64,000 nucleotides of DNA, from NCBI RefSeq assembly GCF_002979865.1, contig NZ_PCPZ01000001.1, positions 62,001 through 126,000 of the forward strand, written 5' to 3'. Positions within the stretch are counted from its first letter, which is position 1, and every line of letters begins with the position of its first letter. Shown piece after piece: positions 1 to 64,000 of the stretch. Made by a program: the position numbers and the translations under genes. This DNA is from Arthrobacter sp. MYb214 (GTDB lineage: Bacteria; Actinomycetota; Actinomycetes; Actinomycetales; Micrococcaceae). The notes under the pieces were generated by a model. The model was not told the DNA's origin and did not search any database. It saw only the letters and a program-made list of their open reading frames with translations.

Positions 1-63
1 GGACTGCTGCTCCTGGATGCGAGCGAGCAGGATGGTGCATGGCGGAATCTGGGTTGCGGTCAT
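1..63 (-). CDS. 5' end of an unidentified gene divergent from soxR (partial)
   Basis: An ATG on the minus strand at 63-61 opens a frame that runs off the left edge with no stop (21 codons visible, beginning MTATQIPP). A GAAAGG ribosome-binding site lies about 8 nt upstream. The short intergenic region it shares with soxR contains a near-consensus SoxR box, so it is a plausible SoxR target. Too little is visible to assign a product. Confidence 0.5.
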   Translation of the reverse strand, partial: MTATQIPPCTILLARIQEQQS

Positions 64-102
64 GAGTTGGCCTTTCGTAGAAGTTCATACGACAGCCAAC
101 AG

Positions 103-120
103 GCTCCAGCTAACTTGAGG
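103..120. promoter_or_regulatory. SoxR operator (SoxR box)
   Basis: This 18-bp stretch matches the enterobacterial soxS operator CCTCAAGTTAACTTGAGG at 15 of 18 positions; the right half, AACTTGAGG, is perfect. It lies between two divergent genes, one of them soxR. SoxR-family activators bind such palindromes within over-long promoter spacers, so autoregulation and control of the left-hand gene are likely. Confidence 0.75.
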
Positions 121-150
121 TCAAGCGGCCGGACCTGAATAATTCCTCAT

Positions 151-660
151 ATGACATCCTCCAGCCAGTCCGCAGTTCCAACAAGGAAAAGCCAATTAGG
201 CATCGGGGATCTCGCTCGGCGCGCGGGGGTATCAGTGGCGGCGATCAGGTACTACGAGTCGCGGAACCTGATTTTCTCCACGCGGACCAACGGGAACATG
301 CGCGTGTTCCCCAAGCACACGCTGCGCAGGCTGGCGATTATCGCTGCTGGCCAGCGCGTGGGCCTGACCCTGGCTGAAATCGCCGGCACGTTGGGCGAGC
401 TGCCCGAGGACCGGGCGCCACGGCAGAACGAATGGGAACAGCTCAGCATGCATTGGAAGAAGATCATCGATCGCCGCATGCTGCAGCTCGAATCGCTGCG
501 GGATTCGCTGGATGGATGCATCGGCTGCGGATGCCTGTCGATCAAGAATTGCTCGCTGGTCAACCCCGGAGACGAGGCCGCCGCGGAAGGCGAAGGCTCT
601 CGCTGGATCCGCAAACTCGATGCGAACTCCAACCACGGGGTTACCGGCGCCGTGGAGTGA
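151..660 (+). CDS. soxR: Redox-sensitive transcriptional activator SoxR (MerR family)
   Basis: This 169-residue protein has an N-terminal MerR winged helix-turn-helix (about residues 15-85, with the family signature around AIRYYESRNL), a dimerisation helix, and a cysteine cluster at C123, C126, C128 and C134. The CX2CXCX5C spacing equals that of the [2Fe-2S] ligands of E. coli SoxR (119/122/124/130). In actinobacteria SoxR usually senses redox-cycling compounds and activates a few oxidoreductase or efflux genes rather than soxS. The start at 151 has no obvious Shine-Dalgarno sequence. A SoxR box lies 31-48 nt upstream. The 3' end overlaps the convergent response regulator by 20 bp. Confidence 0.93.
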   Translation: MTSSSQSAVPTRKSQLGIGDLARRAGVSVAAIRYYESRNLIFSTRTNGNMRVFPKHTLRRLAIIAAGQRVGLTLAEIAGTLGELPEDRAPRQNEWEQLSMHWKKIIDRRMLQLESLRDSLDGCIGCGCLSIKNCSLVNPGDEAAAEGEGSRWIRKLDANSNHGVTGAVE

Positions 661-1317
661 CGATTCCGCCCTGATAGGCAATCAGGGCGGCCTCCACGCG
701 GTTGCGGGCACCGAGCTTGAGCAGGATCGCGGTCATATGCCCCTTGACTGTCGCCTCGGTGAGCACCAGCCGGGCGGCAATCTCCGCATTGGACAGGCTC
801 TGGCCCACCAGCGCCAAGACCTCGCGTTCGCGCACGGTCAAGCCGTGGACCAGGGACCGGGCCCGGGACTGCGCGGCGGTGTCGATCCCGCGCACCTTGT
901 CGATCACCCTCCGGGCAATGCGCGGGGAGAGCGCTGCTGCGCCTTCGGCCACCGCGTGGATGGCGCCAAGCAGTTCCTCGGGTCCCGAGCTCTTGAGCAT
1001 GAATCCGCAGGCTCCGCCGGACATGGCCCGGTCGATGTATTCCTCCTCACCGAAGGTGGTCAGGACCAGCACCTTGGTTTCCGGAGCCTGGCCCAGGATG
1101 GCTTCCATGGCTCCCAGTCCGTCGAGCTGCGGCATGCGGATATCCATCAGGATCACCGAGGGGTCCAGGCGCGCGGCCAGTTCGATGGCGCGCACCCGTT
1201 CTCCGCTTCCCCGGCAATGAAGATGCCCGGGTCGCTGGACAGGATCGCGCGCAGCCCGGCGCGGATCAGCGCATCGTCATCCACTAGCAGGACGCTGACG
1301 GGGGTGTCCATGCTCAT
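641..1317 (-). pseudogene. NarL/LuxR-family response regulator with a frameshift in the receiver domain
   Basis: The minus strand encodes a NarL-type regulator in two frames. From ATG 1317 (AAAGGA ribosome-binding site, 16 bp after the kinase stop) the frame gives the receiver start with the acidic cluster LLVDDD and runs to AENG at about 1196. The rest, from RAIELAARLDP through the phospho-acceptor region LMDIRMP, the linker and a LuxR helix-turn-helix (LTVREREVLALV, then NAEIAARLVLTEATVKGHM), continues in another frame to 641. One extra G in the GGG at 1195-1197 would join them into about 225 residues. The gene pairs with the upstream kinase. Either the gene is broken in this strain or the base is a sequencing error; the upstream frame reaches a stop within about 15 codons. 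Confidence 0.82.
666..690. terminator. Inverted repeat at the soxR / response-regulator convergence
   Basis: A 10-bp perfect stem (CCGCCCTGAT / ATCAGGGCGG) with a 5-nt loop lies in the last codons of the minus-strand response regulator, just past the soxR stop. It has no T-run. It could terminate soxR transcription or be a coding coincidence. Confidence 0.4.
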
Positions 1318-1332
1318 CTGCAGTTCCTTTGG

Positions 1333-2682
1333 CTAGCCGGCGGGGTAGAGGTGGTCGGTGGAAACCAGTACGTTTTCGGTGAAGCACAGGCGGAACATCT
1401 CGCTGCCCAGATCCAGCAGCCCGGTCCGGGCCGCATAGTAGCGGCACTGCGCATCCCCTGGCGGTGCCGGCTCGTCGATCACGGGAAGCGGCTCATCCAG
1501 GCCCGGGGCGTGGACCAGCGAAGCAACCTGCCGTGCGTCCATGCCCACCGAGAGCTTCTGGAAGTCCGAGGGGTGCGGGGCGGTGGCCTGGTAGGTGGCA
1601 TGCTGCAACAGCAGCAGGGCCGCGGCAATCACCGTGACGGCGAGGGCCGGCATCAGCACCAGCATCGAGGTGCTCGTGCGCTTCACCGGCGGCTGCACCC
1701 CGGCAGGCGCCTGGCGCGGGGATGCCTGGGCAATGGAAGCGCGCAGTTCGAAACGCTCCTTGGTGCGGTGCACCGCCAGCGAGCCTCCGGCAGCTTCGAG
1801 GGTGCCGCGCAGCGAAGCTATCCCGGTGGCCCCAACCCGGCTGGGAAGCAGGGGGCCATGCAGCGGATTGGAAATGCTCAGCACCGCCTGCTCCGAGCGC
1901 GTATCGAGCTCGAGGTCCACCTCGGCGTGCGGCGCGTACTTCGCCGCATTGGTCAACGCCTCCTGGGCCACCTGGCGCAGCACCGCGGCCCGCCGGATGG
2001 ACCCGGGAGCCTGGGGCGAGGGGCCCTTCCGGGAGAAATTGATCTTCATGCCCTTGGCCCGGGCCTGTTCGACCAGCTGCTCCAGCGATGAACCTGCCGG
2101 GCCCAGCGGCGCTTGTTCGCCGTCCTCGTGCAGCACCCAGATGATCTGGTGCAGATGCTCGATGGACTCATCGGCCTGCTCGCGGATCCGCTTTGCCTGT
2201 TCGTAGGCCGGCATGCCCTGTTCCAAGGACACCTGCAGCCCGCCGGTGGACAGCGCCAGCAGCGCCAGATCATGGCCCAGCTGGTCATGCATGGCTTCGG
2301 CAATGCGCGCCCTTTCCCGCAGCTCGGCTTGCACCACCACATGCCGGCGCTCCTGGCTGCGGAACAGCACCGCATTGCGCCGCGCCCGGCCCGCCCACCA
2401 GGGCAGCAGTGCAAAGAGCACCAGGCCGGTAAGGATATTCAGTGCGAAGGCCAGCAGGCTCAGGTGCGAGGACCATGCCAGCGTCACCCCGGAGGCCAGC
2501 GTCCCTGCCCCGAGGGCCAGCAATCCATGGGCCAGCGCGGAAACATGCCGTCCGGCCAGGTAGCTGCAGGCCGCGGCCAGGGGAGCGAGCACAACCCAGG
2601 CCCCGTTCGTGGAGATGGGAACCAGGTAGGCGCACAGGGCCAGCAGCAGCAACAGGACCGGCTGCTTCCACGAGGTAGTCAT
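1333..2682 (-). CDS. Sensor histidine kinase (HisKA_3 type) with a C-terminal membrane-anchored extracytoplasmic domain
   Basis: From ATG 2682 this is 449 residues. Residues 5-100 hold about four transmembrane segments. A HisKA_3 dimerisation domain follows with phospho-acceptor H132 in EAMHDQLGHD, then an HATPase_c domain with N245 and a glycine box near G285-G288. Unusually, a further transmembrane helix (about 340-360) and about 90 more residues follow. These start LSVGMDARQVASLV, which resembles SmpA/BamE-like folds, and include two cysteines. The partner regulator lies 16 bp downstream. The divergent ABC exporter suggests a LiaRS- or DesKR-like envelope or antibiotic response. A longer frame reaching 2832 lacks a ribosome-binding site and covers the divergent promoter region, so the shorter start is preferred. 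Confidence 0.85.
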   Translation of the reverse strand: MTTSWKQPVLLLLLALCAYLVPISTNGAWVVLAPLAAACSYLAGRHVSALAHGLLALGAGTLASGVTLAWSSHLSLLAFALNILTGLVLFALLPWWAGRARRNAVLFRSQERRHVVVQAELRERARIAEAMHDQLGHDLALLALSTGGLQVSLEQGMPAYEQAKRIREQADESIEHLHQIIWVLHEDGEQAPLGPAGSSLEQLVEQARAKGMKINFSRKGPSPQAPGSIRRAAVLRQVAQEALTNAAKYAPHAEVDLELDTRSEQAVLSISNPLHGPLLPSRVGATGIASLRGTLEAAGGSLAVHRTKERFELRASIAQASPRQAPAGVQPPVKRTSTSMLVLMPALAVTVIAAALLLLQHATYQATAPHPSDFQKLSVGMDARQVASLVHAPGLDEPLPVIDEPAPPGDAQCRYYAARTGLLDLGSEMFRLCFTENVLVSTDHLYPAG

Positions 2683-2822
2683 GATCAACATGCTACGCAG
2701 AATCGGCGCAGCCAGACACCGACCAAGGTAGGGGTTCGGGGCCGCGCGTTGGCCGACTTCCAGCCGGTGCGCGGCGGCCCGGGCGAATCCTAGGGTTGAG
2801 CGCAGAACCAAAGGAGCACACC

Positions 2823-3746
2823 ATGATCGCACTTGAAGCGCTGAGCAAGGACTTCGGCGCCACCCGGGCCGTCAATGCGCTGACCGCCACCATAGAACGC
2901 GGGCAGGTGACCGGATTCCTCGGACCCAACGGGGCCGGCAAATCGACCACCATGCGGATGATCCTCGGACTGGACGCGCCCAGCAGCGGGCGGGCACTGG
3001 TCAATTCGGTTCCCTACGCGCAGCTGCGCTACCCGCTGCAGGTTCTCGGAGCGCACATCTGCGGCACGGCGGGGCACCCGGGGCACACCCCGCGCACCTT
3101 CCTCGCATCCCTGGCGCAAAGCAACCGGATCCCGGCAACCCGGGTGGATGAGGTGCTGGCCGACGTCGGGCTGCAGTCCGTGGGCGCCCAGCGGATCGGC
3201 GGATTCTCGCTGGGCATGCGCCAGCGCCTGGGCATCGCCGCGGCGCTGCTGGGCGACCCCGAGATCCTGGTCCTGGACGAGCCGATGAACGGGCTGGACG
3301 CCGAAGGGATCGTCTGGATCAGGCAGCTGCTGCGCGCCCGGGCGGATCGCGGCGGGACCGTCTTCGTCTCCAGCCACCTGATGAGCGAGGTGCAGCAGGT
3401 CGCGGACCAGCTGATCCTGATCGGCCGCGGAGAGCTGATCGCCCAAGCCCCCACCAGGGAGCTGATCAGGCAATTCACCCAGCAGGTCATTACGGTGCGC
3501 TCGCCGCAGCTCGCGGCGCTCGCCGGGCTCCTGCAGCAACAGGGCATCGAGCTGAACACTGCCGAGGACCGGCTGGAGGTCATCGGCCTGCCGCTGGAGA
3601 ATATCGGCGCGCTGGCCTTCGCCCATGGCATCGAGTTGCATGAACTGAGCGTTGCCCACGGATCGCTGGAAAACGCCTACAACCAATTGACGCATGGCAT
3701 GGTGGAGTACTCCGCCGAATCAGCTAGGGGAGCGGGAAGCAAATGA
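2823..3746 (+). CDS. ABC transporter ATP-binding protein
   Basis: This 307-residue cytoplasmic ATPase powers the permease encoded next to it. It has Walker A GPNGAGKS (about residues 38-45), the ABC signature SLGMRQRLG, Walker B ILVLDEP, and an H-loop in FVSSHLMSE. The C-terminal part resembles drug- or bacitracin-type exporter ATPases. The start at 2823 is set by an AAAGGAG ribosome-binding site 8 nt upstream; an in-frame ATG at 2796 has none. The stop overlaps the permease start by 4 bp (ATGA), implying translational coupling. The gene is divergent from the sensor kinase, a common arrangement for kinase-controlled envelope exporters. Confidence 0.93.
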   Translation: MIALEALSKDFGATRAVNALTATIERGQVTGFLGPNGAGKSTTMRMILGLDAPSSGRALVNSVPYAQLRYPLQVLGAHICGTAGHPGHTPRTFLASLAQSNRIPATRVDEVLADVGLQSVGAQRIGGFSLGMRQRLGIAAALLGDPEILVLDEPMNGLDAEGIVWIRQLLRARADRGGTVFVSSHLMSEVQQVADQLILIGRGELIAQAPTRELIRQFTQQVITVRSPQLAALAGLLQQQGIELNTAEDRLEVIGLPLENIGALAFAHGIELHELSVAHGSLENAYNQLTHGMVEYSAESARGAGSK

Positions 3747-4537
3747 GCACGCTGCAGATCAAAGAGTCCGCATCCGGATACCTGGGCGCAGAGCTGCTGG
3801 CGGCGGCCCGCGCCGAGGCCGCTAAATTCTTCGGGCTGCGGTCGCTGCTCTGGCTTTATGCCTTGGGAATCGCATTGTCCATCGCCCTGGGGTGGCTGCT
3901 GGGTGCCAGTGCGAAAGCCAGCGGGGACAATGGCTTCGACGCGGCGATGCCTGCCCCGCTGATGGTTTTCGCAACCCTGCAATTCGGCCAGTTGTTCTTC
4001 GCTGCCGCCGCGGCCCTGCACATCACCAGCGAGTACTCCAGCGGCACCATCACCACCTCCTTGCAAGCGGTACCGCGCCGCGGGCTGCTGCTGGCAGCGA
4101 AGGCGCTGCTGCTCTCCGGGCTCGGTTTCGCTGCCGGAGTGGCGTTGATCGGCGTGGGCACCATTCCGGCAGCGCTCAGCGCGGGGCCGTACGGTACCTT
4201 CACCTTCTCCGATCTGGTTTCGGCCTGCCTGGGCGCCGGAACCTACCTGGCGCTGCTGAGCTTGATGGTGCTCGGGCTCGGGTTGCTGTGCCGGAACTCG
4301 GCCGGGGCAATCGTCTCGGCGATCATGCTGGTCATCGGGCTGCCGCAGATCCTGCAGCTGATTCCTTTCCAGTGGGTGCAGACGGTGGCCGACTACCTGC
4401 CCAGCAATGCGGCGACGTTCATGGCCACCGGCGCCACCGAACCCTATGGGCCGGCAGCCGCGCTGCTGGTGCTGGCAGGCTGGGCGGTGGCCCTGCTCGG
4501 AGCCGGATATGTTTCGCTGAAGCTGCGCGACGCCTAG
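3743..4537 (+). CDS. ABC-2 type transporter permease
   Basis: This 264-residue integral membrane protein has about six hydrophobic segments (first near residues 35-55, last near 240-260) and the general pattern of ABC-2 permeases. It begins on the ATGA overlap with the ATPase gene, so the two form one exporter. The substrate cannot be read from sequence. Neighbouring two-component genes suggest a peptide antibiotic or an envelope-stress-related compound. A strong hairpin follows the stop. Confidence 0.88.
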   Translation: MSTLQIKESASGYLGAELLAAARAEAAKFFGLRSLLWLYALGIALSIALGWLLGASAKASGDNGFDAAMPAPLMVFATLQFGQLFFAAAAALHITSEYSSGTITTSLQAVPRRGLLLAAKALLLSGLGFAAGVALIGVGTIPAALSAGPYGTFTFSDLVSACLGAGTYLALLSLMVLGLGLLCRNSAGAIVSAIMLVIGLPQILQLIPFQWVQTVADYLPSNAATFMATGATEPYGPAAALLVLAGWAVALLGAGYVSLKLRDA

Positions 4538-4546
4538 CCGCAGGCA

Positions 4547-4593
4547 GCGCACAGCGGGGTATCGGGCGTGATGCCCGATACCCCGCTGTGCGC
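4547..4593. terminator. Bidirectional hairpin terminator
   Basis: A perfect 21-bp inverted repeat with a 5-nt loop (gtgat) lies between two converging units, the ABC exporter (+) and the ohrR-ohr-doxX operon (-). There is no long T-run, but stem length and position fit a shared terminator. Confidence 0.85.
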
Positions 4594-4608
4594 ACGTGGC
4601 TGGCGTTG

Positions 4609-5046
4609 CTAGGCCTTGGACCGAAGCTGGGCCCGGTCGCGCCATGCGGCGGTGCTCCACAGGGCGAGCGCTACCAGCGCTGGCTGGAAGAAGAGCCGGG
4701 CAAGCCGTTTCCCGTCGGTGTCCAGGCCGAACGCATCGCGTCCCTCCTGCCACTGGGCGAGATTGCCGGGGAACACCGCGACGAAGAAGAGCGCGGCGAT
4801 CCAGCCCACGGCGACCCGCTTCTTGAGCAGCGCCAGCAAGGAAAGTCCCAGGCCGATTTCGGCGACACCGGAAAGGATGACCGTCAGGTCCGGATCCAGC
4901 GGGACGAAGTCCGGGACCTGGGCGCGGAATTCCTCGCGGGCAAAGCTCAGGTGGCTGACCCCGGCGAAGCCCAGGAATGCCCCGAGCGCACTCCGTGCAC
5001 CGTGCCGGGCGATTCCCAGGGGTTTCGCCGCGGGAGACCTAGTCAT
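4609..5046 (-). CDS. DoxX-like small membrane protein
   Basis: This 145-residue protein has about four transmembrane segments. It begins MTRSPAAKPLG and continues with the glycine-rich first helix (LGAFLGFAGVSHLS) typical of DoxX-family proteins, followed by a second helix with VILSGVAEIGLGLS. Its ATG overlaps the ohr stop by 8 bp, so translation is coupled to ohr. DoxX proteins are linked to thiol or oxidative-stress membrane complexes in some actinobacteria. The operon context supports a role in peroxide stress, but its activity is unknown. Confidence 0.8.
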   Translation of the reverse strand: MTRSPAAKPLGIARHGARSALGAFLGFAGVSHLSFAREEFRAQVPDFVPLDPDLTVILSGVAEIGLGLSLLALLKKRVAVGWIAALFFVAVFPGNLAQWQEGRDAFGLDTDGKRLARLFFQPALVALALWSTAAWRDRAQLRSKA

Positions 5047-5461
5047 CGCTGACGCTGACCAGGACATCGATGTTGCCGCGGGTGGCGTTGGAGTAGGGGC
5101 AGACCTGGTGGGCCGCGTCAGCCAGTTCCTGGGCCAGCGCAGGTTCCATGCCGGGAATGATGACTTCCAGCTCAACCGAGAGCTTGAACCCGTTCTCTCC
5201 CTCGCGGTTCAGGTGGACTCGGCCTCCGACGCTGGAGTCCTCGATCTTGACCTTGCGGCCACGCGCCACCATATTCAATGCCGAGTGGAAGCAGGCGGCG
5301 TAGCCCGCGGCGAACAGCTGTTCCGGGTTGGTACCGGCTCCCGAACCGCCCAGTTCTGCCGGGGAGGCCAGGGCCAGATCGAGCTTGCCGTCCGGGGTCT
5401 GGACGCGGCCTTCGCGGCCTTGGCCGGTGGACAGGGATTCAGCGGTGTACAGGGTTTCCAT
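5039..5461 (-). CDS. ohr: Organic hydroperoxide resistance protein Ohr (OsmC family peroxidase)
   Basis: This 140-residue cytosolic protein is of normal Ohr length and reduces organic and fatty-acid hydroperoxides through a cysteine pair. C57 lies in AAGYAACFHSA and C121 in VCPYSNATRGN, both in the conserved Ohr context, with R18 and E48 available for the catalytic salt bridge. The start METLYTAES is preceded by GAAAGG. The regulator ohrR lies immediately upstream on the same strand, and the doxX-like gene overlaps its 3' end. Confidence 0.95.
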   Translation of the reverse strand: METLYTAESLSTGQGREGRVQTPDGKLDLALASPAELGGSGAGTNPEQLFAAGYAACFHSALNMVARGRKVKIEDSSVGGRVHLNREGENGFKLSVELEVIIPGMEPALAQELADAAHQVCPYSNATRGNIDVLVSVSDD

Positions 5462-5495
5462 GAAACTGCCTTTCGATGAGGGGGAAATCTGGTAG

Positions 5496-5948
5496 CTATT
5501 GTCCGGAGGCTTGGTCCGGAGCGGGGATTTGCTGCATGGAGGCGGTGATGCGGTGCAGGGATGCCAGCAGCTCTTTGGCGTTTTCCATATCCGACAACCC
5601 GGTGCCGCAGGCAATCTGCGCCGGGATATGCGCCAGTTCCTTGCGCAGGGATACGCCAGCGGGGGTCAGGCGGACGTTGACGACGCGGCTGTCCTGGTCA
5701 TCGCGTTGGCGTTCGATGAAGTCCTTTTGTTCCAGCCGGCGCAGCAGCGGGGACAGGGTCCCGGAGTCCAGCTGGAGCATCTCGCCGATTTCGCGCACCG
5801 GCTTATCGCCTTCGGACCACAGTGCGACAAGCACCAGGTACTGGGTGTAAGTCAGCTGCCAAGGGGCGAGCAGCTCGGTATATGCGCGGGTGGTGGCCCG
5901 GCTGGCCGAGTAGAGGGAGAAGCACACCATGTCGTCAACTATTGCCAT
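5496..5948 (-). CDS. ohrR: MarR-family organic peroxide sensor OhrR
   Basis: This 150-residue protein has a winged helix-turn-helix (about residues 45-110, with QLDSGTLSPLLRRLEQKDFI and the wing DDQDSRVV). The N-terminal cysteine in VCFSLYSASR matches the peroxide-sensing Cys15 of B. subtilis OhrR. Tyrosines in the adjacent helix (YTELL, LTYTQYL) match those that hydrogen-bond the sensor thiolate in the family. It precedes ohr on the same strand and lies just downstream of a 25-bp palindrome that is very probably its own operator. The ATG at 5948 lacks a clear ribosome-binding site; the second Met, at residue 7, is an alternative start. Confidence 0.92.
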   Translation of the reverse strand: MAIVDDMVCFSLYSASRATTRAYTELLAPWQLTYTQYLVLVALWSEGDKPVREIGEMLQLDSGTLSPLLRRLEQKDFIERQRDDQDSRVVNVRLTPAGVSLRKELAHIPAQIACGTGLSDMENAKELLASLHRITASMQQIPAPDQASGQ

Positions 5949-5958
5949 GGAATAATGA

Positions 5959-5983
5959 TTGCACGCAATTCAATTGTGCGCAA
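5959..5983. promoter_or_regulatory. OhrR operator palindrome
   Basis: Two 12-bp arms (TTGCACGCAATT / AATTGTGCGCAA) flank a single central C and match at 10 of 12 positions. The site ends 11 bp before the ohrR start. Known OhrR operators are AT-rich palindromes with an AATT core, as here. It would repress the ohrR-ohr-doxX operon until organic peroxide oxidises the OhrR cysteine. Confidence 0.75.
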
Positions 5984-6167
5984 CTTAAATTATCGATTCG
6001 CCAGGCGTGGCGCTGCGCGGACCGCAGGACGGGGGCTTTGAATTCGAGCCGGACCGGCACTGGAATCGGGGGACAGTGACGGGCCGGAGCACCGGCAGGG
6101 ATCTTGTCCCGCCGGCTGATGGGGGCATGTTTCGCGCCCTTGCGTTGGCGTCGCTAAGCTGGGATCC

Positions 6168-6608
6168 ATGAGCATCGGCAACTACCTGGCGAAGGCCGGA
6201 GGGCGCACCTGCCCCCGCCTGGCGGTAGTCCGCTCGCTGCTGCTGATCAGCGCGGTGCTTTTCGGCTTGTTCTCGATGCATGTGATGCATCATGGAGCCT
6301 CGGCGCAATCCCCGGCCCCAGCCCCGGTCGCGCAGGCGCATCCGGCTCACACCCAGCCCGCGCACCATGCTCCGCCAGCCGATGCGGGCGGCGGGGAGCA
6401 GGGCTGTACCGACTGCCCGATGGGCCATGAGATGGCCGCCGCCGGTTGCGTCTTGGCGTTGCTGGCCATGCTGCTGTTCCTGCAGCCGCCGCAGACCGTA
6501 GCCGTTCTCCGGGCGGTGTTCCCGCTGACCTTGTGCGTGGCATCGGAACTGCGGGGGATCGCGCCGGATAAACCTGATCTGGTTGCGTTGGGGATCTGCC
6601 GAACGTGA
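6168..6608 (+). CDS. DUF6153 family membrane protein, His-rich
   Basis: This 146-residue protein has two hydrophobic segments (about 22-42 and 92-110) separated by a His/Pro/Ala-rich loop containing HVMHHG, HPAHTQPAHH and the motif CTDCPMGHEMAAAGC. This arrangement is typical of DUF6153, a family of unknown function. The histidines and paired cysteines suggest metal binding at the outer face. DUF305 and CueP-like genes directly downstream support a copper-related role (inference). Confidence 0.75.
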   Translation: MSIGNYLAKAGGRTCPRLAVVRSLLLISAVLFGLFSMHVMHHGASAQSPAPAPVAQAHPAHTQPAHHAPPADAGGGEQGCTDCPMGHEMAAAGCVLALLAMLLFLQPPQTVAVLRAVFPLTLCVASELRGIAPDKPDLVALGICRT

Positions 6609-6701
6609 GAACTTGGCCGGTCGATGCACTGGCCTCCAGCTAGTTCCAGCGCCGCCGCAGGCGTACGCCGCTCACGTTCCAGATCCACTAGGAGAATCAC
6701 C

Positions 6702-7307
6702 ATGAACAAGCAGACCCTCATTTCCAGCGCCCTCGTACTGGGTGCAACGCTCGCCCTCGCCGGATGCGCAGGGGAACCAGCAAGCACCGAGGCGCCGAGC
6801 GCCTCGGCCTCCGGTTCGCATTCCGGGCATTCCATGGACCAGTCCGCGTCGGCCAACGACGCCGATATGGCCTTCGCCGCGGGCATGAAGGTGCACCACG
6901 AACAGGCGATCGAGATGTCCGGCATCCTGCTGGGCAAATCCGGGATTCCCGCCGAGGTGGCATCCCTGGCCGAAAGGATCCAGGCTGCGCAAGGCCCGGA
7001 GATCGAACGCATGGACCGCTGGCTTTCCGAGTGGAATATGTCCGGCGGGATGGATCACGGGAGTATGGACCACGGCGACGGGATGGTCCCGGAAGAGGGG
7101 ATCAAGGCGCTGGAAGACGCGACCGGCTCCGACGCTGCCCGGCTCTTTCTCGAGCAGATGATCATGCACCACGAAGGCGCCGTGGAGATGTCCAAGACCG
7201 AGATCAGCGAGGGAAGCTACCCGGCGGCCCTCGACCTGGCCCAGCAGATCGTTGATTCCCAGACCAGGGAAATCAATGAGATGAAGCAGCTGCTTGAGAC
7301 GCTGTAG
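6702..7307 (+). CDS. DUF305 domain-containing lipoprotein
   Basis: This 201-residue exported protein has a lipobox (ALAGC, Cys22), a Ser/Ala/His linker and a DUF305 domain. Two copies of the ferritin-like motif are visible, MKVHHEQAIEMSG and MIMHHEGAVEMSK, with a Met/His-rich insert (SGGMDHGSMDHGDGM) between them. DUF305 proteins often accompany copper resistance genes. The start is fixed by AGGAGA 8 nt before ATG 6702. It lies in a co-oriented trio with the DUF6153 and CueP-like genes. Confidence 0.9.
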   Translation: MNKQTLISSALVLGATLALAGCAGEPASTEAPSASASGSHSGHSMDQSASANDADMAFAAGMKVHHEQAIEMSGILLGKSGIPAEVASLAERIQAAQGPEIERMDRWLSEWNMSGGMDHGSMDHGDGMVPEEGIKALEDATGSDAARLFLEQMIMHHEGAVEMSKTEISEGSYPAALDLAQQIVDSQTREINEMKQLLETL

Positions 7308-7341
7308 CCCGGAATTGGAGACAGGAAGGTTGGGAGTGGCC

Positions 7342-7980
7342 ATGTCTGGAATATTTGCCGGCGGCAAGAGCTACCGTGCCCGCATTGCGGCCACGGGCGC
7401 CGGTTCGCTGCTCGCGCTGGCCGTGCTGGCCGGATGCAGCACCGCTGCGGCACCCGTTGCGCAGCCCGAGCCTACGGTGGTTGCAGCAGAGGACACCGGT
7501 CAGTTCCTCGCCGACCTTGGACTGGAAGGACTCGACGCCAAGGCGGCCATCGACCGGCTCGATCGCTTGCCACAGGAGCAGCGGCCGGAGAACTTCACTG
7601 CCATGGTGCAGCCAACGCAGCTGGTGCTGGCCGATGCGTCGGGACGCACCGCGAACCTGCCGCTGCCGGAAGGCCAGTACTATCTTTCGGCCGCGCCCTA
7701 TGTGGACCAGACGCACAGCTGCCATTTCCATAGCCTCACCACCTGCCTTGGGCAGCTGCAAGGCAAGGAAGTGGGGGTCAAGGCCGTGAACGCCGAGACC
7801 GGGGAGGTGCTGGTGGACCAGGGCATGGAAACCTTCGACAACGGATTCATCGGCCTCTGGGTTCCGCGGGGAATCACGGTGGACCTTGAATTCATCTACC
7901 AGGGGAAGAGCGCCAAGACCACGGTGTCCACCGCCGGGCAGTCCAGCGCAACCTGCCTGACGGAGCTGCGGCTGGTCTAG
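7342..7980 (+). CDS. CueP-like copper-binding lipoprotein
   Basis: This 212-residue protein has a lipobox (VLAGC, Cys32). The mature part matches the CueP family: FLADLGLEGLDAKAAIDRLD, then QYYLSAAPYVDQTHSCHFHS with LTTCLG, then DNGFIGLWVPRG, and a C-terminal ATCLTELRL. Cys127, Cys135 and Cys205 with His125, His128 and His130 correspond to the CueP metal site. In Salmonella CueP is periplasmic and supplies copper to SodCII; in Gram-positive bacteria a lipid-anchored form would act at the outer membrane face. It ends the copper trio and is followed by a strong terminator. Confidence 0.88.
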   Translation: MSGIFAGGKSYRARIAATGAGSLLALAVLAGCSTAAAPVAQPEPTVVAAEDTGQFLADLGLEGLDAKAAIDRLDRLPQEQRPENFTAMVQPTQLVLADASGRTANLPLPEGQYYLSAAPYVDQTHSCHFHSLTTCLGQLQGKEVGVKAVNAETGEVLVDQGMETFDNGFIGLWVPRGITVDLEFIYQGKSAKTTVSTAGQSSATCLTELRLV

Positions 7981-8009
7981 GGCCAGCGGCCGCGGACAGC
8001 GCGCAAACG

Positions 8010-8051
8010 GACTCGGGCCTGCAACCACGAAGGTGGTTGCAGGCCCGAGTC
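8010..8051. terminator. Bidirectional hairpin terminator
   Basis: A perfect 19-bp inverted repeat with a 4-nt loop lies between the CueP-like gene (+) and the RND pump gene (-), which converge here. Confidence 0.85.
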
Positions 8052-8067
8052 ATGGCGTCGCCAAAGC

Positions 8068-11000
8068 CTAGTCGTTGGGCTTGGGCGGTGCCTGCTTCAT
8101 CAGCTCTTCGAAGGCCCGGCGTTCCTTGCGCGAGACCGGGATCTGGCCGGTCAACGGGTTGACGACCTGGCCAGCGGCTTCGGCAGGCGCGGGCTTAGCC
8201 GCGGGGCTCTTCCCGGCATCTGCGGTCTTCGAGGCCTCCGTGGCCGCGGCTTCTGGCGCAGCGCCCGGAACGATCTTGGCGCTGGCGCTGTCCATCGCCC
8301 GGGACAGGTCCTGGGCAGCGATATGCTGCTGCGCCGAATGCTTGCGCGCGCGGCGGGCCTTGGCGTTCTTCTCCTTGCGGGACTCGACCAAGCGGTAGAG
8401 CACCGGCACCAGGATCAAGGTGAGCACGGTGGACGAGACCAGGCCGCCGATCACCACCACGGCCAGCGGCTGGGAGATGAATCCGGACTGGCCGGTCAGG
8501 CCCAGGCCCATCGGCACCAGCGCGAAGATGGTAGCCAGGGCGGTCATCAGGATCGGGCGCAGGCGCTGGCGGGCGCCGTGCATGATGGCATCCTCCAGGG
8601 ACATGGCCGGTCGCTCGGCGCTGTCCTGGCGGTACTGGTTGATCAAGTCGATCAGCACAATCGCGTTGGTCACCACGATGCCCACCAGCATCAGCATGCC
8701 GATCAGCGAAGGCAAACCCAGCGGGATCCCCGAGATCAGCAGCAGGCCGATAGCGCCGGTCGCCGCGAAGGGAATCGAGACCAGCAGGATCAGCGGCTGG
8801 ATCAGCGACTTGAAGGTGGCCACCATGATCACGTAGACAATCGCGATGGCTGCCAGCAGCGCCAGGTACAGCTGGTTGAAGGACTCGGCCTGCTCGGTTG
8901 CCGCGCCGCCGATCTCCGCGGTGGCGCCCTCGGGCAGCTGCACCGAGTCCAGGCTCGCGGCGACGTCCTTGGACACCTCTCCGAGCATGTTCTCCACCGG
9001 AGCCAGGGTGACCGTAGCGATACGCTCGCCGTTGGAGGTGGTGACCTGCTGGACCACCTTGGCACGCTCAACGGTGGCCAGATCCTGCAGTTCCCTGATG
9101 CCGGTGGCGGTAGGGATCTGCAGCTCGCGCAGCTTCGCCAGGCTGTCCAGATCCATCCCCTCGCCGATCTGCACCGTCATGTCGGTGTAGTCCAGGCGCA
9201 AGGTGCCTGCCGGAACAGGGGAGACCTGCGAAGCGACCATGCCAGCGAGCTGAGTCTCGGTCAATCCCGCCTCGGCAGCCTTCTGCGCATCGATATCGAT
9301 GGACACCTGCTCGCGTTCGGCAGAGAGGTTATCGGAGATTTCGGTGACGTTCGCGGTACCTTCCAGTGCTTCGCGCATCGTGGAGGTCGCCTCGCGCAGG
9401 ATCCCCTCGTCCGGGGCCTTGATCTCGATGGTGACATCGCTGGACATCATGGCCGAGGAGTTCGAGCCGAAGCTCAGGTCCAGGTCCTCGGCCAGGTCCA
9501 GGCCTTCCACCTGCTCGCGAACCGTGTTCGTCAGCGCTTCCTGGTCGGCATCGGCATCGGTGATCACGGTGAAGCTTGCGGTATCCGAGCCGGAGGAGAA
9601 CATGGCAGCCATGCCGCTGGCGGTGCCCACGGTCAGCTGGACATCTTCGATTCCCTCGATATCAGCGAGCCCGGTCTCGATCTTTGCCGCTTGCTTTTCG
9701 GTGGTTTCCATGGAGGTGCCCGAAGGCATCTTGGCGGTGATGGAAATGGAGTTCTCGCCGGTGGAGCCCAGCAGGTTGGTGTTCAGCAGCGGGGTCATGG
9801 CCACGGTGCCGGCAAGAACCAGCACCGATGCCAGCAAGGTGATGACCGGGTGCTTCTGGGTCCCCTCCAGCACCGGAATGTAGGCACGCTGCAACCACGA
9901 CTTGTCTTCGGCCACATGCACGGTATGGGTTTCGCCGCTGCCCGGGCGGTGCGGCAGGAACCAGTACGCCAGTACCGGAACAATGGTCAGCGATACCAGC
10001 AGCGACGCCAGCAGCGCGATGGTCATGGTCAGCGCGAACGGGCTGAACAGTTCGCCGGCCATGCCGCCCACCAGGGCGATCGGCAAGAAGACCGCCACGG
10101 TGGTCAGGGTCGCCGCGGTAATGGCGCCGGCCACTTCCTTGACCGCCAGCAGGATCGACTGAGCCTTGGATTCGCCATGGGACAGGTGGCGCTTGATGTT
10201 CTCGATCACCACAATCGAGTCATCCACCACGCGGCCAATGGAAATGGTCAATGCGCCCAAGGTGAGCATGTTCAGCGTGTATCCAAAGGCATTCATCCCG
10301 ATGAAGGTGGCCATCAGGGACAGCGGGATGGAGATCGCGGTGACCAGGGTGGAGCGTACCGAGAACAGGAACACCAAGATGATGATTACCGCGAAGCCCA
10401 GGCCCAGGGCGCCTTCCAGCGCCAGGTGCTTGATCGAGTCCTCGATGAAGGGTGCCTGGTCGAAGATCGTGGTCAAGGTGGCCTTGTGGCCCAGCTCTGA
10501 CTCCAGCTCGGCAAGCATTGCGGTGACCGCGTGCGAAATGGCTACCGTGTCTCCATCGGGAGTCTTGGTGACCTGGATGGACAGGGTCTCCTCGCCGTTG
10601 GTGCGGGTAATGCTGGTGGCCTCATCGGCCTTGACGGAGACCTCGGCGACGTCCTTGAGCAGCACCGGACCGCCATCGGTGACCAGCGGGATCTCCTTGA
10701 TGGCCTCCAAACTGTCCGGGGTGGAGCCGGCGATGACCGGCAGTTCCAGGCCATCGACGTCCATGTTGCCAATGGGCATGGGGGAGCCGGCGTTCTCGAT
10801 GCCGTCCTTCAGATCCGTGACGGCCAAGCCGGCATCGCGCATCTGGTCGTCTTTCGGGATCACCGCAATGTGCTGGGAGGCGCCACCGGAGACCGAGGCC
10901 TCGCGGACCCCCTCGATCTTCTGCAGCTTGGGCAGGGTCAGGCGCTCCACGTCGTCGTTGAGCGCTTCCAGGGACTGGTCCGAGGAGACGGCCAGGGCCA

Positions 11001-11415
11001 GGACCGGGAAGTCCGCGATGGAGCCGGCGAAGGCGGTAGGCTCGACATCCTCGGGAAGCTGGGCCTTGGAATTGGCAATGGCCCGTTCCACCTGGGTCCG
11101 GGCACGGTCCATGTCCGTGCCGTATTCGAAGGTCAGCGAGATGCGGGTGAAGCCGGTCTGCGAGGTAGCGGTGGAGGATTCCAGGCCCTCAACTGCCTGC
11201 AAAGCGGTTTCCAGCGGTTCGGCCACCTGCTCGTCGATCACCTCGGGGCTGGAGCCCATTTGGGTTGCCATGACCGAGATCTGGGGGAATTCCAGGGCGG
11301 GGATCAGCTCCTGCTTGAGCGATCCCATGGAAATCACGCCGAAGACGGCGGCGAAAACCGTGATGAGCGCAATGAGCGCCCGGTTTTTCAATGACAAGAT
11401 GGCCAAGCGCTGCAT
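8068..11415 (-). CDS. RND-superfamily efflux transporter (AcrB/SwrC-like)
   Basis: This 1115-residue inner-membrane pump is of the length usual for single-subunit RND permeases plus a tail. It has a first transmembrane helix near residue 10-30, a large extracytoplasmic domain, a transmembrane bundle with the proton-relay acidic pair D398/D399 in IGRVVDDSIVVIENIK, a second large loop (about 550-850) and a second bundle. The C-terminal 110 residues are charged then Ala/Pro-rich and probably cytoplasmic. Gram-positive relatives such as SwrC export surfactants or lipids. No adaptor or outer-membrane partner is encoded nearby, as expected for a Gram-positive host. The substrate is unknown. Confidence 0.9.
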   Translation of the reverse strand: MQRLAILSLKNRALIALITVFAAVFGVISMGSLKQELIPALEFPQISVMATQMGSSPEVIDEQVAEPLETALQAVEGLESSTATSQTGFTRISLTFEYGTDMDRARTQVERAIANSKAQLPEDVEPTAFAGSIADFPVLALAVSSDQSLEALNDDVERLTLPKLQKIEGVREASVSGGASQHIAVIPKDDQMRDAGLAVTDLKDGIENAGSPMPIGNMDVDGLELPVIAGSTPDSLEAIKEIPLVTDGGPVLLKDVAEVSVKADEATSITRTNGEETLSIQVTKTPDGDTVAISHAVTAMLAELESELGHKATLTTIFDQAPFIEDSIKHLALEGALGLGFAVIIILVFLFSVRSTLVTAISIPLSLMATFIGMNAFGYTLNMLTLGALTISIGRVVDDSIVVIENIKRHLSHGESKAQSILLAVKEVAGAITAATLTTVAVFLPIALVGGMAGELFSPFALTMTIALLASLLVSLTIVPVLAYWFLPHRPGSGETHTVHVAEDKSWLQRAYIPVLEGTQKHPVITLLASVLVLAGTVAMTPLLNTNLLGSTGENSISITAKMPSGTSMETTEKQAAKIETGLADIEGIEDVQLTVGTASGMAAMFSSGSDTASFTVITDADADQEALTNTVREQVEGLDLAEDLDLSFGSNSSAMMSSDVTIEIKAPDEGILREATSTMREALEGTANVTEISDNLSAEREQVSIDIDAQKAAEAGLTETQLAGMVASQVSPVPAGTLRLDYTDMTVQIGEGMDLDSLAKLRELQIPTATGIRELQDLATVERAKVVQQVTTSNGERIATVTLAPVENMLGEVSKDVAASLDSVQLPEGATAEIGGAATEQAESFNQLYLALLAAIAIVYVIMVATFKSLIQPLILLVSIPFAATGAIGLLLISGIPLGLPSLIGMLMLVGIVVTNAIVLIDLINQYRQDSAERPAMSLEDAIMHGARQRLRPILMTALATIFALVPMGLGLTGQSGFISQPLAVVVIGGLVSSTVLTLILVPVLYRLVESRKEKNAKARRARKHSAQQHIAAQDLSRAMDSASAKIVPGAAPEAAATEASKTADAGKSPAAKPAPAEAAGQVVNPLTGQIPVSRKERRAFEELMKQAPPKPND

Positions 11416-11665
11416 GCGGGTGTGGTCCTAGCTGTGTCGCAGTGGGAGGGGCTGATCTCAACTTTAGTTGGTTGCCATTGCTCAACAGTCACCGGGAGAT
11501 GTAAAGCACGCAAAATCATCCCAATGGATTACCCCGAAGCTGCCTGGGGCCCGCCCGCCCGCACGTGCCCATGCTGCCGATGGCGCGGCGCGCGCAGCGC
11601 TGCTGGAGCGCCTGCCCGATTCTTAGGGAAGGCGGTGGCTGGTGGCCGCATGGAATACTGGGGAC

Positions 11666-11944
11666 ATGAGTCTGCAGATGCCGATTGCGGTGCAAGCCAC
11701 CGCGCAGCAAGGGATCCGGCGGCTAATCAGGATCCGGTACCGCTATTTCAGCTACGCCCTGCGCTACGCCGACGGGCGGGAAGTCTCCGGCCTGGGCTGG
11801 GCCGAGGCCGATAAATTGCTGCAAGGGCACCGGTATCCCGCCGATGCCTCGTGCACGCGCCACGGCGCCGAACGCCATTGCCCCGACCTTGGCGCCGGTG
11901 CCTGGGTGGACTACCCCTACGGCGAGCCGCTGGACCGGCCATAG
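11666..11944 (+). CDS. Hypothetical small protein
   Basis: This 92-residue frame starts MSLQMPIAVQ, has a basic, aromatic middle (IRIRYRYFSYALRYADG) and two cysteines near the end. It has no signal peptide or recognised domain. An upstream in-frame ATG at 11642 is possible. A strong hairpin lies downstream and the codon pattern looks coding, but the function is unknown. Confidence 0.55.
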   Translation: MSLQMPIAVQATAQQGIRRLIRIRYRYFSYALRYADGREVSGLGWAEADKLLQGHRYPADASCTRHGAERHCPDLGAGAWVDYPYGEPLDRP

Positions 11945-11966
11945 CCCGACCAGTGCCCGAATACGC

Positions 11967-12000
11967 GAGAACCGCCCACCAAAGCTGGTGGGCGGTTCTC
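11967..12000. terminator. Bidirectional hairpin terminator
   Basis: A perfect 15-bp stem (GAGAACCGCCCACCA and its complement) with an aagc loop lies between the small plus-strand gene and the 3' end of mqo. Confidence 0.85.
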
Positions 12001-12014
12001 ATTGTGCTTGGTGC

Positions 12015-13502
12015 CTACAGTCCCAGGGACTTGTCGGTGGCTGCCTTGACCTCAGCGTAGAGTGCTGGGTTCTCGTTCAGCTTCTGGCCGTAGGAAGGAA
12101 TCATGTCCTTGAGCTTCGACTCCCAGCCTGCGAACTGCTTGGGGAAGCAGCGCGACAGCAGCCCGACCATGATCGGGGTAGCGGTCGAAGCGCCTGGCGA
12201 AGCGCCGAGCAGGCCGGAGATCGAGCCGTCCGAGGAGGTGATGACCTCGGTGCCGAACTGCAGCACGCCGCCCTTCTTGGCATCCTTCTTGATGACCTGC
12301 ACGCGCTGGCCAGCGGTGATCAGCTCCCACTTGGAACCATCTGCATCCGGGAAGTACTCGGCCAGCGCCTCGTCCTTCTTGGAGCGGGACTTGAGAACTT
12401 CCTTGATCAGGTAAGTGGTCAGATCCAGGTTGTCCTTGCCTACAGCCAGCATCGGGATGATGTTGTGCGGACGCAGGGACAACGGGAGATCCAGCTGGCC
12501 GGTGGACTTCAGGAAGTTCATCGAGAAGCCGGCGTAGGGGCCGAACATCAGCGAGCGCTTGCCGTCGACAAAGCGGGTATCCAGGTGCGGTACCGACATG
12601 GGAGGAGCGCCCACCGAAGCCTGGCCGTAGACCTTGGCGTGGTGCTGGTTGATGACGGTCTCATCGGTGCAGCGCAGGAACTGACCGGAGACCGGGAAGC
12701 CGCCGAAGCCCTTGATCTCGTCGATGCCGGCCTTCTGCAGCAGCGGCAGTGCGCCACCGCCGGCACCGACGAACACGAACTTGGCCTTGACGTTCTTGAC
12801 TGCGCCCGAAGCGTTGTCCTTGACGCTCAGTTCCCAGCCGGCGCCCGAACGCTTGATGCCCTTGACCTTGTGGCCGTAGTTCACCGAGGCGCCAGCGGCG
12901 CCCAGCGAGTCGGTCAGGTCCCGGGTCAGGCGGCCGAAGTCGACATCGGTACCGGAGGCAACGCGGGATGCGGCAACCTTCTGCGAGGCATCGCGGCCCT
13001 TGGCCACCAGCGGGGTCCACTGGTTGATGGTGTCCAGGTCGTTGGTGATTTCCAGTTCCTCGAACAACGCATTGGGCTTCAGTGCCTCGTAGCGGGTCTG
13101 CAGGTACTTGGAGTGGTCCTCGCCGATGACGAAGGACATATGCGGCAGGGCGTTGATGAAGCTGTTGTCGGCAACGCGGTTGTTCTCGACGGCCCACGAG
13201 TAGAACTGGCGGGAAACCTGGAACTGCTCGTTGATGCCAATGGCCTTGGCCGGATCGACCGATCCGTCAGCCTTGGCAGCGGTGTAGTTCAATTCGCACA
13301 GTGCCGAGTGGCCGGTACCTGCGTTGTTCCAAGGGGAGGAGGATTCCTGCCCGGCCTTGTCCAGGTTCTCGAAAAGACCAATGGACCAGGTTGGTTCCAG
13401 CTGGTTGATCATGGTGCCAAGGGTGGCACTCATGATGCCGGCACCGATTAGTACTACGTCAAAAGATTCGGTTGACGTTTCAGAAGGCACGAGGATCTCC
13501 AT
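12015..13502 (-). CDS. mqo: Malate:quinone oxidoreductase
   Basis: This 495-residue peripheral membrane flavoprotein oxidises malate to oxaloacetate and passes electrons to the quinone pool, bypassing NAD-linked malate dehydrogenase. The N-terminal FAD-binding Rossmann motif is [14 protein letters not shown] (residues 16-29). Family-typical blocks include [29 protein letters not shown] and FGPYAGFS, and length and domain order match Mqo. It is monocistronic, ending at a bidirectional terminator. The promoter region carries a TTAACG/TATAGG pair and a 17-bp palindrome that overlaps the -35 box. Confidence 0.96.
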
Positions 13503-13535
13503 CGACAGTGATACTTTGCTCTCTCCCAGAGTAGA

Positions 13536-13576
13536 CCTATATCCCCGGGGGTTAGAAATCGTTAACTGGGTTAACG
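13536..13576 (-). promoter_or_regulatory. mqo promoter with overlapping palindrome
   Basis: On the minus strand a TTAACG -35 (13565-13560) and a TATAGG -10 (13541-13536) are separated by 18 bp. A perfect 7-bp inverted repeat (CGTTAAC-tgg-GTTAACG, 13560-13576) includes the -35 box, placing it where a repressor or a class II activator could act. The cognate regulator is not known. Confidence 0.5.
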
Positions 13577-13580
13577 GTCA

Positions 13581-15425
13581 CTAACTTGAGATAGACGGCG
13601 AGTTTGCCATCTGCACATCCGCGTAGCACTCATTGAGCATCGGCGAGGGCGGATAGAAGGTGACGTTGCCGTTAAACGCCAGCGCAGAGATCGGAAAGAC
13701 CAGTGGGAGCGCGGGCAGATCCGCGTTCAGGGTCTTGAGGATATCGGCATAGGCGGCGGTCCGTTCCTCCCCGGAAGGGATGGAACGGGCCAGCATGATC
13801 TGTGAGTCAAGTAACGTCGAGGTGTATCCGAACTCATTCTCCTTGGCCGCCAAAATGCCGGAAAGGAAGTCGTCTGCCGAACGGTAGCCGCCGGAGAAGC
13901 CCAGCAGGTGCAGTCCCTCGAAGTCCTTGGACTGCACGGTCTGCACGTAGCCGTCGGTCCATGCAATCGGGCGCGGCTTGATGCGGATCCCCACTGCGGC
14001 GAGGTCCTCGGCGATCTGCGCGAAAGTGCGTTCAGGCAGCGGCAGGTAGTTGCGCGAAACCTGCAGCGGGTAGGCGAACTCGATCTGTTCGCCCTTGTAA
14101 CCCAACTCGGCCAGCAAGGTCTTGGCCTTCGACGCATCGTGGTTCGGCGTATCTTCCGGTGCCGGAATGCTCAAGGCAGAGGGCAAGAGGGTCGAAGCGT
14201 GCTTGGACCCTTGCAGGAACAGCTTCTCAGCCAGCGAGCTGCGGTTGACCGCGTGCGCAATGGCCATGCGGAATTCCGGCTTGGCCAGCCACTTATTGCG
14301 CTGGTTCATGCCGAGGTAGAGCACGGAGAAGGGATCGCGCTGGACAACCACCTTGGCATTGCGCACCAGGGTGCGCATGATGTCCACCGAGACCATGTCG
14401 AAGCCGTCGATTTCATCGGCCAGCAGCGCGCCTTCGCGGTTGTAGGGCGAAGGAACAGCAGAGATCAGCGCAACCTCGGGATGCGCGGTGTTATTGGACA
14501 GCCGCGGTTGATTCCAATAGTCCTTGAAGATCTCCAGACGCACCACATTGTCCTCATGGGAAACGAAAGTGTATGGCCCGGTACCCACCGGGTGGGTGGA
14601 GAGCGACTCGGCCGGGTTCTGCCCGGGACCGCCGGTCAACGCGCTGGGCGCGGCAATGGCCATGCCCGGCAACGTCAGCGCTTCGATCAGCCCTGGCAGC
14701 CGGCGGCGCAGATTCAAGGCGACCAGGTACTTGCCGGTTGCCTTGACTGATTCGAAATAGCTTGCGGAACCGGCTGCGGACTTGCCCTCGAAGAGCTTGG
14801 TGTCGAACTTCTTGGTCAGCTCTTCAAGCTGCTTGGTGCGCAGCTGCTGGGTGGCCAGTTCCTCTTCGCTGGCGTCGGCAGCGCTCTTGAACTCTTCTTC
14901 AAGTTCCTTAGCCGTTGGAAGCTTGGGGATGTCGCTGTCGAAGTGGAAAACATTGGCAAAGCCCTGGCTGGATGAAGCGCGCAGCTGCGGAGACAAGTTT
15001 TCCCAGCGGTTGAAGTTGGCGACAACTGCTTCTGCGGTCAATTCGGTGCCGTCGTGGAAGAGCACGCCTTCGCGCAGGGTGAAGGTGTAGCGCAAGCCAT
15101 CAGGGCTTTCGGTCCAGGATTCGGCCAGGCCCGCTACGGCGCCACCGGTATCGGGATCGATATCGACCAGCGTCTCGTACACCTGGCGGGTGATCCGGAA
15201 GGATTCGTTATCCGCCACGATGGCCGGATCGAGCTTGACCGGGGGAGCGGCTGCTGCCAGGCGCAGGGTCCGGGGAATGCGCGGCGCACTGGCCGAGGCT
15301 GAGGGCGAAGCGGAAGCCGCGGGCCCTGGCTTTCCGGTGCAGGCGGTCAGTGCCAGTGCGGTAGTCGCCAATGTACCGGTCAGCAATGCGCGTCGTGATA
15401 CGAGTTTCAATGGCAATTCGGGCAC
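13581..15425 (-). CDS. ABC transporter substrate-binding lipoprotein, SBP family 5 (peptide/nickel type)
   Basis: This 614-residue exported protein starts with GTG and has a signal peptide containing SRRALLTGT (Tat-like) and lipobox ALTAC (Cys29). The mature protein follows the SBP_bac_5 pattern: NESFRITRQVYETLVDIDP, LAESWTESPDGLRYTFTLRE and VLFHDGTELTAEAVVANF near the N-terminus, and RMAIAHAVNRSSLAEKLF in the middle. Such proteins capture oligopeptides, nickel chelates or other solutes. No permease or ATPase gene is adjacent, so it is an orphan that probably uses a transporter encoded elsewhere. It is followed by mqo on the same strand. Confidence 0.9.
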   Translation of the reverse strand: MPELPLKLVSRRALLTGTLATTALALTACTGKPGPAASASPSASASAPRIPRTLRLAAAAPPVKLDPAIVADNESFRITRQVYETLVDIDPDTGGAVAGLAESWTESPDGLRYTFTLREGVLFHDGTELTAEAVVANFNRWENLSPQLRASSSQGFANVFHFDSDIPKLPTAKELEEEFKSAADASEEELATQQLRTKQLEELTKKFDTKLFEGKSAAGSASYFESVKATGKYLVALNLRRRLPGLIEALTLPGMAIAAPSALTGGPGQNPAESLSTHPVGTGPYTFVSHEDNVVRLEIFKDYWNQPRLSNNTAHPEVALISAVPSPYNREGALLADEIDGFDMVSVDIMRTLVRNAKVVVQRDPFSVLYLGMNQRNKWLAKPEFRMAIAHAVNRSSLAEKLFLQGSKHASTLLPSALSIPAPEDTPNHDASKAKTLLAELGYKGEQIEFAYPLQVSRNYLPLPERTFAQIAEDLAAVGIRIKPRPIAWTDGYVQTVQSKDFEGLHLLGFSGGYRSADDFLSGILAAKENEFGYTSTLLDSQIMLARSIPSGEERTAAYADILKTLNADLPALPLVFPISALAFNGNVTFYPPSPMLNECYADVQMANSPSISS

Positions 15426-15526
15426 TGGGATGACTCATCTTCCTATGGCAGGCGGTACTGCTTCGCGCAGGGAACAAGCAAGTAAATGTGCGCAAAGGTA
15501 TTTATCAAAGATAGCGCACCACGGCC

Positions 15527-15558
15527 ACGGCTCCGGGAGCCAAAACTCCCGGAGCCGT
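15527..15558 (-). terminator. Hairpin terminator downstream of the dehydrogenase gene
   Basis: A perfect 13-bp stem (ACGGCTCCGGGAG and its complement) with a ccaaaa loop lies 18 bp past the stop of the minus-strand dehydrogenase gene and upstream of the solute-binding protein gene. Confidence 0.75.
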
Positions 15559-15575
15559 CAACTGTCGCTAAATTG

Positions 15576-16508
15576 TTAGCTGCGGTGCACGAGGTTCTCG
15601 CCGTCGTTGCCCGCGGCCCAGGCCTGCACCTGCTTCTTGAGCAACTTCACCATGCGCGGGAAGAACGCCTTGGTGTTGCCGCCGTTGTGGGGAATGACCA
15701 AGGCATTAGGGTGCTGCCACAATGGGTGATCGGACGGCAGGGGTTCTGGATCGAATACATCCGATGCCATATTCAAGCGGCCCGAAGCGACTTCTGCCAC
15801 GATTGCCTCGGTATCCACCACCGGGCCGCGAGCGACGTTGACCACGGTTGCACCGTCGGGAAGCTGGGCCAGCAGATCAGCGTCAACCAGATGATGGGTG
15901 GAATCGTTGAGCGGCACGATCAGGATCAGCACTTCGATCTCCGCCGCGCGCGCTGCGAGATCAGAAGTTGCGAAGACCTCGCCATGCTCATCGGTGCGGG
16001 CCGTGGAGCCGAAGCGCAGGAGGTTGACCTCGAAGGGCTCCAGGCGCTTGCGGATCTCTTCGCCGATGCCGCCCACGCCAACCAATGCCACCGTCCGATC
16101 AGCCAAGCCGGGCCACTGCTGGGGATTCCATCGGCCCTGCTGCTGATCTCGGACCGCGTGCGGGTAGCCGCGCAGGGATGCGATGGCCAGGCCGATGGCC
16201 ATCTCGGCGGTAGCCGCCGCGTGGACGCCGGCCGCGGTATTGATATCTGCGCGATCGCCAATCAGGTCAACCATTCCGTCGAAGCCGGTGGTCTGCGTCT
16301 GGACGATCTTGACGTTCGGTGCCTTGCGGATGTTCTTCAGCGTCTGGGGATTCGACATATAGGGAAGAATGGCAATGTCGATTTCTTCCAGCGCAGTTCC
16401 GGGGGTGCTCTCCAGGTCCCAGAGCACAGCTTTGAGGTTTTCCGGGATCGGACCGACCGCATCAATCAGATCTTGTGTCGGGAATGAAATCGTTCGTTGG
16501 GTGCTCAT
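15576..16508 (-). CDS. D-isomer-specific 2-hydroxyacid dehydrogenase
   Basis: This 310-residue NAD(P)-dependent oxidoreductase has the dinucleotide-binding motif VGVGGIG (about residues 143-149). The catalytic triad is Arg227 (NVARGPVVD), Glu255 (DVFDPEPLP) and His274 (IPHNGG). It lacks the regulatory C-terminal domain of SerA and looks closest to GhrA- or phosphonate-dehydrogenase-like members, so the substrate is open. Start ATG 16508 is preferred over 16523. It is a single gene with its own terminator. Confidence 0.88.
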   Translation of the reverse strand: MSTQRTISFPTQDLIDAVGPIPENLKAVLWDLESTPGTALEEIDIAILPYMSNPQTLKNIRKAPNVKIVQTQTTGFDGMVDLIGDRADINTAAGVHAAATAEMAIGLAIASLRGYPHAVRDQQQGRWNPQQWPGLADRTVALVGVGGIGEEIRKRLEPFEVNLLRFGSTARTDEHGEVFATSDLAARAAEIEVLILIVPLNDSTHHLVDADLLAQLPDGATVVNVARGPVVDTEAIVAEVASGRLNMASDVFDPEPLPSDHPLWQHPNALVIPHNGGNTKAFFPRMVKLLKKQVQAWAAGNDGENLVHRS

Positions 16509-16681
16509 GGAAACACTGTACAAACCCCATCCGCGCTTTGGTAGTAACCCCTAGTCATGTCCTGTAATGAAGGTCACCGCAGAATACTGGCCCCCGAATT
16601 TGCGCTGAGGGAAATTGCTGGTAAAGTTTTATCTCGTTGCGAAAGCGCGAAGCCCGAAAAGCTTCTAGAACATCGCAGCGG

Positions 16682-16754
16682 GCGCCTCTAGCTCAATTGG
16701 CAGAGCAAATGACTCTTAATCATTAGGTTCCGGGTTCAAGTCCCGGGGGGCGCA
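16682..16754 (+). tRNA. tRNA-Lys (anticodon CTT), copy 1, variant
   Basis: A 73-nt cloverleaf folds with acceptor GCGCCTC/GGGGCGC, a 7-nt anticodon loop CTCTTAA giving CTT, T-arm CCGGG-TTCAAGT-CCCGG and discriminator A. CCA is not encoded. It differs from copies 2 and 3 in the acceptor stem, D-loop and T-loop. Confidence 0.95.
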
Positions 16755-16803
16755 CGAACAATTTGTTCGGTTCACCAGACAACTTGTTTTCATAAATAAA
16801 TAC

Positions 16804-16876
16804 GCGCTTTTAGCTCAATTGGTAGAGCAAATGACTCTTAATCATTAGGTTCCGGGTTCGAGTCCCGGAGGGCGCA
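16804..16876 (+). tRNA. tRNA-Lys (anticodon CTT), copy 2
   Basis: A 73-nt cloverleaf folds with acceptor GCGCTTT/AGGGCGC, anticodon loop CTCTTAA and T-loop TTCGAGT. It is identical in sequence to copy 3 and is followed by an intrinsic terminator. Confidence 0.95.
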
Positions 16877-16883
16877 CAAAACA

Positions 16884-16911
16884 AAGGTCAGGCTTCGGTC
16901 TGGCCTTTTTT
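16884..16911 (+). terminator. Intrinsic terminator after tRNA-Lys copies 1-2
   Basis: An 8-bp stem (AAGGTCAG / CTGGCCTT, one G-T pair) is followed by a run of six T. It ends the transcript of the first two tRNA genes. Confidence 0.85.
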
Positions 16912-17382
16912 GTTTGTCCCGGTGGACCAGCCAGCGCTTGACGCGGAACCACTTTGGCCTGTGGTCGCCGGTAGGCTGGCCCGCGCCGGAGCCGGGAGGG
17001 GATCGGGGAAAGGATTCGAGGCCACTGGCGGGAAATTGACCGGCTGGCGGCTGGTCCTTCGGGCGACGCCGCATTGCGGTTTCGTGGAAATCATTGCTGC
17101 AGGTGCGCCCGGAGTGCTGTGCGGACCGGAGCCGAGCGGGAGTGCTGGCCGCGAGTGGCAAATCCCGGATTTGCCCCGCCGGTGGATAGTGAGGTCCGGA
17201 TCGGAAAACTATGTGTGTTTTAGATTACTTTCAAGCCGGACAAATGTGATATCATTAATCTGACTTGGACTTTTATGTTCTCAGGTCGGGTACTGGCCGA
17301 TTTTTGCTTTCGCATCATTTCTGCCTATGATTGTCTACGTCGCAAAGATGAGTTCTGAAAAAGAACTAGTCAGAGCGAGGAA
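16912..17382. other. Gene-poor spacer between tRNA-Lys copies 2 and 3
   Basis: This 471-bp stretch lies between the terminator of copy 2 and copy 3. A 117-codon plus frame covering much of it begins inside the terminator, has no ribosome-binding site or recognisable domain, and is judged non-coding. The left 300 bp is GC-rich and the right 170 bp is visibly AT-richer and holds the copy 3 promoter. Identical tRNA copies flank the spacer. Confidence 0.6.
17304..17331 (+). promoter_or_regulatory. Promoter of tRNA-Lys copy 3
   Basis: A TTGCTT -35 (17304-17309) and a TATGAT -10 (17326-17331) are separated by 16 bp, about 50 bp before the mature tRNA. Confidence 0.6.
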
Positions 17383-17455
17383 GCGCTTTTAGCTCAATTG
17401 GTAGAGCAAATGACTCTTAATCATTAGGTTCCGGGTTCGAGTCCCGGAGGGCGCA
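17383..17455 (+). tRNA. tRNA-Lys (anticodon CTT), copy 3
   Basis: A 73-nt cloverleaf identical to copy 2. It has its own promoter and terminator, so it is transcribed separately. Confidence 0.95.
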
Positions 17456-17461
17456 CAGTAG

Positions 17462-17492
17462 ATCCGATCTGATTCGTCAGGTCGGATTTTTT
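17462..17492 (+). terminator. Intrinsic terminator after tRNA-Lys copy 3
   Basis: An 11-bp stem (ATCCGATCTGA / TCAGGTCGGAT, one mismatch or G-T pair) with a ttcg loop runs into a T-tract. Confidence 0.85.
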
Positions 17493-17521
17493 GTATACCG
17501 CAAAGAAAAGAGGATCAGCTC

Positions 17522-18013
17522 ATGAGTGCTTCCGAAAAGACGAACCGTCTGTCCATCGGTGACCAGGCCCCTGATTTCACCTTGCAGGACGCTGCTGGCA
17601 AGTCTGTTGCCTTGGCCGATTACCGCGGCAAGAAGACCATCGTGTACTTCTACCCAGCCGCATCCACCCCGGGCTGCACGAAGCAGGCCTGCGATTTCCG
17701 TGATTCGCTCGAATCCTTGCAGTCCCTGGGGTACGCAGTTCTGGGCATTTCCCCGGACAAGACCGCCAAGCTGGAAAAATTTGTCGCCAAGGAAGAACTG
17801 AACTTCCCGCTGCTCTCCGACGAGGACCACGCAGTAGCTGAAGCCTACGGCGCCTGGGGAGAAAAGAAGAACTACGGCAAGGTCTACGAGGGCCTGATCC
17901 GCTCCACAATCGTGCTCGATGAAGAGGGCAAAATCGCGCTGGCGCAGTACAACGTTCGCGCCACCGGCCATGTAGCCAAGCTGCGCCGTGACTTGGGCAT
18001 TGATCCCAAGTAG
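17522..18013 (+). CDS. bcp: Thioredoxin-dependent thiol peroxidase (BCP-type peroxiredoxin)
   Basis: This 163-residue cytosolic peroxiredoxin reduces hydrogen peroxide and organic hydroperoxides with thioredoxin as donor. The active-site block FYPAASTPGCTKQACDFRD gives peroxidatic Cys52 and resolving Cys57, five residues apart as in atypical 2-Cys BCP. The usual BCP length and the DKTAKLEKF and NFPLLSDEDH blocks agree. An AGAGGA ribosome-binding site precedes ATG 17522. It stands alone between tRNA genes. Confidence 0.95.
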   Translation: MSASEKTNRLSIGDQAPDFTLQDAAGKSVALADYRGKKTIVYFYPAASTPGCTKQACDFRDSLESLQSLGYAVLGISPDKTAKLEKFVAKEELNFPLLSDEDHAVAEAYGAWGEKKNYGKVYEGLIRSTIVLDEEGKIALAQYNVRATGHVAKLRRDLGIDPK

Positions 18014-18105
18014 ACCCCTTGTTTGGCTGATTTCATATCAGGCAGAACTTCCGCTACACTAAATGAGGTCGCCTTCGAGGAAACAGTGTTTCCGGTGTAG
18101 CGCTA

Positions 18106-18190
<85 letters not shown>

Positions 18191-18194
18191 ACTG

Positions 18195-18231
18195 AACCCT
18201 GCGGTCTGATTCCATCGGCCGCAGGGTTTTT
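18195..18231 (+). terminator. Intrinsic terminator after tRNA-Leu
   Basis: A 10-bp stem (AACCCTGCGG / CCGCAGGGTT) is followed by TTTTT. Confidence 0.85.
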
Positions 18232-18307
18232 GCATGCATCCGCAGCGGTTGACCAAGCGTATGATCCAAATAAGGCAAGCGGCCGCGATCCGAGGAGGAG
18301 GGGCACC

Positions 18308-18868
18308 ATGGCAGCCAAGGAACTGCCCACCATGTATGGGCTTTCTGAATCCGATCCTGGCCAGGACCTGATCAAGCGGGCGGGCATAGCCCCTGCCAAT
18401 CTGGAGCAAATCGACCGCATCATGGCTGAAATGGGCCGGATGCGCCAGATCGAACGCCGCATCATGCGCAGCTCCCAGCAGTTCATGAAACTGAACGAAA
18501 CCGACATGCGGGCGATCCGCAAGATGATCTCCGCCAAGCATGCGGGCCAATCCGTCACCCCGGGTGCGCTGAGCCAGTATCTGGGAATTTCCAGCGCATC
18601 GGTCACCAAGATGATTGACCGCTTGGAAGCCCACGGCCATGTGCGGCGCACCAGGCATCCAACCGACCGGCGTTCGCAATGCGTCGAGGTCACCGAGGAA
18701 ACCCACCTGGCAGCACGGGAGCAAGTGGGGCGGCACCATGCCAAGAGATTCGAAGTGGCCAACGCGATGAGCCCCGAGGAGCGGGACGTAGTGATCCGGT
18801 TCCTTGCCGGGACCTCCGATGCCTTGGAAAGCAGCCTCGATTCAACGACTGCCGGCGAAGCGGACTAG
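18308..18868 (+). CDS. MarR-family transcriptional regulator
   Basis: This 186-residue protein has a winged helix-turn-helix (about residues 75-140: TPGALSQYLGISSASVTKMIDRLEAHGHV, wing HPTDRRSQCVEV) flanked by dimerisation helices. The N-terminal region is longer than usual for MarR. The start is set by a GAGGAGGAGG ribosome-binding site. It converges with the SDR gene. Its ligand and targets are unknown; it may be self-regulated or act on distant genes. Confidence 0.88.
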   Translation: MAAKELPTMYGLSESDPGQDLIKRAGIAPANLEQIDRIMAEMGRMRQIERRIMRSSQQFMKLNETDMRAIRKMISAKHAGQSVTPGALSQYLGISSASVTKMIDRLEAHGHVRRTRHPTDRRSQCVEVTEETHLAAREQVGRHHAKRFEVANAMSPEERDVVIRFLAGTSDALESSLDSTTAGEAD

Positions 18869-18888
18869 TACCGGGACGTGCTGGATCC

Positions 18889-20352
18889 TCAGCCAGCCGC
18901 CTGCTTTTCCGCATCGCGCACAATGTTCTTGATGGTGACCGGGAAAATGGCCCCATGGAACGGGTATACCGCCCACCAGTAGCAGCGTCCGGCCAAGCCC
19001 CGCGGGAAGAACACCGCTCGCTGGATCAGTTCGCTTCGCCCGTCAGCTCGCTTGTCGATCCGGTAATCCAGCCATGCCTGGCCCGGGGCACGCATCTCCG
19101 CGCGCAAGCGCAGCAAGCTGTTTTCCTCCAGGGCTTCCACGCGCCACCAATCCACCACATCTCCTAGTGCCAGCGTGCTGTGCGAGCGGCGTCCGCGCCG
19201 CGACCCCACGCCGCCTGCCAGTTTGTCCATCAAGCCGCGCAGCTTCCACAGGGCGGGGAAGGCGAAATACGGTGATTCCCCGCCGAGCCGATGCAGCACG
19301 CTGAAGAGCTGCGCCTCGGTTGCCGTGGTGCTGATGCGGCGGATGTCGGTGTAGGCCTTGCGCCCTGACCAATCCGGATCAGAGGGCAGCGGTTCGGCGG
19401 GTGCCGAAATCGGCTGGGCGGTAGCCCAACTGGTTTGCACCGCGTCGGCATCCATCTTCTCCAGTGCCAGCTGCACCGCTCGCGGATAATCGCACAAGCC
19501 CTGGGCCGGCGGGGCAATCAGCTTATCGATGTCCCGCGAGCCCATGACGCAATCATGCTGCAGCGACTGCACCAGCGCGGAAGCCAGGGTGTGCGGCAGC
19601 GGCGTCACCAGATTCACCCAGTGCGAAGCCAGCCGCGGGGTGAGCAGCGGCAATGGCCAGACTTTCGGCTCGCGCAGGCCGGCCACCTGGGCATAGATCT
19701 TCATCAGCTGCGCGTAGCTGTAGGTGCCGGGGCCGCCGATGTCATAGGTTCCCTGCGCGGGCTGCGCCAGCTCGGCGCAGGCCGCCAGGTAGTGCAAGGT
19801 GTCGCGGATGGCGATGGGCTGGACCTGGTTCAGTACCCAGCGCGGGGCCGGCATCACCGGCAGCACATCGCTCAGGTGCCTGACCATTTCGAAACTGGCC
19901 GAGCCGGAGCCGATCACCAGGCCCGCCTGGAGCACCAGGGTGCTGGCGGCCGCTGACAGGATCTGCCCCACGGCCACGCGCGAAGCCAGATGCTCGCTGA
20001 GTTCACCTGCAGGATGCAACCCGGAAAGGTAGACCAGCTGGCTGACGTCCTGTTCGCGTACGGCCTGCGCCATGACCTGCGCGCACGCTTTTTCCTGAGC
20101 CGCGAAATCCCGGGTCCCGGACATCGAATGCACCAGGTAGTAGAGCAGGTCCGCGTCCTTGCAGAGCTTGGCCACTGCGTGCTCATCTTGCAGGTCGCCC
20201 TCGACGATCTCGACTTGGCTGCGCCACGGGGTATCGCGCAGGCGCTGCGCGTCACGGGTGAAAACCCTGACCTGGTGCCCGTTGCGCAAGAGCAGGGGCA
20301 CCAGTCGTCCGCCGATATATCCGGTTGCTCCGGTCACTGCTATCAGGCTCAT
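18889..20352 (-). CDS. NAD(P)-binding SDR-like protein with C-terminal DUF2867-type domain
   Basis: This 487-residue protein has an atypical SDR Rossmann fold at residues 1-280 (TGATGYIGGRL near residue 7, then VEGDLQD and VYLSGLHP). Its C-terminal half (about 320-487) looks like DUF2867, with blocks LGDVVDWWRVE and RCYWWAVYPFHGAIF. The family is uncharacterised and often annotated as a predicted nucleoside-diphosphate-sugar epimerase. Its start overlaps the tspO stop by 4 bp, so the two are coupled. The position next to carotenoid genes may be chance or may reflect shared light or redox control. Confidence 0.82.
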   Translation of the reverse strand: MSLIAVTGATGYIGGRLVPLLLRNGHQVRVFTRDAQRLRDTPWRSQVEIVEGDLQDEHAVAKLCKDADLLYYLVHSMSGTRDFAAQEKACAQVMAQAVREQDVSQLVYLSGLHPAGELSEHLASRVAVGQILSAAASTLVLQAGLVIGSGSASFEMVRHLSDVLPVMPAPRWVLNQVQPIAIRDTLHYLAACAELAQPAQGTYDIGGPGTYSYAQLMKIYAQVAGLREPKVWPLPLLTPRLASHWVNLVTPLPHTLASALVQSLQHDCVMGSRDIDKLIAPPAQGLCDYPRAVQLALEKMDADAVQTSWATAQPISAPAEPLPSDPDWSGRKAYTDIRRISTTATEAQLFSVLHRLGGESPYFAFPALWKLRGLMDKLAGGVGSRRGRRSHSTLALGDVVDWWRVEALEENSLLRLRAEMRAPGQAWLDYRIDKRADGRSELIQRAVFFPRGLAGRCYWWAVYPFHGAIFPVTIKNIVRDAEKQAAG

Positions 20353-21179
20353 GGAGTTCGAACACCGCGCTTGCGCCAGGCGATCACCATGGATCCGAGC
20401 AGGAGCAGCGCGGCGCAGCCCAGCGCGGCGTACCCGGCCAGTTCAGACTGATTGGTTCCGGACAGCCGGCTCACGCCGATCCAGCCCAGGCCCCAGGCGA
20501 TGGCCAAGGCGGTGAAGATCCTGCCCGAGTAGGCGGTGGTGCCCAGCCCGATGGCCGCTGCGACCACCAGCAGTGCCACTGCCGCTCCTGGTGCCCAGGA
20601 GGCGTCCTGGCCAAAGCCCAGGGAGAGCAGCCATGCGGAGGTGTTGGCGATGCTGGCTACGCAGACCCAGCCCAGGTAGATGCCGAAGGTCAGCCACATG
20701 ATCCAGTATTCGGTGCGCGAAGACGGGGTGCCTGTCACCATGATGGTCAGCATCCAGGCCAAGCACGCGACGAGGATGAAGATCACCGCGACGCTGGCCC
20801 CCAGCCAGCCCAGCTGGACCACGGTAATCCATGCGGCGTTCAGCAATGCGGAAAGCAGCGCGGGAATCCGCAGCTTGGCAGCCCAGGCCGAGCGGCGTCC
20901 GGCGGGGGTGAGCTGGAAGATGCCGTAGACGGCCAGCCCGGCGTAGATCACGCTCCAGATGGAGAAGGCCGGACCCGCGGGGGCCAGCAGCGTCGAGTCA
21001 GCGCCCAGATAGCCGCCGGCTGCCTGCTGGACCGGAGTTCCGCCCAGGGCCCCGCTTCCGATGAATGAAACGGCAATGGCCAGGACCAGGGCAATCGCCG
21101 TGAACACCGGCAGTGCCCAGGATGTTGCTGACGCGGGGGCTCGACAGGGAAAATTCGGGGAATCCGTGGAACTGCTCAT
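20349..21179 (-). CDS. TspO/MBR-family membrane protein
   Basis: This 276-residue protein has about seven hydrophobic segments, more than the five of classical TspO. The conserved core is recognisable in WSVIYAGLAVYGIFQ and in the Trp-rich central helices. TspO proteins bind tetrapyrroles and affect pigment and redox responses in other bacteria. The start is set by CAGGAG 9 nt before ATG 21179. It is divergent from the MarR gene that heads the carotenoid operon, so both may share control elements in 21180-21292 (inference). Confidence 0.75.
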   Translation of the reverse strand: MSSSTDSPNFPCRAPASATSWALPVFTAIALVLAIAVSFIGSGALGGTPVQQAAGGYLGADSTLLAPAGPAFSIWSVIYAGLAVYGIFQLTPAGRRSAWAAKLRIPALLSALLNAAWITVVQLGWLGASVAVIFILVACLAWMLTIMVTGTPSSRTEYWIMWLTFGIYLGWVCVASIANTSAWLLSLGFGQDASWAPGAAVALLVVAAAIGLGTTAYSGRIFTALAIAWGLGWIGVSRLSGTNQSELAGYAALGCAALLLLGSMVIAWRKRGVRTP

Positions 21180-21292
21180 CGTGTGCTCCTGATGTCGGTT
21201 GAAAATTTTCCCGCTTCGAGTCGACAAAACGAGATAGTTAAACCATGATGTATCTAGAAAAGCTAAATATCAACTACGCGAGAGAAGTTATC

Positions 21293-21781
21293 ATGGATTG
21301 TTCACGTCCGCTGATTGCCTCGGAAGTGTTCCGGTTGTTGCTCAAGCTCCAGCGGTCCTATGCACTGAGCGAAGCGCGCCTGCGCCACAGCCTTGACCTG
21401 AACGATACAGATTTGCGTGCGGTGAACCTGCTGCGTTCCATGCAAACGCCCAGCTCCGGGGAACTGGCCCGCGAACTGGGAGTGTCATCGGCAGGAATCA
21501 CCTCGGTCCTGGACCGGCTCGAAGTCCGCGGGATGGTTGAAAGAAGGCACCATGCCGCGGACCGGCGGCGCACCCTGGTAGTCCCGGGGCGCAATTTCCC
21601 GGTGTCCACCGGGCCAGGGCAGGTGCTGCTGCGCAAGCTGCACACGTTCTACGCGCAGCTGGACGAGCCGTCCCGCAGGAATCTGGGCGCCCTGCTCGAA
21701 GAAGCCCGGCGAGAGCTGGAAACGCGGGACACCGTGACCAGCGAAGAGAACCAAGCAAACCCCACCACATCCTTTCAGTAG
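21293..21781 (+). CDS. MarR-family regulator, probable carotenoid operon regulator
   Basis: This 162-residue protein has a winged helix-turn-helix at about residues 45-110 (SSGELARELGVSSAGITSVLDRLEVRGMV, wing HHAADRRRTLVV). The start at 21293 follows GAGAGAAG and is preferred over 21245. It lies 6 bp before crtE on the same strand. In Corynebacterium the MarR regulator CrtR controls the equivalent operon and responds to GGPP-type intermediates; here the regulator is co-directional rather than divergent. Homology and function are inferred from context. Confidence 0.82.
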   Translation: MDCSRPLIASEVFRLLLKLQRSYALSEARLRHSLDLNDTDLRAVNLLRSMQTPSSGELARELGVSSAGITSVLDRLEVRGMVERRHHAADRRRTLVVPGRNFPVSTGPGQVLLRKLHTFYAQLDEPSRRNLGALLEEARRELETRDTVTSEENQANPTTSFQ

Positions 21782-21787
21782 GGAACC

Positions 21788-22897
21788 ATGAGAATGCACA
21801 CCACCACACACCAGGCCCCGCAGGCCGCAGCGGCTGGCGCGCCAGCCTCAGGCGGGCTCATCGATGCACCCACCCGGCGCGCCATCAGCGATCGGCTGGA
21901 ACTGCTGGCCACGCAGGCCCAGCGCCGCAGCGCCGCCTACTCCGCGCAGACTGCGCTGCTCTGGTCCCGGATCTCCGAACGGCTGGCTACCGGCAAGCTG
22001 ATGCGCCCGGGGCTGGTAATGCTCGGCTACCGTGCCTTCGGCGGCCGCAATGAGGCCCGCGCCATCGACCTGGGCTGCGCCTTCGAGTTGCTGCACGCCG
22101 CCTTGCTGATCCACGACGACGTGGTGGACCGCGACTTCGTGCGCCGCGGGGAAAAGACCATCTCGGCGCTCTACCGCGACCACGCCATCGCCAGCGGCCG
22201 GAACCGGGCCGATGCCGAGCATGCGGGCAATTCCGTGGGAATCATCGCCGGGGACCTGCTGATCAGCGAAGCGATCAAGCTTGCGGCCAGGGCCTCGGCC
22301 GGAAGCGACAGCGAGGCCGGGGTCCAGCAGGCCTTCTTCCAAGCCATCGAGCAGGCAGGGGCCGGAGAGCTCGAGGACCTGCTCTACTCGCTGGCCCCGG
22401 CTCCGGCCACCACCAGCCAGGTGCTGCGCATGGAACAGATGAAAACCGCGGCCTACTCCTTCCAGCTGCCGCTGCAGGCCGGAGCGCTGCTGGCCGGGGC
22501 GCACCCCGGGCAGGCCGAGGCCCTCGGTGCAGTGGGCTGCCAGCTCGGGGTGGCCTACCAGATCATCGATGATGTGCTGGGCACCTTCGGTGACCCGGCA
22601 CGCACCGGCAAGCCGGTGGAATCGGACTTGCGCGAATTCAAGAGCACCATCTTGCTGGCCCTGGCCAGCGAGCAACCCGAATTCGCCAAGCTGCTGGGCG
22701 GATTCCGCGAAGGAACAGTGGATGCCGGCCGGATCCGCCAGGAACTGGCCGCGCAGGGGGCCGAGCGCTTCGCCCGGCAGCTGGCCCAGCAGCTGTGCTC
22801 GCGGGCCACCGGCTCCGCGGCCTTCCTGGACCTGCCCGAGGAAGCCCGGACGCTGCTGCGCGAATGCACCGGCCTGATCCTGGATCGAAGCAGCTGA
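21788..22897 (+). CDS. crtE: Geranylgeranyl diphosphate synthase (polyprenyl synthetase)
   Basis: This 369-residue soluble prenyltransferase builds GGPP from FPP or DMAPP plus IPP. The first Asp-rich motif is DDVVD at residues 110-114, preceded by the substrate-entry block LMRPGLVMLG. The second Asp-rich motif is IIDDVLGTFGD near residue 260. It is the first enzyme of the carotenoid operon and is followed 5 bp later by crtB. Genes of this type are named crtE in decaprenoxanthin clusters, and the tight linkage supports that role. Confidence 0.93.
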   Translation: MRMHTTTHQAPQAAAAGAPASGGLIDAPTRRAISDRLELLATQAQRRSAAYSAQTALLWSRISERLATGKLMRPGLVMLGYRAFGGRNEARAIDLGCAFELLHAALLIHDDVVDRDFVRRGEKTISALYRDHAIASGRNRADAEHAGNSVGIIAGDLLISEAIKLAARASAGSDSEAGVQQAFFQAIEQAGAGELEDLLYSLAPAPATTSQVLRMEQMKTAAYSFQLPLQAGALLAGAHPGQAEALGAVGCQLGVAYQIIDDVLGTFGDPARTGKPVESDLREFKSTILLALASEQPEFAKLLGGFREGTVDAGRIRQELAAQGAERFARQLAQQLCSRATGSAAFLDLPEEARTLLRECTGLILDRSS

Positions 22898-22902
22898 ACG
22901 CC

Positions 22903-23847
22903 ATGAATCCTGACAATTCCCCAAACAGCACCGCAGGCACCGCCGCCTTGGAGCACTATTCGCGCACCGCCCAGCGCAGCGCCAGGGTGGTGCTGGGCGA
23001 ATACTCCACCTCGTTCTCGCTGGCCTGCAGGCTGCTGGATGCCGCCAGCGCCCGGCACATCGCCAATATCTATGCGCTGGTGCGCCTGGCCGATGAAATC
23101 GTGGACGGGGTGGCCTGCCAGGCCGGCCTGGACAACCAGGCCATCGCCGCCTGCCTGGACGAGCTGGAAGCAGAAACCCTGCGCGCCATGGAACGCGGGT
23201 ACAGCACCAACATGGTGGTCCACGCTTTCACCATTTCCGCCCGGGCCACCGGCATCCACGCCGAGCTCACCGCCCCGTTCTTCGCCTCAATGCGCGCGGA
23301 CCTGGGCACCGGGCAGCATGATGAGCGCAGCTTGCAGGACTACATCTACGGCTCGGCCGAAGTCATCGGGCTGATGTGCCTGCAGGTCTTCCAGGCGATG
23401 CCCGCCGCGCCGGACTTGACGCCTGCCCAGGCGCAGCGCGCCAAGCACGCCGCCCGCAGCCTGGGCGCGGCCTTCCAGAAGGTCAACTTCCTGCGCGACC
23501 TGGCGGAAGACAGCGAAGATTTGGGACGCAGCTACTTTCCCGGCCTGGACCCGGCAGGATTCGATGAGCCAAGCAAGGCGAAGCTGGTTGCGCAGATCGA
23601 GCAGGACCTGGCCCAGGCCCGTGCCGGCCTGCCCTACCTGGCCCCGTCCGCTGCCCGGGCGGTGCGCCTGGCCCATGACCTGTTCCGCGAACTGAACTCC
23701 CAGCTGGATAAGGCCCCGGCCTCCCAGCTGCTGCGCACCCGCATCTCGGTCTCCGCCCCGCGCAAGGCGCTGATCGCCGCCCGCGTGCTGCTGGGCACCC
23801 GGGGCACCACCGGCCGCAAGCCAAGAATGGAAGTAGCAAGCAGATGA
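22903..23847 (+). CDS. crtB: Phytoene synthase
   Basis: This 314-residue squalene/phytoene synthase joins two GGPP molecules to phytoene. It has Asp-rich motifs DEIVD (residues 64-68) and RDLAEDSEDLGRSYFP (about 197-212). Start ATG 22903 follows the crtE stop by a few bases, and its 3' end overlaps crtI by 4 bp (ATGA). Confidence 0.95.
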   Translation: MNPDNSPNSTAGTAALEHYSRTAQRSARVVLGEYSTSFSLACRLLDAASARHIANIYALVRLADEIVDGVACQAGLDNQAIAACLDELEAETLRAMERGYSTNMVVHAFTISARATGIHAELTAPFFASMRADLGTGQHDERSLQDYIYGSAEVIGLMCLQVFQAMPAAPDLTPAQAQRAKHAARSLGAAFQKVNFLRDLAEDSEDLGRSYFPGLDPAGFDEPSKAKLVAQIEQDLAQARAGLPYLAPSAARAVRLAHDLFRELNSQLDKAPASQLLRTRISVSAPRKALIAARVLLGTRGTTGRKPRMEVASR

Positions 23848-25436
23848 ACCACGCACAAAGAGAAGTCGTAGTCATCGGGGGCGGATTCTCCGGCCTGGCC
23901 AGCGCCGGGTTGCTCGCCGCCCGGGGCTGCAAGGTCACCTTGATCGAGCAGCAGCCGCATCCAGGCGGTCGCTCCGGACGCCTGGAGCGCGACGGGTTCC
24001 GCTTCGACACCGGCCCCTCCTGGTACCTGATGCCCGAGGTCTTCGAGCACTGGTTCAAGCTCATGGGCACCAGCGCCAGCGAACAGCTGGAGTTGCGCGA
24101 ACTGGCCACCGGCTACCGGACCTTCTTCCAGGACCGCGAAGAACCGGTGGATGTCGGAACCGGCGCTGCGGCCAGCGGACTCTTCGAAGCCCTGGAACCG
24201 GGCAGCGGCCCAGCCTTGGAGCGGTACCTGCGCACAGCGAAGGAGGGTTATGAATTGGCCTTGGAGCATTTCCTCTATGACGATTTCAGCTCGCTCACCT
24301 CCCTGCTGCACCCAAGGATCCTGCGCCGGACCCCGCAACTGGCCCAGCTGCTGGCCTCCAGCCTGGAAAGCCATGTCGCCCGGCGCTTTTCGAGCAACGA
24401 GATCCGCCAGCTGCTCGGATACCCGGCGGTGTTCCTGGGCTCCAGCCCGAGCCGCACCCCTGCGCTCTACCAGCTGATGAGCCACCTGGACCTCACCGAC
24501 GGGGTGAAATACCCGATGGGAGGCTTCGCTGCCGTTGCCGATGCCATGGCCGAACTGGCACGGAAACACGGCGCGGCCATCCATTTGGGCGCCACCGCAA
24601 CGGCCATTGAAACCAGCGCAGGAAAAAATCCACGGGTCAGCGCGGTGCGCTGGATCGACGCGCACGGCAGGCAGCAGCGCACCCCGGCGACCCATGTGAT
24701 CGCAGCCGCCGATGTGCGCCACCTGGAAGGCCATTTGCTGCCCGAGGAGCTGCAGACCCATACCGCCAAGAGCTTCCAGCGCAAAGACCCCGGCCCCAGC
24801 GCGGTGCTGCTCTGCCTGGGCATCAGCGGCAAGCTGCCGCAGCTGGAGCACCACAACTTGCTGTTCACCACCGATTGGAAAGAGAATTTCTCGCGGATTC
24901 GCCAAGGGCGGATGCTGGAGGCGGAAACCAGCATCTATGTCTGCAAGCCCAGTGCCACCGACCCCTCGGTGGCCCCGGAAGGCTGCGAGAACCTGTTCAT
25001 CCTGGTTCCGGCTCCGGCCATGCCCGAATGGGGGATCGGCGCAGCCGATGGGGCAGGAGATGCCGCGGTGGAAGCGGTGGCCGACGCGGCCATCGACCAG
25101 CTGGCCGCATGGGCTGGCATCAAGGATCTTCGCGAGCGGATCGTAGTGCGCCAGAGCATCGGCCCGGGGGACTTCCTCCAGCAGTACGGCGCCTTCAAAG
25201 GCGGTGCGCTGGGCCTGGCCCATACCCTGGGGCAAAGCGCCATGCTGCGTCCGGGCAACCGCAGCGCCAAGGTGGGCGGGCTGCACTATGCCGGCAGCAC
25301 CGTGCGCCCTGGAATCGGCGTGCCGATGTGCCTGATCAGCGGGGAACTGGCTGCCAAAGCGGTGCTCGGGATCAAGGCCGCGGGGCCCATGGACGAAAAC
25401 TTCGCGGCCACGGTGCGGCAGGAGGCAGGAGCATGA
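23844..25436 (+). CDS. crtI: Phytoene desaturase (lycopene-forming)
   Basis: This 530-residue FAD-dependent desaturase has an N-terminal dinucleotide-binding motif VVVIGGGFSGLASAGLL and the family block GGRSGRLERDGFRFDTGPSWYL split over residues 40-62. The C-terminal CrtI signature is visible as GLHYAGSTVRPGIGVPMCL. It probably performs four desaturations to lycopene, the precursor elongated by CrtEb. It overlaps crtB and crtYe at both ends. Confidence 0.95.
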   Translation: MNHAQREVVVIGGGFSGLASAGLLAARGCKVTLIEQQPHPGGRSGRLERDGFRFDTGPSWYLMPEVFEHWFKLMGTSASEQLELRELATGYRTFFQDREEPVDVGTGAAASGLFEALEPGSGPALERYLRTAKEGYELALEHFLYDDFSSLTSLLHPRILRRTPQLAQLLASSLESHVARRFSSNEIRQLLGYPAVFLGSSPSRTPALYQLMSHLDLTDGVKYPMGGFAAVADAMAELARKHGAAIHLGATATAIETSAGKNPRVSAVRWIDAHGRQQRTPATHVIAAADVRHLEGHLLPEELQTHTAKSFQRKDPGPSAVLLCLGISGKLPQLEHHNLLFTTDWKENFSRIRQGRMLEAETSIYVCKPSATDPSVAPEGCENLFILVPAPAMPEWGIGAADGAGDAAVEAVADAAIDQLAAWAGIKDLRERIVVRQSIGPGDFLQQYGAFKGGALGLAHTLGQSAMLRPGNRSAKVGGLHYAGSTVRPGIGVPMCLISGELAAKAVLGIKAAGPMDENFAATVRQEAGA

Positions 25437-25795
25437 TCTACCTGGGCATCTTGCTGGCACTGCTGGCCTGCATGGGGCTGCTGGACGCGAAGGGAAAGCT
25501 CTTCATCTTCCGCCACCCGGTGCGCGGGATCCTGGCCCTGGGGCTGGGCACCGGATTCTTCGTGCTCTGGGATGTGCTGGCCATCAGGCAGGGCATCTTC
25601 CTGCACAAGGAATCAGAGCTCATGACCGGAATCATGGTGGGCGAGCAGTTCCCTGTGGAAGAAGTCTTCTTCCTGGTCTTCTTGTGCTATTGCGCCATGA
25701 TTGCCTTCACCGGGCTGCCAGTGCTGGCCGGAATGCTGCGCAACCGGAACCAGAAAGCACCCAAGCGCACGTTAGGGGAGAACCATGTTCCTTGA
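25433..25795 (+). CDS. crtYe: C50 carotenoid epsilon-cyclase subunit CrtYe
   Basis: This 120-residue integral membrane protein has three hydrophobic segments and the lycopene-cyclase-domain block GEQFPVEEVFFLVF. Heterodimeric CrtYe/CrtYf enzymes cyclise flavuxanthin to decaprenoxanthin. It begins on an ATGA overlap with crtI and overlaps crtYf by 11 bp, as expected for co-translated subunits. Confidence 0.92.
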   Translation: MIYLGILLALLACMGLLDAKGKLFIFRHPVRGILALGLGTGFFVLWDVLAIRQGIFLHKESELMTGIMVGEQFPVEEVFFLVFLCYCAMIAFTGLPVLAGMLRNRNQKAPKRTLGENHVP

Positions 25796-26105
25796 ATTGA
25801 GCTTCTGCTTCCTATTTGCGGCCATGGCCGTCTTTGCCGCCGGTCTGGCCGCCAGCAAGCAGCGCCTGCGCTCGGTCGCCAAGCCGCTGGGCGCTGCCAT
25901 GGCCTTGATGCTCGTGCTCACCGCGATCTTCGACAACCTGATGATCTACGCCGGGCTGTTCGGCTACGGCAGCGGGACGCTGTCCGGGGTGCATCTGGGC
26001 CTGGCCCCGATTGAAGACTTCTTCTACGCCGCCTGCGCGGTCTTCCTGGTTCCCGGGCTGTGGTGGCTGCTCGGTGCCCGCAGCCACAGAAAGGACGCTT
26101 CATGA
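25785..26105 (+). CDS. crtYf: C50 carotenoid epsilon-cyclase subunit CrtYf
   Basis: This 106-residue membrane protein has three hydrophobic segments and a second lycopene-cyclase-domain block (LAPIEDFFYAACAVFLVPGLW). It is the partner of CrtYe, with overlapping genes. Its stop overlaps the crtEb start by 4 bp. Confidence 0.92.
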   Translation: MFLELSFCFLFAAMAVFAAGLAASKQRLRSVAKPLGAAMALMLVLTAIFDNLMIYAGLFGYGSGTLSGVHLGLAPIEDFFYAACAVFLVPGLWWLLGARSHRKDAS

Positions 26106-26965
26106 TCCGCGGAATCGTATTGAGCTCACGCCCCATCTCCTGGGTGAATACCGCCTACCCGTTTGCCGCCGCCTATCTGCTGGCCGGCGGCGGGATCGAT
26201 TGGCGTTTGGTCCTGGGCACGGTGTTCTTCCTCTTCCCCTACAACCTGCTGATGTACGGCGTGAACGATGTCTTCGACTACGAGTCGGACCTGCGCAATC
26301 CGCGCAAGGGAGGAATCGAGGGGGCGCTGCTGTCCAGGCAGAGCCATAAGGCGCTGCTCGTCGCCTGCGTCCTGTGCGCCGCGCCGTTCCTCGCGGTGCT
26401 CGTGGCGGCCGGGGATGGCGCAGCCAACCTCGTTCTGGCCGTGTCCATCCTTGCGGTGCTGGCCTACTCCGCACCGCGGCTGCGTTTCAAGGAAAGGCCC
26501 GGGCTGGACTCGCTGACCAGCGCGGTGCACTTCGTCTCTCCGGCGGTCTACGGGTGGGTGCTGGCTGGCGCCAGCGTGCAGGCCGAACAGTGGCTGGTCT
26601 TCGGCGCGTTCCTGCTCTGGGGGATGGCCAGCCATGCCCTGGGCGCAATCCAGGATATTGTTCCCGATCGCCAAGGCGGGCTCTCCTCGATCGCCACCGC
26701 CTTGTCGGCCCGCACGACCATCTACCTGGTCTTGGCCGCCTACCTGCTGGCCGGAGCGCTCGTGGCGGTGGGCCTGTCGGGCCTTGGCCGCTGGGCGGCG
26801 GTGCTGGCCCTGGCCTATGTGCTCAACGTCCTACCCCATCTTGGAATCAGCGATGCAAGCTCGGGTACGGTTAATCGAGGATGGAAGAGATTCTTGTGGA
26901 TCAACTACCTGTGCGGTTTCCTGCTGACCATGCTCCTGATCTTTTCGGCACTTTTCACCTACTAG
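26102..26965 (+). CDS. crtEb: Lycopene elongase (UbiA-family prenyltransferase)
   Basis: This 287-residue UbiA-type membrane prenyltransferase has about eight hydrophobic segments. The Asp-rich motif is [19 protein letters not shown] (about residues 53-71), with a second polar motif IQDIVPDRQ. It adds two C5 units to lycopene to form flavuxanthin, the step that defines C50 carotenoid pathways. The start is ATG 26102 at the crtYf overlap. Confidence 0.95.
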
Positions 26966-26991
26966 ACCCGGATGGGGATTCAAGGATTTCA

Positions 26992-27516
26992 ATGGACGTC
27001 ATTTTGCTTTCGGATCAAGGCCAGCCTATTGGCACGCACCCGAAAGAATTGGTTCACACCACGGATACCGTGCTGCACCAGGCATTCTCCTGCCATGTGC
27101 AGAATCAAGCTGGCCAGGTGCTGGTGACGCGTCGTGCCCTGTCCAAGGTGACCTGGCCAGGGGTCTGGACGAACTCCTTCTGCGGGCATCCCCAGCCCGG
27201 CGAGAGCTTCGAAGAAGCCATTACGCGCCACGCGGCCCATGAGCTCGGCTTCAAGGTCAGCCGCATCGAATCGGCGCTGCCGGACTTCCGCTATCGCGCC
27301 GTGGATGCCTCGGGCATTGTGGAAAACGAAATCTGCCCGGTCTTCACCGCGATAATCGGCAGCGAGATCTCCGCTAACCCGGACGAAGTCATGGACTACT
27401 GCTGGGTGGATCCGGCACAACTCGGTGAAGCCCTGCGCGCCACCCCCTGGGCCTTCAGCCCGTGGCTGGTGATGCAGGCTGCAGGGATGTCCCTGTACCA
27501 GGTCGAGCAAGGCTGA
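26992..27516 (+). CDS. idi: Isopentenyl-diphosphate delta-isomerase, type 1
   Basis: This 174-residue Nudix-fold enzyme interconverts IPP and DMAPP. The active-site Cys is in [13 protein letters not shown], with the Nudix-like [14 protein letters not shown] block and conserved Glu residues in VENEICPVF. An AAGGA ribosome-binding site lies 7 nt before ATG 26992. It is 26 bp after crtEb, so it is probably the last gene of the carotenoid operon, supplying C5 units. Confidence 0.95.
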
Positions 27517-27596
27517 TTCCGGGCCCGCCGCCGGCGTGGAATCCGTGCAGGGTGATTCCTGTGGAATTGTCCGGGTCATTGGCTATGCTCGATTGC

Positions 27597-28121
27597 ATGG
27601 TGCTTCAAGTAATTTCTGCCGGTATCCAGCGGCACGGCGCGGCCATCCATGCGTTACGCAGGGCCAGTGTGGTCGCCGGTGGCCTGGTGCTGGCTTCGTC
27701 CCTGGCCAGCTGTGCCCCGCTCCAGTTCGAAGCATCCGCGCAAACTCCTAGCGTGAGCCAGCAGATCGCGGCCTTGCCGAAGTATGCCGACAACCTCCAG
27801 GAAGTCGAAGGGCGCCAGGAATGGGCGGATCAGAAGATCTTCCAGTACCTCAATGGCCAGGGCGCCGCAGGCTTCCATTCATTCGCCCAGGATTCCATCC
27901 AGTACGCCACCGTGGGGTGGCTCTCTCCGGTCCAGGGCGTGCTCGCCATTGTGGTGGAGGGCAGTGATTGGATCGCGGAGGGCAGTGCTGCCGGCTATGC
28001 CGAGCGGGTCATGACCTCCGTCGGCTACGAATCAATCGAGTTGGACCGGGTTGAGATCCTCACCGTCGAAGGGCAGCTGCTCGCCTCCGACTACCGCGGG
28101 AATCATCCCGGGGCTTTGTAA
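27597..28121 (+). CDS. Hypothetical lipoprotein
   Basis: This 174-residue protein has a signal peptide and lipobox (LASC, Cys39), a Gln/Glu-rich first half and a C-terminal segment with alternating hydrophobic residues. No domain was recognised. Start choice is uncertain: ATG 27585 and 27597 both lack a ribosome-binding site. A TATGCT box ends 7 nt before 27597, so leaderless translation is possible. A long hairpin terminator follows. Confidence 0.65.
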   Translation: MVLQVISAGIQRHGAAIHALRRASVVAGGLVLASSLASCAPLQFEASAQTPSVSQQIAALPKYADNLQEVEGRQEWADQKIFQYLNGQGAAGFHSFAQDSIQYATVGWLSPVQGVLAIVVEGSDWIAEGSAAGYAERVMTSVGYESIELDRVEILTVEGQLLASDYRGNHPGAL

Positions 28122-28125
28122 GCGA

Positions 28126-28179
28126 AAAGGCCATCTCGCCGCGTAGCTCGTAATGGAGCTAGCTGGCGGGATGGCCTTT
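28126..28179. terminator. Long hairpin terminator
   Basis: A 15-bp outer stem (one mismatch or G-T pair) continues into an inner TAGCTC/GAGCTA stem and ends in TTT. It lies between the lipoprotein gene (+) and a minus-strand gene that ends at 28203, so it probably serves both. Confidence 0.85.
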
Positions 28180-28202
28180 GCTATCGGGAATTCTCTTGCT
28201 GG

Positions 28203-28664
28203 CTATACGAAGTTCTCGGTGCCTTCGATGGTGTTCATGAAGTGGTCCATGAAATCAGCGAAGTCCTCTGCATCTGATTTCTGGTCAATGGTGGCACCAA
28301 TGCTGATGGCATCATCGACATGCAAGTCGATGCTCGGCGCTTCGGGAATGCTGAAGCGGAACACCCGGCCCGAAGAGATCGCGATTTCGTAGCCGCCATC
28401 GCTGAGCTCGGCGAGCTGGTTCACATTCGTATTGTTGATGTTGATCGCATCCTCGGATGCTTCCAAGCTGCTGGCATTCACTGGCGCAATAATCAGTTCC
28501 GCTGGTTGGCGCCGATATCCAATGACCTTGAGCCCTCCGGAGCCGGCGATGCCGGTGCCCGCCACGAGATTGTAGCTGGCGAAGTTGGGGATCTGCGAGT
28601 CGAAGGCCTCATGGAGGCGGGCCTTTACCTGCTGGGTTGGATTTTCGTCTGGGCGCTTGTCCAT
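28203..28664 (-). CDS. Hypothetical acidic protein
   Basis: This 153-residue soluble protein starts MDKRPDENP. It is rich in Asp, Glu, Ile and Asn, with no signal peptide or membrane segment. The pattern, including LKVIGYRRQPAELIIAP and SDGGYEIAISSGRVFRF, suggests an alpha/beta or beta-sandwich fold. No family was recognised. It is single-gene, ending at the shared hairpin. An upstream Met at 28712 is possible but less likely. Confidence 0.6.
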   Translation of the reverse strand: MDKRPDENPTQQVKARLHEAFDSQIPNFASYNLVAGTGIAGSGGLKVIGYRRQPAELIIAPVNASSLEASEDAININNTNVNQLAELSDGGYEIAISSGRVFRFSIPEAPSIDLHVDDAISIGATIDQKSDAEDFADFMDHFMNTIEGTENFV

Positions 28665-28712
28665 AACTAATACTCTACCGATAACTTTGGACAATTTGAC
28701 CAGTCGCAACAT

Positions 28713-29116
28713 TTATCGAAATGTGTCATCGGCTCGTCATGGGTTATCTGATTGGTCATATTGACTTCTAGAATGGGATTAATGAGCCAGGATGCTGATT
28801 GAGTCGCCAAGCCATGCGCCCGTGTGGCCATCGACGGAACTCATGCCTTTCCCGGCTCAACGCTGCAAGCGAAACCAACTGCATGGCAGGGGATTTCCTT
28901 GGAGCAAGGGGTGCGCAGCGCGAGCGATGCGCATTCCCGGCAGTTGGTGCTTGTCTCCAGCTAATCCCGTTTCGACAGGCGCTTTTGGTGCCTATGAAGC
29001 GAAAAAACCAAGTCTTGTTTGCGGTGTCGCGTCCAAGGCTTGGACATCCATCTCATATAATGAGATAAACAGGGTGTCTAGTTGCTCTTTGCCGTGAGGT
29101 GGAGAAAACTAGAGGC
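28713..29116. other. Non-coding region upstream of ilvB
   Basis: This 404-bp stretch holds the ilv promoter (TATAAT at 29056-29061) and leader. Short plus frames in it (for example 28792-29097) have no ribosome-binding site or recognisable domain and are judged non-coding. Confidence 0.6.
29056..29061 (+). promoter_or_regulatory. -10 box of the ilvBNC operon
   Basis: A consensus TATAAT lies 56 bp before the leader peptide. No good -35 is seen at the normal distance, so an activator or a non-standard -35 may be used. Confidence 0.55.
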
Positions 29117-29164
29117 ATGCAAACAAACACCGATGTACTACTAGTTATCAGGCGCGGAGCCTGA
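29117..29164 (+). CDS. ilvBNC leader peptide (attenuation)
   Basis: A 15-codon frame with an AGAGG ribosome-binding site encodes MQTNTDVLLVIRRGA. Five consecutive branched-chain residue codons (Val-Leu-Leu-Val-Ile) are the hallmark of ilv attenuators. Downstream are an antiterminator-region hairpin and a terminator. Ribosome stalling on these codons when branched-chain aminoacyl-tRNA is scarce would let transcription continue into ilvB. Confidence 0.88.
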   Translation: MQTNTDVLLVIRRGA

Positions 29165-29167
29165 GGC

Positions 29168-29189
29168 ACTGTCCAACACCACGGACAGT
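29168..29189 (+). promoter_or_regulatory. ilv attenuator upstream hairpin (1:2 / antiterminator region)
   Basis: A perfect 7-bp stem (ACTGTCC / GGACAGT) starts four bases after the leader peptide stop. Confidence 0.6.
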
Positions 29190-29198
29190 ACGTCGGTA

Positions 29199-29246
29199 AC
29201 GCGCAAGCCCCCTTTCGTCAGTAGTGACGGCCGCGGGGCGTTTTTT
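29199..29246 (+). terminator. ilv attenuator terminator
   Basis: A GC-rich stem pairs GCCCC with GGGGC across an internal GTCA-gtag-TGAC hairpin and is followed by six T at 29241-29246. Its position between the leader peptide and ilvB marks it as the regulated terminator. Confidence 0.75.
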
Positions 29247-29283
29247 ATGCGCAAACGAAGAGATAGATATGGAAAGGATCCCG

Positions 29284-31167
29284 ATGAGCAACTCAACACC
29301 CGCCAATCCGGCGTCGGTTGCGAAGTCAATCAATCGAACCAAGGATGCCGCCGCCGCTGTCTCTTCCGTCGTGGAGGCTTCGAACCCGGTACAGGGTCCG
29401 AATAATATCGTTGCTCCCACACAGATGACGGGCTCACAAGCCATCGTCCGCTCGCTGGAAGAACTGGGCGTCAAAGACGTCTTCGGATTACCAGGTGGGG
29501 CCATCCTTCCCACCTATGATCCACTGATGGATTCGACCAAGATTAACCACATCTTGGTCCGCCACGAACAGGGTGCCGGCCATGCCGCACAGGGTTACGC
29601 CATGGTGAGCGGGGAAGTGGGCGTATGCATCGCTACTTCCGGACCAGGCGCAACCAACCTCGTCACCGCACTGGCCGATGCCAATATGGACTCGGTACCA
29701 ATGGTGGCAATCACCGGTCAGGTCAATAGCGCTTTCATTGGCTCTGACGCATTCCAGGAAGCAGACATTGTCGGCATCACGATGCCGATTACCAAGCACG
29801 CTTTCCTGGTCACCAACGCGGAAGACATTCCGCGCACGCTGGCCAGCGCGTTCTACCTGGCGCAGACCGGCCGTCCCGGTCCGGTGCTGGTGGATATCAC
29901 CAAGGATGCCCAGCAGAGCGACATGACCTTCTCATGGCCGCCAAAGGTCGACCTGCCTGGCTACCGTGTGGTCACCCGCGGACACAACAAGCAGCTGCGC
30001 GAAGCCGCCAAGCTCATCGCTTCGGCAACCCGCCCGGTGCTGTATGTTGGCGGTGGCGTGATCAAGGCCAACGCCCATGAGCAGCTCAAGGAATTCGCGG
30101 AATTCGTCAACGCTCCGGTGGTCACTACGCTGACCGCACGCGGTGCCTTCCCGGACTCGCATGAACAGCACGTGGGCATGCCAGGCATGCACGGTGCCGT
30201 CTCTGCGGTCACCGCACTGCAGCAGTCGGATTTGCTCATTACCCTCGGCGCCCGCTTCGATGACCGCGTCACCGGCGTGCTCTCCACCTTCGCGCCGAAC
30301 GCGAAGGTGATCCACGCCGATATCGATCCTGCGGAAATCTCCAAGAACCGCGTGGCCGATGTGCCGATCGTCGGCTCGCTGGATGAAATCATCCCGCAGC
30401 TGCACGAGGCCTGCGCCTCGCGCTTCGAGAACGAAGCCCAGCAGGATCTGGCTGGCTGGTGGGGACTGCTCAACCGCCTGCGCGAAACCTACCCGATCGG
30501 CTACACCGAAACCCACGATGGCCTCTCGGCTCCGCAGAACGTCATTGGGCGCATCGGCGAGCTGACCGGTCCGAAAGGCGTCTACGTGGCAGGCGTGGGC
30601 CAGCACCAGATGTGGGCAGCGCAGTTCGTCAAGTACGAGCGCCCGCGCTCGTGGCTGAACTCCGCCGGCCTGGGCACCATGGGCTACTCGGTGCCTGCCG
30701 CCATGGGCGCCAAGGTGGCGCAGCCGGACCGCGTGGTCTGGGCCATTGACGGAGATGGCTGCTTCCAGATGACCAACCAGGAACTGGCTACCTGCGTGAT
30801 CAACCGGATCCCCATCAAGGTTGCCATCATCAACAACTCGTCGCTGGGCATGGTCCGCCAGTGGCAGACCCTGTTCTACGATGGCCGCTACTCCAACACC
30901 GATTTGAACACCGGCCACGGAACCGCCCGGATTCCGGACTTCGTGAAGCTGGCCGACGCCTACGGCTGCGTGGGCCTGCGCTGCGAACGCGACGAGGATA
31001 TCGATGCGACCATCCAGAAGGCATTGGAAATCAATGACCGTCCGGTAGTCATCGACTTCGTGGTCTCGGCCGACTCCATGGTGTGGCCAATGGTCCCATC
31101 GGGAGTCAGCAACGACCAGATCCAGATTGCCCGCGGCATGACCCCTGAATGGGAAGAGGAGGACTAG
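29284..31167 (+). CDS. ilvB: Acetolactate synthase, large (catalytic) subunit
   Basis: This 627-residue ThDP-dependent enzyme catalyses the first common step of Ile/Val/Leu synthesis. The catalytic Glu95 is in [15 protein letters not shown], and the ThDP/Mg motif begins [14 protein letters not shown] and ends with [19 protein letters not shown] 7 nt before ATG 29284 fixes the start; an upstream in-frame ATG at 29269 lies in this ribosome-binding site. The N-terminal 45 residues are a variable extension. ilvN follows 3 bp later, and the operon is controlled by the attenuator. Confidence 0.97.
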
Positions 31168-31170
31168 GAC

Positions 31171-31689
31171 ATGGCAAAGCATACGCTTTCGGTACTGGTT
31201 GAAGACGTTCCCGGCGTGCTCACCCGCGTCGCCAGCCTCTTCGCCCGCCGTGCCTTCAACATTCACTCGCTGGCCGTTGGTCCCACGGAAATTGCCGGCA
31301 TCAGCCGCATGACCGTGGTGGTGGACGCCGAAGGGGATTCCCTGGAGCAGGTCACCAAGCAGCTGAACAAGCTGGTCAACGTCATCAAGATCGTGGAACT
31401 GCTGCCGGAAACCTCGGTGCAGCGTGACCACATCATGATCAAGGTGCGCGCCGATGCGGCGACGCGACTGCAGGTCACCCAGGCCGCGGAGCTGTTCCGC
31501 GCATCGGTGATCGACGTATCCACGGACTCGCTGGTCGTTGAGGCCACCGGCAATGCGGCGAAGATCGAAGCACTGCTGGCAGTACTTGAGCCATTCGGCA
31601 TCCGCGAGATCGTCCAGGCCGGAACGCTGGCCGTGGGACGCGGAACCAAGTCGATGAGCGACCGTGCCCTGAAGACGCTGTCCGCCTAA
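31171..31689 (+). CDS. ilvN: Acetolactate synthase, small (regulatory) subunit
   Basis: This 172-residue protein has an N-terminal ACT domain (LSVLVEDVPGVLTRVASLFARR) and the ALS small-subunit C-terminal domain. It confers valine feedback control and boosts activity of IlvB. It lies directly after ilvB in the attenuated operon. Confidence 0.97.
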   Translation: MAKHTLSVLVEDVPGVLTRVASLFARRAFNIHSLAVGPTEIAGISRMTVVVDAEGDSLEQVTKQLNKLVNVIKIVELLPETSVQRDHIMIKVRADAATRLQVTQAAELFRASVIDVSTDSLVVEATGNAAKIEALLAVLEPFGIREIVQAGTLAVGRGTKSMSDRALKTLSA

Positions 31690-31748
31690 GCGCACAACGA
31701 CTTCAAGAGACACGAACTACAAATTTAGGTATTTGGCACCTAGCTTAG

Positions 31749-32843
<1,095 letters not shown>

Positions 32844-32875
32844 TCATGCGGCTGCCTGCATAATCTGCACACAAT

Positions 32876-32925
32876 AAATCGACCTCGGTTGCTTCCCATT
32901 TGGGAAACAACCGAGGTCGATTTTT
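32876..32925 (+). terminator. Intrinsic terminator of the ilvBNC operon
   Basis: A long hairpin with a 16-bp lower stem and a small inner stem is followed by TTTTT. It may also serve the convergent gene that ends at 32959. Confidence 0.88.
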
Positions 32926-32958
32926 CAGTCTGCTGGGTCGGATACCAGCCAGGCAGGT

Positions 32959-33615
32959 TTAGAGCTTCGAAGCCCGGTAGCCGGCCTTGCGCGCATCAGC
33001 TGCAGTCTTGAAGCATTCTTCTGGCTTCGTGATGTTGTAGAAGCGCTGTCCCTTGACGTGGTACTTCCACTCCTTCTGGCTGCCGGTGCGGTTGCCCTTC
33101 ACCGGGTACCCCGCAGGGCAGTTCTTCGCCTTCCCGCTCATCTTCACGGAACGCTTGGCGGCCGCCTTCTTCACCAGCAAGGTCTGCGTCTTCTGAATGG
33201 TCGAGGTCTTGCCCTTGAGCTGGTACTTGACCGTGGTGGTGACCTTGTAGGTGCCCGCTGCGAGCTTGACGGACTTCTTCTTGCTGGCGACGGTCTTCTT
33301 GCCCTTGACCACCTTCAGCAACGCCGACTTGATCTTCACGTTCTTTGCCTTGGAATAGCTAGGCTTGATGGTTGCCTTGGCTGAACCCTTGACAGTCTTC
33401 GTGCCAATTTTCTTGATCGTTACCGCAGGAGCCTTTTTCTTCGCAGCAACGATGCTGGCAGATGAAATGCTGGTGGGCAACGGAGCGGCCGAGGCCGCGG
33501 AGACACCGGAGAATACAAGTGCTCCCGAAGCGATGACAGCGAGTGAACGCTGAACTAATTTATTCAATTTCTCCCCATGGAAAGTCGAACGAGCATGGGC
33601 ACTGATCGGTCCCAT
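32959..33615 (-). CDS. Secreted lysine-rich protein with C-terminal sunset-type domain
   Basis: A 218-residue frame from ATG 33615. A TTG at 33567 would give a cleaner signal peptide (MNKLVQRSLAVIASG, then a VSAASA cleavage region) and is a serious alternative. The mature protein has a Lys/Ala/Thr/Val-rich region (about 55-160) of short beta-like repeats, then a domain with CPAGYPVKGN, YHVKGQRFYNITKPEECF and DARKAGYRASKL, which matches the actinobacterial sunset domain (Ada metal-binding-like fold, possibly extracellular). The lysine-rich part could bind wall polymers. Function unknown. Confidence 0.72.
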   Translation of the reverse strand: MGPISAHARSTFHGEKLNKLVQRSLAVIASGALVFSGVSAASAAPLPTSISSASIVAAKKKAPAVTIKKIGTKTVKGSAKATIKPSYSKAKNVKIKSALLKVVKGKKTVASKKKSVKLAAGTYKVTTTVKYQLKGKTSTIQKTQTLLVKKAAAKRSVKMSGKAKNCPAGYPVKGNRTGSQKEWKYHVKGQRFYNITKPEECFKTAADARKAGYRASKL

Positions 33616-33698
33616 GTGCTGATTCTAATCTGGACTGGGAATAGAAACTATGGCTGGACGCGATTGTGATCGATTGCGGCTATTGCAGTCAAAGCGTT

Positions 33699-33714
33699 AC
33701 TCGATCAGTCGAGT
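33699..33714. promoter_or_regulatory. Perfect palindrome in a divergent promoter region
   Basis: A 6-bp inverted repeat (ACTCGA-tcag-TCGAGT) lies between the sunset-domain gene and the methyltransferase gene. Its ACTCG/CGAGT arms also occur in the EPS-island leaders. Role unknown. Confidence 0.35.
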
Positions 33715-33779
33715 GTTTTCCCAATGATTAGTTGAAGCCTTTGCTAGGCTCGGGCAAAACCATGCAAAGGAGCGCGCCC

Positions 33780-34484
33780 GTGCCACAGGAAAGCAACTAC
33801 GACGATTTCGCCCAGGACTACGCTGACGAGAACGAATTCAGCATGCTGAACGCCTACTATGAGCGGCCGGCCACCTTGGAACTGGCAGGAGAGGTTGCCG
33901 GCCGGAACATCCTGGATATCGGCTGCGGCGCCGGCCCGCTGTCGGAACAGCTCATGAGCCGTGGAGCGAGCGTCTCGGGCTTCGACACCAGCCGGGCAAT
34001 GGTGGACCTGGCACGCCAGCGGCTGGGCGAAGATGCCGACCTGAAAGTGGCGACATTGGGGGAGAAGCTCCCGTATGCCGACAACAGTTTTGACGATGCC
34101 ATTGCTTCCTTGGTGTTCCACTATTTGCCGGACTGGGACTACGCACTGGAGGAAGTCCGCCGGGTCCTCAAGCCCGGCGGCCGGCTCATCATGTCGGTGA
34201 ACCATCCGATTCTCTACCCGTTCAACCACCGAGGCAAGGACTACTTCCAGCTCACCCAGTACACCGACGAAGTGACTTTCAAGGGGAAGCCTGCCGAACT
34301 GACCTATTGGCATCGGCCTTTGCATGAAACTATGAAGGCACTGATCTCCGCAGGGTTCGCGGTGGAGCGTGTTTGGGAGCCGCCGTATGCCAAGGATGCG
34401 CCCGAAGGCGTGATTCCAGAAGCCTTGCGTGAACGCGACGCGTTCTTGAGCTTCCTGTTCTTCTCGCTGCGCTCGACGCGCTAG
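33780..34484 (+). CDS. SAM-dependent methyltransferase (class I)
   Basis: This 234-residue cytosolic protein has the SAM-binding motif NILDIGCGAGPLSEQL (about residues 43-58), acidic motif II near SGFDTSRAMV, and post-motif GEKLPYADNSFDDAIASLVFHYL, as in the Methyltransf_11 family. GTG 33780 is preferred because AAAGGAG lies 7 nt upstream; an in-frame ATG at 33762 would overlap that site. Substrate unknown. It is convergent with rmlA across a hairpin. Confidence 0.85.
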   Translation: MPQESNYDDFAQDYADENEFSMLNAYYERPATLELAGEVAGRNILDIGCGAGPLSEQLMSRGASVSGFDTSRAMVDLARQRLGEDADLKVATLGEKLPYADNSFDDAIASLVFHYLPDWDYALEEVRRVLKPGGRLIMSVNHPILYPFNHRGKDYFQLTQYTDEVTFKGKPAELTYWHRPLHETMKALISAGFAVERVWEPPYAKDAPEGVIPEALRERDAFLSFLFFSLRSTR

Positions 34485-34494
34485 CCAGCGCACT

Positions 34495-34523
34495 GCTTCC
34501 GGGTGCCAACGGCGTCCGGAAGC
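34495..34523. terminator. Probable bidirectional hairpin terminator
   Basis: An 8-bp perfect stem (GCTTCCGG / CCGGAAGC) lies between the convergent methyltransferase and rmlA genes. It has no T-run. Confidence 0.5.
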
Positions 34524-34540
34524 CGCGAAGCCCTCGAATA

Positions 34541-35458
34541 TCAGCTGATAGCCGGCATAGCGGCAGGACGCGTTGAATGATGGGGATCGACGAAACTGTT
34601 TTCTGCCAGCTGAAGCAAGTAATCGCCATACCCGCTCTTGCCCAACTCCCGGCCCAAAGTGCGCAACTGGTCATCGCAGATGAACCCCTGGCGCCATGCA
34701 ACTTCCTCGGGAGAACCGATCTTCAAACCCTGCCGCGCTTCGACAGTGCGCACGAAGTTGGAGGCGTCGTTGAGCGAATCGAAGGTTCCGGTATCAAGCC
34801 ACGCAGTTCCGCGGGCCAGCACCGTGACGTTGAGGTTGCCCTCTTCGAGGTACAAGCGGTTGATGTCGGTGATCTCAAGCTCTCCACGGGCCGAAGGCTG
34901 CAATGTCCGGGCTTTGCCAACCACGGAATTGTCGTAGAAGTACAATCCCGGAACAGCGTAGTGGCTTTTCGGGTCCAGCGGCTTCTCTTCCAGCGATACG
35001 GCCCTTCCGGAGCTATCGAACTCGACGACGCCGTAGGACCTGGGATCCTTGACCCAGTAGCCGAAGATCGTCGCGCCGGTCTGGTCGGCGTAGCTTCCCA
35101 ACTGGGTGCCGAACCCCGGTCCATGGAAGATGTTGTCACCCAGCACCAGCGCCACGGATTCCCCTCCGATGTGCTCGGCGCCAAGTATGAACGCTTGGGC
35201 CAGGCCTTCAGGCCGGGCTTGCACGGCATAGGACAGATTGATGCCGAACTGCGAGCCATCGCCGAGCAAGGACTTGAACTGCCCCTCATCCTGCGGCGTC
35301 GTGATGACCAGGATGTCCCTGATTCCAGCGAGCATCAGCGTGGTCAGCGGATAGTAGATCATCGGCTTGTCGAAGACAGGCACCAATTGCTTTGAGATGC
35401 CTCGCGTGATCGGGTGCAAACGAGACCCGGTTCCCCCAGCTAGAATTATTCCCCTCAT
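34541..35458 (-). CDS. rmlA: Glucose-1-phosphate thymidylyltransferase
   Basis: This 305-residue nucleotidyltransferase forms dTDP-glucose from glucose-1-phosphate and dTTP, the first step to dTDP-L-rhamnose. The N-terminal motif is [18 protein letters not shown], with KPMIYYPL and the central [12 protein letters not shown] and EEKPLDPKS blocks. Start ATG 35458 gives the standard N-terminus; a longer start at 35506 is possible. It is divergent from rmlB. Confidence 0.96.
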
Positions 35459-35476
35459 GGCTATCGAGCCTAATGA

Positions 35477-36579
<1,103 letters not shown>

Positions 36580-36580
<1 letters not shown>

Positions 36581-38001
36581 TGGGCGGCGCGGCACAGCTA
36601 CGGGTAGAGGACAGCCCGATTCAGGGACTCAAAGTGGTCAGCCTGCCGGTGCACCGCGATGAGCGCGGCTGGTTCAAGGAGAACTGGCAGCGGGAGAAAA
36701 TGGTGGCTGCGGGTTTGCCGGACTTCCGTCCGGTGCAGAACAATGTCTCCTTCAATGGCCAGCGCGGGACCACTCGCGGATTGCACGCCGAGCCATGGGA
36801 CAAATACATTTCGGTGCTGTCTGGGGAGATCTTCGGCGCCTGGGTGGACCTGCGTCCCGGGCACGGTTTCGGCAGGCTGTTCACCGCTCAGGTGGGCGAA
36901 GGCCAAGCGGTCTTCGTGCCCCGCGGGGTGGCCAACGCCTTCCAGACCTTGGCCTCGAATACCGTGTACTCCTACCTGGTCACCGAGCACTGGACCGAGC
37001 CAGCCCGGTTGGAATACAGCTACGTCAATCTGGCCGACCCGGATTTGGACATCCCCTGGCCCATCAGCTTGGATGAGGCCATAGTTTCACAGGCGGACAA
37101 GGAGCACCCACCGCTGGCGCAGGCGAAACCAGTGCAGCCCAAGAAAATTGCGGTGCTCGGCGGGAACGGTCAGCTCGGACGTGCCTTCGCCCAGCTGGCG
37201 AAGTCAGATGAACGGATCGCTTTGTATACCCGCGCCCAGACCGACTTGCAGTCCCCGGGCTTCGCGGCATCGCTGGACCTTGCAAATTGCAGCCACGTGG
37301 TCAACGCGGCGGCGATGACCTCAGTGGACCGGGCGCAAACCCCTGCGGGCAGTGCCGAAGCGTGGCAGGTCAATGCCGTGGCCGTGCGCCAGCTGGCGTC
37401 ACGATGCGCCGAGCGGGGGGTGCCGCTGGTGCATGTGTCCACCGACTATGTGTTCGATGGCGCGCAACGCGAGGTTGATGAGTTGCATCCGATCGCGCCG
37501 CTCGGAGTCTACGGCCAAAGCAAGGCCGCCGGCGAGCAGGCCGTGCTGGCCCACACCAGAAACTATGTGGTGCGCACCAGCTGGGTTATCGGGCAGGGCA
37601 ACAATTTCGTGTCTACCATGCGCCGGCTCGCCGAGCAGGGAATCGCGCCCAGGGTGGTCGATGACCAAATCGGCCGGTTGACCTTCGCCAGCGAGCTGGC
37701 CCGCGGCATCATGCATTTGATTGATGCCGGCAGCGCCCCGGGGACCTATCACCTGCAGGGTGGCGGCGAACCCGCCAGCTGGTACCAGGTTGCCCGCGAG
37801 GTCTTCGCCTTGTGCGGCCATGACCCGGATTCCGTGCAGCCGGTTTCCACCCGGGAGTATGCCTTGGGCCGGCCGCAGTTGGCACCCCGGCCGGCGAACA
37901 GCACGCTGGACACCGCAAAATTGCAAGCGACCGGCTTCGCGCCGAAGCCGTTAGCCGACTTGCTGGATCAGTTCCTTGGCCAGAATCGCGTAACGCCATA
38001 A
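36580..38001 (+). CDS. rmlCD: Fused dTDP-4-dehydrorhamnose 3,5-epimerase / reductase
   Basis: This 473-residue bifunctional protein completes dTDP-L-rhamnose synthesis. Residues 1-185 are an RmlC cupin (KENWQREKM, NNVSFNGQRGTTRGLHAEPW, VFVPRGVANAFQTL, YLVTEHW). After a short linker (QAKPVQPKK), residues 188-473 are an RmlD reductase (VLGGNGQLGRAF, VVNAAAMTSVDRAQ, VHVSTDYVFDGA, YGQSKAAGEQ). In most bacteria these are separate genes; a fused version is known in Corynebacterium-type actinobacteria. Together with rmlA and rmlB it gives a full rhamnose-donor pathway for the adjacent EPS genes. Confidence 0.94.
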
Positions 38002-38331
38002 AAACCGGGTAGGTAAAAATCGGGTGTGGTCCCAGTGAATGGCAGGTGAACGGCCAGAACCCCTCATCTAGGCTCGGCAATCCTTCCCAAGGTGCGAGTT
38101 ATTCCAAGTCAACTAGAAAAGTCATGGGGACTAACTCGTTGTTCCCGAGTGAAGGCGAAGTGTTGTGCAATCACTGGGAAAAGAAGAAAAAGTGACTGAG
38201 CTTCATTTATCCTGCCGAACCCAGTGTTCTCGCTGCCTTTAAGTCCTAGGATGGGGAAACACGAGGAAGAGTCCTGACAGATTCTTTCACGGTTAATTTG
38301 GGGGAACGAACCGATTGGGGCGGTTTGAATA
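38002..38331. promoter_or_regulatory. Leader/promoter region of the LuxR pair
   Basis: No gene is seen in these 330 bp. The region carries TTCCAAGT (38102-38109, within GAGTTATTCCAAGT), a 5-bp inverted repeat ACTCG/CGAGT (38134-38150) and the 13-mer AATTTGGGGGAAC (38295-38307). The first and last recur at similar spacing before other EPS units. Confidence 0.55.
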
Positions 38332-40965
38332 ATGGAATATTCACGAATTCTCTCGCTGGCGGGCACTCGCAATGCTCGATCGCAGCGGGGAGATAGCAAG
38401 ACAACTTCGAAACTTTCGCGGATTTCGCAAGGCATTTTGGGCAGGGTCCTGAACGACCCGCATTGCGCCGGAGCTGTGGTCTCCGGACCACCGGGCAGCG
38501 GTCGAAGGGCGCAGCTGGAAACCGACTTGGGCCAGATGGCTGAGCCGCCGAAGCTGATCCGGTTGAACGGAAGCAACTTCGGCACGAAAGTGCCTTTCGG
38601 TGTGCTTTCATTCCTGCTTGCCCAAGTCGACGTGGCCGGAGCTTCGAGCCGTCATGAGCTGATCCACCAGCTGGGCCGGGTGCTGTGCACCGACCAGCGC
38701 TCGTCAATGGTGGTGCTCGGGCGGCCTGAATTGATCGACGAGCAATCCAGCTCCTTGCTCGCCCAGCTGGCCACGATGGGCAAGATCAAGCTTTTCGTGA
38801 TCTGCGAACACGTGCAGGATCTTCCTGGGGACCTGTTCGCCTTGTACCGTTCGGGCCGGCTGGCGCACCAGCGCGTCGAGCGCATGGGCAGCATGGAAAC
38901 GCACGCTTTCGTCCAGCAGGAATTGGAAGGGCGGGTCTCCGCCTACGCCTCGGCAACCCTGTGCTACTTGGCCGGGGGCAACCGCTCGCTGATGCTCAAG
39001 CTGATGCACAGCTGGCGCGAAGACGGCCAGCTGCTGCAGCGCAACGGTACCTGGGCCTTGCGGATGAACGCGCTCGATTCCGGGCCAGCGATGCAGGCCC
39101 TGCACGCTTCGCTGGTCCATGGGCTCGATGACGGTGAACGCGAACTGCTCGGGGCCCTGGCACTGGGCGGGCCGGTGGAACTCAACCGCATCCGGCGTTC
39201 GGGCCTGACCTGCGAGCTTGACGGCTTGCTGAACCGTGGCCAGGCCAAGTACCTGCCCGGCGCCGCCTACAAGGTAGGCATATCCAATCCGCTGCTGTCC
39301 CTGCTCGTGCGCGCCGAATCCAGCAACCAGGCCCACCCTCACGGTGTGGAACTGCTGGCCAAGCTGCACAAGGACCCATTGGCTGCCCGGATCCTTGCGC
39401 AACTGAAATCCCTGAACGACCTTGGCGACTACGAATCGCAGCTCAGGGTGGCAGAAGACTTCCAGCAGCAGGGCTATCACGCCGAATGCTGGCCAACTGA
39501 CCCGCGCACCCGGGTGGCCATCGTGGAGATGCACGTGCGCGCGCAGGCCATGCTCGGCCAGCTGTCCAACGGACTCGAAGCAATCGACCTGGCCAGGGCG
39601 GGACTGGCCCAGGCCGTCAGGGAGTCCGGTCCGCGCGAATCCCTGGATACCGCATTCCAGGAACTGGAACTGCTCAGCACGTTCGCGACCTTATTCAGCA
39701 CCGAGATGACCAAAGAAACGAGCATCGCTGGCAGCAGCGAGTCACTGCTGTCTTCGTCAGGCTGGATGAGCGAGTCATTGCACCTGCGGTCCCTGTCGTT
39801 GCAAGCTGCCAGCTGGGCGGCGCAGTCGCGACAGGCCGATGCCATGAAGCTGGTCAGTTACGTGGACGGGGAACTGCGCAATATCCGCTTCAACGGCCCG
39901 ACGGTCTCGAATTTCCATTCCGAGGACGCAGCAGACATAGAGTTCCAGCTGCTCCAGGCCGAATTGCTCTCCGGAGTCTGGAACGCGGCATCAGCCCGCG
40001 CCCAGCGCCTGGCCGAAGGGCAGTACATCAGTCCCTTGCTCATTTCCTACGGGGACATCATGCGGGGGATCCTGCTGGGACTGGGCAATGACTACGACGC
40101 TGCCTTGCGCCTGCTGGAACCGAACCTGCACCAGATGCAAGTGGCCGGAGACCGGGGAACCGAAGCGCTGATTGGGTCGGTCATTGCCTATGCGCTGGCT
40201 TGCTCCGGGAGGCGGGTGGAGGCATCCGCACTGGTATGCCCTGAATACGGGACCCCCGGAGCGATGCAGATGCCGCTGAGCTTCTACTCCTGGGCGGCAG
40301 AAGTCTTCTCCTGCCTTGCGTTGGCCGAACTCGGCTCGCCGCAGGCTGCAAGGCTGCGGCTGGCAACCTTCGCCCAGCGTGCCCGCGGCGGCCAGCACAC
40401 CCTGCTCGAAGCGCTGACCTTGGGGTTCGCCGCGCGGCTGGGAGACCAGCTGGTGCTGCCGCAGCTGCGCAGCGCCGCCAGACGCTGCGAGGGCCTTGTC
40501 GGACAGAATCTGGAGGCGCTCGCAGACGCGGCGGCGGCCAAGGACTCGCCGCGCTTGGCAGCGGCTCTGGACAGCATGGTCGAGGCCGGGCACTTGCTCA
40601 TGTCCGTGCCATCGAACAACGAGTTCGTCACATCAATGGAAGCCAGGGATCAGCGCAAGCTTGCCCGGGCAGTCAACGGCCGCAAGCGGGCCTCGGCTCC
40701 GCAGATCCAGCAGCACGACGAGCTGCAGTTTGAAGCCATCGAACAGCAGCCGGGCTGGATGCGCGAGTTGACCAAGCGTGAGGCCCAGATCGCCAAGATG
40801 GCCATAACTGGCAAAACGAATTCGGAAATTGCAAAATTCAATGGCGTCTCGATTCGCACCGTGGAGGGGCATCTGTACCAGGTATATTCCAAGCTCCAGG
40901 TCCGAAATCGCCAGGAGCTCACTGCGCTTGACCGCACCAGCCGCCGTACCGCAGGGCTGCGATGA
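38332..40965 (+). CDS. Large LuxR-type regulator (LAL/STAND-like) with decayed ATPase site
   Basis: This 877-residue protein has a LuxR helix-turn-helix at the C-terminus (LTKREAQIAKMAITGKTNSE, then SIRTVEGHLYQVYSKL). The N-terminal part (about 30-250) resembles a STAND ATPase, but the P-loop reads GPPGSGRR, lacking the Lys-Ser/Thr, and the Walker B region reads MVVLGRPEL without the usual Asp. The middle (about 330-780) is helical, like TPR-type repeats. The stop overlaps the next LuxR gene by 4 bp. Its place in the EPS island suggests it regulates polysaccharide or surface genes (inference). Confidence 0.85.
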   Translation: MEYSRILSLAGTRNARSQRGDSKTTSKLSRISQGILGRVLNDPHCAGAVVSGPPGSGRRAQLETDLGQMAEPPKLIRLNGSNFGTKVPFGVLSFLLAQVDVAGASSRHELIHQLGRVLCTDQRSSMVVLGRPELIDEQSSSLLAQLATMGKIKLFVICEHVQDLPGDLFALYRSGRLAHQRVERMGSMETHAFVQQELEGRVSAYASATLCYLAGGNRSLMLKLMHSWREDGQLLQRNGTWALRMNALDSGPAMQALHASLVHGLDDGERELLGALALGGPVELNRIRRSGLTCELDGLLNRGQAKYLPGAAYKVGISNPLLSLLVRAESSNQAHPHGVELLAKLHKDPLAARILAQLKSLNDLGDYESQLRVAEDFQQQGYHAECWPTDPRTRVAIVEMHVRAQAMLGQLSNGLEAIDLARAGLAQAVRESGPRESLDTAFQELELLSTFATLFSTEMTKETSIAGSSESLLSSSGWMSESLHLRSLSLQAASWAAQSRQADAMKLVSYVDGELRNIRFNGPTVSNFHSEDAADIEFQLLQAELLSGVWNAASARAQRLAEGQYISPLLISYGDIMRGILLGLGNDYDAALRLLEPNLHQMQVAGDRGTEALIGSVIAYALACSGRRVEASALVCPEYGTPGAMQMPLSFYSWAAEVFSCLALAELGSPQAARLRLATFAQRARGGQHTLLEALTLGFAARLGDQLVLPQLRSAARRCEGLVGQNLEALADAAAAKDSPRLAAALDSMVEAGHLLMSVPSNNEFVTSMEARDQRKLARAVNGRKRASAPQIQQHDELQFEAIEQQPGWMRELTKREAQIAKMAITGKTNSEIAKFNGVSIRTVEGHLYQVYSKLQVRNRQELTALDRTSRRTAGLR

Positions 40966-43649
40966 AACAGCATCAACTGATTACCAAGACCAGGCCAACT
41001 GAATACAACCGGCTGCTGCAGATCCTGCAAAGGCCAGGTCCCGCCGGCGTCTTGCTGCTGGGCGAGCAGGGCGTGGGCAAGACAAGCCTCGTGGAGGCAG
41101 TGCTTGCCTCCTCGGGCGCGGGCGAGCCGGTCATGACGCTGTATGGCACGCCGTCCTTGAGCACTGTTGCCCATGGTGCCTTGTCGCCATATCTTGGGGC
41201 CCTGGAGAGCATCGACGAGCCGGTGAGCGTGCTGCGCGAACTGAATCGGAGCCTGCTTTCCAGCCGCGGGCAGCTTGAACCGCATATCGTTGTCGTCGAA
41301 GATGCGCAGTTCCTGGACCCGCAGTCCTGCTTTATCCTCTCTCTGCTGGTGGAAAACGCCGAGGTGAAGGTGCTGGCTCTGGGCAGCGGGTCGTTGGAAG
41401 CGGATAGCCCGCTGGGCGCGCTGGCCGAGCTGGGATCCTTCACCACCATGGCCCTGCAGCGCCTGGACCGCAAAGGAGTGCGCGCGGTGGCCGAAGGCGT
41501 GATCGGACGCAAGCTCGCCGAGGGCACGGTGAGCCTGATCGACGTGGTCACCGGCGGTAACCCCAGCTTCGTTGAAGCCTATGCTGCATCCTGCCTGGAA
41601 CAAGGCACGCTTTTCCACGATGACAGGTTGCTGCAGAGCCACGGGCTCCACGAGCCGGTATGGATCGTGGCCCGCGCACTTCCGGAAATCGATACGCCAA
41701 TGTTGACGCTGGGCCGGGAAATCACCCGGACCCTGTCCGTTCAGGAGCAGCAGTCGCTGTTGCTGTTGGCTTTGGCTGGCCCGCAGCCCCCAGAAGTGCT
41801 GGAGCAGTGCGGATTGCCTTACCAACGGCTGCTGAAAATCGGTGAGCTGATGCAGCAAGGCCCGGCAATGGTCTTGAAATCCAAGCTGATGCAGCGGATC
41901 GTCCGCGCCTTGGCCACCGAACATGACATCGCACAGCTGCATGACCTGTGGGTTACCGCGGCGGTCTCGCTGGGAAAAGAGCCAAACGCCCGCGAGGTGC
42001 TGTGGTCCTTGGAAACCGGTAAGCAGGTGCCCATGAAGTTGGTCCTGGATCTGGCCGAGCAGGCCGCTCGGGAACTGAATTTCGGGTTGGCCCTGCGTCT
42101 ATGCGTCCTGGGTAAGCTCGCCCGGCATCATGGGCAAGGAGCGCTGCTCGAAGCGCGGATGCTGCTGAGCATGGGGCGGCACCATGCCGCGCGCGCGCTG
42201 TTGCTGCGCCTGATCGATCAGCTGACCGATCTGGCGCTGCTGGGGCAGGCCTACGCCTACCTGCTGGAGGTCACCACGAATATCGGAACCGATGGCGTCG
42301 AATTGGGGCGGATCCTGGACGATTGGAAGCATCGGGCCCTGGGGCACGCGGACGCAGAAGAGGTAGCCAGCTTCTTGGCCCTGCATAGCGCAGGGGCCAG
42401 GGTCCTGGATTTCTGGCTCAGGGTCAATACCGCCCGCGGTCCACTGCCGAGCGTTTCCGAGCTGCAAGAATTCCTGGAGGACCGGCTGCTGCCCGCGCAG
42501 GTGCGCTTCATCGGCATGATGGTGCTCAGCGACCTGCACACGTCCGCCGGCCGGTGCCAGCAGGCCTTGGATCTGATGGAACCGGCTTTGCAAGACCTCA
42601 AGGAGTACCCGGCCCCGCAGTCCATGTACGAGGTCCGGGTGTTCTTCCGCATTGGCTGGAACCTGCTGTTCTTGGGACAATACGAGCGCGCCGCGGCATT
42701 CATCGACTCCTACCGCCATGCCCGGCTCCGTTCCATCCAGTACTACCAGGGGGCAATCTCGCTGCTCGACGGCGTCAGCCACCTGCTGCAAGGCAGAGTA
42801 CAGCTCGCCATGGCCAAAATGGCCGAGGCCGTGACGGAACTGCAGATTGCGGACACCACTCAACTGCTGGCCTTGGCCAGTAATCTGTACCGGCTGTTGC
42901 TGGCCCGGTTGGGCTTTCCGGTGCCTGAAGCCCTGGTCACCGGGCCCGAGTCCTTCAGTTCCAGCGGTACGATTTCGCTGAACGGACAACTGGGCGAGGA
43001 GTCGTCGAAGCAGCGCATCTTCGCACGGGCCTTCGCAGCGGGACTGGGCCATCCGTATCCGGGTGAGTCGCTGGAGTGCTTCCCGCTGGTGGAACGCGAA
43101 TTCCTTTTCAGCATGACCCGGCAGCTGGGGGACCAGGAGCTGGCCGAATCCCAGATGGGTGAAAGACTGCGTGCCTTGGCTGCGGGGCAGCAGGGATCGC
43201 GAGCGGCGTTTTTGGCGCGCCTGATGGACTTGCGAGGCTCAGAGCTTGGCGAGCCGCTGGAGCAGCTGGCCCAGGACGCCCTGGCCAAGAAAGAATACCT
43301 GGTGGTGATCGAGGCCTGGGCCCGGGCGGCCGAACGCTACGCCCAGTCCGGGGACCAGCGGCGCTGCGGCGCCTTGCTGCGCCGGGCCGCCCAACTGATC
43401 GACCAACAGGGGATGGACCCGGGAAAGTACATCGCCCGTGTCCTGGCGCTGACCGAATTGACCGCCCGGGAAGCGGAAATCGTCGGTTTGGCCCGGCAGG
43501 GATTGAATAACGCGCAGATTGCCCGGACCTTGACGGTCTCGCAGCGCACGGTGGAGGGGCATCTCTACCGGGTATTTTCGAAGTTGGGGATTACCGAGCG
43601 CGCGGAATTGGATCACGCAGGGCTTGAAGCGGGTACAACCGGCAGGTAG
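40962..43649 (+). CDS. Large LuxR-type regulator (LAL/STAND-like) with intact P-loop
   Basis: This 895-residue relative of the upstream gene has an intact Walker A GEQGVGKTS (about residues 35-43) and a Walker B-like HIVVVEDAQFL. The long helical-repeat middle and the C-terminal LuxR helix-turn-helix (LTAREAEIVGLARQGLNNAQ, then TVSQRTVEGHLYRVFSKL) follow. It begins on an ATGA overlap with the first regulator, so the two are made together and could work as a pair, with only this one binding ATP normally. A terminator follows about 250 bp downstream. Confidence 0.87.
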   Translation: MKQHQLITKTRPTEYNRLLQILQRPGPAGVLLLGEQGVGKTSLVEAVLASSGAGEPVMTLYGTPSLSTVAHGALSPYLGALESIDEPVSVLRELNRSLLSSRGQLEPHIVVVEDAQFLDPQSCFILSLLVENAEVKVLALGSGSLEADSPLGALAELGSFTTMALQRLDRKGVRAVAEGVIGRKLAEGTVSLIDVVTGGNPSFVEAYAASCLEQGTLFHDDRLLQSHGLHEPVWIVARALPEIDTPMLTLGREITRTLSVQEQQSLLLLALAGPQPPEVLEQCGLPYQRLLKIGELMQQGPAMVLKSKLMQRIVRALATEHDIAQLHDLWVTAAVSLGKEPNAREVLWSLETGKQVPMKLVLDLAEQAARELNFGLALRLCVLGKLARHHGQGALLEARMLLSMGRHHAARALLLRLIDQLTDLALLGQAYAYLLEVTTNIGTDGVELGRILDDWKHRALGHADAEEVASFLALHSAGARVLDFWLRVNTARGPLPSVSELQEFLEDRLLPAQVRFIGMMVLSDLHTSAGRCQQALDLMEPALQDLKEYPAPQSMYEVRVFFRIGWNLLFLGQYERAAAFIDSYRHARLRSIQYYQGAISLLDGVSHLLQGRVQLAMAKMAEAVTELQIADTTQLLALASNLYRLLLARLGFPVPEALVTGPESFSSSGTISLNGQLGEESSKQRIFARAFAAGLGHPYPGESLECFPLVEREFLFSMTRQLGDQELAESQMGERLRALAAGQQGSRAAFLARLMDLRGSELGEPLEQLAQDALAKKEYLVVIEAWARAAERYAQSGDQRRCGALLRRAAQLIDQQGMDPGKYIARVLALTELTAREAEIVGLARQGLNNAQIARTLTVSQRTVEGHLYRVFSKLGITERAELDHAGLEAGTTGR

Positions 43650-44217
43650 CACGTGCCGGTTTGCGCAAACTTGGAGTAGGTACCACCCGTGCCCGGCCCA
43701 GCACAGGTGGGTAATGTGATTTGCGGGAGCTGGAGACTTACGCAGGCGTTCTTTTGCGAACGAGTGCCTATCCGTAGGGTGCGCGGTCGGTGCCGTGGCG
43801 GCGAAGCTCTTCCCTGAAACGGGGCCGGCGGCCAGCGAATCCGCGAGGATTACCCCCAGCGCTACCGCCGGTCCCTTCCCGAAAAGGCCCTGTATCGGCA
43901 ACCCCTCTGCGCCGGTGCAGGGTTTTTCCATGCCCGGAAACTTCCTTCCAAGTAGCGAGCGAGTATGAACCAAGTGCCGTGTGAGTATTTGAAGGATATG
44001 CAGGCCATCTTTTGAGTGTTCTTCCACTCGTGCATCGGATGCATTCGCATCATAGGCTCAAGGTCGAGAACGGCAGCCGGGCTGGTGGGACAGCGCGATT
44101 GCCATGTGTATTGGGGAACTCGCTTATTTCTTGGGGGAATACAGATGATTGACGTTGTGTTGCCGGTCTGCGACCACCCTTGCTGCGTCGAATCGCTAGC
44201 CAGGGTGGGAACAAGAC
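43650..44217. other. Intergenic region between the regulators and the glycosyltransferase unit
   Basis: These 568 bp contain a terminator (43900-43927), TTCCAAGT (43946-43953), two GAGTAT motifs (43961-43990), an inverted repeat GAGTG/CACTC (44014-44029), the box TTGGGGGAA (44131-44139) and a short upstream frame (44145-44231). Nothing else coding was recognised. Confidence 0.55.
43900..43927 (+). terminator. Probable terminator of the LuxR operon
   Basis: A stem of ACCC plus CTGC paired with GCAG plus GGT (one bulge) is followed by TTTTT. Confidence 0.6.
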
Positions 44218-44231
44218 ATGTCGCAAATTAG
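44145..44231 (+). CDS. Possible 28-residue upstream open reading frame
   Basis: ATG 44145 lies 5 nt after a GGGGGAA box and opens a 28-codon Cys/Val-rich frame that overlaps the start of the sugar transferase gene by 14 bp in another frame. The placement suggests translational coupling or a leader peptide rather than a functional protein. No homology was recognised. Confidence 0.4.
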   Translation: MIDVVLPVCDHPCCVESLARVGTRHVAN

Positions 44232-45747
44232 CAGCAGGCTGCGCGAAGATCGCGTATCTTCTCTCGGCACCTGGACGTTCGCACCTCCAAGGACAAATCA
44301 GGAAACCGGTACCGCCAGTGCCCGGGGCCGCGCTTATCTGCGTCGGCTTTACGGCACTGATCTGCTGGTCATTTCCTTGGTGAGCTCCTTGCCGGCAATC
44401 ACGCAATTCCAGAGCTCGCAGATGCCGCAGTTCATTGCGGGTAGCACGCATTACTACGTGCTGGCCGGGTTGCTGCTCACCTTCGCCTGGATGGCCAGCT
44501 TGCTATCCTTCAAGGCCCACCGGCTGGGAAGTGTTGCCGTGGGGATGCAGGAATACAAGATCATGGTCTATTCGGGGCTGGCACTGTCGGGCTTCATGGG
44601 GGTACTTATCGTGCTCACCGGCCAGGACAGCCTGAAAATTTTCCTGGTCCTCTCTTTGCCGCTGGGACTGCCCGCACTGCTGCTGAGCAGGTGGACCTGT
44701 CGCCAGTGGCTGAGCTGGCGCAGCCGAAGCGGCTACGCCTTGAGCAATGTGCTGATCTACGGCCAGCCCACCGACGTCCCGTACGCCGTCCGCCAGATTT
44801 CCAAGAAATCCGGGCCCGCCTACCGGGTCGTTGGCGCGCTGATGGACGGCGCGGCGGATCCGGAAGCCGAACGCGATATCCGCAAAACCGATCCGACCCT
44901 TCCTCTGGCCTACGACACCGGCGCCATCGAGCAGGAAATCCAGCGGTTGCATGCTGATTCGGTGATCGTGGCCGGACCATTACCCGGTGGCAATGAAGCC
45001 TTGCAGCAACTGGGCTGGCGGCTTGAGGGCACCGGGACCAGGCTCATCGTGGCCTCCTCGATCATCGGGGTTGCCAGCCGCCGCGTGCGGACCAGCCCCG
45101 TGGATGGGATGCCGCTGCTGCATGTGGAACTGGCAAAGTTCACCGGAGCGCGATACCTCTGCAAGCGCGGCTTCGACATCGTCTTCTCGCTGCTCGCCTT
45201 GCTGGCCTTGTCACCGGTTTTCCTGGTGATCGCCTTGCTGATCCGGCGCGAGGGCCCGGGGAAGATCTTCTTCCTCCAAGAACGGGCCGGACAGGACGGC
45301 CGCCCCTTCAAGATGATCAAATTCCGCACCATGGTCCACGATGCCGAAGCGCAATTGGCCGCCCTGCAAAAGCTGAATGAAGGGGCAGGGCCGCTGTTCA
45401 AATTGAAAGACGACCCGAGGGTCACCCGGTGCGGCAACTGGCTGCGCAAGCATTCATTGGATGAGCTGCCGCAGTTCCTCAACGTCCTGCGCGGGGACAT
45501 GTCGGTGGTCGGACCCCGTCCGGCGCTGTTCGCCGAAGTGGAAACCTATGAGGGCCAGGCCCGCCGCAGGTTGCTGCTGAAGCCGGGGGTGACCGGACTT
45601 TGGCAGGTCTCCGGACGGTCAAACCTGGAGTGGAAGGAAAGCGTGCGGCTGGATCTGTACTACGCAGAGAACTGGACCGTGCTCAGCGATTTGCGGTTGA
45701 TCTGGCGTACCTTCCAGGTCATGATCAAGCCCGACGGTGCCTACTAG
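44218..45747 (+). CDS. Polyprenyl-phosphate sugar-1-phosphate transferase (initiating EPS glycosyltransferase)
   Basis: This 509-residue membrane protein transfers a sugar phosphate onto undecaprenyl phosphate to start repeat-unit assembly. It has four N-terminal transmembrane segments (about 45-165), a CoA-binding-like Rossmann region (NVLIYGQPTDVPYAVRQI), a fifth membrane element near 320-340, and the C-terminal catalytic domain with KRGFDIVFSLLALL, FKMIKFRTMVHDAE, HSLDELPQFLNVLRGDMSVV, GPRPALFAEVETYE and GVTGLWQVSGRSNL. This matches the WcaJ/WbaP/CpsE family. The sugar is not predictable. Confidence 0.93.
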   Translation: MSQISSRLREDRVSSLGTWTFAPPRTNQETGTASARGRAYLRRLYGTDLLVISLVSSLPAITQFQSSQMPQFIAGSTHYYVLAGLLLTFAWMASLLSFKAHRLGSVAVGMQEYKIMVYSGLALSGFMGVLIVLTGQDSLKIFLVLSLPLGLPALLLSRWTCRQWLSWRSRSGYALSNVLIYGQPTDVPYAVRQISKKSGPAYRVVGALMDGAADPEAERDIRKTDPTLPLAYDTGAIEQEIQRLHADSVIVAGPLPGGNEALQQLGWRLEGTGTRLIVASSIIGVASRRVRTSPVDGMPLLHVELAKFTGARYLCKRGFDIVFSLLALLALSPVFLVIALLIRREGPGKIFFLQERAGQDGRPFKMIKFRTMVHDAEAQLAALQKLNEGAGPLFKLKDDPRVTRCGNWLRKHSLDELPQFLNVLRGDMSVVGPRPALFAEVETYEGQARRRLLLKPGVTGLWQVSGRSNLEWKESVRLDLYYAENWTVLSDLRLIWRTFQVMIKPDGAY

Positions 45748-45930
45748 GAGCCAGGATGAGAACTTGCAGCTTGCCCGCGGGCACGCCGTGGCAGGGCCAC
45801 TGGGACAAGCAGATATCGGGCCGGATCAATTTGCAGCCAGGATCCGCAAGCATGCGCTACCTCTCATCGGGTGCCAAGCGCAACCAATGTTCGAAAACAA
45901 AGCAGTACGGATTCTGTGGGGGATCAGAAA

Positions 45931-46908
45931 ATGCGTTCGTTGCGAGCACATGAGCCTGGAAGCACTCGGGCTATCAACAAGAATTGCTCTGGCGGGACAC
46001 CGCCGGATGCGCATCAACCAGTCCATCCGATTTCCTGCGCGGGAGAATTCCCGCTTGCGAGTTCCGGGTGGGCTCATGAGGCGGAGTCGGCGGCATGTCA
46101 GTCGCGCGAAAACACGACTTGCCCCCCAGCTGCCGCCGACTCCTTTGCCACGAAACCCGCCGGACGGATAAGAATTCTGTCAACGCTGGCGATGCTCTGC
46201 TCGTCGATCTTCTTGCTTGCAGCGTGCACTTCAGCTGCGCCCCAGGCGAGCGAGCTGGACAATGCGGCGCCGCAAGAACAAGCACCATCACCGTACGCAC
46301 CGCCAACTGGGAAGCCCCAGGCCAATCCGACGAAGGCACCGGAAGACAGTGCGCCGCAGCTGGAAGCTACCAAAGTGCCCAGCGACGAGCCAACACCCGA
46401 AGTAGAGAAGCCAGCGGACTACAGCGGGATAGCCTTCGAAGCCGGCGATGGAAAGCTGCCGGTGGTGAAGCGCTCCGGTGAAGCAGTCAGGGCCGCAGAC
46501 CGCATGCCGGCGAATATGAAGGATGCGACACAAGCCAGCTATCGGGACGGCGTCAACGTCACGGTTGCCGCGATCGGCAATGGCATCGTGAAAAGCGAGG
46601 GACCAGGCTATTTCACCGGAGCGAAATACCGGGTGTACGAGGTCCGGATTAGCAATGGATCCGGTGAGGAACTGGACATCTCCAGTGTGATCATTAACCT
46701 CGTGCCGGGCAAGGGCCAGCAGGCAGCACTGCCGCTATACGGCGAGGTCGAGGCCTATGACTTCTCTGGCACGATCGAGGCAGGAAAGCAGGCCAGCGCC
46801 CACTACGCCTTCATCGTCCAAGATGCCGGCGCCGTGGCAAAGGTGCAGGTGGATCTGGACAACCAGCACGCTCCAGGGTTGTTCACGTTGAAGGCAGAGA
46901 AGAAATGA
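45931..46908 (+). CDS. Lipoprotein, DUF4352-like; start uncertain
   Basis: The convincing part is a lipobox LLAAC with a Pro/Glu-rich linker and a C-terminal beta-sandwich-like domain (about the last 120 residues: VNVTVAAIGNGIV, YRVYEVRISNGSGEELDISS, ALPLYGEVEAYDF). ATG 45931 has a GGGGGA box 9 nt upstream but would add about 80 atypical residues before the signal peptide. The natural start position at RIRILSTLAML reads ATA (46168) or ATT, so the real start codon may be lost or unusual. A similar lipoprotein at 62092 starts MRIVPML. It overlaps the flippase gene by 4 bp. Confidence 0.65.
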   Translation: MRSLRAHEPGSTRAINKNCSGGTPPDAHQPVHPISCAGEFPLASSGWAHEAESAACQSRENTTCPPAAADSFATKPAGRIRILSTLAMLCSSIFLLAACTSAAPQASELDNAAPQEQAPSPYAPPTGKPQANPTKAPEDSAPQLEATKVPSDEPTPEVEKPADYSGIAFEAGDGKLPVVKRSGEAVRAADRMPANMKDATQASYRDGVNVTVAAIGNGIVKSEGPGYFTGAKYRVYEVRISNGSGEELDISSVIINLVPGKGQQAALPLYGEVEAYDFSGTIEAGKQASAHYAFIVQDAGAVAKVQVDLDNQHAPGLFTLKAEKK

Positions 46909-48170
46909 CTCTAGCCAGAACCCTGCTGAACAAGGTTGCCGGTGTAGCTTCATCTTCCACGGCACAGGCAATCCAGTCCCTGACGAGCCTGATTGTGCTG
47001 ATGCTGGCCGCCAAGCTTCTCGGGCTGGAGGCGCTGGGCCTCATTTCGACGCTTTACGGAGCGCTGATCCTTGCAGCCGCCGTCATCTCCGGCTTTGTCG
47101 GCGACTCGCTGACGGTACTGGACCGGCATGATCCGCATGTGCGGGCCGGACTGCGCTTCTGGCTCGCGTTGCTGGCCCTGTCCCTGGGGGCCATCGGAGC
47201 GTTGCTTTGCTGGGCGGGTACCGAGCTGGGCTTGCTCGGAGCTGTGCTCTACGGCCTGGCAGTGGTTGCCTACGTCGCTGAAGAGCTGGTTCGGCGCAGT
47301 TACATGGTGATCCTCAGCTTCGGAAAGCTGATCGCGGTGGACCTGGTGGTATTGGGAACCACCAGCATGGTGCTGCTGGGATTCGGCGTCTTCTCCACCT
47401 TGACGCTGGAAGCGTTCTTCTTGGCGGTCCTGGCCGGGCAATGCGCCGGAACCGCCTTCGGTTGGCTGCGCCTGCCAAACAGCGAAAAAACGCCGGCCCG
47501 CCGTCCGGCGCAAATCCGGGCTGTGGCCAGATTCGGAATCTGGCGCTCTGCCCTGCAAGGACTGCGCCCGGCCCAGCTGACCGTGATGCGCGTGCTCGTC
47601 ACCGCCCTGATCGGCCTGGCCGCAGCCGGCGCGCTGGAGGCGGCTAGGCTTTATGCTGCTCCTGCGATGCTGCTGGTCACCGGCACCTGTGCCTACCTGT
47701 TTGCGTCACTGGCCCGCGACCGAGATGCCGGTCCTTGGCGCCAGCTGAAGAACACTGATTCGGTGGTGCTCAAGCTTTTGCTGGCCACCGCAGGCTGCGC
47801 GGCCATTGGGCTGGTGCTGCTGCCTTGGGGCGGACCTCTGCTGACGGGCATCCGCCCGTCAGGTCTTGCTGTTACCGGGTGGCTGGCGTATGCCAGCGCG
47901 GTGGCGGCATCCACGCCGTATGGCCTGCTGGCTGCGGTACACGAGAATGCACGGCCGGTATTTGCTATCAGGTTCATGGACAGCATCCTGTCCGTGGTGC
48001 TGATTGCCTCGGTCCTGGTATTCACTTCGGACTACCGGCTGGTTCCGTGGGCCGCCGCCGCTGGTGCCTTGGCCGGCGGCTTGGCCATGCGGCGGTGGCT
48101 GCAGAAATCGGTTGCCGTGCACTTGCCCCGGCAGGGGCAACCAGCGGGCCGATTCGCCCAGCAGCGCTGA
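46905..48170 (+). CDS. Flippase-like polysaccharide transport membrane protein (PST/Wzx type)
   Basis: This 421-residue protein has about 12 hydrophobic segments through most of its length and the general pattern of MATE/PST exporters (LIVLMLAAKLLGLEALGLIS at about residues 30-49, close to the conserved first-helix region). It probably flips lipid-linked repeat units across the membrane. It begins on an ATGA overlap with the lipoprotein gene and is followed 24 bp later by the giant secreted protein gene, suggesting one transcript. Confidence 0.78.
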   Translation: MTLARTLLNKVAGVASSSTAQAIQSLTSLIVLMLAAKLLGLEALGLISTLYGALILAAAVISGFVGDSLTVLDRHDPHVRAGLRFWLALLALSLGAIGALLCWAGTELGLLGAVLYGLAVVAYVAEELVRRSYMVILSFGKLIAVDLVVLGTTSMVLLGFGVFSTLTLEAFFLAVLAGQCAGTAFGWLRLPNSEKTPARRPAQIRAVARFGIWRSALQGLRPAQLTVMRVLVTALIGLAAAGALEAARLYAAPAMLLVTGTCAYLFASLARDRDAGPWRQLKNTDSVVLKLLLATAGCAAIGLVLLPWGGPLLTGIRPSGLAVTGWLAYASAVAASTPYGLLAAVHENARPVFAIRFMDSILSVVLIASVLVFTSDYRLVPWAAAAGALAGGLAMRRWLQKSVAVHLPRQGQPAGRFAQQR

Positions 48171-48194
48171 CTTGGCAAAGCCCCGGTATCAACA

Positions 48195-51100
48195 ATGAAC
48201 GGAATGGACATGGAAGAGCAGCAGATAACGGCAGGCCGGCGCACACCCGTGCGGCGATTCACACGGGTGCTGGCTTCGGTCGCCGCGGCTGTGCTGGTCA
48301 TTGCCGGCCTGAGCGCAATTCCGGCGACAGCCGCTGGCGAAGAGGAAATCGAGCTGCCCGAGACGGTCAGCGCAAATCATCTTCCTACCCCGCAGCTGAA
48401 CGGGGTGGCTTGGGACCTGCGTGTGCGCGGGAATGTGGCTTATGTGGTCGGTTCGTTCACCCGGGTACGGCCAAGCGGTGCGAATCCTGGCGGCGCCGGG
48501 GAAGTGGTTCGCAATAACGCCATGGCCTTCAACATCACCAACGGGCAGATCCTGCCCTGGAACCCGAACTTCAACGCTCCAGTCATGGATATCGAGTTCT
48601 CTCCGGATGGAAGCCGTTTCTACGCAGGTGGACAGTTCACCGCCGTCAGTGGCCAAGCCCGCAGCAAGATCGCTGAATTCACCACTTCCAACGGGGCGCT
48701 GACTTCCTTCTCCGCCAGCGTGGGCGGGTCCGTGGAAACCCTTGCAGTGACCAGCGACGCTGTCTACCTGGGCGGCTCCTTCAACTCCGTGGCCAACCAA
48801 ACCCGGCGCAATGTCGCCAAGCTGAACCGCGCCAACGCGGAACTTCAGGCGTGGGCACCGGCCACCGATGATATCGTCCACGGCATCATCGCCACCGACC
48901 AGAGCGACCGCGTGGTCATTGGCGGACGCTTCCAGACGATCAACAACGAGCCCAAGGTCGGCATCGGCGCCGTGAATGAGACCACCGGCCAGCAGGCGGC
49001 ATGGAGCTCCACTCCGGTCCCGGCGCGGATCGATGACAATGCCCGTGCATGGGTCGTGGACCTGAAACTGGAAAACGGCGTCATCTACGCGGCGAACAAC
49101 GGCATGGGCTGGCACTGGTTCGACGGCCGATTTGCCGCCGATTACGCCACCGGAGACCTGATCTGGCTCGATAATTGCTATGGATCGACCTCATCGATCA
49201 GCATCATGGGCGACGTGGTCTACTCGACCCCGCACGCCCACGACTGCTCGTCGGTCAACGGGTTCCCCGAGGAGAATCCGATGATCTGGAAGCGCGCGCT
49301 GGCGGAGACTGCCTTCGCCACCGGTACGGATGCCACTGCGCCGTCGAATAATTCGCTGGTGCGCAACCAGCCAATCCCGACCTTGCTGCACTGGTATCCC
49401 TCGATCAATACCGGTACCTACACCGGGCAGTACCAAGGTGGCTGGGCCATGGACAATAACGGGGACTACCTGGTTCTCGGCGGCGAGTTCACCAGGTTGA
49501 ACAACACCAACCAGCAGGGCTTGGCTGTCTTCCCCAAGCGGTCGCTGTCGTCGAATTCGATACGGCCCGAGTACACCGCGGAGCTGAAGCCGTCGGCGAT
49601 CTCCCAACACAGCGGTTCCGTGCGCGTGGCCTGGCCGACCACCTGGGATATCGATGACGAAACGCTCACCTACGAGCTGCTGCGCGATAATTCGCTCACC
49701 GCCATCGACAGCCAGGACGTGTCCTCCATCTGGTGGAAAAAGCAGTCGCTGGGCTTCCGCGATGACAGCGTGGCTCCGGGCAGCACCCACACCTACCGGG
49801 TACGCGTCTCGGACCCGTGGGGCAATAATTACATCGGTCCGCGCTCGGATCCGGTGACCGTCAGCAACAGCGCCGAGAGTCCGTATACGCAGGTCCTGCG
49901 AGAGACCGGCGCGGATATCTACTATCCACTGAACGAATCCGATGGCAGCGTAGTCTTTGACAACATCGGCTTCGTCGATGCCGACGCCAGCGCGGCCCTG
50001 CAGCGCGGCCTGCCCGGTGCGATCAGCGACGATGACGCCAGCGGGTTCAGCGGGCAGTCGCTGGCGAGCCGAAATGCCGCGACCGCGCCGGACACCTTCA
50101 CCACCCAGCTGTGGTTCAAGACCGAGAGCGACCAGGGCGGCAAGCTGATTGGCTATGGCAGCTCGGCCACCGGCGACTCCGGTAGCTACGACCGCCATGC
50201 CTGGATGGACAATTCCGGACGCCTGCACTTTGGCACATGGCTGGGGTGGGCGGCAACGGTCAGTTCCTCGGCGAGCTACAACGACGGGCAGTGGCACCAG
50301 CTCACCGCAACCCTGGGCCAAGCCGGAATGCACCTGTATGTTGACGGGCTGAAGGTCGCCGAACGCACCGATGCCAGCAGCGGCCAGGCATACTCCGGCA
50401 TGTGGCGCATCGGCGGGGACAACCTCAACGGCTGGCCGAACCAGCCGTCGAGCAAGGCCTTCAACGGCGAGCTGGACGAGGTGGCGATCTTCAACGAGCA
50501 AATTGACGCAGCCACCGTGCTGCAGCTCTTCCAGTCCACCGGGCGCACTGCGGACATTCCCGAGCCTCCAGCCGATGCCTACGGCATCGCGGTCTACGGC
50601 GATGAACCGCAGATGTACTGGCGCCTGGATGAAACCGGGGGCAACGTGGCCACGGACAGCACCATCGCCCGCAACGACGGAACCATCAACGGCCCGGTCC
50701 GCTACGCAGAAGATTCCGCTATCGGCCACGGCACATCGCTGGGCTTCGGGGAGTCCGATGCCGCGGTGGTCTCGAACCGGGCGGTGCAGAACCCGACAGT
50801 GTTCTCCACCGAGGCCTGGTTCCGGACAACCACGGGCAATGGAGGCAAGATCATCGGTTTCGGCAATGCGGCCAGCGGCCTGTCCTCCAGCTACGACCGG
50901 CATGTCTACATGCGCAATGACGGCACCTTGGTCTTCGGCGTCTACACCGGAGCTGAAAATCTGGTCACCACCGGCCGGGCCTACAACGACGGGGACTGGC
51001 ATCATCTGGTTGCCACGTTGTCCGGCGAGGGCATGAAGCTGTACGTCGATGGCGCGCTCACCGGCACCAACCCGCAAACCGCGGCCGAGCCGTTCAACGG

Positions 51101-53660
51101 CTACTGGCGCATTGGCGGGGACCGGGTATGGTCCGGAGCCAGCTCCGCATGGTTCGATGGCGAAATCGATGAGGCCGCCGTCTACGCCAGGGCACTGAGC
51201 CAAGCCGAGGTCAATGAGCACTACGGGATTGCCGGCGAGCCGAACCAGGATCCGCTGGCCGACTTCACCAGCACCAGCCAAGGTCTGGCGGTGGCCTTCG
51301 ACGCCAGCGGATCAACCGATGCCGACGGCACCATCGCCAGCTACGCCTGGGACTTCGGCGACGGGCAAAGCACCACCGTGCAGACCGAAGGAGTGCTTCA
51401 TGAATACGCCCAGGCCGGCACCTACACGGTGGTGCTGACCATTACCGATGACCGCGGTGGCACTGCCACGAAGACGCAGCAGGTCGAGGCCAAGGCGGTC
51501 AACCAGCCGCCGGTGGCCGCGATAGCCAGCGAACAGACCGGTTTGAAGGTTAGCCTGAGCGGTTCCGGATCCGAGGATCCGGAACAGGGAGAGCTGTCCT
51601 ACGAGTGGGACTTCGGCGATGGCAGCCAGAAGGCCTCCGGCCAGGACGTGGAGCATGCCTATGGCGCAGGCGGAGAGTACACGGTGACCCTGACGGTGAC
51701 AGACAGCGCTGGGGCCACCGCCCAGGCGCAGAGCATCCTGACGGTGGAAAACTCCGCTCCGCTCGCGGCCATGGAAGTGGTTGTTGACGGCCTGGGCATC
51801 CAAGTCAACGGTGCTGGCTCCGCAGACCCCGAGGGCGGGGAACTGGACTACGCCTGGGACTTCGGCGACGGGACCGAGGCCACCGGGGCCGAAGCCGCCC
51901 ACGAATACGCGGAACCGGGAACCTACGAGGTCACCCTCGTGGTCGCCGATGAGCACGGGGCCACCGGCACGGTGGCGAATTCGGTGCAAGTGAAGGTGCC
52001 GAACACGGCACCGGAAGCTGCCTTCGAATCCACCGTCGACGGACTGGCCGCCGTCTTCACCGCCGCTCCATCGCAGGATGCCGATGGGCAGATCGTGTCC
52101 TGGGAATGGGACTTCGGCGACGGGACCACCGGGACCGGGGCCGAAGCCATGCACCAGTACTCGAGCAGCGGCACCAAGACCGTGACCCTGACCGTCACCG
52201 ACAACGAGGGCGCCACCGGCACCGCTTCCAGCGAAGTCACCGTGCAGGACCCGGCCGAGCTGGATCCGACCGCGGCCTTCACCTGGGAAGCCGACGAGCT
52301 CGCGATCACCGTGGACGCCTCCGATTCGCTGCCTCCGGCAGCCGGCGGGGAGATCACCGGATACCTGTGGGAGTTCGGCGATGGAACCCAGGCCAGCGGA
52401 GTGGCGGCCAGCCACAGCTACGAGTCGGCCGGCACCTACTCGGTGACGCTGACCGTCCAGGCAGGGGAGCGGGAAAGCACCATCAGCCAGGTGGCCACGG
52501 TTGCCGCCGCCCAAGGTCCGCAGGCGCAGTTCAGCACCACGGTACGCGGACTCGCACTGGGCGTCGATGCCTCGGGCAGCACGGCCGGGGATTCGCCGAT
52601 TGCCGGATACCAGTGGGACTTCGGCGATGGGCAGAACGCTCTGGGAGAAACCGCGCAGCATCGCTACGCCGAGGACGGCCGGTACACGGTCACCCTGACG
52701 GTCAGCGATGGGAACGGGCTGGAATCACGCACTGAAACCGAAGTGGATGTCCAGAATTCGGCACCGGTGGCGGCCTTCGCCCTGGAAGTGAACGGACTTG
52801 AAGTCCAGGTCGATGGCGCCGCCTCCAGCGATGCTGATGGTCAGATTGCCACTTACGCATGGGATTTCGGAGACGGGAACACCGCCAGCGGCCAGAATGC
52901 CTCCCATGAGTACGCCGAGCCAGGCGGCTATCCGATCAAGCTGGTGGTCACCGACGAGGACGGCGCAAGTGCCGAGCTGGTCCAGCAAGTGCAGGTCGCG
53001 GTCGTCGCCGAACCGGCCCTGCTGGTTTCAGATGCATTTGGACGCACCGTTTCCGATGGCTGGGGTGACGCCGATACCGGGGGAACCTGGACGCGGCAAG
53101 GCTCATCGTCCAACTTCAGCGTGGCCGGAGGCACCGGAACGATCCGCATGTCCTCCGCCGGCAGTGGACCGCTGTCGTGGCTGCCAGCCACGGTACGGGA
53201 AGGCGACATGCGCATCAAGCTCAGCCGCGACAAGGCTGCCACCGGCGGAGGCATCTACCAGACGGTGACCATCCGGGATATTCCTGGCGTCGGGGCGTAC
53301 CGCGCCAAGGTCAGGTTCCTGTCCAACGGCTCGGTGGCGGTGACCCTGGAGAAGGTTGTCTCCGGCAGCGTCAGTGCGTTGAGCGCCGAGACCGTCATCG
53401 GCCAGGTAGACGGTTCGCCGGGCAAGGCCGTGTGGCTGCGTTTGCAGGCTCAGGGCAGCAGCTCCACCAGCTTGCGGGCCAAGGCCTACAACCAAGGCCA
53501 GGATGAGCCGGTGAACTGGCAGCTCAACGCCACCGACTCCACCGCCGCACTGCAGGCCGAAGGCCGTTTGGGGTTGTCGGTCTACCTCTCCGGCTCGGCG
53601 GGTAACGCGCCGGTCAACGGCGGGTTCGATGATCTGGAGGTGCGGGAAATCGCCGAATGA
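48195..53660 (+). CDS. Giant secreted propeller/FN3/LamG/PKD surface protein
   Basis: This 1821-residue exported protein has a signal peptide (about 1-47, RR then AVLVIAGLSAIPATAA). Residues about 55-455 are a beta-propeller-like domain with repeated YxGGxFxxV blades (YAGGQFTAVSG, YLGGSFNSVANQ, VIGGRFQTINN). FN3-like residues 455-562 follow, then two LamG/concanavalin domains (563-793 and 795-1013, each with SYDRH, DGxWHxL and MxLYVDG). Seven PKD domains (about 1015-1605, each with a WDFGDG or WEFGDG core) are followed by a C-terminal jelly-roll-like domain (1606-1821). No sortase motif or C-terminal membrane anchor is seen, so it may be released or held by the EPS. It is probably an adhesin or polysaccharide-binding matrix protein. 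Confidence 0.9.
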   Translation: MNGMDMEEQQITAGRRTPVRRFTRVLASVAAAVLVIAGLSAIPATAAGEEEIELPETVSANHLPTPQLNGVAWDLRVRGNVAYVVGSFTRVRPSGANPGGAGEVVRNNAMAFNITNGQILPWNPNFNAPVMDIEFSPDGSRFYAGGQFTAVSGQARSKIAEFTTSNGALTSFSASVGGSVETLAVTSDAVYLGGSFNSVANQTRRNVAKLNRANAELQAWAPATDDIVHGIIATDQSDRVVIGGRFQTINNEPKVGIGAVNETTGQQAAWSSTPVPARIDDNARAWVVDLKLENGVIYAANNGMGWHWFDGRFAADYATGDLIWLDNCYGSTSSISIMGDVVYSTPHAHDCSSVNGFPEENPMIWKRALAETAFATGTDATAPSNNSLVRNQPIPTLLHWYPSINTGTYTGQYQGGWAMDNNGDYLVLGGEFTRLNNTNQQGLAVFPKRSLSSNSIRPEYTAELKPSAISQHSGSVRVAWPTTWDIDDETLTYELLRDNSLTAIDSQDVSSIWWKKQSLGFRDDSVAPGSTHTYRVRVSDPWGNNYIGPRSDPVTVSNSAESPYTQVLRETGADIYYPLNESDGSVVFDNIGFVDADASAALQRGLPGAISDDDASGFSGQSLASRNAATAPDTFTTQLWFKTESDQGGKLIGYGSSATGDSGSYDRHAWMDNSGRLHFGTWLGWAATVSSSASYNDGQWHQLTATLGQAGMHLYVDGLKVAERTDASSGQAYSGMWRIGGDNLNGWPNQPSSKAFNGELDEVAIFNEQIDAATVLQLFQSTGRTADIPEPPADAYGIAVYGDEPQMYWRLDETGGNVATDSTIARNDGTINGPVRYAEDSAIGHGTSLGFGESDAAVVSNRAVQNPTVFSTEAWFRTTTGNGGKIIGFGNAASGLSSSYDRHVYMRNDGTLVFGVYTGAENLVTTGRAYNDGDWHHLVATLSGEGMKLYVDGALTGTNPQTAAEPFNGYWRIGGDRVWSGASSAWFDGEIDEAAVYARALSQAEVNEHYGIAGEPNQDPLADFTSTSQGLAVAFDASGSTDADGTIASYAWDFGDGQSTTVQTEGVLHEYAQAGTYTVVLTITDDRGGTATKTQQVEAKAVNQPPVAAIASEQTGLKVSLSGSGSEDPEQGELSYEWDFGDGSQKASGQDVEHAYGAGGEYTVTLTVTDSAGATAQAQSILTVENSAPLAAMEVVVDGLGIQVNGAGSADPEGGELDYAWDFGDGTEATGAEAAHEYAEPGTYEVTLVVADEHGATGTVANSVQVKVPNTAPEAAFESTVDGLAAVFTAAPSQDADGQIVSWEWDFGDGTTGTGAEAMHQYSSSGTKTVTLTVTDNEGATGTASSEVTVQDPAELDPTAAFTWEADELAITVDASDSLPPAAGGEITGYLWEFGDGTQASGVAASHSYESAGTYSVTLTVQAGERESTISQVATVAAAQGPQAQFSTTVRGLALGVDASGSTAGDSPIAGYQWDFGDGQNALGETAQHRYAEDGRYTVTLTVSDGNGLESRTETEVDVQNSAPVAAFALEVNGLEVQVDGAASSDADGQIATYAWDFGDGNTASGQNASHEYAEPGGYPIKLVVTDEDGASAELVQQVQVAVVAEPALLVSDAFGRTVSDGWGDADTGGTWTRQGSSSNFSVAGGTGTIRMSSAGSGPLSWLPATVREGDMRIKLSRDKAATGGGIYQTVTIRDIPGVGAYRAKVRFLSNGSVAVTLEKVVSGSVSALSAETVIGQVDGSPGKAVWLRLQAQGSSSTSLRAKAYNQGQDEPVNWQLNATDSTAALQAEGRLGLSVYLSGSAGNAPVNGGFDDLEVREIAE
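51240..53010 (+). repeat. Seven tandem PKD-domain repeats (about 250 bp each)
   Basis: Seven diverged repeats, each ending in a WDFGDG/WEFGDG core plus an HxY and GxYxVxLxVxD strand pattern, lie within the giant surface protein gene. They are protein-level repeats; DNA identity is only moderate, so recombination between copies is possible but not obvious. Confidence 0.9.
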
Positions 53661-53850
53661 GCCCGGCCGTTCGCGGTTCGTTGCGCCAATGCGGTGCGAA
53701 TCGCGAGCGCTGGCTCAGCGGCTTCGCCTAGGAATGGGAATTCGATGGATAGAACAAGGGAAATGAACTAGATTGTACTCAGCTTGGGTTGTCCCCTGGG
53801 GATGCGCTGCACAAATGCGGCGCTTGGGGACAGGGCTGAATATCGGGGGC

Positions 53851-53876
53851 GCTTGCGGCCGATCGCGGCCGCAAGC
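53851..53876 (+). promoter_or_regulatory. Perfect hairpin in the leader of the CDP-alcohol phosphotransferase gene
   Basis: A 10-bp stem (GCTTGCGGCC / GGCCGCAAGC) with a gatcgc loop lies 28 bp before the start codon. A further stem (GTCCCC...GGGGAC, about 53791-53833) lies upstream. There is no T-run, so it may be a leader structure or a terminator of the preceding gene. Confidence 0.45.
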
Positions 53877-53904
53877 ACATAAGAGTTCACTGGGGAGGAC
53901 TCAC

Positions 53905-54648
53905 ATGCTGCAAGAACAACAAGGATACCGTTGGGCAGTCGCGGAACTGCGCCAGCGGCAGAAAACCAATAAGGGAGCGCCAGCCTACTCGCGCTTCGTC
54001 AACAGGCCACTGGGCCGCCGGCTGGCGGCACTGGCCTATCTGCTTCGGCTAACGCCCAATGGCGTCACCGGCATCAGCGCTATATGCACGGCTGGCGGAC
54101 TGGCGGTGATCGCGCTGCTGGAACCGTCCTTCGGCTCTTCGCTGCTGATCACGGCTTTGCTGGTGCTCGGCTACGCGCTGGATTCTGCTGATGGGCAGCT
54201 AGCCCGTCTCCAAGGCTCCGGATCCGCTGCCGGCGAATGGCTGGACCATATTGTCGACGCGATCAAGACCGCCGCCCTGCACGCGATGGTGCTGATCTCG
54301 TGGTACCGGTTCTACCCGGTAGAAGGCGCATGGTACCTGGTGCCCATTGCCTACCAGGTCGTGGCCTGCAGCCTGTTCTTCTCCATGATCCTTACCGATC
54401 AGCTGCGCCGGCTGAACTCCGGGAGAACGGGGCACTACCTGCAGGGCCAGGGCAAGAGCTCGGCCCTGTATTCATTGGCCGTCGTGCCTACCGACTTCGG
54501 CCTGATCTGCCTGGCCTTCCTGACGCTGTGGCTGCCATCGGTGTTCATTCCGGTGTATGTCCTGCTGCTGCTGGCCAACGCAGGCTTCCTGGCGCTGGCC
54601 CTGGGCAAGTGGTACCGGGAGGTGAAGGGCCTTGGCCAAAGCGCTTGA
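53905..54648 (+). CDS. CDP-alcohol phosphatidyltransferase family membrane protein
   Basis: This 247-residue protein carries the complete catalytic motif D-x2-DG-x2-AR-x8-G-x3-D-x3-D, from DSADGQLARLQG to GEWLDHIVD (about residues 92-118), followed by about five transmembrane segments. The family transfers a phospho-alcohol from a CDP-alcohol. In this EPS island, and with a cytidylyltransferase gene at 61632, it may decorate the polymer or build its lipid carrier rather than make bulk phospholipid (inference). GGGGAGG precedes ATG 53905. Confidence 0.88.
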   Translation: MLQEQQGYRWAVAELRQRQKTNKGAPAYSRFVNRPLGRRLAALAYLLRLTPNGVTGISAICTAGGLAVIALLEPSFGSSLLITALLVLGYALDSADGQLARLQGSGSAAGEWLDHIVDAIKTAALHAMVLISWYRFYPVEGAWYLVPIAYQVVACSLFFSMILTDQLRRLNSGRTGHYLQGQGKSSALYSLAVVPTDFGLICLAFLTLWLPSVFIPVYVLLLLANAGFLALALGKWYREVKGLGQSA

Positions 54649-54724
54649 TTACCAAGAACATCGCACCTGGCCAGCTGCACCGGAATTGGGCTGGGGACAG
54701 CATGCGCATCGGGAGGCGGCAGGC

Positions 54725-56017
54725 ATGGATCTGAGTGATTTCCTCTTCGTGCTGCGAACCCGCATGTGGTGGATCGCGGCCAGCACCCTTGCCGGGATAC
54801 TCGCCTCCATCGCCATCACCCTGGGGATGACCCCGGTCTACACCGCGAAGTCGACCTTGTTCGTCAGCGTCAATTCCAGCCAGGACACGGCCTATGCCCG
54901 TGGCCAGTTCGCGCTGCAGCGAGTGGGGTCCTACCCGCAGCTGGTCAATGATCCGCAGCTGATCAACCAGGTGATCCGCGAGCTTGATCTGGATCGCAGT
55001 TTCCAGGACGTCAAATCCAATGTGAGCGCCACCAATCCGGTCGATACCGTGCTGCTGGCCGTGACGGCGAAGGCCCCGGAGGCCCAGCAGGCCGCGGACA
55101 TCGCCAATACGGCTGCCGGGTTGCTGGCGGAGTCCATCCAGAAACTGGAGAACACCGATCCCAAGAAGCTCGAAGTCAAAGCGGAGCTGTCCGTGCCGGC
55201 CGCGGCACCGCAGTACGCCACCGCGCCTCGCAAATCCGTGAATCTGGCCCTGGGCCTGGTTTCGGGAGCCAGCTTGGGATTGCTGCTGGCCCTGGCGCTG
55301 CACAAGTTGGATCCGAGGATCCTGCGCGGCCGCGACGCCGAACGGCAATTGCGCATGCGCGTGCTGGGCACCGTGGCAGCCTGGTCCAAGGACGGAGCCC
55401 GTGCCAACCCGACTGGCATCCAGGTCGGTTACCGCCAGCTGGTATCGAACCTGCTGATGGCCAATGACGGGCGCCTGCCGCAACGCATCCTGGTGCTCAG
55501 TACCCGTGCCGATGCGGTTCTCGATGGGCAGCAGCTCGCCCAGACCCTGGCGGCCATGGGCAAGCGCTCGGTGATCGTGCAGGCCGACCGTCAACTGGAG
55601 CCGCTGCGCCGCGACGAGGCAAGTGGAACGGGCCTGGCCCAAGTGCTCGCTGGCACCAGCGAGCTGCATGATGCGCTCACTCATATCGAATCGGTGCCGA
55701 TGGGCTACCTCCCTGCCGGACCGCAACCTGAAACGCTGCGCCGTTTCGATGTGTTCGCCGGATTGGACAGCTTGATCGCTTCCCTCGAAGAGGATTTCGA
55801 TGTAGTGATCTTCGTAGCCAGCATGGAGGGCCAGCCGGTGGACGCCACCGCAGTGGCCCTGCACAGCGATTGCGTGATCCTCACCGGACGTGAACGGCGA
55901 ACCACCTACCGACAGGTTGCCGATGCCCTGCAGGAGCTGAACGCTGTGCGAGTCGGAGCGACCGGGCTGGTGCTGGTGCGCAAGCCTTCGCGCTTCCGGC
56001 ACCGGCGGGGTACCTGA
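54725..56017 (+). CDS. Wzz-like chain-length determinant with degenerate kinase domain
   Basis: From ATG 54725 (GGGAGG ribosome-binding site) this is 430 residues. An N-terminal transmembrane helix (about 15-35) and a second near 195-215 bracket an extracytoplasmic Wzz-type domain. The C-terminal cytoplasmic domain has the overall layout of a BY-kinase or ParA-like fold (RILVLSTRADAVLDGQQLAQTLAAMGKRSVIVQAD, split here over residues 265-300; later DVVIFVAS), but the Walker A Gly-Lys-Ser/Thr is missing and there is no tyrosine-rich tail. It is likely a non-catalytic co-polymerase. An upstream in-frame TTG at 54632 is less likely. Confidence 0.78.
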   Translation: MDLSDFLFVLRTRMWWIAASTLAGILASIAITLGMTPVYTAKSTLFVSVNSSQDTAYARGQFALQRVGSYPQLVNDPQLINQVIRELDLDRSFQDVKSNVSATNPVDTVLLAVTAKAPEAQQAADIANTAAGLLAESIQKLENTDPKKLEVKAELSVPAAAPQYATAPRKSVNLALGLVSGASLGLLLALALHKLDPRILRGRDAERQLRMRVLGTVAAWSKDGARANPTGIQVGYRQLVSNLLMANDGRLPQRILVLSTRADAVLDGQQLAQTLAAMGKRSVIVQADRQLEPLRRDEASGTGLAQVLAGTSELHDALTHIESVPMGYLPAGPQPETLRRFDVFAGLDSLIASLEEDFDVVIFVASMEGQPVDATAVALHSDCVILTGRERRTTYRQVADALQELNAVRVGATGLVLVRKPSRFRHRRGT

Positions 56018-56019
56018 TC

Positions 56020-57312
56020 ATGCCTCCGGCCGTCAGCGCGTCCTGGACGCCGGCGGAGCAGATTCCGGTGCCACGGCGCTACCGGGTTCCGCGTCTGTGG
56101 CAGCTGAACCTGCTGTGGATCCTCATGGTCTTCAGCGTGGTTGCCTGGCGCCAGGGAACGCTGTTCACCGGCGGATTGGACCTCGTGGTCGTGCTCAAGG
56201 CGCTGTTGCAAGGCGCCGTGCTGTGCTGGGCGATCCTGCTGTGGATGTGGAGTGGTGCCCGTCAGCCGGTAGGCGTGCGCAGTATCGCGCTGCTCGCTCC
56301 GGTTCTGGCCCTGAGCGTGATCGGGGCGATGGCAGAAGGCAATGTCATGGCCTCGGCCATCATCGCGATCCGCGTGGCGATGCTGGCAGCGACGGTGCTG
56401 TTCGTCATGCGGGTTTTCCCGGCCCACCAGGTGCTGCTGGCCATGTGCGTCGGTTTGGCCGCGGTGGGCATCATCAGCGCGGGGACCGGGCTGGCGCTGG
56501 GCGGAGGCGGGCGCCTAACAGGCGGCATCCCTCCGCTGAGCCCCAATGAGATTGCCTTGCTTTCCGGCATCCCGGCACTGGTTCTTTTCCACCAATCGCT
56601 GCGCGCGCATGTGCGGTGGTGGCACGTGGGGATGCTGGTGTTGCTTAGCGCCATCCTTCTGCTCTCCGAGTCGCGCACCGCTCTCATCGCGGCTGCTTGC
56701 ACGGCAGCTGGCATGCTGCTGATGCTCCGCCGAATCCCGTTGCAGACCATCGTGGCGGCGCTGGCGGCCCTTCCGCTGGTGTTCTACCTTGCGTTCCTGA
56801 CTCCGGTTTTGCAGAATCTGATGGCTCGCGAGGACAGTGCCTCGGTGATGACGTTGAACTCCCGGACTATCAGCTGGTCGGTAGTGCTGAACCTGCCCAA
56901 TGATTCATGGCAGAGATGGATCGGTGCGGGATTGAGCCAGAAGACCATTGCTGTCGAAGGGCAGTACTGGGACGAGCAGGTTTTCGATTCTTCGTGGATT
57001 TCCTTGCTGGCGCAAACTGGAATCATCGGAACGCTGCTTGTGGCTTTCTGGGTTCTGCTGACGGTTTTCGCCGCATTGCGTTCAAGCAGGCTGCGCAGCT
57101 TGCTGTTCCCGCTGCTGGCATTCGTGATCATCCGCAGCGTGATGGAAAACGGGCTGGTAGATGCCGGTGCGCTATTCCTGATTTTCCTGGTGTTCGCCCT
57201 GATGCTGGAGCCCGCCAGCAGCCGTGCGGCCTTGGACTGGGAACACGCTGCACCCCTGCAGCGCAAGCAGCCGCCGGAGCCGCCGGATCCGCCGGTGGCG
57301 ATGGGCAACTGA
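56020..57312 (+). CDS. Wzy-like polysaccharide polymerase / O-antigen ligase family protein
   Basis: This 430-residue protein has about ten transmembrane segments. A large central loop and the family-typical block LLSESRTALIAAACTAAGML plus NSRTISWSVVL and WIGAGLSQ point to the Wzy_C/O-antigen ligase superfamily, which polymerises repeat units outside the membrane. The C-terminus is Pro-rich and cytoplasmic. It starts 2 bp after the Wzz-like stop and is last in this short operon. Confidence 0.82.
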   Translation: MPPAVSASWTPAEQIPVPRRYRVPRLWQLNLLWILMVFSVVAWRQGTLFTGGLDLVVVLKALLQGAVLCWAILLWMWSGARQPVGVRSIALLAPVLALSVIGAMAEGNVMASAIIAIRVAMLAATVLFVMRVFPAHQVLLAMCVGLAAVGIISAGTGLALGGGGRLTGGIPPLSPNEIALLSGIPALVLFHQSLRAHVRWWHVGMLVLLSAILLLSESRTALIAAACTAAGMLLMLRRIPLQTIVAALAALPLVFYLAFLTPVLQNLMAREDSASVMTLNSRTISWSVVLNLPNDSWQRWIGAGLSQKTIAVEGQYWDEQVFDSSWISLLAQTGIIGTLLVAFWVLLTVFAALRSSRLRSLLFPLLAFVIIRSVMENGLVDAGALFLIFLVFALMLEPASSRAALDWEHAAPLQRKQPPEPPDPPVAMGN

Positions 57313-57324
57313 ACCCGAATGCAC

Positions 57325-57361
57325 CGGATCCCGGCTGGGCACAATGCCGATCCGGGATCCG
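57325..57361. terminator. Probable hairpin terminator between convergent genes
   Basis: A 10-bp perfect stem (CGGATCCCGG / CCGGGATCCG) with a 17-nt loop lies between the polymerase gene (+) and the beta-helix gene (-). Confidence 0.6.
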
Positions 57362-57390
57362 TTGCTTGTACTGACAGGGTGGCCCGGAGC

Positions 57391-59988
57391 CTAGCGCGGG
57401 TAGCTGCCGATGAGCTTGGAAGCGGGGGCCTGTCCTATCAGGGAGGCAATATCGCTAGGCAATGCGGTAGCCTGGCTGTTCTTGCCCGTAACGCTGGTAG
57501 TCGGATTATTGGTACTGCTCAGCACCGTGCTGGAGGTGAGTTCAAAGGAATTCAGCTCTTGTCCGGTGGACTTGGCGAAGGCCGGCAAGGTGGTGAACAC
57601 CGCGGGGTTTCCAGCGCCTTTGGACCAGACGGAGGACCACTTCGGATTCGTGGAGTTGACGCGGTGATAGGCATTGGACGCCAGGGAGATCTTCATCTGT
57701 TCTGCCGTGTAGCTGCCCGAGTAGTCCTCGACGGCAAGAATTGCGTTGCCACCGCCGGTATTGGAGAACACGTTGTTCTTCGCGACAATGTTCTTATTGA
57801 TCCAGGTCATGGTGGTGTCAGGGAATGGCTGGCGCGGATCGTGCCCGGGGTCGGACTTGTTCGCTGCGCGGCGCGCATCCTGCACGATGTTCAGCACCCG
57901 GCTCTTGCCGCTGATGGTGTTGTTCCAGATCTTCACATCGCTGGTGTTGTTCAGTTTGAAGGCGAATCCGGAATTCTTGGTGATGCGGTTGTTGGCCACC
58001 ACTGCTTTTGCGGAGATCTCCAGCGACAGTCCGTGCCCGGTATTGGAGATCAGGTCATTATTCAGGATCTTGGAATCGTAGACGGATTCATCCAGCCATA
58101 GTCCCGGACCGTAGTTGCTGTTGAGCTTGGAATCCTTCACCGTCACGCCCCGGGTGCGTCCGATCTTCAGCCCGCCGGAGACAGGCGAAGTGTTGAACCG
58201 CTCGTGGTTATTGCCTGTGGAGGCCAGTTTGTTGACGACCAGTCCGTCAGCGTACACGGCGTTCATGCCCAGCATGCCGCTGCGCTGGATCTTCACGTTG
58301 CTCACGGTGTTCTTCACAGCGCTGACGTTCAAACCCGTGGTTGCCGTATCCTCGATGGTCAGGTTCTGCACAGTGATGCCCGGCTTCTCCGCGGTGACCG
58401 CACCCATGTCGGGCACCGAAGGAGCGAACTTGCGCACATTGATACCCGAAACGCTGGAATTGCCGCTGCGGATGCTCAGGGCCTTGACCAGCGTAGAAGC
58501 GCGCACGGACTTTCCGGTTGGGTCGGTACCGAGGTGCAGCTTGTTATTGGCGCGGTCCACATGGAAGGCACCCGGTTTGAGCTTGGCAACCGAGGATACC
58601 TGGGTCTGCTTGGTCCCGTTGATCCATACCTGGTCGGGGTGGGCTGCCATGGGATAGCTGGAATTGATGAAGCCCCATGCTTCAGCCGTATTGTCTGTGG
58701 CTCCCCGGGTGTAGGTCGGGCTGGTATCGAAATCGTAGTCCCAGCCGGATTTCACCCATCCATTGCTCGCGGCGGAGAAGCCCGTGATTGCCTTGGAACC
58801 ATCGAGCCAGACGGTCTCTCCCGGGTATTCGCGCAGCTTGAGGCTCTTGCCTGCGGGGATCACTACCGACTCATGGTAGCTGCCACCACGCACCACGATG
58901 GTCTGTCCGCTGGAGGCTTTGGAAATGGCCTTGGACAGGGTGCGCAGTGGCGCTGAGGCGGTACCGCCGGAGGCATCATTTCCGGATGCCGAAACATAAA
59001 GTGCTGTTGAAGGGATGGCGCCCAGGGTTCCCGCCTGCGGTGCCTGCTCGCCAACGCTGACCTCTTCGGAGTGGGGAACGGTTCCTTCGGCATCAGGTGC
59101 AGGTTCGGGAATTGGGGAAGGCGATGGGGCAGGTGCCGGTTCCGGGGCCTGCATCGCCGGTTCGGTAGCTGAACGCGCCACCAGATTATCAACGTGCAGA
59201 CCGGAGTTGCCGGTGGCGCTGGCCGAAAGGTAACCGCCTATGCGCAAGCTGCCTTTGGCCGAGGCCAGCGCTGTGGATGCATCTTCCGATTCCAGCTGCC
59301 ATTCGGGGGTTCCGCTGCCAGCTGCGAAGGCTCGGGCCTTGAGCGACGCGGTGCCGCTTCCGGTGACGGCGAAGTCAACATGGTACGCAGTCCCCGGGCG
59401 AGCCGCTGCGCTGATCTGCCGAGAATCGAGCACGATCTTTTTACCGCTGACGGTCCGTGAAATTTCCAGGGACAGATTGCCAGTGCTTTGCAGCCGAAGC
59501 GAAGCGGTGTATTGGCCATCTGCGGTACTTCGGGCACCTAGGTGCGCATAGGACGAACCCGTGCTGGGCAGCGAGTCGAAGGAAATATCGACGCCGGCCT
59601 GCATGTCGGCAGCGTTGATGGCGGCGGTGGCATGGCTGAGCTTGCCGGGGACCAAGGTAATTTCACCCTGGGAACCATCTACGGCGAAACGGCTTGGACT
59701 GTTGGCTAGGTAGGGGATTCCACTTGAAGCAGAGCCCCAGCCGGAGCCAACTGTGCGGTTCATGGCATCGGCGACCAATGTGGTCGAAGCGGCCACGGGC
59801 ACCGGGTTCAAGGAGGTGGCGACGATGCCGCACGCGGCGGCTAAGGCCAATGCCGCGATCAGGCGCGGCCGCTGGGAAGATTGGCCGGATGTATCCGGAC
59901 CGAGGGGCAAGAGGTTCTTGGGGGAAACGTTCTGCAAAGGATCCTCGGAGCTTAACCCGTGCTCCCCAGCAAAACAGGCCCTGCTCAT
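57391..59988 (-). CDS. Secreted parallel beta-helix protein
   Basis: Up to 865 residues from ATG 59988; a TTG at 59934 with GAGG upstream is an alternative that gives a standard signal peptide (LIAALALAAACGIVATS). After export come a jelly-roll-like domain (about 70-275) similar to the C-terminal domain of the 1821-residue protein, a Pro/Ala-rich linker, then a right-handed beta-helix (about 330-830) beginning VSASGNDASGGTASAPLRTL and IVVRGGSYHESVVIPAG. Later coils are Asn-rich (NNRITKNSGFAFKLNNTS, VKIWNNTISG), as in polysaccharide lyases, C5-epimerases and hydrolases. It may modify or release the EPS made by its neighbours (inference). Confidence 0.85.
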   Translation of the reverse strand: MSRACFAGEHGLSSEDPLQNVSPKNLLPLGPDTSGQSSQRPRLIAALALAAACGIVATSLNPVPVAASTTLVADAMNRTVGSGWGSASSGIPYLANSPSRFAVDGSQGEITLVPGKLSHATAAINAADMQAGVDISFDSLPSTGSSYAHLGARSTADGQYTASLRLQSTGNLSLEISRTVSGKKIVLDSRQISAAARPGTAYHVDFAVTGSGTASLKARAFAAGSGTPEWQLESEDASTALASAKGSLRIGGYLSASATGNSGLHVDNLVARSATEPAMQAPEPAPAPSPSPIPEPAPDAEGTVPHSEEVSVGEQAPQAGTLGAIPSTALYVSASGNDASGGTASAPLRTLSKAISKASSGQTIVVRGGSYHESVVIPAGKSLKLREYPGETVWLDGSKAITGFSAASNGWVKSGWDYDFDTSPTYTRGATDNTAEAWGFINSSYPMAAHPDQVWINGTKQTQVSSVAKLKPGAFHVDRANNKLHLGTDPTGKSVRASTLVKALSIRSGNSSVSGINVRKFAPSVPDMGAVTAEKPGITVQNLTIEDTATTGLNVSAVKNTVSNVKIQRSGMLGMNAVYADGLVVNKLASTGNNHERFNTSPVSGGLKIGRTRGVTVKDSKLNSNYGPGLWLDESVYDSKILNNDLISNTGHGLSLEISAKAVVANNRITKNSGFAFKLNNTSDVKIWNNTISGKSRVLNIVQDARRAANKSDPGHDPRQPFPDTTMTWINKNIVAKNNVFSNTGGGNAILAVEDYSGSYTAEQMKISLASNAYHRVNSTNPKWSSVWSKGAGNPAVFTTLPAFAKSTGQELNSFELTSSTVLSSTNNPTTSVTGKNSQATALPSDIASLIGQAPASKLIGSYPR

Positions 59989-60334
59989 TCAATATAGACG
60001 ATGGTTTAAGGGTCACGCGGGCCCTGCTGTAAATGGTGGCATGGAATGAACCGTTATTCAATCGTGATGTTTCTCTCTCGATCCCTGGACTTCGAGGTTG
60101 ACGAGGAAACTTCCCCAGTGGCCAGTGAGTATTCCAAGTACCCCCGAGCAAGTAATTCGCGGGTAACGCAAGTACGGGTGCACTCGTGTGCCGCAACGGC
60201 ACGACACATATGCTCGGTAGATGAGAAACGCATGCTTGCGGCATGTTCCGGAACTCGCCGGTGATTTTGGGGATCGACGCTGGTGCGGCAAGCAAGCGAA
60301 CGTTGATTCTGCTGTTTAAATTTGGGGGAACAGA
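59989..60334. promoter_or_regulatory. Divergent promoter/leader region
   Basis: These 346 bp contain no gene. They carry GAGTATTCCAAGT (60127-60139), a perfect inverted repeat GTGCCG/CGGCAC (60188-60202) and AATTTGGGGGAAC (60319-60331) ending 3 nt before the glycosyltransferase start. The first and last are shared with the leader at 38002-38331. Confidence 0.55.
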
Positions 60335-61522
60335 ATGCAACGCACCGAGCACCATGACTCGCGCGCCAAGCTGCGCATCGCCTTGATCGGCACCAGGGGA
60401 GTACCTGCACGCTATGGCGGTTTCGAGACCGCTATTGAAGAGGTAGGGCGCCGCCTGGCCGATCAAGGGCACGAGGTGACCGTATATTGCCGTGGCACTG
60501 CCAAAGACGAGCGCATGAGCGAATACCAGGGCATGAAGCTGGTGCATTTGCCTGCCATGAGGCGAAGGAGCCTCGAGACGCTGAGCCATACTGCACTGTC
60601 GGTGATCCATGCCCTCTTCAACCGGCCCGATGCGGCGATTGTCTTCAACGCGGCCAATGCCCCGCTGCTCCCGCTGCTGCGTTTGGGAAGGATTCCCGTC
60701 GCCACGCACGTGGATGGGCTGGAATGGAAACGGGCCAAGTGGGGACCTATTGGCCAGAAGTACTACCGGCTATGCGAGCGCCTCTGCGTCTGGTGGAGCA
60801 GGGAATTGATTGCCGATGCCCTGGGTATCGCCAACTACTACGCGGCGAAATTCTCGCGGGCAACGAGGCTCATCACCTATGGGGCACCGCAAATTCCCGA
60901 GGCTGCTGCAGTGAAATTGGCTGAGCTCGGCTTGGAATCCGGAAAGTTCCATCTGGTAGTGGCCCGCTTCGAGCCGGAGAACCACGTGGAGATGATTGTC
61001 CGTGGCTACAGCCAGTCGCAGGCCAGGCTCCCGCTGGTGGTCGTCGGTTCGGCGCCCTATGCCGAGCAATACACTCAGCAGGTTCATGCCGCGGCCACGG
61101 AACAAGTCCGCTTCCTAGGCGGGGTATGGGACCAGCAGCTGCTAGATGAGCTCTATGCCCATGCACTTGCCTACTGGCATGGCCATTCGGTCGGCGGTAC
61201 CAACCCATCATTGCTCAGGGCGTTGGGTGCCGGTACGGCGATCAACGCCTATGACGTGAACTTCAACCGCGAAGTGGCCCAGGCAGCCGGCGAATACTTC
61301 AATGACCCGCAATCCGCGTCCAGGCTCTTCGACCGCACCGAATCAAAGGACGATGCCGTTCGCCAACGCGCCCAGCTCGCACGAAAGCGCGCTAGCGACT
61401 ATGACTGGGACGATGTTGCCCGGGCCTACGAAAAGCTGTGCTTGGATTTGGCCGGTGCCGGAGAGCCTTCGGTGGAATTCGACGCAGAACCGTCTGCGGA
61501 AATTGGCCGCCGCCGCGCCTGA
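60335..61522 (+). CDS. Glycosyltransferase with DUF1972 domain (probable rhamnosyltransferase)
   Basis: This 395-residue GT-B enzyme has the DUF1972 signature at its N-terminus (IALIGTRGVPARYGGFETAI, about residues 15-34), followed by a glycosyltransferase family 4-like C-terminal half (HLVVARFEPENHVEMIV and HGHSVGGTNPSLLRALGAG). Characterised members such as pneumococcal Cps2T transfer rhamnose, which agrees with the rml genes in this island. It is probably cytoplasmic, acting on the lipid-linked acceptor. Confidence 0.88.
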   Translation: MQRTEHHDSRAKLRIALIGTRGVPARYGGFETAIEEVGRRLADQGHEVTVYCRGTAKDERMSEYQGMKLVHLPAMRRRSLETLSHTALSVIHALFNRPDAAIVFNAANAPLLPLLRLGRIPVATHVDGLEWKRAKWGPIGQKYYRLCERLCVWWSRELIADALGIANYYAAKFSRATRLITYGAPQIPEAAAVKLAELGLESGKFHLVVARFEPENHVEMIVRGYSQSQARLPLVVVGSAPYAEQYTQQVHAAATEQVRFLGGVWDQQLLDELYAHALAYWHGHSVGGTNPSLLRALGAGTAINAYDVNFNREVAQAAGEYFNDPQSASRLFDRTESKDDAVRQRAQLARKRASDYDWDDVARAYEKLCLDLAGAGEPSVEFDAEPSAEIGRRRA

Positions 61523-61631
61523 GGCTGGCACGAGAATTCTGGGAAACAGTAAAGCGTCCAGGCCATGGGGATGGCCCGGATGCTATGGGGAATCGAATCA
61601 GCAACTGGTTCATGAGAAATTGGGGAAAATA

Positions 61632-62072
61632 ATGATCACTGGGTACGCCGCAGGTGCTTTCGACCTGTTCCACGTCGGGCACCTGAATATTCTCAGGCAA
61701 GCCAAGTCCAGATGCGACTACCTGATTGCCGGTGTGGTCAGTGATGAAAGGCTGCTCCAAACCAAGGGGAAACGGCCGGTGATACCCGAAAGCGAACGAC
61801 TGGATATCGTCTCCTCGATAGGCTTCGTGGATGAGGCGGTTCTCGATTTTCATCCGAACCGATTACTGACGTGGGAGGATGTCAGATTCGATGTGTTCTT
61901 CAAGGGAGATGACTGGAAGGGCACCCGCGAAGGAAAAGGACTAGAAGAGCTCTTTGCAACCGTCGGGGTGAGAGTCGAGTACTTCCCCTACACCGTGCAT
62001 ACTTCCAGCACCAAGCTCAGAGTGGCCTTAGGGCAACTAAGTTCGCCATCTATCCAGGTCCAGCGGGCCTGA
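61632..62072 (+). CDS. Cytidylyltransferase-like protein (glycerol-3-phosphate cytidylyltransferase type)
   Basis: This 146-residue protein has the nucleotidyltransferase HxGH motif in AFDLFHVGHLNILRQAK (about residues 9-25) and a C-terminal HTSSTKLR, equivalent to the RTxGIST-type motif. Its length matches TagD. It likely makes CDP-glycerol or a similar CDP-alcohol, a potential substrate for the CDP-alcohol phosphotransferase at 53905. The start is preceded by TTGGGGAAAAT. It lies between the glycosyltransferase and lipoprotein genes. Confidence 0.87.
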   Translation: MITGYAAGAFDLFHVGHLNILRQAKSRCDYLIAGVVSDERLLQTKGKRPVIPESERLDIVSSIGFVDEAVLDFHPNRLLTWEDVRFDVFFKGDDWKGTREGKGLEELFATVGVRVEYFPYTVHTSSTKLRVALGQLSSPSIQVQRA

Positions 62073-62091
62073 GCGCAGAACCAGACAGATC

Positions 62092-62844
62092 ATGCAACGC
62101 GCACAAGCAGCAGAACCTCCGGCCTGCGGCCATGTCCCAGCCAAGATGCGCATCGTTCCGATGCTGCTCTTGCTGGGAATCGCCCTGGTTTCCTGCACGG
62201 TAGAACCCCAGACTTCGCCGCAAGCGGCCATGCCTGGGGAACCAGCCGAAACTACATTGGCGACTATCGATCAGCAGCTGCACGAATCAGCCTTGGCGGC
62301 GCCCTCCACCAAGGCGGGCAAGGCCGCTGAAAAATCCGAGGATTCAGCTTCTCCTGCCGAGAAAGCAGAGAAGTCCACATGGAAAAAGGACAAGGATGCG
62401 CAGAAAGTGGCGCCGGATGCCCAAGCGGCTGGCAAGCCGCCTGCCACAGCCAAGGCAGTGGACCTTGCTGAAGAAGTCCAGGCGGGCCCGCATGCGCAGA
62501 TGCGGATCAAGCGCATCGAGCAAACCCAGTCCGAAGCAGAAGGCATCGGGCAAATCGCAGGGGCCGCGACACTGGTTGAAATCGAGTTATCCAACGACGG
62601 AGTCACCACGCTGGACTTGGGCAAGACCCAAGTGCGCTTGTTCTACGGCGACGGCAGGGAACCGGCGGCCGTGCTCACCGACACACGCAGCACCGTACTT
62701 CCTCCACAACTGGCGGCAGGCAAGCAGGCTACTGCCACCTATCTCTTCAGCGCCCAAACAGAATCAGCGTCTGACGTGACCCTAGAATTCGAAACCGGCG
62801 CAACCAAGAAAATCCAACAGCTCGCAGGTGAGGTATCGCCATGA
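62092..62844 (+). CDS. Lipoprotein resembling the one at 45931
   Basis: This 250-residue protein has lipobox LVSC, a long Ala/Lys/Glu-rich linker (about 45-135, possibly wall-spanning) and a C-terminal beta-sandwich-like domain (MRIKRIEQTQS, TLVEIELSNDGVTTLDLGKT, KQATATYLFSAQT) of the DUF4352 kind. The start may be 62092 or 62146 (MRIVPML); neither has a strong ribosome-binding site. Its stop overlaps the downstream propeller gene (ATGA). Confidence 0.72.
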   Translation: MQRAQAAEPPACGHVPAKMRIVPMLLLLGIALVSCTVEPQTSPQAAMPGEPAETTLATIDQQLHESALAAPSTKAGKAAEKSEDSASPAEKAEKSTWKKDKDAQKVAPDAQAAGKPPATAKAVDLAEEVQAGPHAQMRIKRIEQTQSEAEGIGQIAGAATLVEIELSNDGVTTLDLGKTQVRLFYGDGREPAAVLTDTRSTVLPPQLAAGKQATATYLFSAQTESASDVTLEFETGATKKIQQLAGEVSP

Positions 62845-64000
62845 TCCGCAGATCCGCCCCGGCCATCGCCCGATGGGCCATGACCATGATTGCTGCAACC
62901 GCGCTGATCGCGGCCGCCGCATTAGCCACGCCGCCGCAGGCACTTGCAGATAGTGTGCCCGCGGATCCGTCAGACCCGCTCACCCCTGCGACCGTCACCG
63001 CCGATGCCCTCCCGACCGTCCAGATCGATGGCGTGGTCTGGAGCCAAGTGGTCATTGGCAACACGGTATATGCAGGAGGAAGCTTCGCTACCGCGCGTCC
63101 TGCAGGTGCGGCGGCCGGGACGCAAACCGCAACACGCAAGAACATCCTCGCCTACGACATTCGAACCGGAGAACTGCTCAACAGCTTCACTCCGGAATTC
63201 AATGCCCAGGTACTCACTCTTGCTGCCTCGCCGGACGGCAGCCGGCTCTACGCTGGCGGCGACTTCACCACCTTGGACGGGCAAAGCGCTTCGCGCATTG
63301 CGGCACTGGACCCGGTGACCGGAGAGCGCATCGAGGAATTCGACCCGCAGCCTTCAAATTCCGTGCGCAGCATTGTCGCCACGAACACCACGGTGTACCT
63401 GGGCGGTTCGTTCTTCCGCATTGGCGAAGCCTGGCGCGAGCAAGCGGCTGCGTTGCGTGCCAGCGACGCGGCCCTCCTGTCGTTCAGGCCAGTGGTCGGT
63501 GGAGGGCACGTCGAGTCCATGTCGCTGTCGCCCGATGGGACAAAGCTGGCCTTGGGCGGCAAATTCACGCAGGTGAACTCGACCAGCGACTTCGCCAACG
63601 GCCTGGCCGTCGTGAGCACCGAGACCAGCGGGAAGTACCCATATCCGGCAGCCTCGCATGTCCGCAACGGCGGGGAGACTGGTTCCATCACTTCCATTGC
63701 CACGGATCAGGACACTTTCTACGCCAGCGGCTACACATTCGGGCGAGAGACCACCCTGGAAGGCGTGGTGGCCATCAAATGGGCAGACCTCGAAACACGC
63801 TGGGTGGAGGACTGCCACGGGGATACCTACTCCGTGCACGCCACCGGAGACCTGCTCTACCTTGCCGGCCATCCGCACTATTGCGGAAACATCGGCGGAT
63901 TCGCCCAGGAACCCAACTGGCAGTACAACCGCGCCATGGCCTTCAGCAAGGAAACAGCAGGGACAATTGACCGTGAAATCCACGGATATACCAATTTCGA
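62841..64000 (+). CDS. Secreted beta-propeller protein, 5' part (partial at window end)
   Basis: The frame runs from ATG 62841 to the right edge without a stop (386 codons). A signal peptide (MIAATALIAAAALATPPQALA) is followed by a propeller domain related to that of the 1821-residue protein, with repeated blades (YAGGSFATARPAG, YAGGDFTTLDGQ, YLGGSFFRIGEA, ALGGKFTQVNS). A conserved Cys-His block is shared as well (EDCHGDTYSV then GHPHYCGNIGGF here; DNCYGSTSSI then PHAHDCSSVNGF in the other). It overlaps the lipoprotein gene by 4 bp. The C-terminal architecture lies outside the window. Confidence 0.85.
   Translation, partial: MIRRSAPAIARWAMTMIAATALIAAAALATPPQALADSVPADPSDPLTPATVTADALPTVQIDGVVWSQVVIGNTVYAGGSFATARPAGAAAGTQTATRKNILAYDIRTGELLNSFTPEFNAQVLTLAASPDGSRLYAGGDFTTLDGQSASRIAALDPVTGERIEEFDPQPSNSVRSIVATNTTVYLGGSFFRIGEAWREQAAALRASDAALLSFRPVVGGGHVESMSLSPDGTKLALGGKFTQVNSTSDFANGLAVVSTETSGKYPYPAASHVRNGGETGSITSIATDQDTFYASGYTFGRETTLEGVVAIKWADLETRWVEDCHGDTYSVHATGDLLYLAGHPHYCGNIGGFAQEPNWQYNRAMAFSKETAGTIDREIHGYTNF

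Follow-up and report, generated by a model that had tools for sequence, protein, structure and literature searches.

Why should one polysaccharide locus encode, twice over, a small membrane protein beside a giant secreted propeller protein? The question arises from the window analysed here, a 64,000-nucleotide stretch of the Arthrobacter sp. MYb214 genome, in which a sequence-only reading had placed two genes for DUF4352-like lipoproteins (from 45931 and 62092), each upstream of a gene for a secreted propeller protein. Both positions were confirmed, and the propellers as well as the small domains proved to be homologous. We call the small proteins partners and the two partner–propeller modules type 1 and type 2. 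Our analysis finds the gene pairing to be near-obligate in the genomes sampled and suggests that the two proteins cooperate in building or holding the coat.

The polysaccharide locus and its two modules

All genes named in the sequence-only reading are present where it put them. The left part of the locus contains the dTDP-rhamnose genes rmlA (34541–35506, minus strand; Pfam NTP_transferase), rmlB (35516–36580, plus strand; GDP_Man_Dehyd) and an rmlC–rmlD fusion (36508–38001, plus strand; dTDP_sugar_isom and RmlD_sub_bind). They are followed by two overlapping plus-strand genes (38332–43649) for large LuxR-type proteins of 877 and 895 amino acids, possibly regulators of the polysaccharide locus; Pfam GerE is found in both, and AAA_16 and TPR_12 in the second. 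A priming polyprenyl glycosylphosphotransferase (44218–45747, plus strand; PF02397, 4.5e-68; TIGR03025 above cut-off) then precedes the type 1 module, which consists of the partner gene (45931–46908, plus strand), a gene for a multi-helix membrane protein overlapping it by 4 bases (46905–48170, plus strand) and the gene for a giant propeller protein of 1821 amino acids (48195–53660, plus strand).

Between the modules lie plus-strand genes for a CDP-alcohol phosphatidyltransferase (53773–54648, start uncertain; PF01066, 8.4e-12), a Wzz-like chain length protein whose C-terminal part is kinase-like (54632–56017; PF02706, 1.2e-9; TIGR01006 and TIGR01007 below cut-off) and a Wzy-like polymerase with about ten hydrophobic segments (56020–57312; PF04932, 5.4e-11). 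A secreted beta-helix protein is encoded on the minus strand (57391–59988; PF13229, 3.7e-15). Two further plus-strand genes encode a rhamnosyltransferase-like GT4 glycosyltransferase (60335–61522; DUF1972 and Glycos_transf_1; NF046071 at 194 bits, against a cut-off of 500) and a TagD/RfaE-like cytidylyltransferase-like protein (61636–62072, start estimated; PF01467, 2.1e-14; TIGR02199, 6.2e-20, and TIGR01518, 2e-16, neither reaching its cut-off). The type 2 partner gene (62092–62844, plus strand) overlaps by 4 bases the type 2 propeller gene, which starts at 62841 on the same strand and, in sequence extended past position 64000, ends at 66368, encoding 1175 amino acids.

The exopolysaccharide genes said to be interleaved with the modules are thus in place, but the flippase (Wzx) lacks a family match. 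The protein encoded at 46905–48170 is named a presumed flippase solely because of its gene position and its roughly nine hydrophobic segments; it has no Pfam or NCBIfam match, and a Pfam search of this protein together with five relatives came no closer than Polysacc_synt at E 0.28, for a single member. The priming transferase, the Wzz protein and the Wzy-like polymerase, our marker set for the Wzx/Wzy type, all score above Pfam cut-offs. The locus product is probably a polysaccharide made by a Wzx/Wzy-type route, rhamnose included.

Membrane partners and giant propeller proteins

Are the two small proteins of one kind? BLASTP aligns them across 97 residues with E=1e-6, and a single profile scores them at 133 and 130 bits, its sole matches in the genome at E≤0.001. 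These matches rule out chance resemblance, and the two lipoprotein domains are homologous. Their DUF4352 (PF11611) scores of 18.9–21.3 bits fall short of the curated cut-off of 25.9, which rules out membership by score, and for this reason we term them DUF4352-like. The type 2 domain is predicted (pLDDT 83.8) to form an MPT63/YjhA-like beta-sandwich, and Foldseek paired its model with 1lmi, 4r4g, 3cfu and 9a4z (prob 1.00, TMq 0.66–0.72, E 8e-4 to 3e-3).

In both window partners a lipobox cysteine stands behind an N-terminal hydrophobic stretch (LAAC in type 1, LVSC in type 2); the type 1 start is uncertain because the ATG at 45931 leaves a long run ahead of the signal sequence. The earlier description as lipoproteins therefore fits both window members but fails as a family rule. 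All 102 partners could be assigned, 47 by a lipobox and 55 by a hydrophobic helix at the N-terminus, when the count took the best domain of each, relaxed the lipobox pattern and lengthened the upstream stretch; a few of these anchors could be spurious, as the longer stretch can take in frame ahead of the true start. A stricter filter (n=103) gave 40 lipoboxes, 53 helices and 10 undecided, and with mechanical start codons trusted a lipobox was found in 46 of 113 partners. Lipoproteins make up only about half of the partner family, and the remainder is tethered by an N-terminal hydrophobic helix. No fusion of partner and propeller occurred among 9335 distinct open frames.

The type 1 propeller protein runs from a signal sequence through the propeller, an Fn3-like stretch (recognized by eye), two LamG domains and seven PKD repeats to a C-terminal domain (53010–53657). 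Its type 2 counterpart comprises the propeller, an Fn3-like stretch (again by eye), one LamG domain, two PKD repeats and the C-terminal domain. Likeness between the two runs from the propeller through the C-terminus (35% identity over 756 amino acids, E=2e-116, with more matches toward the C-terminus). None of 107 complete propeller proteins ends in an anchor, either LPXTG or a C-terminal helix. Two groups carry no Pfam name: the C-terminal domain, which had no Pfam match, and the full-length propeller, which Pfam detects only as weak Rax2/DUF5122 pieces. In the best 50 of 1637 rows, Foldseek returned only generic propellers. The C-terminal domain has three copies genome-wide, all inside the polysaccharide locus; the third lies near the N-terminus of the beta-helix protein (33% identity, 216 amino acids).

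Residue conservation, counted over propellers scoring at least 400 bits, is near complete at C280 (164/164 ungapped rows), H299 (163/163), H301 (162/163) and C303 (163/163), and E383 is kept in 154/154 rows. Such a Cys/His/His/Cys site could mark the propeller as an enzyme instead of a lectin: a polysaccharide lyase, transferase or modifier that the partner recruits to the export site, with sugar binding and spacing left to the LamG, PKD and C-terminal domains. Seven-bladed propeller lyases exist, and a beta-helix protein is also encoded within the locus. However, the Cys/His set could also be a disulfide with a structural metal site, and the two window proteins (Pfam, NCBIfam) and six relatives (Pfam) yielded no catalytic family match; we regard the enzymatic reading as unlikely.

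Pairing across genomes and two module lineages

Co-occurrence was surveyed in three genome samples with a profile (A2) that had been trained on partners adjoining propellers; it defines a propeller-linked subfamily because it was built from such partners, and the genome searches made with it afterwards were blind to position. Strong matches are those of at least 80 bits for partners and at least 440 bits for propellers in the family sample, and at least 400 bits for propellers in the order sample. The family-sample tally took 80 propeller rows, down to 227 bits, and 54 of 71 partner rows, down to 37 bits; the order-sample tally took every row listed by searches with limits of E 1e-15 and 1e-60.

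In the family sample (295 genomes), all 46 strong partner matches have a same-strand propeller within 3 kb downstream, two of these propellers being split. Both genes occur in 36 genomes, and a partner alone in one, where the propeller is split. In the order sample (278 genomes), the identical 42 genomes hold partner and propeller, and in the phylum sample (396 genomes) strong matches of both kinds fall in the same 2 genomes. No genome has a full-length propeller yet lacks a partner (0/36 in the family sample, 0/42 in the order sample). At the level of genes, the 4 or 5 kb upstream contain no partner for 12 of 56 propeller genes in the family sample and 27 of 72 in the order sample, so that a single partner may act for several propellers. 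In the family sample, 25 weaker partner matches were, by eye, never near a full-length propeller. The functional pairing inside polysaccharide loci put forward from the sequence thus gains support from genome-level co-occurrence. Fisher tests on the family and order samples ignore genome kinship, and the paralogue comparison given below serves as the control.

Carriers amount to 77 genomes over two samples (37 and 42, two in common). From these, 34 loci were selected and, with the window, gave a neighbourhood set of 35. A priming transferase was found in 25 of the loci, Wzz in 25 and a rhamnosyltransferase-like GT4 in 29, each against 0 of 12 control stretches half the length of the loci; the neighbourhood counts are likely low because mechanical gene picking labelled the partner in no more than 23 loci, although all 35 bear one. 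Relatives of the window flippase and polymerase were found in 7 loci each, and the LuxR-type regulator cluster in 14, all from the window's own family.

Could the partner act on the Wzz or Wzy machinery, its pairing with the propeller reflecting shared regulation only? The frequency of Wzz-like genes would suit this, as would the type 1 modules in the window and in genomes G007, G025 and G032, where a flippase-like gene separates partner from propeller. Yet where propeller matches are only weaker and distant, the partner is missing (0/13 genomes in the order sample; 1/69 in the family sample, the exception, G269, having a split true propeller), and partner and propeller sort together into the module types. 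We judge a role in polymerization to be very improbable.

This sorting is seen in all 60 ordered comparisons among 12 modules of six genomes, comparisons that are not independent of each other, and a Mantel test gave r 0.709 (n=89), a value that 0 of 1000 permutations reached. Propellers of type 1 share 33–43% identity with those of type 2 (34–43% inside one genome), and same-type propellers from different genera are 48–70% identical. The sequence-only reading was right that the module is repeated in one locus, but a recent local duplication is ruled out, as same-type propellers of different genera are closer than the two types within a genome and all 60 comparisons show cognate sorting. The repeat represents two ancient lineages.

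Passive co-inheritance of neighbours in a polysaccharide island would also bring the two genes together, given that both sit in polysaccharide loci and that such loci can move as blocks. Against it, the other locus genes vary among the 35 loci and the pair persists, a gap of 150–451 bases separates partner and propeller in 28 of the 46 family-sample cases, the partner comes after the propeller in 3 of 89 pairs, and the two module types coexist and stay cognate. On these grounds passive linkage is the explanation to which we give almost no credence.

Proposed surface retention and known systems

We propose, at roughly even chances, that the membrane-tethered partner retains or assembles the secreted matrix propeller protein at the cell surface, where the latter holds the polysaccharide of the locus. 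The locus would build the polysaccharide and export its own matrix proteins alongside. A signal peptide would secrete the giant propeller protein, in which no membrane or wall anchor is visible from sequence, and the partner, fixed in the membrane by a lipid or an N-terminal helix, would display one MPT63-like beta-sandwich outside. The partner may bind the propeller protein via the propeller or the C-terminal domain, and so bound would keep or assemble it at the surface. With its propeller, LamG and C-terminal domains the giant protein could then hold the nascent polysaccharide, and through this grip coat and cell would stay joined. As a counterpoint, MPT63-like sandwiches are found in proteins with differing roles.

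The partner may instead be a membrane-bound chaperone for folding or secretion of the giant protein, outside the final surface structure. The partner pairs almost obligatorily with secreted proteins that are giant and rich in repeats, as a chaperone would, and one partner may serve several propellers per genome; cognate co-divergence suits binding and chaperoning alike and so cannot separate the two. To our knowledge, many giant secreted proteins do without such a partner, and we consider a chaperone rather unlikely. If surface retention is correct, the modules may be a widespread actinomycete coat device made of a membrane receptor domain, a giant propeller and a private C-terminal domain, the types co-diverging as receptor and ligand, and an independent two-part counterpart of the RbmC/Bap1 'double-sided tape'; for this wider claim we put the chances a little below even. 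How bacteria lacking an outer membrane keep hold of a secreted exopolysaccharide is, as far as we know, poorly understood for Actinomycetes, and a pair that is near-obligate over the 77 carriers and divides membrane anchor and giant binder between two proteins offers direct candidates for coat retention.

We found no description of such a pairing in the literature searched. The propeller proteins resemble sortase- or helix-anchored adhesins in being giant, multi-domain and secreted, with PKD and LamG repeats, but the membrane anchor lies on a separate partner. The predicted fold of the type 2 partner domain matches extracytoplasmic DUF4352/MPT63-like proteins (MPT63, YcdA, YjhA, YxkC), of which YcdA and YjhA are labelled lipoproteins in the PDB; the window partners differ in scoring under the Pfam cut-off and in forming a subfamily that goes with propeller genes. 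Among Wzx/Wzy clusters of Actinomycetes, wps and imp of Actinoplanes share with the window a priming transferase, Wzz, a Wzy-like polymerase and glycosyltransferases, and none of the words propeller, PKD, LamG and lipoprotein appears in the main text of PMC13390465.

The closest parallel is with Vibrio RbmC and Bap1, likewise secreted beta-propellers with two related versions per genome, tied to one exopolysaccharide. Sequence kinship to them was not found: there was no sequence match among solved structures, neither appears in the best 50 of the 1637 Foldseek rows, and Pfam detects no beta-prism domain in either giant protein of the window or in six relatives. The window system also differs in its LamG and PKD repeats, its dedicated membrane partner and its actinobacterial host. 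The Vibrio rbm cluster also contains rbmB, a presumed beta-helix lyase. Our best reading is that the propeller system would work like RbmC/Bap1 while being unrelated to them. According to PMC10102183, the Bap1 and RbmC propellers of Vibrio cholerae bind VPS, and its authors ask whether the propeller-based tape design is general. The partner–propeller system, with no sequence kinship found to that of Vibrio, would provide a test case for this generality.

Two modules in one polysaccharide locus

In the 3.7-Mb host genome (the window being C1:62001-126000), the locus starts with dTDP-rhamnose genes, including an rmlC-rmlD fusion (34541-38001), and continues with overlapping genes for two large LuxR-type regulators (38332-43649). 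Genes for a priming transferase, the first lipoprotein (45931-46908), a presumed flippase, the 1821-aa first propeller protein (48195-53660) and a CDP-alcohol transferase (53773-54648) follow, and then those for Wzz-like and Wzy-like proteins, a beta-helix protein (minus strand), a GT4 transferase, a TagD/RfaE-like cytidylyltransferase (61302-62072) and the second lipoprotein (62092-62844). Extension beyond 64000 completed the second propeller gene (62841-66368; 1175 aa), after which comes a GDPD protein gene. A 4-base overlap joins each lipoprotein gene to the one after it, the flippase gene in module 1 and the propeller gene in module 2.

The GDPD-domain protein (66439-67884; L003:13439-14881 in the fetched DNA) is represented by relatives in 10 of the 35 loci compared, and a long C-terminal portion of it falls outside the GDPD match; read by eye, its N-terminus includes a lipobox-like LAGC as well as a twin-arginine-like stretch. 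Farther along, past serA in the fetched stretch 73001-93000 (L004), GC drops to 43-59%, few long frames were picked and the genes encode an NYN-domain protein, a methionyl-tRNA synthetase and a UDP-glucose/GDP-mannose dehydrogenase; this stretch looks like a foreign island.

The likeness between the modules claimed in the sequence-only reading was borne out for both components. The lipoprotein domains share 30% identity across 97 residues, and the two propeller proteins align from the propeller towards the C-terminus. Pfam assigns two LamG and seven PKD domains to the first and one LamG and two PKD domains to the second, with a Fn3-like stretch, read by eye, separating propeller from LamG. The terminal domain of both has no Pfam match; a third copy lies towards the N-terminus of the beta-helix protein, and a genome search at E≤0.001 returned no copies beyond these three proteins. 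The closest named relatives of the first propeller in the scan were from Arthrobacter sp. NIO-1057 (94% identity) and Glutamicibacter sp. JC586 (83%).

Six genomes spanning three genera contain both module types. Across these genomes, proteins of the same type were closer than those of different types in 60/60 ordered comparisons for partners and 60/60 for propellers, which rules out a fresh duplication of the module in the window. The distance matrices of partner and propeller, compared over 89 distinct pairs, were correlated (r 0.709; 0/1000 permutations as high). Together, the type sorting and this correlation indicate, at the level of sequence, two old modules with ancient co-inheritance.

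Pairing of partner and propeller across genomes

Profiles of the small partner domain (26 rows) and the propeller (31 rows) were made from 47 related loci, and genomes were searched with each profile alone. Among the 295 genomes of the family sample, 37 contained strong partner matches (46 in all) and 36 contained full-length propellers (56 in all); every one of the 46 partners was followed, within 3 kb, by a propeller encoded on its own strand. The propeller proteins are not commonly found without the lipoprotein-like partner: both were present in 36 family genomes, the full-length propeller alone in none and the partner alone in one (G269), and in the order sample (278 genomes) all 48 partners and 72 full-length propellers fell in the same 42 genomes. 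Of these 48 partners, 41 had a propeller within 5 kb downstream; for the other seven it lay in a different position on the same contig, at a distance of 0.5-13 kb and in one case on the opposite strand. Genomes with only weaker propeller matches contained a partner in 0/13 cases (order sample) and 1/69 (family sample), the latter being G269. Strong matches of both also occurred in the same two of 396 genomes in the phylum sample.

The gap between partner and propeller was 150-451 bases in 28/46 family cases and longer, mostly 1.4-1.5 kb, in 18/46; a flippase-like gene occupies longer gaps in the window and three other genomes (G007, G025 and G032). No partner was found within 4 kb upstream of 12/56 family propellers or within 5 kb upstream of 27/72 order propellers, which counts against a strict one-to-one pair. 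Every such propeller belongs to a genome with a partner; for 9 of the 12 one lies within 20 kb, as it does for 63/72 when all propellers of the order sample are counted.

The propeller match is in two pieces in G269 and at a second locus of G255. Propeller genes broken into at least two frames or matches beside a partner (G269:C3:461813-463038, G255:C2:9024-10162 and L025:9836-14051) possibly reflect phase variation, decay or assembly error. A contig binned as Bifidobacterium breve is probably misbinned: of the 110 residues printed for its partner domain, all but one are identical to those of Actinobacteria bacterium IMCC26207 (L014, L015).

Polysaccharide context of the relatives

Gene content was compared between 35 loci, the window among them and the other 34 fetched, and 12 control stretches of half that length. 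The priming transferase and Wzz each had relatives in 25/35 loci, the rhamnosyltransferase-like GT4 protein in 29/35 and the beta-helix protein in 9/35, all against 0/12 controls. The CDP-alcohol transferase recurred in 23/35 loci (1/12 controls) and the cytidylyltransferase in 21/35 (0/12), a hint that the polysaccharide carries polyol-phosphate or a similar CDP-activated decoration. Relatives of the window's flippase and polymerase were each found in 7/35 loci and 0/12 controls. In a further clustering, with names read from the sequences, 22 loci encoded GT2-like transferases and two flippase-like groups were present in 12 and 8 loci, respectively, so loci other than the window's probably rely on different flippases. 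The LuxR-type regulators fall into a 41-member cluster that occurs in 14/35 loci, every one in the window's own family, and in 0/12 controls; the second regulator, as a single-sequence query, had one match in the controls. They are likely a dedicated regulator family of these polysaccharide loci.

Membrane tethering and a possible matrix protein

Both window partners are lipoproteins, as first read, but across the family this did not hold: a lipobox was recognised in 47 of 102 distinct partners and an N-terminal hydrophobic helix in the other 55, and a stricter anchor filter left 10/103 undecided. The feature common to the partners, as predicted from these N-termini, is membrane tethering by either of two means. 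An LPXTG motif or C-terminal helix was found in 0/107 complete propeller proteins (six truncated rows dropped); 89 of the 107 contain the C-terminal domain, which terminates the protein in 87 cases.

The model of the type 2 partner domain (pLDDT 83.8) resembles MPT63, YcdA, YjhA and YxkC, and that of the propeller (pLDDT 89.5, pTM 0.90) bears only a generic resemblance to known propellers. Full-length propellers almost always retain C280, H299, H301 and C303, each of which is also present in 13/13 ungapped rows of mid-scoring relatives. This Cys...HxHxC set (49176-49247, residues 280-303 of the modelled stretch) is a candidate disulfide, metal site or active site. Q366 occurs in 158/158 rows of full-length propellers versus 4/12 rows of mid-scoring relatives, the rows being aligned pieces rather than independent proteins; this contrast could reflect a site for partner or ligand, or could arise from relatedness alone.

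Because a secreted giant without its own anchor shares a locus with a small membrane-tethered partner and the enzymes of one polysaccharide, the propeller protein is most plausibly a matrix protein that the partner would hold or assemble at the surface. We infer that it binds both partner and polysaccharide.

Open-licence literature gave no match for DUF4352 with exopolysaccharide; for PKD domain, LamG, propeller and exopolysaccharide in Actinobacteria; for PKD domain-containing protein, exopolysaccharide and Microbacterium; or for LamG/PKD domains with polysaccharide gene clusters. Consistent with the initial impression that such a pairing was undescribed, no description appeared in the titles and abstract openings among the matches listed. 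No sequence link of the window propellers to Vibrio RbmC/Bap1 was found; these proteins, whose propeller binds exopolysaccharide according to an excerpt of PMC10102183, are the closest known parallel.
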